Origin: a virus
DNA: 22,953 nucleotides
Reading direction: 5' to 3' (one strand)
IMG/VR virus record: IMGVR_UViG_3300029893_000071
Span: 1-22,953 of that record
The notes beneath the pieces are model-generated. The model was not told where the DNA came from and made no database searches. It saw only the letters and a program-made list of their open reading frames with translations. Below, piece by piece: positions 1 through 22,953 of the stretch. The position numbers and the translations under genes are program-made. How positions within the stretch are numbered: position 1 is the first letter of the stretch; the number at the start of each line of letters is the position of its first letter.

Positions 1-20
1 GGGGGGACTGAAGTCCCCCC
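1..20 (-). terminator. GC-rich terminator hairpin after hsp20
   Basis: A perfect inverted repeat of G6AC and GTC6 (1-8 with 13-20) encloses a 4-nt loop. It lies 5 nt beyond the TAA of the last minus-strand gene and is one of very few GC-rich stretches in the window. It fits a Rho-independent terminator closing the operon. The U-tract expected after the stem on the minus strand would lie outside the window, so its presence cannot be checked. The symmetric hairpin could equally serve a plus-strand transcript arriving from the left. Confidence 0.75.
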
Positions 21-25
21 TAAAA

Positions 26-451
26 TTAAGAAATATTAATAATTTTTTTCTTCGATTCTTCTGGAACCGTGTTTTTAAGATACACTTTTAAAATGCCATC
101 TTTAATAGATGCATCAACAACTTCAAAATATTTTTGAAGTGGAAATTCATGTTTAAAAGAACGTTTAGCAATTCCTTTGTAAATATAATTTTCTACATCT
201 TTTTCTTCATGTTTTCCTGTAACATATAAAACATCCTTTTCTATAAAAATTTCAATATCCTCTTTTTGAAATCCTGCAACTGCGATTTCAATTAAAATAG
301 TATCTACATTTTTAATAATATTATAGGGAGGATATTTTGAATTTTTAACCCCATTAGCAACTTGTTCAATGGTATTGAATAAGTCATCAAATCCAATAAA
401 ATCTGTAAATAAAGAATTTGATTTAATTACTCTTGGAAAGGTATTAGTCAT
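26..451 (-). CDS. hsp20: Hsp20/alpha-crystallin small heat shock protein
   Basis: This 141-aa protein is an ATP-independent holdase chaperone of the small heat shock family, expected to bind unfolding proteins in the cytoplasm. The alpha-crystallin domain covers about residues 38-130. Visible hallmarks are an I-x-I-x-V-A-G-F-x-K-E-D-I strand region, the V-L-Y-V-T-G-K-H strand with E-E-K after it, the F-x-H-E-F-P-L segment, and a G-I-L-K-V-Y-L strand near the end. Length is typical of a bacterial or phage Hsp20. A strong Shine-Dalgarno (AGGAG, 7-8 nt upstream) supports the ATG at 451. It is the last gene before the hairpin at 1-20. Small Hsps occur in many T4-like phages of marine bacteria, where they are thought to assist virion protein folding. 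Confidence 0.93.
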   Translation of the reverse strand: MTNTFPRVIKSNSLFTDFIGFDDLFNTIEQVANGVKNSKYPPYNIIKNVDTILIEIAVAGFQKEDIEIFIEKDVLYVTGKHEEKDVENYIYKGIAKRSFKHEFPLQKYFEVVDASIKDGILKVYLKNTVPEESKKKIINIS

Positions 452-480
452 TTATTTTCTCCTATTTAAGTTAGCAAGAT

Positions 481-515
481 TGTTACAACATCTCTAATAA
501 GACAATGTTGTAACA
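481..515. promoter_or_regulatory. 11-bp inverted repeat upstream of hsp20
   Basis: TGTTACAACAT (481-491) and ATGTTGTAACA (505-515) form a perfect 11-bp inverted repeat separated by 13 nt, ending about 30 nt upstream of the hsp20 start. It could be a dyad operator or an mRNA hairpin just before the ribosome binding site. It does not match the CIRCE heat-shock element (TTAGCACTC-N9-GAGTGCTAA). No T-run follows, so a simple terminator is less likely. Confidence 0.6.
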
Positions 516-529
516 TTATTTATATTTAA
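515..529 (-). promoter_or_regulatory. Possible T4-type late promoter upstream of hsp20
   Basis: The minus strand reads TATAAATA (517-524), the consensus of T4 late promoters recognised by gp55 with gp33 and gp45. It lies immediately upstream of the inverted repeat that precedes hsp20. The surrounding 15-mer TTAAATATAAATAAT recurs exactly at 1348-1362 before regA. In DNA this AT-rich the octamer is expected several times by chance, so position is the only real support. Confidence 0.3.
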
Positions 530-541
530 TTAATATCTACT

Positions 542-840
542 TTAAAACAAACTCCTTTCAACATCATATCAAAATATACTATCAATACTTCCTTTAGCAT
601 ATGCTTTGTTATAATATCTATCAGATTCAACATAGACTTGAATTCTTTTATAAGAACAAAATTCAAAAGTATCAAAATTTTCTAATAGATCTTCATACCA
701 TACATTATATACAATTAAAGAATTAATTTCTTCAATATCCTTCTAATTCTTCCTAATTAATTTTTTCAAGTAATACTTTATCTTTGGCATAGAAATATGC
801 ATCTCCATGTTCATATCTAATTACCAATTTATAACATTTT
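542..840 (-). pseudogene. Decayed small phage gene (unknown)
   Basis: The stretch after regA reads as one small protein of about 95-100 aa once repaired. It begins with C-Y-K-L-V-I-R-Y-E-H-G-D-A-Y-F and ends with Y-D-V-E-R-S-L-F and a TAA at 542-544. No good ATG is preserved; ATG-TTA-TAA near 845 suggests a start damaged by an indel. Disablements seen are an in-frame TAG at 753-755 between I-N and E-E-L-E, a frameshift near 740, and an in-frame TGA at 569-571 inside I-F-x-Y-D-V, where Trp fits. The middle (N-V-W-Y-E-D-L-L-E-N-F) is clearly protein-like. I do not recognise the family. Confidence 0.6.
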
Positions 841-845
841 TTTAA

Positions 846-1289
846 TTATTTATTACCATTTGATTTACTAAACTTATTTTTAACTCCAATATTATATTTA
901 GGTTCAATAGTCCAATCTTTCTTTTCTGAATAAGAAAGCACTTTAATCATACTCATAGGAAGAGTTTTAGTCTTAATTTCTTCAAATTTATCTCGATCTT
1001 TAATTTTTAATAGTTCCCATTCTTCTAATAATAATGCGATAGTATTCCTACGTGCAATATCATCATCAGAAATATTTGCATATTTATTATCCATTAAAAA
1101 TAATTCTTTAAACATCATTAAAGAATATCTTCCTTGTTTATGTAAAATATTAGTCGAAGGGAAAAGAGTTTTAGTTTTTCTAGAAGGAATTCCAATTCTT
1201 GATAAAGTTTCTTTAACTTTTAGAAAATCTTCATCATTAAACAATTCAACCTCAATACCTAAACCTCTAAAAATATCTTCATTTGTCAT
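846..1289 (-). CDS. regA: RegA translational repressor
   Basis: This 147-aa protein matches T4 RegA, an RNA-binding protein that represses translation of many early phage mRNAs by binding near their start codons. Matches to T4 include F-L-K-V-K-E-T-L near residue 22, the L-x-x-x-x-I-L-x-K-x-G-x-Y block, F-K-E-L-x-x-M-D, the A-x-R-R-x-x-I-A-x-L-L-E-x-W block, and the end K-x-x-W-x-x-x-P-K-Y-x-I-G. It is about 25 aa longer than T4 RegA, with a Lys/Asn-rich tail. The start has a strong GGAG Shine-Dalgarno. It lies downstream of 45, 44 and 62 as in T4, with one extra small gene between it and 62. DNA polymerase gene 43, next in T4, is not seen here; hsp20 follows instead. Confidence 0.93.
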   Translation of the reverse strand: MTNEDIFRGLGIEVELFNDEDFLKVKETLSRIGIPSRKTKTLFPSTNILHKQGRYSLMMFKELFLMDNKYANISDDDIARRNTIALLLEEWELLKIKDRDKFEEIKTKTLPMSMIKVLSYSEKKDWTIEPKYNIGVKNKFSKSNGNK

Positions 1290-1347
1290 CTTAATTCTCC
1301 ATTTATTTTATCTTAATTACATTATGCTGTCATATAACTACAACAAT

Positions 1348-1362
1348 ATTATTTATATTTAA
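1348..1362 (-). promoter_or_regulatory. Possible T4-type late promoter upstream of regA
   Basis: TATAAATA on the minus strand (1350-1357) overlaps the stop codon of the preceding gene and lies about 60 nt upstream of the regA ATG. The 15-mer around it is identical to that before hsp20 (515-529). Chance occurrence is likely in such AT-rich sequence. Confidence 0.25.
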
Positions 1363-1612
1363 AAATAATCTCAGAAACTTCAGAAATGATTTTATAATTT
1401 TGTTTTACAACATCTGTAAAATCGCAGAAACTTAAACTTTTTTCTAGATCAAACCATACTAATTTTTTCTCAGAACCTATAAATTTAGTAGTTGCTACAT
1501 ATGTATTCCTATTATAAATATACTTGATCAAATACCAATTACCGTGCATTTTATCAAAATCTAACTTTTCGCCTTCATAATCATATTCTTCTTTCATTAC
1601 AATTTTAGTCAT
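1349..1612 (-). CDS. Hypothetical protein between gp62 and RegA
   Basis: An 87-aa acidic-to-neutral protein with no signal peptide, membrane segment or motif that I recognise. It starts M-T-K-I-V-M-K-E-E-Y-D-Y and contains aromatic-rich beta-like stretches (N-W-Y-L-I-K-Y-I-Y, K-L-V-W-F-D-L). Its ATG overlaps the TGA of gp62 as ATGA, a sign of translational coupling in the replication operon. The position between 62 and regA has no counterpart in T4, so it is probably a lineage-specific accessory gene. Confidence 0.7.
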   Translation of the reverse strand: MTKIVMKEEYDYEGEKLDFDKMHGNWYLIKYIYNRNTYVATTKFIGSEKKLVWFDLEKSLSFCDFTDVVKQNYKIISEVSEIIFKYK

Positions 1613-1992
1613 TTTATTACATCTTCTTTATTACAAATTTGTTTAATATAATTTAATTGTTCGTCGTTTAATAAATCTAATATTTCATTAGCTTTTTTAT
1701 CAGAAACATTATAATATTCCTTTATCATTTCTATATTTTCTATTTTAGACGTTTTTATCCAAGGTTTGTATTCTCTATTCATTTTTCTAATAGAATAAAA
1801 CAAATAATCATAATGCATCTGATTAGAAATATTATGAATATAAGGATTAATTTCTTGAATAAATGGAATACAATCTAAATGATAACTTAACGCTTTGTCT
1901 ACTATGAATTTATTATAGCAACTCTCTTTGCTTACGTCAAGTTTATTCTTTCCGTTTAAAATAGATTTAATAATATCTTTGAATAAATCCAT
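1609..1992 (-). CDS. 62: Clamp loader small subunit gp62
   Basis: This 127-aa protein occupies the gene 62 slot directly after gp44 and fits a short, divergent gp62. T4 gp62 (187 aa) is one subunit of the gp44(4)/gp62(1) complex that loads the gp45 clamp at primer ends. The shared pattern is M-x-L-F-K-D at the start, then Y-x-K-F-x-V-x-x-A-L-S with C-x-P near residues 27-42, and an N-x-x-x-x-x-H-x-x-Y-L segment. Identification rests on these matches and on synteny. The start overlaps the gp44 stop (TAATATG). It ends at TGA overlapping the next ATG; reading that TGA as Trp would add only four residues. Sequence similarity alone is modest. Confidence 0.8.
   Translation of the reverse strand: MDLFKDIIKSILNGKNKLDVSKESCYNKFIVDKALSYHLDCIPFIQEINPYIHNISNQMHYDYLFYSIRKMNREYKPWIKTSKIENIEMIKEYYNVSDKKANEILDLLNDEQLNYIKQICNKEDVIK
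1912..1940 (-). promoter_or_regulatory. Consensus sigma70 promoter inside gene 62
   Basis: On the minus strand TTGACG (1935-1940) and TATAAT (1912-1917) are separated by exactly 17 nt, within the first third of the gp62 coding region. It points towards the unknown 87-aa gene, regA and hsp20 and could give them transcription independent of the clamp-loader mRNA. It is one of three such pairs in the window, all on the coding strand. Confidence 0.55.
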
Positions 1993-1993
1993 A

Positions 1994-2929
1994 TTATACC
2001 CATTCTACTTCTACCATAATTTCAATCAAAGCTGCTAATAAATTAATTTCTTTATCTCCATACATTGATTGATATTTAGCCAATAAAATTACAACAAAAG
2101 GAATACTTTGTGGTTTAACGTATTCTTTAATAGAATCATAGATATTTCTATAAACTGTTTGCGTATCTTGGCAATTTAATGCAGTCCATTTTTTAACTTC
2201 ATTAAAATTTTTATCTTTAAGATATCCAACTAATTCTGAAATATCTCCTTTATTTTTAATTTCTGATAAAATTCCAACATCAATTTTTCCTGAAACAGAA
2301 TATCTTTGAAGTTCGTTTAAAATAGTTCTCATATCAGGAAAATTAGAAGAAATTAAAGTTGTTATAACTTCTTTGGAATATTCAATTCCTTCAATTTTCA
2401 AAATTGAAAGAACTCTTTTATAAAATTGAGTCATTAGAGATTTCTTTTCATTTTCATCTACTTTAAATTCAATTGGAACGCATCTTGATTGAATTGCTTC
2501 GATAATCCTATCTAATGAATTAGTAGTGATAATAAAAGAACAATTAGAAGAAAACGTTTCATAAAAGTTTTTTGCTGCTTCTTGTGCTTGAAAAGTAAGT
2601 CCTTCCCCTTCATCAAAGATGATTACTTTACGTTTTCCATTAAATGACATAGAAGATGCAAATTGTGTAACTTTATCTCTAATAACATCAATTCCATTTT
2701 CTTTAGAAGCGTTAATAATCATATATTCTACTTCTAATTGTTCACATAAAGCTTTTGCTAAAGTAGTCTTTCCGGTTCCAAAAGTTCCATAAAAAATAAA
2801 ATGCGGAATATCTCCCTTTTCAATAAATTCGTTAATAGTTTTTTTAATGTTTTTCGGAAGAATACAATCCCCTACCAAAGAAGGTCTATATTTTTGCGCC
2901 CAAATAAATTCTTTTTCAAAACATTTCAT
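1994..2929 (-). CDS. 44: Clamp loader large subunit gp44 (AAA+ ATPase)
   Basis: A 311-aa AAA+ ATPase (T4 gp44 is 319 aa). Four copies with one gp62 open and load the gp45 sliding clamp using ATP. Motifs visible: the N-terminal W-A-Q-K-Y-R-P segment at residues 10-16, Walker A G-T-F-G-T-G-K-T-T at 48-56, Walker B V-I-I-F-D-E-G-E at 102-109, sensor-1-like I-I-T-T-N-S near 133-138, and the S-R-C arginine-finger motif at 148-150. The last third is the helical collar domain. An AGGA Shine-Dalgarno precedes the ATG. It lies downstream of gp45 and overlaps the gp62 start, so the three products are probably translated in a fixed ratio. Confidence 0.96.
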   Translation of the reverse strand: MKCFEKEFIWAQKYRPSLVGDCILPKNIKKTINEFIEKGDIPHFIFYGTFGTGKTTLAKALCEQLEVEYMIINASKENGIDVIRDKVTQFASSMSFNGKRKVIIFDEGEGLTFQAQEAAKNFYETFSSNCSFIITTNSLDRIIEAIQSRCVPIEFKVDENEKKSLMTQFYKRVLSILKIEGIEYSKEVITTLISSNFPDMRTILNELQRYSVSGKIDVGILSEIKNKGDISELVGYLKDKNFNEVKKWTALNCQDTQTVYRNIYDSIKEYVKPQSIPFVVILLAKYQSMYGDKEINLLAALIEIMVEVEWV

Positions 2930-2937
2930 ATTTAATC

Positions 2938-3066
2938 CTATAATATTCTTTTAATAATATCAAATACAATTAAAGATAACCAAGATAAAGCTATAAAAAT
3001 AATAGCTATGTTAGCGGCATCATCTAATATAAAATATTTCCTAATCATTTCATATAATTTACTCAT
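2938..3066 (-). CDS. Small single-span membrane protein
   Basis: A 42-aa protein starting M-S-K-L-Y-E-M-I-R-K-Y-F. The ATG at 3066 overlaps the end of the DsbA-like gene, a coupled arrangement that supports this start over a longer in-frame one. Residues about 17-37 form one hydrophobic helix (A-A-N-I-A-I-I-F-I-A-L-S-W-L-S-L-I-V-F), followed by a short basic tail, so it should sit in the host inner membrane. It ends with TAG, one of only a few TAG terminators here. Function unknown. It separates 45/dsbA from 44, where T4 has no gene. Confidence 0.65.
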   Translation of the reverse strand: MSKLYEMIRKYFILDDAANIAIIFIALSWLSLIVFDIIKRIL

Positions 3067-3337
3067 TGACAATAACCCCTTCATACAAAGTTTGAAATTC
3101 TTGTTCTTCCTCAATGATTTTAGCATATTCATTTTTATGATATACCTTTGCCATTTTATTAACTACTTTTTTAGAAAGTCCTGTTTCATCTACTACAGAA
3201 TCTAAAATATCTTTGATTGCATTCTTTTGAGAATCTATGATTGTCATATAAGCAGAAATTTCTTTAATTCCATCTTTAAGAGTTTTAATTTTATCCAAAT
3301 CTAAAGTTTCATATTCATTAATAATAATTTGGTTCAT
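3059..3337 (-). CDS. dsbA: DsbA-like double-stranded DNA-binding protein
   Basis: A 92-aa protein resembling T4 DsbA (89 aa), a small protein that binds double-stranded DNA near late promoters and aids late transcription. The shared pattern is an alternating K-x-x-I-x-x-I-S-x-Y helix, I-x-D-I with D-E-x-G-L, then a L/M-A-x-x-Y-H-K-N/D block and an acidic E-E-x-x-x-L-Y-x-x-V end. I chose the ATG at 3337 because a GGAG Shine-Dalgarno precedes it and an upstream start would run into gene 45. In T4 dsbA sits beside gene 33; here it lies between 45 and 44. The identification is from remembered T4 sequence and needs a profile search. Confidence 0.75.
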   Translation of the reverse strand: MNQIIINEYETLDLDKIKTLKDGIKEISAYMTIIDSQKNAIKDILDSVVDETGLSKKVVNKMAKVYHKNEYAKIIEEEQEFQTLYEGVIVNE

Positions 3338-3339
3338 AT

Positions 3340-4020
3340 TTATTCTCCTTCTACAATAGAATCTTCGTCGCAAGCAATCCAATATTTAAGTTTCATTTCT
3401 TCATTATATAATTCTACAAATTTTTTATTAGAAATTGAAACAATATAATTTCCAATAACAATTTTTAAAAATTGTCGTTTTAAAACACATTTAAATACTT
3501 TATTATTACTTTCATCTGAAAGTTCAATAGAACTTATAGTACTTGAAGAATTTTCTTTATCATACGATACTAATTTAAAAATATTTCCATCTGATTCAAT
3601 TGCAATATTAGGAACTTCAGTTGCATTAGCTACCTTTAATATCCATTCTAAATTATCTTTAGTAAGAAGAAAAGAAGTAATATAATTCTTATTAGGTCTA
3701 GAATTAGTTGGTAAAATAATCATTTCTTTAGGGGCGTTACGATATTTTGTAATATTTTTACCATTTCCACTTTTAATTAGAAAATATTCATTATAAAATT
3801 CTAAATCTACGGCATTATCATAAAGAGCAAGAATTTTTAAAAATCTTTTTAAATCATAAATTCCAAATTCTTGAGGAAAATATTCTTCAATTTCTGCCTC
3901 CGAAAGAATATTTTTCCCTTCAGAAGTTGTAGCAATTATATTTCCTTTATTAAAATAAATTCCAGGATTAATTTCAGCATAATTCTTTAAAATTTCAATA
4001 GTATTACTAGATAATTTCAT
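3340..4020 (-). CDS. 45: Sliding clamp gp45
   Basis: A 226-aa clamp, close to T4 gp45 (228 aa), which forms a trimeric ring giving the polymerase processivity and acting as the mobile activator of late transcription. The N-terminus M-K-L-S-x-x-T-x-x-x-L-K-N-x-A-x-I-N-x-G-I is almost the same as T4, followed by a F-x-I-Y-D-L-x-x-F-L-x-I-L block. Later matches are sparser but follow the two-domain beta fold. An AGGAG Shine-Dalgarno precedes the ATG. It heads the 45-dsbA-44-62-regA cluster, in T4 order apart from the inserted small genes. Confidence 0.94.
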   Translation of the reverse strand: MKLSSNTIEILKNYAEINPGIYFNKGNIIATTSEGKNILSEAEIEEYFPQEFGIYDLKRFLKILALYDNAVDLEFYNEYFLIKSGNGKNITKYRNAPKEMIILPTNSRPNKNYITSFLLTKDNLEWILKVANATEVPNIAIESDGNIFKLVSYDKENSSSTISSIELSDESNNKVFKCVLKRQFLKIVIGNYIVSISNKKFVELYNEEMKLKYWIACDEDSIVEGE

Positions 4021-4031
4021 TTATATTTCTC

Positions 4032-4226
4032 CTATACATAAAAATCAATTTTATCAACCTGTTTAACTCTACAAAAATTAACTTCAAAAGATATTAAGTC
4101 TACATATAATATAATTGAAGATACTTACCATCTGTAAAATATTACGATAAGGTAATCTCCGTCGCTAGCTTCACACAACCAAAATTATTCTTCTTTTTCT
4201 ATTTCAATTACGTTTAATTCAATCAT
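4032..4226 (-). pseudogene. Decayed small gene between dNMP kinase and gp45
   Basis: A start M-I-E-L-N-V-I-E-I-E-K-E-E at 4226 runs into TAA (4185-4187), after which the same frame continues as F-W-L-C-E-A-S-D-G-D-Y-L-I-V. Two frame changes later the sequence reads T-D-G-K-Y-L-Q-L-Y-Y and then I-S-F-E-V-N-F-C-R-V-K-Q-V-D-K-I-D-F-Y-V, ending at TAG (4032-4034) just before the gp45 Shine-Dalgarno. The repaired product would be about 65 aa with beta-rich character. Family not recognised. Gln or Lys would fit at the TAA. Confidence 0.6.
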
Positions 4227-4242
4227 TTTATCGCCGCTAATT

Positions 4243-4884
4243 TTAATTATATATTAATTTCATCATTAAAAAAATATTTTTTTCTAACTTTTCTTGGTCT
4301 CTAACACCATTTTCATATAAATTATCTATTACATAATCAAAAGGTTTACATAAAAACGAATATTCAGACGAATGAACATTAGGATAAAAAGCTTTCATAT
4401 AATTTTCAGAATTATTAGGCAAAACATTTTTTTCATATTCTGGAATATTTCCATCATTTACCCTAACAATAATTCCATTATAATTTTTAATCATTAAATA
4501 TTCATTATCTGAATATCTATAATCAGAAATTACAACCTTTTCGTCTTTTTCTAATAAATCTTTTATTTTATTTTCTAATGATAAAACCCAGATATCTTTA
4601 TGAACTATTTCTCTAAACATATCCGTTCCTACTTTAGTCATCATATTTCTAGGAATCACTTCAAATCCTAATTTTTTAGACCACCATTCATCTTTACTTT
4701 CTCTAAATATCCTAGATTCTTCTGTTTCTCCTTCTAATAAATCTCTATCCCATCCAAAAATATTAGATAAAGAATCTTTCAAAGAATCGGCAAACGAAAA
4801 TTTCTGAAAATTATAATCTCTAACTAAAATATTAGCAACTGTACTTTTACCTACTCCTTTATATCCACATAATCCTATTAACAT
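4243..4884 (-). CDS. Deoxynucleoside monophosphate kinase
   Basis: A 213-aa P-loop kinase resembling T4 gp1, which phosphorylates dNMPs to dNDPs to supply replication. Motifs are the Walker A G-Y-K-G-V-G-K-S-T at residues 7-15, the F-S-F-A-D-S-L-K-D segment after it (compare A-x-P-I-K-D-A in gp1), a G-T-D-M-F-R-E block near the middle, and V-I-S-D-Y-R-Y (gp1: V-P-D-T-R), where the acid binds the nucleotide. I chose the ATG at 4884 because the P-loop follows within a few residues and GGGAAAAGG precedes it; an in-frame TTG at 4929 would add 15 residues but overlaps a small upstream ORF. Substrate specificity cannot be read from the sequence. Confidence 0.85.
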   Translation of the reverse strand: MLIGLCGYKGVGKSTVANILVRDYNFQKFSFADSLKDSLSNIFGWDRDLLEGETEESRIFRESKDEWWSKKLGFEVIPRNMMTKVGTDMFREIVHKDIWVLSLENKIKDLLEKDEKVVISDYRYSDNEYLMIKNYNGIIVRVNDGNIPEYEKNVLPNNSENYMKAFYPNVHSSEYSFLCKPFDYVIDNLYENGVRDQEKLEKNIFLMMKLIYN

Positions 4885-4916
4885 ACCTTTTCCCAAGAAA
4901 TAGTTAATCAACTTGT

Positions 4917-5015
4917 TTATAACAATCAAAAATAAAGAACTTTTCTTTTTTGTTTAATAAATTCTTTATTAACATCCTTAGCAGTTATACAAAACAAATG
5001 TTTAAAAATATTCAT
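4917..5015 (-). pseudogene. Small ORF with in-frame TGA upstream of dNMP kinase
   Basis: An ATG at 5015 with a good AGAGGA Shine-Dalgarno opens a basic reading frame, M-N-I-F-K-H-L-F-C-I-T-A-K-D-V-N-K, that meets TGA at 4926-4928 after 29 codons and TAA at 4917-4919 two codons later. It starts 2 nt after the stop of the preceding gene, typical of a coupled operon. It may be a genuine 29-aa peptide ending at TGA, or a 32-aa one with a Trp codon mutated. Function unknown. Confidence 0.4.
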
Positions 5016-5017
5016 AC

Positions 5018-5238
5018 TTAATCCTCTTTTAAATTACAAGAATTTATAAATTGTTCTTTATCTGGTAAATCCAACAAATTAAAAGCTGTTAAGAGTTTTA
5101 CAGAATAATAGACAAAAAATCCGTATTCCAAAGATTTAAATTCTCTGAGGTTTCTAAAGATTTAAATCTTTCTTCATTGTCTAATGAATCTTTGTTACCT
5201 TCTTCATGATAAATAAAAATTAAATTTCTAGTTATCAC
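5018..5238 (-). pseudogene. Small gene with a single frameshift (unknown)
   Basis: A GTG at 5238 with GGGAG upstream starts M-I-T-R-N-L-I-F-I-Y-H-E-E-G and continues to E-R-F-K-S-L-E. One missing base around 5145-5155 (GAAACC where GAAAACC restores the frame) joins it to L-R-E-F-K-S-L-E-Y-G-F-F-V-Y-Y-S-V-K and an end at TAA 5018-5020. The length, 221 nt, is one base short of a whole number of codons, as expected for one deletion. The restored protein would be about 73 aa. It overlaps the end of the upstream gene by 11 nt. Family not recognised. Confidence 0.6.
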
Positions 5239-5422
5239 AAAAATCTCCCAAAACTTCATATTCTTCTACGATATAAGGAGAATTTCGCGATTGTTTTGGG
5301 AATTCTTCTTTATATTTATTATTTAATTCTTCTTTTCTTTTATCTGCAGCATATTTATCTCCATAAACCGCAATAACATGATCTCCTAAATCTATCATTT
5401 CTAATAATATATAAACTTTCAT
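5228..5422 (-). CDS. Small conserved phage protein, DUF7336-like
   Basis: A 64-aa protein beginning K-V-Y-I-L-L-E. The sequence K-V-Y-I-L, a G-D-H turn, V-I-A-V-Y-G-D-K-Y-A-A-D-K-R-K-E-E-L and a final I-V-E-E-Y-E-V-L resembles a widespread small phage/bacterial family with a V-Y-x-L start, an I-G-V-Y strand followed by an A-rich helix, and a closing strand (I recall it as DUF7336). Function of the family is unknown. AAGGTG before the ATG is a suitable ribosome binding site. It ends at TAG, overlapping the next GTG start. Confidence 0.65.
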   Translation of the reverse strand: MKVYILLEMIDLGDHVIAVYGDKYAADKRKEELNNKYKEEFPKQSRNSPYIVEEYEVLGDFCDN

Positions 5423-5431
5423 TCTACACCT

Positions 5432-6159
5432 TTATTCTATTAATTTTCTAATATGATATTCATCATCATACGCTTCTTCATATAATTTTCCATTTTTCTT
5501 ATGTTTAGAAAATTGTAATGCAGACAATTTATATAACAATTAAATAACTTTTTCATTATTCATTGTTAAATTACAATAGACATATAATTCACCTAAAAAT
5601 CTTTCATAATCTTTTTTCCAAAGAAATCATTTTTCTATTATCATAATCAAACCAATATGAACTTTTTCTAAATTTTCAAAAAACTTCCTATTCACTAAGC
5701 AAATCAGTATTCAAAAATTTGTTCATCTGAACATTCGCATTTAAACTTGATTTTAGTATTACAGAGTTTACCCTAATACATGAATTCTTTTATACGTTTT
5801 TTATAACTAGGAAAAACATCTCTATAATTAATTTCTAACAAAACATTCTTTAGATATTCTGCAGTTTTATAATCATTAAAATAATCCAATATTTTCTACT
5901 TCTCTATTTTGAGACTTTCTAAAAGGATCTTCTGTAGAAGATTCTACCCATACTAAAAATATTTAATTTTTTTAATCGTATATAGATGATATACCAGGAT
6001 TTCATCTGTTTTAAAAATTAATTTATCTAAATTATTATCATATGCAGATCACCATTCTTCATATTATTCATTGCTTCTATATTCGGTTATACAAACTTGT
6101 TTTATATTAACTTTATATCCATAATATTTCTTTTCTCCTTTTTTAGAATTTTTATTCAT
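5432..6159 (-). pseudogene. Heavily decayed gene(s) at the head of the replication operon
   Basis: An ATG at 6159 with an AGGAT Shine-Dalgarno starts M-N-K-N-S-K-K-G-E-K-K-Y-Y-G-Y-K-V. In-frame TAA (6064-6066) and TGA (6049-6051) interrupt the block S-N-E-x-Y-E-E-W-x-S-A-Y-D. Then come frame changes near 6000 and 5883, further stops, and protein-like blocks V-W-V-E-S-S-T-E-D-P-F-R-K-S, N-D-Y-K-T-A-E-Y-L-K-N-V-L and F-L-G-E-L-Y-V-Y-C-N. A TAA at 5540-5542 precedes the end A-Y-D-D-E-Y-H-I-R-K-L-I-E (stop 5432-5434). It may be two former genes. It directly follows the promoter at 6185-6213. Family unknown. Confidence 0.65.
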
Positions 6160-6184
6160 ATCATCCTAACTTTTATATTATTTC

Positions 6185-6213
6185 ATTGTATCAAAAATTT
6201 TTCTCATTGTCAA
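6185..6213 (-). promoter_or_regulatory. Consensus sigma70 promoter for the replication operon
   Basis: TTGACA (6208-6213) and TACAAT (6185-6190) lie on the minus strand with a 17-nt spacer. Transcription would begin near 6178, about 20 nt before the first ATG at 6159, and run through dNMP kinase, 45, 44, 62 and regA. The near-perfect match implies recognition by unmodified host RNA polymerase early in infection. Confidence 0.8.
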
Positions 6214-6281
6214 CCTTTTTTTTAATAAGAACTTTTCATAAATATTATTATCTAACCAATTTTTAATATAAAGAAATTTAA

Positions 6282-7271
6282 ATGAACAATTTTATCAATA
6301 TAATCAAAGAATTATCTTATTCTAATAAATATACTAAATGGTATATCAACATTTGTTCCTCTGCATTAACAAGAGGAACTAATAAAAAAGAAATTTTAAA
6401 TAATTTTCTTTATATAGAAAAACATCATATAGTTCCAGATTCTTTCTTTATCAATTCTAAAAGAAATAATAATAAAGGAATATTAAAAGAAAATTCTAAT
6501 AATATTGAGAATTTAGTTTATTTAACTGCAAGAGAACATTTTATCGTTCATATGCTACTTCCTAAAATGATTATTAACGAAAACTTATCTCATAAAATTA
6601 GTTCTGCTATTTGTAAAATGATGAATAAAAATAAATATTATAATTCTCGTGCTTATGAAACCGCAAGAAAAATTTATTCTAAAAATCATCCTAATAAATT
6701 AAAAGAACAAAAAAATTTATTGAGTAAATTAAAATCTGATTATTTTAAATCTAAAAAAGGTAAAGAATGGTTGTCATCACAAAAAGAAAAACTTTCTATC
6801 TCTATGAAAGGAAAAAATAATTCTATGTACGGAAAAGAATCAGGATTTAAAAACAAAACACATTCCAAAGAACATATAAACAAACTTAAAAATAAAACCG
6901 GAGAACTTCATCACAACTATAAAAAGAAACCAAAGAACATTAAAAAATACTACATAATATCACCTACTAACGAAAAATTTTTACTCGAAACTAATGAAAT
7001 ATTAAAATTACTAAATACTTATCATAAAAAATTCAAACAATTATTAAATAAAGAAATCAATGATATAAATGGATATACCTTAGAACTATATAAAGATTAT
7101 TCCTTACCAAGTTATATAATAACAGATCTTAACAATAATGAATACAAAATATCTAATCTAAAACAATTTTGTAAACTTCATAATTTACATTACCAGTGTA
7201 TGATACAAATATTAAACAATACAAAACATCAACACAAAGGTTGGAAAATCAAAAAAATTATTAAGGATTAA
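6282..7271 (+). CDS. HNH homing endonuclease (free-standing)
   Basis: A 329-aa selfish endonuclease, the only intact plus-strand gene in the window. The HNH-type domain shows E-K-H-H-I-V-P-D-S-F at residues 46-55 and E-N-L-V-Y-L-T-A-R-E-H-F-I-V-H at 76-90, the phage homing-nuclease form (H48/H49, N77, H86, H90). A NUMOD3-type repeat (S-M-Y-G-K-E-S-G-F-K-N-K-T-H-S-K-E-H) follows at about 180-200, and the C-terminus carries NUMOD1-like DNA-binding helices (L-K-Q-F-C-K-L-H-N-L and H-K-G-W-K). It is convergent with the glycosyltransferase and divergent from the replication operon. The ribosome binding site is weak. It should cut related genomes lacking the insertion and spread by recombination. 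Confidence 0.88.
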   Translation: MNNFINIIKELSYSNKYTKWYINICSSALTRGTNKKEILNNFLYIEKHHIVPDSFFINSKRNNNKGILKENSNNIENLVYLTAREHFIVHMLLPKMIINENLSHKISSAICKMMNKNKYYNSRAYETARKIYSKNHPNKLKEQKNLLSKLKSDYFKSKKGKEWLSSQKEKLSISMKGKNNSMYGKESGFKNKTHSKEHINKLKNKTGELHHNYKKKPKNIKKYYIISPTNEKFLLETNEILKLLNTYHKKFKQLLNKEINDINGYTLELYKDYSLPSYIITDLNNNEYKISNLKQFCKLHNLHYQCMIQILNNTKHQHKGWKIKKIIKD

Positions 7272-7272
7272 T

Positions 7273-7535
7273 ATGACAATTTATTCAATATATAAAGTAA
7301 CAAATCTAATGAATAATAAAATTTACATAGACAAAACAACAAATTTTAAAAGAAAATCAAAAACTAAAAAAGATATTCTAAACTATTCTCATTAATTAAA
7401 GATAATTAAATATTTGAAATAATAAACGTTACAGATTTTTGTAAATTAAATGATTTAGATGAAAGTTCTATTTACAAATAGAAAAATAAAAAATATAAAA
7501 CTCATAAAGGATATTCTTTATATGAAGAAAATTGA
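7273..7535 (+). pseudogene. Dead GIY-YIG homing endonuclease
   Basis: An ATG 1 nt after the HNH gene stop opens 40 codons (to TAA at 7393-7395) reading M-T-I-Y-S-I-Y-K-V-T-N-L-M-N-N-K-I-Y-I-D-K-T-T-N-F-K. This is a GIY-YIG N-terminus with YIG changed to YID (a GGC to GAC change would do it). A remnant in another frame (V-T-D-F-C-K-L-N-D-L-D-E-S-S-I-Y-K, TAG, then T-H-K-G-Y-S-L-Y-E-E-N) is a NUMOD1-type DNA-binding tail. Most of the nuclease is deleted. It shows repeated homing-endonuclease invasion at this spot. Confidence 0.75.
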
Positions 7536-7562
7536 GGAATTATATATATAATTCCTCAATTT
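7529..7562. terminator. Bidirectional terminator in convergent junction
   Basis: A perfect 34-nt palindrome centred on TATATATATA, with arms AATTGAGGAAT and ATTCCTCAATT, lies between the plus-strand nuclease genes and the minus-strand glycosyltransferase. T-rich sequence follows on both strands. It can end transcription from both sides. Confidence 0.75.
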
Positions 7563-7581
7563 ATATTTTACAAATAATTTA

Positions 7582-8379
7582 TCAATATTCTCCAAGATAA
7601 TGAGCAATAGCAGGCAGCGAATTCATAAAATTAAATGTTCCAATATGTTGAGTTTCACACCACGGCATTAACCATGTCTTAATACCAATTTTTCTACATA
7701 ATTGATTAAAGGCATAATCCTCTGACAAATATCGTTTAGATTCTTCATCAATATAACAATCAAAATATGCCATAATTTCTCTATCGCCTGAGAAAAAATC
7801 TGTGCCAACATGGTCAGGTTTATATTTCTTTTGTGGATAAGCTTCATCAAATTTTTTGAAAACTTCTCTATTAATCATCATTGCTCCTGTACCTACTTCT
7901 AATACTTCAATAGGTTCTGTAACATTAAATGATTTAGTTCCTCCAACAGGATTAAAAACAACTTGTCCCATTAATTTTGGTAATTCATTTTCATCAATAT
8001 TAGGATTTTTTACAATTGCTTTTTTAATATTACTCCAATTAATTGATTTTTTCGGATAACCAATACCAATTATTTCTTTATTTAATGCTAACATTGCAAT
8101 TACATCTTGCGGATTTAATACAACATCAGAATCAATAAATAACATATGAGTACAATCAGAACGATGTAAAAACTCATCACAAAGATAGTTTCTAGCCCTA
8201 GTGATCAAAGATTCATTAAATAAAAATGAAAATCTTATAGGAATTCCATAATGGCCGCAAAGTCCTTGTAAATCCAACAAAGATTTGGCAGTCATTCCGG
8301 TCATAAAACCGCCATAACAAGGCATGGCCACAAATATTGATTTTTTTCTTAATTCTTCTACAGAACATTTAATTTCCAT
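7582..8379 (-). CDS. GT-A fold glycosyltransferase (family 2-like)
   Basis: A 265-aa glycosyltransferase-like protein. It starts with a beta strand I-F-V-A-M-P-C-Y-G-G at residues 15-24, followed by R-A-R-N-Y-L and the metal/sugar-nucleotide motif M-L-F-I-D-S-D-V-V-L at 79-88 (D-x-D at 83-85). A later E-V-L-E-V-G-T-G-A-M-M-I-N segment and an E-D-Y-A-F block are typical of GT-A enzymes in large phages, where they may modify DNA bases or virion and host surface glycans. Donor and acceptor are not evident. The start has AGAGG upstream. The coding region ends TGA (7582-7584) immediately followed by TAA, so a former final Trp codon mutated to TGA is possible. It is the last gene before the convergent terminator. 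Confidence 0.85.
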   Translation of the reverse strand: MEIKCSVEELRKKSIFVAMPCYGGFMTGMTAKSLLDLQGLCGHYGIPIRFSFLFNESLITRARNYLCDEFLHRSDCTHMLFIDSDVVLNPQDVIAMLALNKEIIGIGYPKKSINWSNIKKAIVKNPNIDENELPKLMGQVVFNPVGGTKSFNVTEPIEVLEVGTGAMMINREVFKKFDEAYPQKKYKPDHVGTDFFSGDREIMAYFDCYIDEESKRYLSEDYAFNQLCRKIGIKTWLMPWCETQHIGTFNFMNSLPAIAHYLGEY

Positions 8380-8399
8380 TATTACCTCTTTATAATTTA

Positions 8400-9929
8400 T
8401 TATTTAGTCCAAATTGAATTTCCGCAATCATATACTTTAAACCACTTTTCATCAATCTCATTATCTACTTTGTTATTTATATCTTCTAACTTTAGAATTT
8501 TATTTCCTTTACAATAAAAAAATTCAGGAGGAGTATAACAAGAAACTTGAAATCCATTATTTTTATATATTTCTCCATTATCTATTCTTCTATCACATAT
8601 AATTTCTATTTTATTGGGATTGTGTACACTAATAAAATATTCTAACAATTTTTCAAATCCTCTTATTATGTCATATCCAATTTTATCACAATATAATACT
8701 ACTCTCCAATTATTTTCTATATTATTTAAAGATATTATAGACAACAACATTTCTTTATAATATAACCCATAACTTAATTTTATAGGAGCAGATCCTTTAA
8801 TATAATTTGATTCTATAAAATTTATAGAATCTTTTTTATTTACTAATCTTATTTCACAATCTTTTGCTAAAAATTCTTTATTCAACTTTAATTTATTTTT
8901 AATAATAGATTCGCAAATATCTTGTGTTTTAATCCATTCGTAATCCCAAAATTGAATTAAATCAATTCCTTTCTCATTACAAAGATTTAACTTATTTAAG
9001 TGTCTATCTTTATCTTCTCTATGCCAATAACATCCATTAAATTCAATAGCAAAATTTAATTCTGGAATATAAATATCTAATTCTTTTCTTCTTGGAAGAG
9101 TATTAATATCATTATATTTAATTTCTCCTTTATACACAGATTTTATATATTCATATAAAGATTGTTGCAATTTATTATAATCTGGTCTATAAAATATAAT
9201 ATCTATTTCAAATTTTTCATACCATAAATAAACTGTTCTATAAGTTACTCCCAACTCTTTGGAAATTTGTGTTATAGATTTCATTTTATTTTGTTCTATT
9301 AGCCAATTTTTATCTCTTAACGTAGGATATTTCTCTGCTTTCTTGTTTTGAGCTTTCTCTATAATTTCAGGAACTAAACAAGTATATTTATGTCCATATT
9401 TAATTTTGTTAGTACTAATAGCTTTTTCAAAATTATTGTATTTTCCATCTCCATATTTTTCTAATTTTTTATGAAAAGATTTAATCTTAAAATCTTCGCT
9501 TTGAGTAATTCAATCAACTCCTCTCCTTAATCTATTAGTTTTTTTAGCCTTTTCAATATTCCTATAATTTTCGTCTCCATATCTATCAAAATTAGTTTTT
9601 TTAGAATTGATAGTTTTTCTTTCAGATTTAATTGAACATTCTCTACTACAAAAATAACTATATCCTTTTTTAAGAGACAAAAAAATTCTATATTCTTTAT
9701 TACAAACTTCGCACAATTCTAATTTATAAATATCATTTAAAATATCATATACTCTTTGAGTAATATTAGAATCTTCTGTTAAATAATTTGTATTGTTTAT
9801 AACACTTTGATATTCTTTTTCAAAATTTTTATTTTTCCACCAGCTATATAAAGTTACTCTGTTATTAAACTTACCGTTTCTATCGAAAAGATTTTCCTTA
9901 ATAAATTCTTTTAATTCTTCTCTATTCAT
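8400..9929 (-). pseudogene. Vsr/EDxHD-like homing nuclease interrupted by one TGA
   Basis: One reading frame of 510 codons runs from ATG 9929 to TAA 8400-8402, broken only by TGA at 9510-9512 (codon 140). The N-terminal part has a four-Cys zinc-binding pattern (C73, C76, C94, C98) and an R-Y-G-D-E-N-Y-R repeat. TGA falls in R-G-V-D-x-I-T-Q-S-E, where related repeats often have an aromatic or Asn. Residues 216-236 look like a helix-turn-helix, then the nuclease core E-L-D-I-Y-I-P-E-L-N-F-A-I-E-F-N-G-C-Y-W-H (283-303) of the Vsr/EDxHD type. Tail: K-W-F-K-V-Y-D-C-G-N. If TGA stops translation, a 139-aa fragment results and the nuclease could only be made by reinitiation at 9284. A related tail lies at 22756-22953. 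Confidence 0.8.
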
Positions 9930-9966
9930 ATTTCATTTTATAATTCATTAAATTCTAATTTTTCTA

Positions 9967-10170
9967 TTAATTTTTTTTTAATTCTGTTAATAATTCTAAT
10001 TTATGTTTTTGGTATAATTCGCATTGTTCTAATCCGACGTTCCTATTTTTTAAATAAGAATATCCTTCATCTAAAGCCGCTTCGTTATATTCTAATAATT
10101 TTATAAAATTATTAATATTACAAATTTTATTAGTTATGTTATTTGCAATTTTCAAAGTTTCTTGATTCAT
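9967..10170 (-). CDS. Small helical protein, paralogue of next gene upstream
   Basis: A 67-aa helical, charged protein of unknown function. It resembles the upstream 73-aa gene (10183-10404): both start M-N-x-E, have a N-K/E-I hydrophobic helix, and share H-K-x-E-x-x-x-E-L near the end. The frame stops at TAA just after a run of nine A's (9971-9979). Adding one A would extend it through K-L-I-E-K-L-E-F-N-E-L to TAA at 9938-9940, matching the paralogue's end. The frame is therefore probably truncated by a one-base deletion. The 26-nt stretch before the following start repeats the one before this gene, confirming a tandem duplication. Confidence 0.6.
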   Translation of the reverse strand: MNQETLKIANNITNKICNINNFIKLLEYNEAALDEGYSYLKNRNVGLEQCELYQKHKLELLTELKKN

Positions 10171-10182
10171 ATCATTTCCATT

Positions 10183-10404
10183 TTATAATTCATTAAATTC
10201 TAATTCTAATTTATTAAGTTTATTTTCAAGTTCTTTGATAATTTCTTGTTTGTGGTTATCAAAGAGTTCTTTATTATCTAATAATTGATAGTTTATTTTT
10301 AGGTCTTGATATTCAGAATTTTTCTTTAAGTCTTTAATAATACTTTTAAAATAAGAAATTTCATTGATAAGTTTGGTTGCTTTATTATAGTTTTCTAAAT
10401 TCAT
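10183..10404 (-). CDS. Small helical protein (intact copy of duplicated pair)
   Basis: A 73-aa, Lys/Glu/Asn-rich protein likely to be a helical hairpin or coiled coil (K-E-L-F-D-N-H-K-Q-E-I-I-K-E-L-E-N-K-L-N-K-L-E). Function unknown; small proteins of this type are common between phage early genes. Its ATG overlaps the TGA of the ThyX-like gene (ATGA), and CGAGGA upstream can serve as Shine-Dalgarno within that gene's end. The gene after it is a diverged tandem copy. Confidence 0.65.
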   Translation of the reverse strand: MNLENYNKATKLINEISYFKSIIKDLKKNSEYQDLKINYQLLDNKELFDNHKQEIIKELENKLNKLELEFNEL

Positions 10405-11720
10405 GTTTGGAGTCCTCGTTTCATGTCAGTATCTTCATCTAAATCTAAATAAAATAGGAAAGATGGAAATTCTTGTTGGATATCTTTTCCTATATTAATA
10501 ATTAATTTTCTTAGAGTCGGATGAACTGTTTTTGAACTTCTTAATTCCAAGATATATACAAGTTGTGAGATTGAAGTTGTTATAGTAATAGGAACATTAA
10601 TACCCAAAGGATAGACATATTGTTTTTCGTAAATATTTAAATTTAATTTTTCAATGTCGGATAAGATTTGATTTATTGCATTTTCTAAATCATAATATTT
10701 ATCACCAAGATATTTTTTAAACTCATCTAAATACCATTGATTAATATTTTTAAGATGAAGTCCTACTATAGGAAGAGGAATAGAACAATTTCTATGTCTA
10801 TGAATATCTCTGAAAGATCCGTAATCTAATTGCATATCAATAATTATATTTCCGAATCTATTTAAATTTTTAGAAAATTTATCAAATCGAATTCTATATT
10901 TTATTTCATCTTCGTGATAAATATATTCTTTAAAATCTTCAGAATTAAAATAATCATATGAAATATCATATCCATTACTATTCACTTTTTTCATAAAAAT
11001 TTCTTCGTTGTCATAGAAAAAATTATTATAAATAGAAAAATTCTTTTTATGTTCAAAGAATGACGAGGTATCTCCAAAAGCGTATGGATAAATTTCGCAC
11101 ATTTTTTTATAAAGTTTTTCTGAAAAATCTTTAGCTTCTTTATTTGGATGATATCTGAGAGATAAGAGATATTCGCGAACTTGACGAAAAGAGGTTTTCC
11201 AAGAAAAATTAGTTTTAGCGGCAATTGGGATTAGTGAACGACAAATATCACAAGATTTAGATTCTATAAAATTTTCTCTTTTTACTGAATCTTTTTCATT
11301 TATTAAAGGAAATTCTTTTTCTAATGCTTCTTTAACTAATGGTTTAGTATAATTATAAAGATTAAACCATTGTTTAATAATATTATCGGCTTCTTTAGAT
11401 ACATGATAAAAAGAAGATTTTGAAAAATCAATATAACGAGTAGAACATTCTATTCCATTATATAATTGATTATCTTGAATAATTTGAGGGAGGAGTAAAG
11501 AAACGTCTTCTATAAAAATTGTAGAATCTCCTAAATCTCCTACAGAAGCATGTTTCCAAGAAAGATAATATTTTTTAAGAGTTTCTTTTAATTTAATTAT
11601 ATCAGTTTCGGATTCTATTTCTTTAATTCTATCTTGAATAGATGACAATGATCTGGAATATTTAGCTTGTTCGATGGCATTTAACTCAGAATCTTTAATA
11701 GGATCAATAAATAATTTCAT
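10401..11720 (-). CDS. Two-domain ThyX-like (flavin-dependent thymidylate synthase family) protein
   Basis: A 439-aa protein with two consecutive ThyX-like folds. Domain 1 shows H-A-S-V-G-D at 57-62, V-S near 73, Q-D-N-Q-L-Y-N-G-I-E-C-S-T-R-Y-I-D-F (82-99), A-K-T-N-F near 168-172 and L-R-Y-H-P at 188-192. The canonical RHR is absent (Q-D-N) but S-T-R-Y is kept. Domain 2 has F-R-D-I-H-R-H-R (303-310) without the following S-x-R-Y, and ends with E-L-R-S-S-K-T-V-H-P-T-L-R. Canonical ThyX (about 220-250 aa) methylates dUMP using FAD, NADPH and methylenetetrahydrofolate. Long tandem homologues of this type exist in bacteria, so the layout is not unique, but activity is unproven. AAGGA precedes the ATG; it ends at TGA overlapping the next gene. 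Confidence 0.82.
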   Translation of the reverse strand: MKLFIDPIKDSELNAIEQAKYSRSLSSIQDRIKEIESETDIIKLKETLKKYYLSWKHASVGDLGDSTIFIEDVSLLLPQIIQDNQLYNGIECSTRYIDFSKSSFYHVSKEADNIIKQWFNLYNYTKPLVKEALEKEFPLINEKDSVKRENFIESKSCDICRSLIPIAAKTNFSWKTSFRQVREYLLSLRYHPNKEAKDFSEKLYKKMCEIYPYAFGDTSSFFEHKKNFSIYNNFFYDNEEIFMKKVNSNGYDISYDYFNSEDFKEYIYHEDEIKYRIRFDKFSKNLNRFGNIIIDMQLDYGSFRDIHRHRNCSIPLPIVGLHLKNINQWYLDEFKKYLGDKYYDLENAINQILSDIEKLNLNIYEKQYVYPLGINVPITITTSISQLVYILELRSSKTVHPTLRKLIINIGKDIQQEFPSFLFYLDLDEDTDMKRGLQT

Positions 11721-11963
11721 ATAATTTCCTTATTTTTAATAACTTGGTTAAAAACTTTAACATAATTTCTTGATTTTTCTATTTCTTCTTAAAATTTATA
11801 TATTTTCTTTTATAATTAAAATTATCATTAATAATTCATCTACTAAAAAGATAGAATCATTTGAAATATGTTATAATAGATTTTATCTCTTGATTCAGAG
11901 GTATATTAAGATTTATTAATAATTTAATAGTATATAGAAATCGCTTAAATTAAAAATTCTTTG
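11721..11963 (-). other. Gap with coding remnants, no intact gene
   Basis: No open frame of useful length. Short protein-like stretches in changing frames (N-D-S-I-F-L-V-D-E-L-L-M-I-I-L-I-I-K-E-N-I; E-S-R-D-K-I-Y-Y-N-I-F) suggest a decayed small gene between the 70-aa gene and the ThyX-like gene. The last 15 nt hold the ThyX ribosome binding site. Confidence 0.4.
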
Positions 11964-12176
11964 TTAAGATTCGTCGTATAAATCTTTAAATTTTACTAAG
12001 ACAACTTCAAATTTAAACAATGGAAGTTCTCCTATTTCTCTATATACATAGACTAATCCATTCATAGAAGCATTCTTAGAAACTTTATCTATGATCTCAT
12101 TTAAATTATAAATATCTTCTATTTCAATATCATATAACTCTGAAGGATATTCAGAAAAAGAATAATAAATTTTCAT
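11964..12176 (-). CDS. Hypothetical protein, 70 aa
   Basis: A small acidic protein beginning M-K-I-Y-Y-S-F-S-E-Y-P with no motif I recognise. The pattern of strands and one helix (I-I-D-K-V-S-K-N-A, then F-K-F-E-V-V-L-V-K-F) suggests a compact alpha/beta fold. It starts 1 nt after the stop of the 86-aa gene, so it is probably coupled to it. It lies downstream of the tRNA promoter and upstream of the ThyX-like gene. Confidence 0.6.
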   Translation of the reverse strand: MKIYYSFSEYPSELYDIEIEDIYNLNEIIDKVSKNASMNGLVYVYREIGELPLFKFEVVLVKFKDLYDES

Positions 12177-12177
12177 A

Positions 12178-12438
12178 TTATTTATTCACTTTATTAATAA
12201 TATCATTTAAGTAAATATGAGGAAAATCTATTTCTTTATTAAGAGTTTCCAATTCTTGAAATGTAATAGGGACCGCTTTGATTATATATTCTTTAAGACA
12301 AATTTGTTCAAATTCATTATAATTAAAAAACTGATCGTTATAAGTAGAAGTCTCTATATCATCAATTGAATTAGCTTCAAAGATATAATCAATTTGATAT
12401 TCAAGCTTAGTGGTTACTTTAAATAATTTTTTATTCAT
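12178..12438 (-). CDS. Hypothetical protein, 86 aa
   Basis: An 86-aa protein starting M-N-K-K-L-F-K-V-T-T-K-L-E-Y-Q-I-D-Y-I-F-E-A-N-S-I-D-D-I-E. The opening strands followed by A-x-S-x-D-D-I-E resemble small phage proteins in which a strand pair leads into a helix, but I cannot name a family. TAGG before the ATG is a plausible ribosome binding site. No membrane or signal segment. The decayed stretch after the tRNA lies upstream. Confidence 0.6.
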   Translation of the reverse strand: MNKKLFKVTTKLEYQIDYIFEANSIDDIETSTYNDQFFNYNEFEQICLKEYIIKAVPITFQELETLNKEIDFPHIYLNDIINKVNK

Positions 12439-12827
12439 AATTAACCTATAAATAGGACTTTCTTGTACTATATTAATTTAATTATTTAATTTATTCATAA
12501 GAAGTTACTTCAATTTAAATTGAAAAAATAACAAATAATACAGCAACCCCAATTACAAAAATCTTATTAATTTCATTAATAATTAATTCTTTTATTTTAT
12601 CAACAAGTATATAATTATTATTAAAATATTTTTTTTATTAGACCAAATAACTTCACTATTTTCTTCAAAAAATAAGATTATATCTAACAATTTTTCTATA
12701 ACCACCTAAAACAAATTGTCAGTATTCCTACATTTTGCATAATACATACAATTTAAAATTTTTAACTCTTTTTATAATTTTGTAAATATTTTATTTTCAT
12801 ATTTAAATCTCTTCAACAATCAAAAAC
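12439..12827 (-). other. Gap after the tRNA with remnants of a small membrane-protein gene
   Basis: Reading frames shift repeatedly. Recognisable stretches are F-E-E-N-S-E-V-I-W-S-N-K-K-N-I, then N-Y-I-L-V-D-K-I-K-E-L-I-I-N-E-I-N-K and a hydrophobic K-I-F-V-I-G-V-A-V-L-F-V-I-F-S-I followed by TAA and I-E-V-T-S-Y-E. This looks like a former protein of about 80-100 aa with a C-terminal membrane helix. No terminator hairpin follows the tRNA, so its primary transcript probably continues into this region. Confidence 0.4.
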
Positions 12828-12903
12828 TGGAGCGGGCGATGGGCATCGAACCCATAACCTCCGACTTGGAAGGACGGCGCTCTGCCAATTGAGCTACACC
12901 CGC
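12828..12903 (-). tRNA. tRNA-Gly, anticodon UCC
   Basis: A 76-nt cloverleaf. Acceptor GCGGGTG pairs with CGCCCGC (one T-G pair), D-stem GCTC/GAGC, anticodon loop CTTCCAA giving UCC, variable loop AGGTT, T-stem ATGGG/CCCAT with loop TTCGATG, discriminator T and an encoded CCA (12828-12830). It reads GGA and GGG glycine codons. GGA is common in this genome, so it can compensate for limiting host tRNA. The fourth pair of the anticodon stem is a T-T mismatch (CCGTC against GTCGG). The gene is far more GC-rich than its surroundings. Confidence 0.95.
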
Positions 12904-12911
12904 ATTAAATC

Positions 12912-12940
12912 ATTATACCATTTATACAATTACTTGTCAA
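12912..12940 (-). promoter_or_regulatory. Perfect sigma70 promoter of tRNA-Gly
   Basis: TTGACA (12935-12940) and TATAAT (12912-12917) with exactly 17 nt between them on the minus strand. The expected start, about 7 nt after the -10 box, falls near 12905, only a couple of nt before the mature tRNA 5' end. The tRNA would thus have almost no 5' leader. The promoter may also feed the small genes and the ThyX-like gene downstream. Confidence 0.88.
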
Positions 12941-12945
12941 ATATT

Positions 12946-13209
12946 TTATTTTATAAAACTTTCAATAATAAATTTATTAGTTAAAAGATAAATAACTTCA
13001 TTTTCTTCTGAATATAACATTTTAATTCTTATACTAAAATTATCAACATCTTCGTCAGACGTAATATCTACAATATCTTTATATTTAATTCGTTCTACAT
13101 TTAAAATATTTTTAAAATCATTCACAATTAATCTTCTTGTTTTTACATTATTAATTTCTTTAATATAATCTACCATCAAATCTTTTAAAATCGCTTTAAT
13201 TTCTTGCAT
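12946..13209 (-). CDS. Hypothetical protein, 87 aa
   Basis: An 87-aa protein of mixed charge (M-Q-E-I-K-A-I-L-K-D-L-M-V-D-Y-I-K-E-I-N at the start, helical; then R-L-I-V-N-D-F and strands I-R-I-K-M-L-Y and V-I-Y-L-L-T-N-K-F-I). No family recognised. AGAG lies close upstream of the ATG. It ends 5 nt before the -35 box of the tRNA promoter. It is the only intact gene between the metallophosphoesterase and the tRNA. Confidence 0.6.
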   Translation of the reverse strand: MQEIKAILKDLMVDYIKEINNVKTRRLIVNDFKNILNVERIKYKDIVDITSDEDVDNFSIRIKMLYSEENEVIYLLTNKFIIESFIK

Positions 13210-13265
13210 AATTTTCTCTAATAATTTACAAATAAATAAAATTGTTTATCTTTATTATTAAATCC

Positions 13266-13412
13266 TTACTGATAATATAGGAAAAACTTTATATTCATTA
13301 AACTATTTATAATGGAATTTTCTATATTTAATCCAATTTGTTCAGTATAAATTTCATAATCATCTTAAACATTTTCTAATCTTTTTTTAAGTTCTTTTAC
13401 TGTATAAATCAT
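13266..13412 (-). pseudogene. Small K-E-L family phage gene with in-frame TAA
   Basis: A 49-codon frame starting M-I-Y-T-V-K-E-L-K-K-R-L-E-N-V is stopped by TAA (13365-13367, codon 16) and continues in frame D-D-Y-E-I-Y-T-E-Q-I-G-L to TAA at 13266-13268. The pattern T-V-K-E-L-x-x-R-L-x-x-x-x-x-D-Y-E-I/V-Y is that of a common small phage family of unknown function. Gln (CAA to TAA) would fit at the interrupted position. No frameshift is needed in the first 40 codons; the original C-terminus is uncertain. Confidence 0.6.
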
Positions 13413-13434
13413 CTAAATTTCCTTTTGCATTCCA

Positions 13435-14091
13435 TTATTCTAATACATACTAAAGGAGTTCGTCTTCTTTCATTATATAAAAACAACCTAAAGTTCCTCC
13501 TTTACAAGTATTAATTCCTTCTCCTATTACCAAATCAAATCAAACCTCAATTTCTTTTTCAATTCTTCTAAATAAATTTAATCCTAACCAAATACAAAAA
13601 TTAGATTTCCGTTCGTATTCTTCTGTATAATATTTAGCTTTAGTTTCCTGAATTTCAAGTTTTTGTACAATATCTATAATCATATTCCAAGGATTTACTA
13701 ATTTATATAATTCATCTCCATAAATTTCCTTTCCTATATTTTCTCCTTTAACTTTAGAACTATATTTTTGAATTATAATTTCATTTTTATTATTAAAAAT
13801 AGTTCTTCTAACAAATTCATGATAATATTAGTATTTTTATCATGATTTAATTGAATAGAATTTTCAATTCAAAAAATTCCATATGAAAAATCGTATTTCC
13901 AACTAACATTAAAAATAAGAGGAAATTTAATAAAAATATTATGCCATAATAATCTTATATGAATATTAGAACTTTCATCATTCCGTTGGTTAAATTTCAA
14001 AGAAAATCCTATTCCATTTCAACAGCATACGAGGCTTTATTAATTTTTCTAATTTTGAAATTTTAATATTATTAATTATTTTGCAAATCAT
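13435..14091 (-). pseudogene. Decayed copy of a conserved phage hypothetical protein
   Basis: Repaired, this gives about 210 aa: I-H-I-R-L-L-W-H-N-I-F-I-K-F-P-L, then V-S-W-K-Y-D-F-S-Y-G-I-F-x-I-E, F-V-R-R-T-I-F-N-N-K-N-E-I, an E-E-Y-E-R-K segment and the ending K-G-G-T-L-G-C-F-Y-I-M. I recognise these blocks from a family widespread in phages (ending typically S-W-K-G-G-T-x-G-C), function unknown. Damage: a frame change near 14015, TGA at 13869-13871 in I-F-x-I-E, a frame change near 13820, TGA at 13540-13542 in E-V-x-F-D, and TAG at 13450-13452. Both TGAs are compatible with Trp. Confidence 0.7.
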
Positions 14092-14222
14092 GATAATTTT
14101 CCATGCTGTTACTAATTCTCTCTATTAAAGATGATATCATTGTCCACCAAAAATATGTAATTAATTTTATCTAAATCTATTAAACTATCATATTCAAATT
14201 AATATATTTTATTTTTTATATT
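14092..14222 (-). other. Remnant of a small gene after the metallophosphoesterase
   Basis: Downstream of the metallophosphoesterase stop, the same frame reads F-E-Y-D-S-L-I-D-L-D-K-I-N-Y-I-F-L-V-D-N-D and then changes frame to S-S-L-I-E-R-I-S-N-S-M-E-N-Y-H-D-L-Q-N-N, ending at TAA. This looks like a former gene of about 50 aa. Its original start may have been the GTG at the metallophosphoesterase stop. Confidence 0.4.
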
Positions 14223-15308
14223 TCACCAATTTAATATTTGGTTTTCATTTCTTTCATACCATTTACCTCCGACTACACAATGATTAAAAGTAGTGTTAAT
14301 ATATTCATTTTGTACAAATTTATCATTAATTTGTAAATGACTTATTAAAAATCCGTTTGTCCATTTATTACCATGTGTATATTCTGCATTTCTCAGACAC
14401 ATTGCCCCGGATTGTACTAATTCGTAATTTCCTACAGAAGCATTCCAAACAGATTCACAATGATATTTATGATTATGTCCATATACAGTATTCATTCCAA
14501 ATTCTCTAGTTGGATAATGTGTATAAGCAATACATCCATGTTTAATAATATAATTTTTAGAAATTTCTTTTTTGATATCAGATTCTTTGTAAACTGATAA
14601 ATCGTTTCTTGAAATAAAATTTATTTCATATTTATCTAATCCTAATAAAGTAGATAATGTAAATCCGTGTAAATCTGATAATATATTTAACATTTGCGGA
14701 GATTGTTGATACAAATGTCTTAATATTACTGTTTCGTGATTTCCTGCTATAAAATCAATTTGGGCGTCTGGAATTATATTTCTAATGTTTTCTAAAAAAG
14801 CATGAACCCATTTAATAGATTTAATTAGATTCCATTTACGAACGTCTACATTAAATCTATTAAATTCATAAGATTCAAAAATATCTCCTCCTAACACTAA
14901 ACTAGTGGGCTGAACTCTTTTCAATACATCATAAAAAACATTAACAGAAAACTCATCTGCTTTGATATCATGAAAATCAGAAGCAAAAACAATAGTTTGA
15001 AATTTTTTAGAACAAGGTCTTAGATATTTATCTTCATAAGACATTTTTTCTTCATTATATTTTCTAATACTATCATTAGAAACATTATAGGCAACATTAT
15101 CAAGAAATTTTCTTTGATATCTAGTCAATTCAATTCCTGCTTGCCTTTTAAATTCTAAGAACGTCCCAAAATGTTTATAAACATATTTTTCTGGGCATAA
15201 AGAATTTTCACGAAAAAACGATCTTGTTATAATTTTCTTAGGACATTCTTCAAAAAGTCTTAATAATTCTTCAATACAATCTTCTCTGGTCCATTCATTT
15301 TCTACCAT
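14223..15308 (-). CDS. Metallophosphoesterase with N-terminal DNA-binding-like repeat
   Basis: A 361-aa calcineurin-like phosphoesterase. Metal ligands are visible in order: S-D-F-H-D (110-114), L-G-G-D-I-F-E (139-145), A-G-N-H-E (188-192), T-H at 263-264 and Y-G-H-N-H (276-280). Residues about 5-60 (W-T-R-E-D-C-I-E-E-L-L-R-L-F-E ... K-H-F-G-T-F-L-E-F-K-R-Q-A-G-I) resemble the homing-endonuclease-associated repeat, a small helical DNA-binding module. A DNA phosphoesterase or nuclease role is plausible; it is distinct from gp47. It ends at TGA; read-through would add eight codons to TAA at 14199-14201. Promoter-like TATAAATA lies 28 nt upstream. Confidence 0.85.
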   Translation of the reverse strand: MVENEWTREDCIEELLRLFEECPKKIITRSFFRENSLCPEKYVYKHFGTFLEFKRQAGIELTRYQRKFLDNVAYNVSNDSIRKYNEEKMSYEDKYLRPCSKKFQTIVFASDFHDIKADEFSVNVFYDVLKRVQPTSLVLGGDIFESYEFNRFNVDVRKWNLIKSIKWVHAFLENIRNIIPDAQIDFIAGNHETVILRHLYQQSPQMLNILSDLHGFTLSTLLGLDKYEINFISRNDLSVYKESDIKKEISKNYIIKHGCIAYTHYPTREFGMNTVYGHNHKYHCESVWNASVGNYELVQSGAMCLRNAEYTHGNKWTNGFLISHLQINDKFVQNEYINTTFNHCVVGGKWYERNENQILNW

Positions 15309-15336
15309 AAAAATTCCAAGTTGTTAATATAAAAAC

Positions 15337-15344
15337 TATTTATA
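15337..15344 (-). promoter_or_regulatory. Possible late promoter before metallophosphoesterase
   Basis: TATAAATA on the minus strand, overlapping the end of the preceding gene by a few nt short of its stop and 28 nt from the ATG at 15308. It matches the T4 late consensus, but chance occurrence is likely in this base composition. Confidence 0.3.
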
Positions 15345-15347
15345 TCC

Positions 15348-15776
15348 TTATCCTAAACAAATTAGTGTGAAGTTTTCATCATATCTAGTATAAGAATATA
15401 TTTTTTTGATAAGCGAAGATAAAGAATTTTCCTTAATAAACGAATAATCATCTATCCATAAATTTCTTATTATAAAATATTCTCCAAATCCTATATTAAA
15501 GTCTTTCAATGTAGTTACTCCAGATAAACAATCTATATGATTTGTATTATACAATTTATTAGGAGTAATAACAAAATCTCCTTTTCTATAATTATTTTTT
15601 ATATAAGTCGTTTTACCAACTACTCTTCCGATATTAACATTTACAGTACAATATTCCTTTATCCACTCTTATTTAGAATAACTATCTTTATTAATCACAG
15701 AAGATCTAACTGCTAAATTTAACATTCTAAGATTATCTACTAAATCTGAAAAATTTTTATAAATATATTGGTTCAT
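15348..15776 (-). pseudogene. P-loop NTPase-like gene interrupted by one TAA
   Basis: A 143-codon frame begins M-N-Q-Y-I-Y-K-N-F-S-D-L-V at 15776, overlapping the PDF stop (ATGA), and ends with TAA at 15348-15350. Its sole defect is TAA at 15669-15671 (codon 36) between D-S-Y-S-K and E-W-I-K-E-Y-C. Downstream is a Walker A-like N-I-G-R-V-V-G-K-T-T-Y-I and a Walker B-like N-L-W-I-D-D-Y-S, spaced as in a small ATPase. A CAA to TAA change would explain the stop. If translation restarts at the TTG of 15554, the Walker A would be lost. The protein's role is unknown. Confidence 0.7.
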
Positions 15777-16384
15777 TTTAATCTCATCAGCTCTTTAAAA
15801 TTATAATTAAACCCATATTTTTTAGCTTTTTTAACTGCAGCTTCTAACTTTATTTTAGAAATTCCCTTAAAAAAGGGTTCTCCTAAAATATGTTGAAATT
15901 CGTGTACTATAATTCTTGCTGTTAATCCACTAAATTCCTGTACATGATATTCTCCATTAAAATCTTGATATTTTAAAGTGATATAATTAGGTCGTTTGAT
16001 ATAAACGCCCAATCCAGGAAAAGATAAACAAGATTCACAAAAAAGAGAAGTTTCTTCTGAATATTTAATAATTTCTGGATTAAAAAACGTTACAATATCA
16101 TCCAAATAACCAATAGAAAAAATTCTAAAATTAATTCCAATTTGATTGGCAGATAATCCATATCCTTTATAATATTTAAGATTTTCTTCCATTACCAACG
16201 CTACTTGTTTAGCTGGAGGAATATCATGATTAGTAAAATTATAATATGGAAGATTTTTATCATATAAAACCGGATTATTATATTCTAATAATTTAAAAAT
16301 ATGAACCCCAATTTTATCATCTTGTAATTTTTGTTCTTGAACTTTTTCATAATCCAAAGTTTTGTATACATATTCTTCAACCAT
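15773..16384 (-). CDS. def: Peptide deformylase
   Basis: A 203-aa metalloenzyme that removes the formyl group from the N-terminal Met of new proteins. All three signature motifs are present: G-Y-G-L-S-A-N-Q (74-81), E-S-C-L-S (117-121, the Cys binds the metal) and H-E-F-Q-H (161-165, two His ligands and the catalytic Glu). Phage-encoded deformylases are well known in cyanophages and other T4-like phages and are thought to sustain maturation of host or phage proteins. Its ATG overlaps the TGA of the Cys-rich gene, and its own TGA overlaps the next ATG, so it sits in a tightly coupled operon. A longer N-terminus than the minimal phage enzymes is present. Confidence 0.95.
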   Translation of the reverse strand: MVEEYVYKTLDYEKVQEQKLQDDKIGVHIFKLLEYNNPVLYDKNLPYYNFTNHDIPPAKQVALVMEENLKYYKGYGLSANQIGINFRIFSIGYLDDIVTFFNPEIIKYSEETSLFCESCLSFPGLGVYIKRPNYITLKYQDFNGEYHVQEFSGLTARIIVHEFQHILGEPFFKGISKIKLEAAVKKAKKYGFNYNFKELMRLK

Positions 16385-16586
16385 AATTAATCCATTCTCC
16401 TTTTATAAAATTAAGCTTCCTAATATAAATTTTATTTAAAGTATCTTCATCTAATTTATATCCGCAACAATGTTTAGTTAATTCCCTTTCTGCTCCTCCG
16501 CAAATTTCGCAATATTTTAAATCTCCATCACAAAATTTACATCCGTATTTATTACAACTGCATTTATAATATAAATGTTCATTCAT
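16377..16586 (-). CDS. Small Cys-rich (zinc-binding) conserved phage protein
   Basis: A 69-aa protein with paired cysteines: K-C-S-C, G-C-K-F-C, Y-C-E-I-C-G-G-A-E and H-C-C-G-Y-K. The stretch C-x-x-C-G-G-A-E ... L-T-x-H-C-x-G followed by a G-E-W near the end matches a small phage family I recognise by sight, thought to be zinc-binding but without known function. I chose ATG 16586, which has AGAGGAG upstream, over an in-frame start 18 nt earlier lying over that Shine-Dalgarno. It terminates at TGA overlapping the deformylase ATG (ATGGTTGA), good evidence that TGA is a working stop here. Confidence 0.75.
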   Translation of the reverse strand: MNEHLYYKCSCNKYGCKFCDGDLKYCEICGGAERELTKHCCGYKLDEDTLNKIYIRKLNFIKGEWINYG

Positions 16587-16623
16587 AACATCTCCTCTTT
16601 CCAAATACTAATATTAATTATCA

Positions 16624-17157
16624 TTATTCCCAATCCCATTGAACATCTTTTAATACTTTACCATTATTTTTATAAACATTTTCTAAGTAATCAATTTCAG
16701 ATAATTTAGATCTTAATCTAATATAAACATTTCCTTCATATACTAAAGGAGTTGAACTTCCTTTAAAATAATTTCCTACATCATGATAAAATTGTAAATC
16801 TTTATCATGTTTAAATTTAATAACAGGAAAATTTCTTTCTCCAAATAAATCTTCAACAGGGGTTCCTATATTTAATCTACATTCTTCATAAGTTTCATAT
16901 TCATCAATTAATGATAATTTTTCGCCAATATGTCCAAAATGTTCAGAATACCATTCATTTGGTATAATATTATACATATACCCTTCCAATTCAAAAGTTT
17001 TATTATCATATTTTAATTTATAAATTGTTTGTAAATGTGTCGGGATACCTGCAATAAACTTATTTTCTAAATATAAATTATAAAGGGGTTTGTTAATAGG
17101 ATCATTAAGATAATCTTCTACAGAATTATATTCTTTGGTATTAGACTGTCTCTCCAT
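16624..17157 (-). CDS. Hypothetical protein, 177 aa
   Basis: A 177-aa soluble acidic protein with no recognised motif. It starts M-E-R-Q-S-N-T-K-E-Y-N-S-V-E-D-Y-L-N-D-P and contains a Y-N-I-I-P-N-E-W-Y-S-E-H-F-G-H-I-G-E-K-L stretch and a V-Y-I-R-L-R-S-K strand; it ends D-V-Q-W-D-W-E. The ATG overlaps the 3' end of the upstream interrupted gene by 17 nt, without a clear Shine-Dalgarno, which implies coupling. Between gp46 and peptide deformylase, it is likely an accessory early gene. Confidence 0.65.
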   Translation of the reverse strand: MERQSNTKEYNSVEDYLNDPINKPLYNLYLENKFIAGIPTHLQTIYKLKYDNKTFELEGYMYNIIPNEWYSEHFGHIGEKLSLIDEYETYEECRLNIGTPVEDLFGERNFPVIKFKHDKDLQFYHDVGNYFKGSSTPLVYEGNVYIRLRSKLSEIDYLENVYKNNGKVLKDVQWDWE

Positions 17158-17368
17158 TGCAGTATTGGGAATATTTTCTACTAACTAATTTCACTTTTCT
17201 TTTATAATTATCCATGTCTAAATAGTCTATATTAAAAATATTATCAATATATCCTGAAGCTAAATATTAGGTTCCTTTTTCTAAAATAGCCCAAACTTTG
17301 TCTTTATTTTCAATTCTTTTGTTGTTAACCCAACCAATTCCAAAATGTTTAATAATAACAGTATACAT
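17141..17368 (-). pseudogene. Small gene downstream of gp46 with one in-frame TAA
   Basis: A 76-codon frame, M-Y-T-V-I-I-K-H-F-G-I-G-W-V-N-N-K, overlaps the gp46 stop (TAATG) and runs to TAA at 17141-17143. The only interruption is TAA at 17267-17269 (codon 34) between E-K-G-T and Y-L-A-S-G-Y-I-D-N; CAA to TAA would explain it. As it stands a 33-aa peptide results. Family unknown; beta-rich start and helical end. Confidence 0.6.
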
Positions 17369-19080
17369 TATAATATCTCCTCAATTCTACTAAAATTCTT
17401 ATTTTTACTAATCTTAATTTTTCTATCAAAATGTTCATCTAACATTTCATTTTTATGAGAAATAATAAAAATATTTTGGTTCTCAAATAATGAGATTAAT
17501 TTAAACAAATCCTCTACACATTGTCCATCTCCGGAGCCATCTGCAACTTCATCCATTATCAATAAATTACAATTAACAGAATTTTTAATTTTCGCTATAT
17601 CCCTAAAAGCAAACAAAATAGCCAAATTAATTCTTAATTTTTCTCCTTCAGAAAAAGAATTAATTTTATATTCATCCATATATCTACTTTTAATAACTTC
17701 TTCAAAAGATTCATTAAAATAAAATGAAACAAAAAAATTCATTTCATTCAAATAATGATTTATCCTTTTATTAAGAATAGGAATATATTGTTTAATAATT
17801 AAACTTTTAATTCCATCGTCTTTCAACATTTCTAATATAAAATCATAATGATTCTTATCATTTTCTAAATTATTATTTTCTAAAACTAATCTGTCTAATT
17901 TATTTTCAAATACTTTTATTTCTTTATAATATTCCTCTAAATCTGTTTTATTATTTAATTCTTTTATTTCTTTATAAAATTTTTCTATATTGAAATTATA
18001 ATTTTTAATATCAGAATCTATTCTACTAACATTATTTCTTATATTATTAATTTCTTCAATTATTTTTTCAATCTCTAATATCTTATTTTTTAATATTTTT
18101 AATCCGTTATCTACTTTATTTTTCTTCTCATTATAAATAATTAATTCTTCTTTATTTTTTATTAATATATTATTTTTAAATTCTAGATTTAAAGATTGTT
18201 TACAAGTAGGGCATTCGTCATAATTTTCGTAAAAAGAATTTTCTTTTATTATTCTTTTCTCTTCCGATTCTACTTTAGCTTTTATTTTTATTCCTTTTTG
18301 TTGTTTTTCATAAACTTCTTGTTTATTAGAAATCTTATCTAATAATTCAGTTATCTGTGAATCTAAAAATTGTTTCTTAATTTCTAATTCTTTAATATTT
18401 TCTTTATATAAAGATATATCACTATTTCTTTTATCAATTAATTCTTCATTATTCTTTTTTTGTGAATCAATAACTTTTTGATTAGATTTTATTTTCTCTT
18501 TAATTAAAGTTTTTTCATGTTCTAAATCTAGAAGTTCCTTTTTAATATCCTTTAATTTTTCTTTAACTAATCCATTCATAAAAGAAAAAATTTTAATATC
18601 TAATAATTCTTCTACTAATTCTCTTCTATCTGCTAGAGATAAATCCATAAAAGATGCATATTTAGCAGAACCTAATATAACTACATTAATAAAAGTTTTA
18701 TAATTAATACCTAATATAGTTTCTAATATTTTTTGATAGTCGTTAATATTATTAGGAGAAGGAATTAAATTATCATTCTTATATATTTGAAATATATTAG
18801 GTTTAATTCCTCTGATTATTTTATAAAATTTATTATTATTTTCAAAATATAATTCTACTACACAATCTTTTTTATTTATAGAATTGATAATATCAGATTT
18901 GTTAATTTTTCTATACGGTTTCCCGTATAGAGAAAAAACAATAGCGTCTAATAAGACTGATTTTCCAGAACCATTAGAAGCAGAAATTATATTAGTTTTA
19001 TAATTATCTAATATAATTTCTGTATAATAATTACCATAACTAAAAAAATTCTTAAATTTTATTTTTTTTAATACTAACAA
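17368..19080 (-). CDS. 46: Recombination endonuclease subunit gp46 (SbcC/Rad50-like)
   Basis: A 570-aa SMC-like ATPase, close to T4 gp46 (560 aa). With gp47 it resects DNA ends for recombination-dependent replication and degrades host DNA. Walker A S-A-S-N-G-S-G-K-S at 33-41, the Q-loop region L-G-S-A-K-Y near 136-141, long coiled coils at about 165-285 and 300-415, the zinc-hook C-P-T-C at 290-293, ABC signature F-S-E-G-E-K at 476-481, Walker B L-L-I-M-D-E at 506-511, then I-I-S-H-K. No ATG fits: TTG at 19080 is the likely start, with AAGG 10 nt upstream. This long, homopolymer-rich gene is undamaged. Confidence 0.96.
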   Translation of the reverse strand: MLVLKKIKFKNFFSYGNYYTEIILDNYKTNIISASNGSGKSVLLDAIVFSLYGKPYRKINKSDIINSINKKDCVVELYFENNNKFYKIIRGIKPNIFQIYKNDNLIPSPNNINDYQKILETILGINYKTFINVVILGSAKYASFMDLSLADRRELVEELLDIKIFSFMNGLVKEKLKDIKKELLDLEHEKTLIKEKIKSNQKVIDSQKKNNEELIDKRNSDISLYKENIKELEIKKQFLDSQITELLDKISNKQEVYEKQQKGIKIKAKVESEEKRIIKENSFYENYDECPTCKQSLNLEFKNNILIKNKEELIIYNEKKNKVDNGLKILKNKILEIEKIIEEINNIRNNVSRIDSDIKNYNFNIEKFYKEIKELNNKTDLEEYYKEIKVFENKLDRLVLENNNLENDKNHYDFILEMLKDDGIKSLIIKQYIPILNKRINHYLNEMNFFVSFYFNESFEEVIKSRYMDEYKINSFSEGEKLRINLAILFAFRDIAKIKNSVNCNLLIMDEVADGSGDGQCVEDLFKLISLFENQNIFIISHKNEMLDEHFDRKIKISKNKNFSRIEEIL

Positions 19081-19166
19081 TTTAATATAACCTTATTTTC
19101 AATTTTTATATAATATTCATCTAATAATTCATCCATATATTCATATAAAATATATAAAAGATTCAT
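19074..19166 (-). CDS. Possible 30-aa protein between 47 and 46
   Basis: An ATG at 19166 begins M-N-L-L-Y-I-L-Y-E-Y-M-D-E-L-L-D-E-Y-Y-I-K-I-E-N-K and ends at TAG (19074-19076) after overlapping the gp46 TTG. The amphipathic acidic helix looks protein-like and fills the 100-nt gap between 47 and 46, where T4 also has small ORFs. No convincing Shine-Dalgarno; it could simply carry ribosomes to the weak gp46 TTG start. Confidence 0.4.
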   Translation of the reverse strand: MNLLYILYEYMDELLDEYYIKIENKVILNC

Positions 19167-19182
19167 GATAATAATATTTTTT

Positions 19183-20226
19183 TCATAAATTCTCTGCTTC
19201 TCTATATAATTCTTCGAATCTAATTTTGAGGTATTCTTTATCTAATCCATTTAATTCTATATTAGAAATATATTCATTCCAAATTTCTAAAGTGTTTTTA
19301 CTTTCTATAACAAAATTTTCGTTGTTATTTTCAACTAAAAATTCCTTTTCTATTATATTTACATTATAACATATTTCATTCAACTTATCAACATATTCTT
19401 TGAATTTTTCTTTGTTTTCTTTTTCAAGAACAATTAATTTTACATAACTATCCTTATATTCTTCATAATTTAATTTTAAATTATCTGTATATTCAATTTT
19501 ATGATATAATCTATAAAAATTTTTTATATATTCTAATCTGATTTCATCTAATACAAAAAATCCTTTTTCTTCTTCTAAAGAAGCCCAGGTATCTTGATAA
19601 GGTTGTCCTATATATAAAATATTATCTTTTTCTTGTTTGTAATGAAAATGTCCAGCAAACACCTTATGATATTTTTTAAATAATTTCTTATCCATTCCAT
19701 TAGAACATTCAATTCCATATTTAGAAAATCTTAATCCATTAATTTCAGGATGCGCAAAACAATATTTAGATTTAGATTTTTTAATAAATTCAAATATTTG
19801 TTCTTCGTTATCTTTACATACCCAAGGTATTAAATCGAATTTAATATTACTGATATTAATAGTAGATGGATTAGAATATATACTAATATTGTCATAATAT
19901 CCTATATCTTTAATTAATAATTCTGGAGAATTGATTGATAAATCATGTTTATTAGATTTATCATGATTACCAATAATAATATGCGTTTCAATAGAATATT
20001 CTTTTAATTTATCAAAGAAAAATTCTCTGCATTGTTTAAGAGTATTATATTGAATATGTTTAGGATTATCAAATAAATCTCCTAGTTGAACAAGTATTTT
20101 TATATCATTATCTAATAAATAAGGAAAAAATACTTGTTCGAAAAACTTTCTCTGATAATTAAGTATATTTTCATTGCCATTTTTCATTCCAAAATGAAGA
20201 TCTCCTAATATAGCTATTTTATTCAT
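19183..20226 (-). CDS. 47: Recombination endonuclease subunit gp47 (SbcD/Mre11-like)
   Basis: A 347-aa metallophosphoesterase nuclease (T4 gp47 is 339 aa), partner of gp46 in processing DNA ends. Mre11 motifs in order: G-D-L-H-F-G (8-13), Q-L-G-D-L-F-D (47-53), I-I-G-N-H-D (84-89), F-A-H-P-E (157-161) and A-G-H-F-H (191-195). D-L-I-P-W (131-135) and Y-I-G-Q-P-Y are shared with T4. The end E-E-L-Y-R-E-A matches T4 (N-Q-L-Y-V-E-A). It ends at TGA; reading this as Trp leads into non-protein-like sequence with three more TGAs, so TGA functions as stop. Its ATG overlaps the TGA of the preceding damaged gene. Confidence 0.95.
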   Translation of the reverse strand: MNKIAILGDLHFGMKNGNENILNYQRKFFEQVFFPYLLDNDIKILVQLGDLFDNPKHIQYNTLKQCREFFFDKLKEYSIETHIIIGNHDKSNKHDLSINSPELLIKDIGYYDNISIYSNPSTINISNIKFDLIPWVCKDNEEQIFEFIKKSKSKYCFAHPEINGLRFSKYGIECSNGMDKKLFKKYHKVFAGHFHYKQEKDNILYIGQPYQDTWASLEEEKGFFVLDEIRLEYIKNFYRLYHKIEYTDNLKLNYEEYKDSYVKLIVLEKENKEKFKEYVDKLNEICYNVNIIEKEFLVENNNENFVIESKNTLEIWNEYISNIELNGLDKEYLKIRFEELYREAENL

Positions 20227-20369
20227 AAAAACTCTATGTCTTTTATTTTTCCGTTATCATCATAAATAATTTTTTATATGAAATTCCGTTGAGTTTATAA
20301 ACTTCTAAAAATTTAAATGATACCATATGATAAATATCTTGATATATTATTAATAGTAACTTCTGACAT
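20223..20369 (-). pseudogene. Small gene before gp47 with two frameshifts
   Basis: It starts M-S-E-V-T-I-N-N-I-S 1 nt after the previous stop. A frame change near 20334 gives Q-D-I-Y-H-M-V-S-F-K-F-L-E-V-Y-K-L-N-G-I-S-Y-K-K, and one missing A in the A6 run near 20268-20273 restores I-Y-D-D-N-G-K-I-K-D-I-E-F-L and a TGA overlapping the gp47 ATG. The repaired protein is about 50 aa and beta-rich. The coding pattern on both sides of each indel is excellent, so damage is recent or an error. Family unknown. Confidence 0.6.
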
Positions 20370-20370
20370 A

Positions 20371-20925
20371 TTAACATCCTCTATATAAATTAGTCATAAA
20401 ATTATCCCATTCTTCTTTATTCATAATTTTATTCTCATTTTTCATTGCTTTGTCCAATGCTTCTCTTTTTGTATAGGAATATGATAATCCTGTATTAAAT
20501 TTATACATTTTTCTACCATCTATTAATTCAATTTCATTAATATTAACATAATTTTCTAACAACCAATTTACCTTTCTCATTTCAGAATGAAATTTTTTCA
20601 ACGAGTCATCTATTCCCCAATAAAGTTTATCTTCTGCTGATTTAGGATTAATTAAATAAGTTAAATCATTATATCCTCCAGCTCCTAAATAAGACGAAAC
20701 TTTCCTCAAAACATTATCATATCTATAACTTAACTCACGATAACAAGTTAAAGCAAAAAAATTTAATTCTATTAAATTATCATTATTAGTATATTTTTTA
20801 TATAATTCTCTTAACTTAGAATCTTCTTCTAAAAATCCTTTCTCTTCATATTCCTCATACTCTTGAATTAAATTAACTAATAAATCATTATCAATTTCTG
20901 ATCTAATAAATGCTAACATGTCCAT
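20371..20925 (-). CDS. Hypothetical protein, 184 aa
   Basis: A soluble, helical, acidic protein (M-D-M-L-A-F-I-R-S-E-I-D-N-D-L-L, then a Glu-rich Y-E-E-Y-E-E-K segment). A V-S-S-Y-L-G-A-G-G-Y-N-D-L loop and S-A-E-D-K-L-Y-W-G-I-D-D at its centre are distinctive and probably conserved in the phage family, but I cannot assign a function. GGAGG before the ATG is one of the strongest Shine-Dalgarno sites here, implying high expression. It lies two genes upstream of the recombination pair 47/46. Confidence 0.7.
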   Translation of the reverse strand: MDMLAFIRSEIDNDLLVNLIQEYEEYEEKGFLEEDSKLRELYKKYTNNDNLIELNFFALTCYRELSYRYDNVLRKVSSYLGAGGYNDLTYLINPKSAEDKLYWGIDDSLKKFHSEMRKVNWLLENYVNINEIELIDGRKMYKFNTGLSYSYTKREALDKAMKNENKIMNKEEWDNFMTNLYRGC

Positions 20926-20928
20926 AGA

Positions 20929-21092
20929 TTATTCCTCCACACATTCTTTACAACCAAGATAACAAATCATTTCTGGTAATGGATCGTTTTCATATCTAGC
21001 AATCCTTTCCATTCTTCTAATATTGATCTTATTAAGATTAATTCATCTAATTCTATAAACAATGTTGCAGAATTTCGTTTTTTATAATTCAT
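20929..21092 (-). pseudogene. Small gene with one frameshift (unknown)
   Basis: It begins M-N-Y-K-K-R-N-S-A-T-L-F-I-E-L-D-E-L and, after one missing base near 21035-21045, continues N-L-N-K-I-N-I-R-R-M-E-R-I-A-R-Y-E-N-D-P-L-P-E-M-I-C-Y-L-G-C-K-E-C-V-E-E to TAA 20929-20931. The 164-nt length is one short of whole codons. The C-terminal C-Y-L-G-C-K-E-C may bind zinc. Its ATG lies 3 nt after the preceding TGA, in the same frame. Family unknown. Confidence 0.55.
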
Positions 21093-21095
21093 AAA

Positions 21096-22085
21096 TCATC
21101 GATTATTTTTAATAAAATTTTTAATTTCTTCTGTGCTAGTATTTAATATCCATTCATTAAATTTATCTTCACTTCCAATTGAATCCTTTAACTTTTTAAT
21201 ATGTTTTCCTAAATCTTTTCCTTCTAAACCTGATATCTCGTATACTAATTTTCCATTGAATTTTTCTTTTACAAGTTTTCTAGTATAAAATTTTTCTAGT
21301 TCTTTATTATATTCATATTTAAATCCAGGAAATTTTTCAAAAGCTTCTAATAATTTCTCTTGTTTAATTTCTTCATAATAATCAAATCCTGTTTCTTCAT
21401 ATGTTTCTAACCATTCTAAATATTGAATATAAGTTTTTCTTTTTCTATCTCTAACTCTAGACTTATGACCCCTATTTCCTAATAAATAATACTCTTTATT
21501 GTGATATTTAGAAGATGAAGCATATTTAAATATATCTTCTAACTCATAGAAATTACCATAATATTTTGTATCATATCCTAAAAAATCTAAAGCAGAATAA
21601 AATACTTCTGTTATATTAATATCACATATTTTAGAACAAATATTATCTTTATCTCTTAAAGTGTAATACAATCCTTCATGACCAAATTTAAATCCTAATT
21701 TATGAGCAACTACCCCAATAAAATTTCCTAAATCATTATATGCAAAATAATTATAAGCAAAAGCAAATTTAAACCTTGAAACTTTTATAAAATCAATTTG
21801 GAAATTTCCTTTTGGAGTTGGATAAGCAATTGAAACCACAGGACCATTTTTAATTATTTCTATAGGATTAATCTTATCAATCACTTTATATAAGTTATCA
21901 AAATTATTATATTCAAAATATAATATATCCATATCTCCAAAACTATCTTTATTTTCATATGATTTAATCAATTCTGCTTTAGATTTATAACCATTAGAAT
22001 TAAAAATGTTAAAGATCTCATTATAAACTTGTAAATATTCTTTTTTATCTAATCTAATCGAATTTTTAATAGCATTTCCGCCCAT
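21096..22085 (-). CDS. Nucleotidyltransferase-fold phage protein
   Basis: A 329-aa protein resembling a conserved phage family with a nucleotidyltransferase-like core. Landmarks: M-G-G-N-A-I-K-N at the start, K-D-S-F-G-D-M-D-I-L at 47-55 (G50, D51 and D53 as the NTase metal-binding pattern), F-Q-I-D-F-I at 95-100 (third acidic residue D98), then Y-F-A-Y-N-D-L-G-N-F-I-G-V-V-A-H-K-L-G at 113-131. The C-terminal half is helical and Lys/Glu-rich, like the accessory domain of tRNA nucleotidyltransferases. Substrate unknown. GGTG precedes the ATG. It terminates at TGA, 3 nt before the next ATG. Confidence 0.75.
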   Translation of the reverse strand: MGGNAIKNSIRLDKKEYLQVYNEIFNIFNSNGYKSKAELIKSYENKDSFGDMDILYFEYNNFDNLYKVIDKINPIEIIKNGPVVSIAYPTPKGNFQIDFIKVSRFKFAFAYNYFAYNDLGNFIGVVAHKLGFKFGHEGLYYTLRDKDNICSKICDINITEVFYSALDFLGYDTKYYGNFYELEDIFKYASSSKYHNKEYYLLGNRGHKSRVRDRKRKTYIQYLEWLETYEETGFDYYEEIKQEKLLEAFEKFPGFKYEYNKELEKFYTRKLVKEKFNGKLVYEISGLEGKDLGKHIKKLKDSIGSEDKFNEWILNTSTEEIKNFIKNNR

Positions 22086-22091
22086 AATAAT

Positions 22092-22589
22092 TCACCATAT
22101 AATTTTATCAAATACATTATATGACAGTTTTATCTCTTTAAATTCTATTAAATTATTCTTATAATTGTTCAATAATAAATCTCTAATTTCATATTCTGTA
22201 ATTTTATCTTTAGATAACTTACCAATTGAACAATTTGCATAATTAGTATCAGATTTTAACCAAAATAATCAATAATAATTTTTAGTTTTTCCTAAAAATA
22301 CAGAATCTTCTTGTAAATGACGTAATATTATTCTAGAATAAGAATCTTTATACATTAAAGAATTTTCTTTATGAAAGAATTGCTTTCATCTTTCATTATT
22401 AGAATGATTTTTTAATATTACATATTTAATTGGAATTATATAATTTATAAAACTTAATAAATAATAACCACTTACCTCTTTATATAAAATTCCTTCTTCT
22501 ATATTCCTTTCAATTAAATATTCAACATTATTTTCTGTTCTTACAACTTTGTTAAAGTATTTATGAAAATCTGGCATAATATCTATCAT
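22092..22589 (-). pseudogene. Unknown gene with two in-frame TGA codons
   Basis: A single 166-codon frame from ATG 22589 (AGGTGA upstream) to TGA 22092-22094 contains TGA at 22386-22388 (N-N-E-R-x-K-Q-F-F-H-K) and 22269-22271 (K-N-Y-Y-x-L-F-W-L-K), both plausible Trp positions, with no frameshift and no TAA/TAG. As read by a normal ribosome it gives a 67-aa fragment. It begins M-I-D-I-M-P-D-F-H-K-Y-F and ends V-F-D-K-I-I-W. Family not recognised. Its own terminator is TGA too, in frame with the downstream gene. Confidence 0.65.
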
Positions 22590-22608
22590 ACTTCACCTAT
22601 TATATAAC

Positions 22609-22755
22609 TTATAAATTTCTTTTAAATATTTTCCTATATGCTAAACAATTTAAATGAGATACTAATATAATTGCCACAATATCAGCATCTAATTTCCAAT
22701 AATGTACATATTCAAAAGCTGTTATAACTACTAAACATGAAAATAATTCAGTCAT
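22609..22755 (-). CDS. Small membrane protein, 48 aa
   Basis: An intact frame starting M-T-E-L-F-S-C-L-V-V-I-T-A-F-E-Y-V-H-Y-W at 22755 and ending at TAA 22609-22611. Two hydrophobic stretches (about 4-14 and 25-40) flank K-L-D-A-D, and the tail is basic (Y-R-K-I-F-K-R), so it could be a membrane hairpin with a cytoplasmic end. It starts just past the stop of the upstream nuclease. Function unknown. Confidence 0.55.
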   Translation of the reverse strand: MTELFSCLVVITAFEYVHYWKLDADIVAIILVSHLNCLAYRKIFKRNL

Positions 22756-22953
22756 TTATATTTCTCTAAAATTATATTTTAAATAATAATGACCACAATC
22801 ATATATTTTATACCATTTATTACTATTCATCATTTCTTTTTCTAATTTATATTCTTCTTCATATAACAAACGATTATATTTATAAAATAAAAGATTAGGA
22901 GGAGTTTCTTTTATTATTTTAAATCCTTTTTCTTCATATTCTATTATATTGAA
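22756..22953 (-). CDS. C-terminal end of a second Vsr/EDxHD-like homing nuclease (partial)
   Basis: An open frame of 65 residues runs in from beyond the right edge to TAA 22756-22758. The pattern G-F-K-I-I-K-E-T-P-P-N-L-L-F-Y-K and the end N-K-W-Y-K-I-Y-D-C-G-H-Y-Y matches the tail of the interrupted nuclease at 8400-9929 (G-F-Q-V-S-C-Y-T-P-P-E-F-F-Y-C-K and K-W-F-K-V-Y-D-C-G-N). It is therefore a second member of that family, catalytic part outside the window. Confidence 0.75.
   Translation of the reverse strand, partial: FNIIEYEEKGFKIIKETPPNLLFYKYNRLLYEEEYKLEKEMMNSNKWYKIYDCGHYYLKYNFREI

Follow-up and report, generated by a model that had tools for sequence, protein, structure and literature searches.

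Probable decay of accessory genes beside an intact replication and recombination gene block in an AT-rich T4-like phage fragment

In this fragment of a T4-like phage with very AT-rich DNA (22.6% GC), we found that stops and frameshifts interrupt about one accessory gene in three, while the gene block among which these genes lie is free of such defects, three spacers of this block are expanded and the defects exceed those of related loci. Dead genes are generally thought to be quickly purged from phage genomes, and a load of this size, absent from its relatives, is unusual for a compact virus. We consider it probable that the defects are real and that accessory genes were inactivated at different times while selection on them was relaxed (for the Acb3-family gene perhaps opposing), the ancestral block being spared. 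The DNA is IMG/VR record IMGVR_UViG_3300029893_000071, positions 1-22,953; the window is this whole stretch of 22,953 nt.

The block comprises eleven genes, all on the minus strand: Hsp20 (26..451; PF00011, E 2e-15; phrog_432), the translation repressor regA (846..1289; phrog_242, E 1e-44), the clamp loader subunit gp62 (1609..1992; phrog_225), the clamp loader gp44 (1994..2929; phrog_168, E 4e-108; tblastn matches in 2542 phage records), a transcription regulator (3059..3337; phrog_639 'transcriptional regulator', E 1e-17) that we take to be gp33, the sliding clamp gp45 (3340..4020; phrog_223, DNA polymerase processivity factor, E 1e-51), a dNMP kinase (4243..4884, its ATG at 4884 picked by eye; PF21448, E 5e-12; phrog_139), a glycosyltransferase-like protein (GT, 7582..8379; phrog_1574, of unknown function, E 2e-51; weak glycosyltransferase match, E 6e-5), peptide deformylase (PDF, 15773..16384; PF01327, E 2e-31; phrog_2890), and the recombination endonuclease subunits gp46 (17368..19080; phrog_77, E 7e-144; also tblastn) and gp47 (19183..20226; phrog_100, SbcD-like, E 2e-90). 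None of the eleven is broken, which bears out the first-pass annotation, made from the sequence alone, that core genes are intact. Some accessory genes are intact as well: on the minus strand a ThyX-like protein (10401..11720; PF02511, E 8e-16) without a match among 126 related loci and a metallophosphoesterase (14223..15308; phrog_20266, E 4e-73), and on the opposite, plus strand a homing endonuclease ORF (6282..7271; phrog_655, E 1e-24; NUMOD3 match slightly under cut-off). ARAGORN places a tRNA-Gly (TCC) on the minus strand at 12828..12903.

The same annotation had listed 16 in-frame stops, and all 16 triplets are present as positioned on the minus strand (8 TGA, 6 TAA, 2 TAG). We used the intact ORFs to train a codon-usage path in which crossing a stop or changing frame is permitted but penalised, and this path crosses 14 of the 16; near 569 it favours a shift near 580 over the TGA, and it skips the TGA at 4926, which may just as well be where a 29-codon ORF that has a Shine-Dalgarno-like sequence (by eye) naturally ends. 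Stops absent from the earlier list were also crossed, including 4125, 5627, 5773 and 13435 and, on the plus strand, 7407 and 7479. As expected of pseudogenes, coding signal (Z, computed against dinucleotide shuffles) or homology carries on past the stops and frameshifts. By hand count, nine broken readings are supported among about 26 non-block genes against none of the eleven block genes, a modest contrast (p 0.025); a looser count of 12 of 29 gives p 0.009. The signal stays below Z 3 in 11721-11963 (0.8), 12439-12945 (1.9), 20227-20370 (2.1) and 20926-21095 (2.5), and is 3.0 in 4930-5097.

Homology backs three of the broken genes. Firstly, psG (13370..14122, minus strand) belongs by its sequence to the Acb3 family of CBASS inhibitors, as a dead rather than a functional member. 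Its read-through matches PF25187 (E 2.8e-13, 50.7 bits; curated cut-off 27) and phrog_7203 (E 7e-11), with Z 7.0 for 13210-14222, and a six-frame match to PF25187 above cut-off (13447-13665, E 9e-12) itself contains one TGA and one TAG. No intact ORF exists on its path, which crosses four stops (TGA 13869, TGA 13540, TAG 13450, TAA 13435) and four shifts; TAA 13365 falls slightly past the gene end. Taken as four separate pieces, psG gives one sub-cut-off match to PF25187 (E 5e-4) and three pieces without a match, and neither NCBIfam nor PADLOC matched it. Secondly, a homing endonuclease (8400..9929, minus strand) is interrupted by TGA 9510 alone, its read-through matching phrog_3339 (E 1e-66) over residues 2-506 of 509; the piece 9285-9509, itself without a defect, scores Z 6.0. 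Thirdly, psE (7273..7530, plus strand) is a homing-endonuclease remnant with a GIY-YIG-like start (by eye) that matches phrog_2081 (E 4e-6 over 7272-7535; Z 3.0 for 7272-7581) and carries a shift near 7390, TAA 7407 and TAG 7479.

The other broken readings all lie on the minus strand. The gene psA (540..845; Z 4.8 for 452-845) has TAG 753, a frameshift near 734 and then either TGA 569 or the shift near 580; psB (4035..4227) has TAA 4185 and TAA 4125 with a moderate signal (Z 3.0-3.4; 3.0 for 4021-4242); psD (5435..6160; Z 5.6 for 5423-6281) has eight path defects (TAA 6064, TGA 6049, TAG 5773, TGA 5627, TAA 5540 and three shifts); and psK (22092..22589; Z 5.2 for 22086-22385) has TGA 22386 and TGA 22269. 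These four of the nine supported readings have no family match above cut-off, and for psA, psD and psK family searches found no intact homologue. The P-loop-like psH (15348..15776; path score 19.7) has a single TAA at 15669 and matches phrog_1488 (E 1e-3) and, by tblastn, Xanthomonas phage X1 (E 1e-4), the P-loop being recognised by eye. The 75-codon psI (17141..17368; Z 5.5 for 17158-17367) retains its Shine-Dalgarno sequence, start and natural stop (start and end by eye) around one TAA at 17267. A possible further small gene, psL (22609..22753), has one shift near 22635 and a weak signal (Z 3.2-3.5; 3.5 for 22590-22755). Intact homologues occur in annotated relatives for the 8400-9929 homing endonuclease, are indicated by family model only for the Acb3-family gene and psE, and are weakly indicated for psH.

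We compared the window with the related loci. The order gp47-gp46-PDF-GT-dNMPK-gp45-gp33-gp44-gp62-regA-Hsp20 is identical in all six complete loci of the 126, a locus being complete when all 11 block genes match at E 1e-5 or better. The block spans 20,201 nt here and 7,513-17,823 nt in 24 relatives. Three spacers are expanded: dNMP kinase-GT (2,697 nt against a median of 5; 0 of 41 relatives as large), GT-PDF (7,393 against 1,756; 1 of 40) and PDF-gp46 (983 against 77; 0 of 40), and they hold six of the nine supported broken genes; the spacers of psA (15 of 49 relatives as large) and psB (2 of 38) are not, or barely, expanded. A screen for gaps with broken coding signal returned 8 in the 22.95 kb of the window. 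One of them (2930-3058) is probably spurious and just the last part of a small intact ORF. In 68 related loci (each at least 8 kb; 56 clusters at 90% identity), 942 kb in all, the screen returned 5, from five relatives with one such gap apiece. ORFs cover 76% of the window and 84-99% (median 95%) of those loci. The screen found no broken-like gap in three relatives with a similar-sized insert in one spacer (L078, L125 and L127), nor in the eight relatives below 30% GC. The window is more AT-rich than every screened relative (lowest GC 26.2%). In the collections scanned no close relative was found, the best identities being 49% for gp44 and 66% for GT (to locus L061).

The first-pass claim that the stops sit at former Trp and Gln codons could not be established. 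At 9510, the only stop aligned, eight relatives hand-picked among the 20 matches listed of 397 records have Gly (4), His (2), Asn (1) or Pro (1) and in no case Trp, two of them looking identical there. Under a neutral AT-biased model built on the window's codons, about 45% of stops would arise from Gln (0.27) and Trp (0.18), Glu (0.24) being near Gln. The tally of 8 TGA, 8 TAA and 4 TAG is close to what this model predicts (p 0.07 for the excess of TGA, p 0.06 for the deficit of TAA). A G:C to A:T mutation bias is plausible given the base composition, rather than demonstrated.

Localised sequence or assembly error is the main rival: if fewer strains carry the accessory genes, so that their depth is lower, these genes could have been left with an unpolished consensus. 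Such a depth-driven artefact would also confine defects to accessory genes, whose coverage could have been lower. However, if the 33 defects (hand tally) were spread evenly over the ~20.8 kb of coding sequence, none would fall in the 7,959-nt block with P 1e-7 to 3e-6, a test that rules out uniform error only. Inferred shifts show no enrichment at homopolymers: 3 of 15 sites are near runs of at least 5, against 19.9% of random coding positions, and 70 A/T runs of at least 6 within intact ORFs, which were selected for openness, show none. Stops (20) outnumber shifts (9 to 15, depending on whether weak readings and the ambiguous psA end are kept). Sequencing error therefore fits poorly. Moreover, since 4-7% of random substitutions create a stop, 20 stops imply ~300-500 substitutions, a load that would exceed short-read consensus error by far and would not resemble the indel-rich error of long reads. 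The load also varies widely among the broken genes: at one extreme 509 codons hold a single stop, at the other ~750 nt hold eight defects. We regard error as unlikely.

Recoding, the other alternative first raised, in which an alternative code or suppressor tRNA reads through stops in some genes, now appears exceedingly unlikely. Read as Trp, TGA does join psK and the 8400-9929 homing endonuclease, which contain TGA only; but all three stop codons occur alongside frameshifts among the broken genes, and recoding therefore fits very poorly. In addition, of 28 ORFs examined 8 terminate in TGA, internal stops are absent from all block genes, and the tRNA-Gly is the only tRNA found. That the whole is a dead or integrated phage relic, everything decaying, we hold decidedly improbable: the record may be a fragment and pseudogenes occur in prophages (PMC3173496, as far as its accessible text goes), but every one of the eleven block genes is intact, as are several long accessory ORFs, and the proteins searched included no recognisable integrase or host gene. 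Rather unlikely, too, is that some inactivation was selected: where an anti-CBASS protein triggers a guard of the Panoptes type, losing that protein would benefit the phage. In its favour, psG is among the most decayed genes and, in the accessible text of PMC12657218, 14 of 15 T4 escapers of Panoptes were mutated exclusively in acb2, including by frameshifts, stops and deletions, and a premature acb2 stop is stated for phage PaMx41. The same text reports no effect of a T4 acb1 deletion and makes no mention of Acb3. Selection of this type cannot account for the dead homing endonucleases or the remaining broken genes, and a single selected hit would not yield eight defects, though subsequent drift could.

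Staggered real inactivation remains our preferred reading; from the first interpretation, relaxed selection on accessory genes stands, with local error as a live alternative, and the Trp/Gln origin does not. Measured against the 68 related loci and the expanded spacers, the contrast with core genes is sharper than the first-pass annotation could make it. In the spacers of its replication and recombination block, a T4-type lineage would carry accessory DNA of several kb (a CBASS inhibitor, homing endonucleases and small genes of unknown function), and part of this cargo would have been inactivated in place, at differing times, by point mutations and small indels. The defects would be real mutations, selection on the cargo having lapsed (through a host shift, a host without CBASS or a spent homing cycle), and deletion would be slow compared with point mutation. 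Unlikely is a bolder version, a virulent T4-type lineage in symbiont-like reductive decay, with extreme AT content, acquired genes fossilising in place through slow deletion and weak selection, and the anti-CBASS gene lost as the host lacks CBASS or Panoptes-type guards punish its carriage; if true, phage pseudogenes could record past hosts and defences. Fossil genes amounting to about a third of the accessory set, beside an intact core, offer a natural experiment on the rate and cause of phage gene loss, and the host may be without CBASS, or may have a guard penalising anti-CBASS proteins.

Among known systems is the life cycle of homing endonuclease genes, which become fixed, are no longer selected and degenerate. 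Two broken genes here are of homing type; unlike in that cycle, the other seven of the nine that are supported were not recognised as homing endonucleases, and one opposite-strand homing gene is intact. An alternative-genetic-code phage was rejected, as all three stops lie inside broken genes and core genes lack internal stops. The Panoptes case, in the portion of PMC12657218 available, likewise involves a T4-type phage losing an anti-CBASS gene through stops and frameshifts, but there the gene is acb2 and the mutations are fresh laboratory ones, whereas here an Acb3-family gene has accumulated many defects and further genes are broken. WO prophages of Wolbachia share a measurable pseudogene fraction (2.1-13.6% where present), and relaxed selection has been suggested for their uncharacterised regions; according to the accessible part of PMC3173496 they are temperate, live in an obligate intracellular host and carry transposon insertions as well, whereas this phage has a T4-type replication block, the window shows nothing that points to integration, and its genes are broken by point mutations and small indels. 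Prokaryote pseudogenes have been attributed to failed horizontal transfers (PMC522871, in its accessible text), in which acquired genes decay and native genes stay intact; that work surveys prokaryote genomes, whereas here the genome is viral and its conserved gene block serves as internal control.

The window, a virus record of 22,953 bases with a GC content of 22.6%, carries a T4-type replication and recombination block composed of Hsp20, regA, gp62, gp44, a gp33-like regulator, gp45, a dNMP kinase, a glycosyltransferase-like protein (GT), a peptide deformylase (PDF), gp46 and gp47. The first-pass annotation held that core genes are intact, and all 11 of this block are indeed unbroken. A perfect hairpin with a G-rich and a C-rich arm, recognized by eye, lies directly after Hsp20 (1-20) and is perhaps a terminator. 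The same annotation listed 16 stops interrupting accessory genes. Every one of them is present where it was placed, and 14 were recovered on the coding path of a codon model trained on the intact ORFs, which may cross stops or frames at a penalty and which adds further stops. Scored against dinucleotide shuffles, coding signal in the gaps reached Z values of 7.0 (13210-14222), 5.6 (5423-6281), 5.5 (17158-17367), 5.2 (22086-22385) and 4.8 (452-845), and was below 3 in four gaps (11721-11963, 12439-12945, 20227-20370 and 20926-21095). We consider nine broken readings to be well or moderately supported: psA (540..845, minus strand), psB (4035..4227, minus), psD (5435..6160, minus), psE (7273..7530, plus), a homing endonuclease (8400-9929), psG (13370..14122, minus), psH (15348..15776, minus; accepted for its path score together with weak homology, the shuffle test playing no part), psI (17141..17368, minus) and psK (22092..22589, minus). 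Left out as weak or unsupported were 11721-11963, 12440-12800, 20227-20371, 20926-21095, 4900-5227 and 22609-22753, the last of which (psL, minus) is a doubtful additional broken reading. Matches at 12946-13209 (Pfam E 0.005, below the cut-off; PADLOC E 0.002) were taken as chance.

Read through its single TGA, the homing endonuclease matches residues 2-506 of the 509 of phrog_3339 (E 1e-66) as well as 397 phage records, and psE is a homing-endonuclease remnant (7272-7535, plus strand; phrog_2081, E 4e-6). An intact homing endonuclease and this broken remnant stand in tandem at 6282-7530, between the dNMP kinase and the GT-like gene, on the strand opposite to the remaining genes described here. 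At 22756-22953, a reading cut short by the window edge looks by eye like the C-terminal end of the endonuclease at 8400-9929. Read through, psG matches Acb3, a family of CBASS inhibitors (Pfam PF25187, E 2.8e-13). A six-frame family search independent of the path also found Acb3 at 13447-13665 (E 9e-12), a stretch interrupted by one TGA and one TAG; when the read-through was cut in four pieces that were searched alone, one scored below the cut-off and three gave no match. The Acb3 reading had no tblastn match in the phage records, no family match in 15 related virus records and no solved structure that we could find, and no paper joining Acb3 with CBASS was found among open-licence papers. The dead Acb3 gene is adjoined by a metallophosphoesterase (14223-15308) matched by 28 phage records, led by ones from Bordetella, Roseobacter and Stenotrophomonas. 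Among these matches, two are split in two pieces, one of them annotated as a LAGLIDADG homing endonuclease. Among the other readings, psH contains a P-loop-like sequence (by eye) and has weak matches, the best family match of psI reaches only E 0.1, and family searches with psA, psB, psD and psK returned no family above the cut-off.

In collections that may omit records very near the window, no close relative was found by megablast against 50,697 phage records or by single-protein scans of viral contigs with the ThyX-like protein and gp46; the corresponding gp44 scan gave 5 loci and profile scans gave 46 (gp44) and the best 80 (GT-like), all distant. The ThyX-like protein itself (10401-11720, 439 aa) is divergent, its only tblastn matches among phage records being six of 24-29% identity, from five Vibrio phages of 278-291 kb and one Tunturiibacter phage. 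The single tRNA of the window, a tRNA-Gly, gave as a pattern no strict match in bacterial genomes and loose matches in 3 unrelated ones, and its phage matches spread across many hosts.

All scans together yielded 126 related loci, 6 of which carry all 11 block genes, each in the window's order. From Hsp20 to gp47, the block spans 20,201 nt in the window versus 7,513-17,823 nt in 24 relatives, as distances between tblastn alignment edges in stretches of up to about 21 kb, in which longer relative blocks are invisible. The extra DNA lies mainly in three spacers: dNMP kinase-GT (2,697 nt versus a median of 5 in relatives, n=41), GT-PDF (7,393 versus 1,756, n=40) and PDF-gp46 (983 versus 77, n=40); the 12-kb limit applied removed no rows. 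The block is about twofold longer than the median of the 24 relatives, with DNA at 4930-7580, 8400-15772 and 16385-17367, junctions that are short in most relatives. Of the nine supported broken readings, the three expanded spacers contain six, namely psD, psE, the homing endonuclease, psG, psH and psI; psA and psB lie in other block spacers and psK outside the block. The broken genes are therefore mostly in DNA absent from most relatives, and we infer that this DNA was gained by the window lineage rather than lost by the others.

We screened for similar decay in those relatives that reach 8 kb in length, 68 loci forming 56 clusters at 90% identity; the other 58 loci, being shorter, were left out. 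A gap had to contain a defect to be counted, since several zero-defect gaps in relatives were ORF-picking failures, and relatives' gaps were kept without pruning by eye. The window holds 8 broken-like gaps, or 7 without the doubtful 2930-3058, which probably covers just the tail of a short intact ORF (2938-3132), versus 5 in 942 kb of relatives, at most one per locus, calls near Z 3 being unstable (L030 was counted, its near-copy L032 was not). These lone gaps, possible isolated pseudogenes, are L082:2329-2516, L113:6954-7150, L121:8321-8560, L136:4030-4222 and the borderline L030:4122-4285. ORFs cover 76% of the window versus 84-99% of the relatives. No broken-like gap was found in the 8 relatives below 30% GC (lowest 26.2%, none as AT-rich as the window), nor in three loci where one of the expanded spacers carries a large insertion (L078, L125 and L127). 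Within the window, the screen overlooked psE; it also passed over psH and the homing endonuclease, each fragment of which either is an open ORF or lacks a defect. In the first 50 kb of two control phages, 2 gaps appeared in Campylobacter CP220 (27.6% GC), one of them negative in score and overlapping an annotated repeat array, and none in Escherichia ime09.

Sequence error and recoding are the alternatives to mutation. Inferred frameshifts show no preference for homopolymers (3 of 15 lie near one, versus 19.9% of random coding positions), and none of the 70 A/T runs of at least six inside intact ORFs, which were chosen for being open, carries one. As nonsense makes up 4-7% of random substitutions in the window's codons, 20 stops beside 9 to 15 frameshifts imply about 20-55 substitutions per indel, in a hand tally of stops that counts 569 and omits both 13365 and the reading at 12440-12800; this ratio resembles evolution, not long-read error. 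Uniform error is rejected (probability 1e-7 to 3e-6). Depth-driven local error may have produced the defects, and is the main rival to mutation, though the less probable of the two. Recoding by code 4 is rejected because the remaining stops and frameshifts would persist unexplained; TGA terminates 8 of the 28 ORFs examined, as in the standard code. The proposal that the stops sit where Trp or Gln fits does not hold as it was put: at 9510, the only stop aligned, which lies in a poorly conserved linker, Trp occurs in none of 8 relatives picked among the matches listed. An AT-biased model draws stops from Gln (27%), Glu (24%) and Trp (18%), and in the observed spectrum of 8 TGA, 8 TAA and 4 TAG, TGA is at best slightly over-represented (p 0.07).

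Mutational decay remains our preferred reading. In its most likely mechanism, accessory genes would have entered the block spacers, selection on many of them would then have lapsed, and they would now be degrading step by step where they sit, some for longer than others. The defect load ranges from one stop in 1,527 nt (homing endonuclease) to about one per 100 nt (Acb3, psD, psA). Decay of the broken homing genes would presumably mark the end of a homing cycle, and where the host lacks CBASS, losing Acb3 may be neutral.

By extension from work on acb2 and Panoptes, a guard system that anti-CBASS proteins can trigger, loss of Acb3 might even have been favoured. In that study, T4 phages escaping Panoptes carried acb2 disrupted by frameshifts and stops, deletion of acb1 had no effect, and a natural stop in acb2 is reported for phage PaMx41 (PMC12657218); the study concerns Acb2, whereas the window gene belongs to the Acb3 family. 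For pseudogenes in virulent phages, we found nothing directly comparable in the open-licence literature, which is no proof of absence; the related literature is prophage, Wolbachia, cheese-starter and bacterial work. WO prophages of Wolbachia have pseudogenes at 2.1-13.6% (PMC3173496), and in prokaryotes some pseudogenes are known to stem from failed horizontal transfers (PMC522871).
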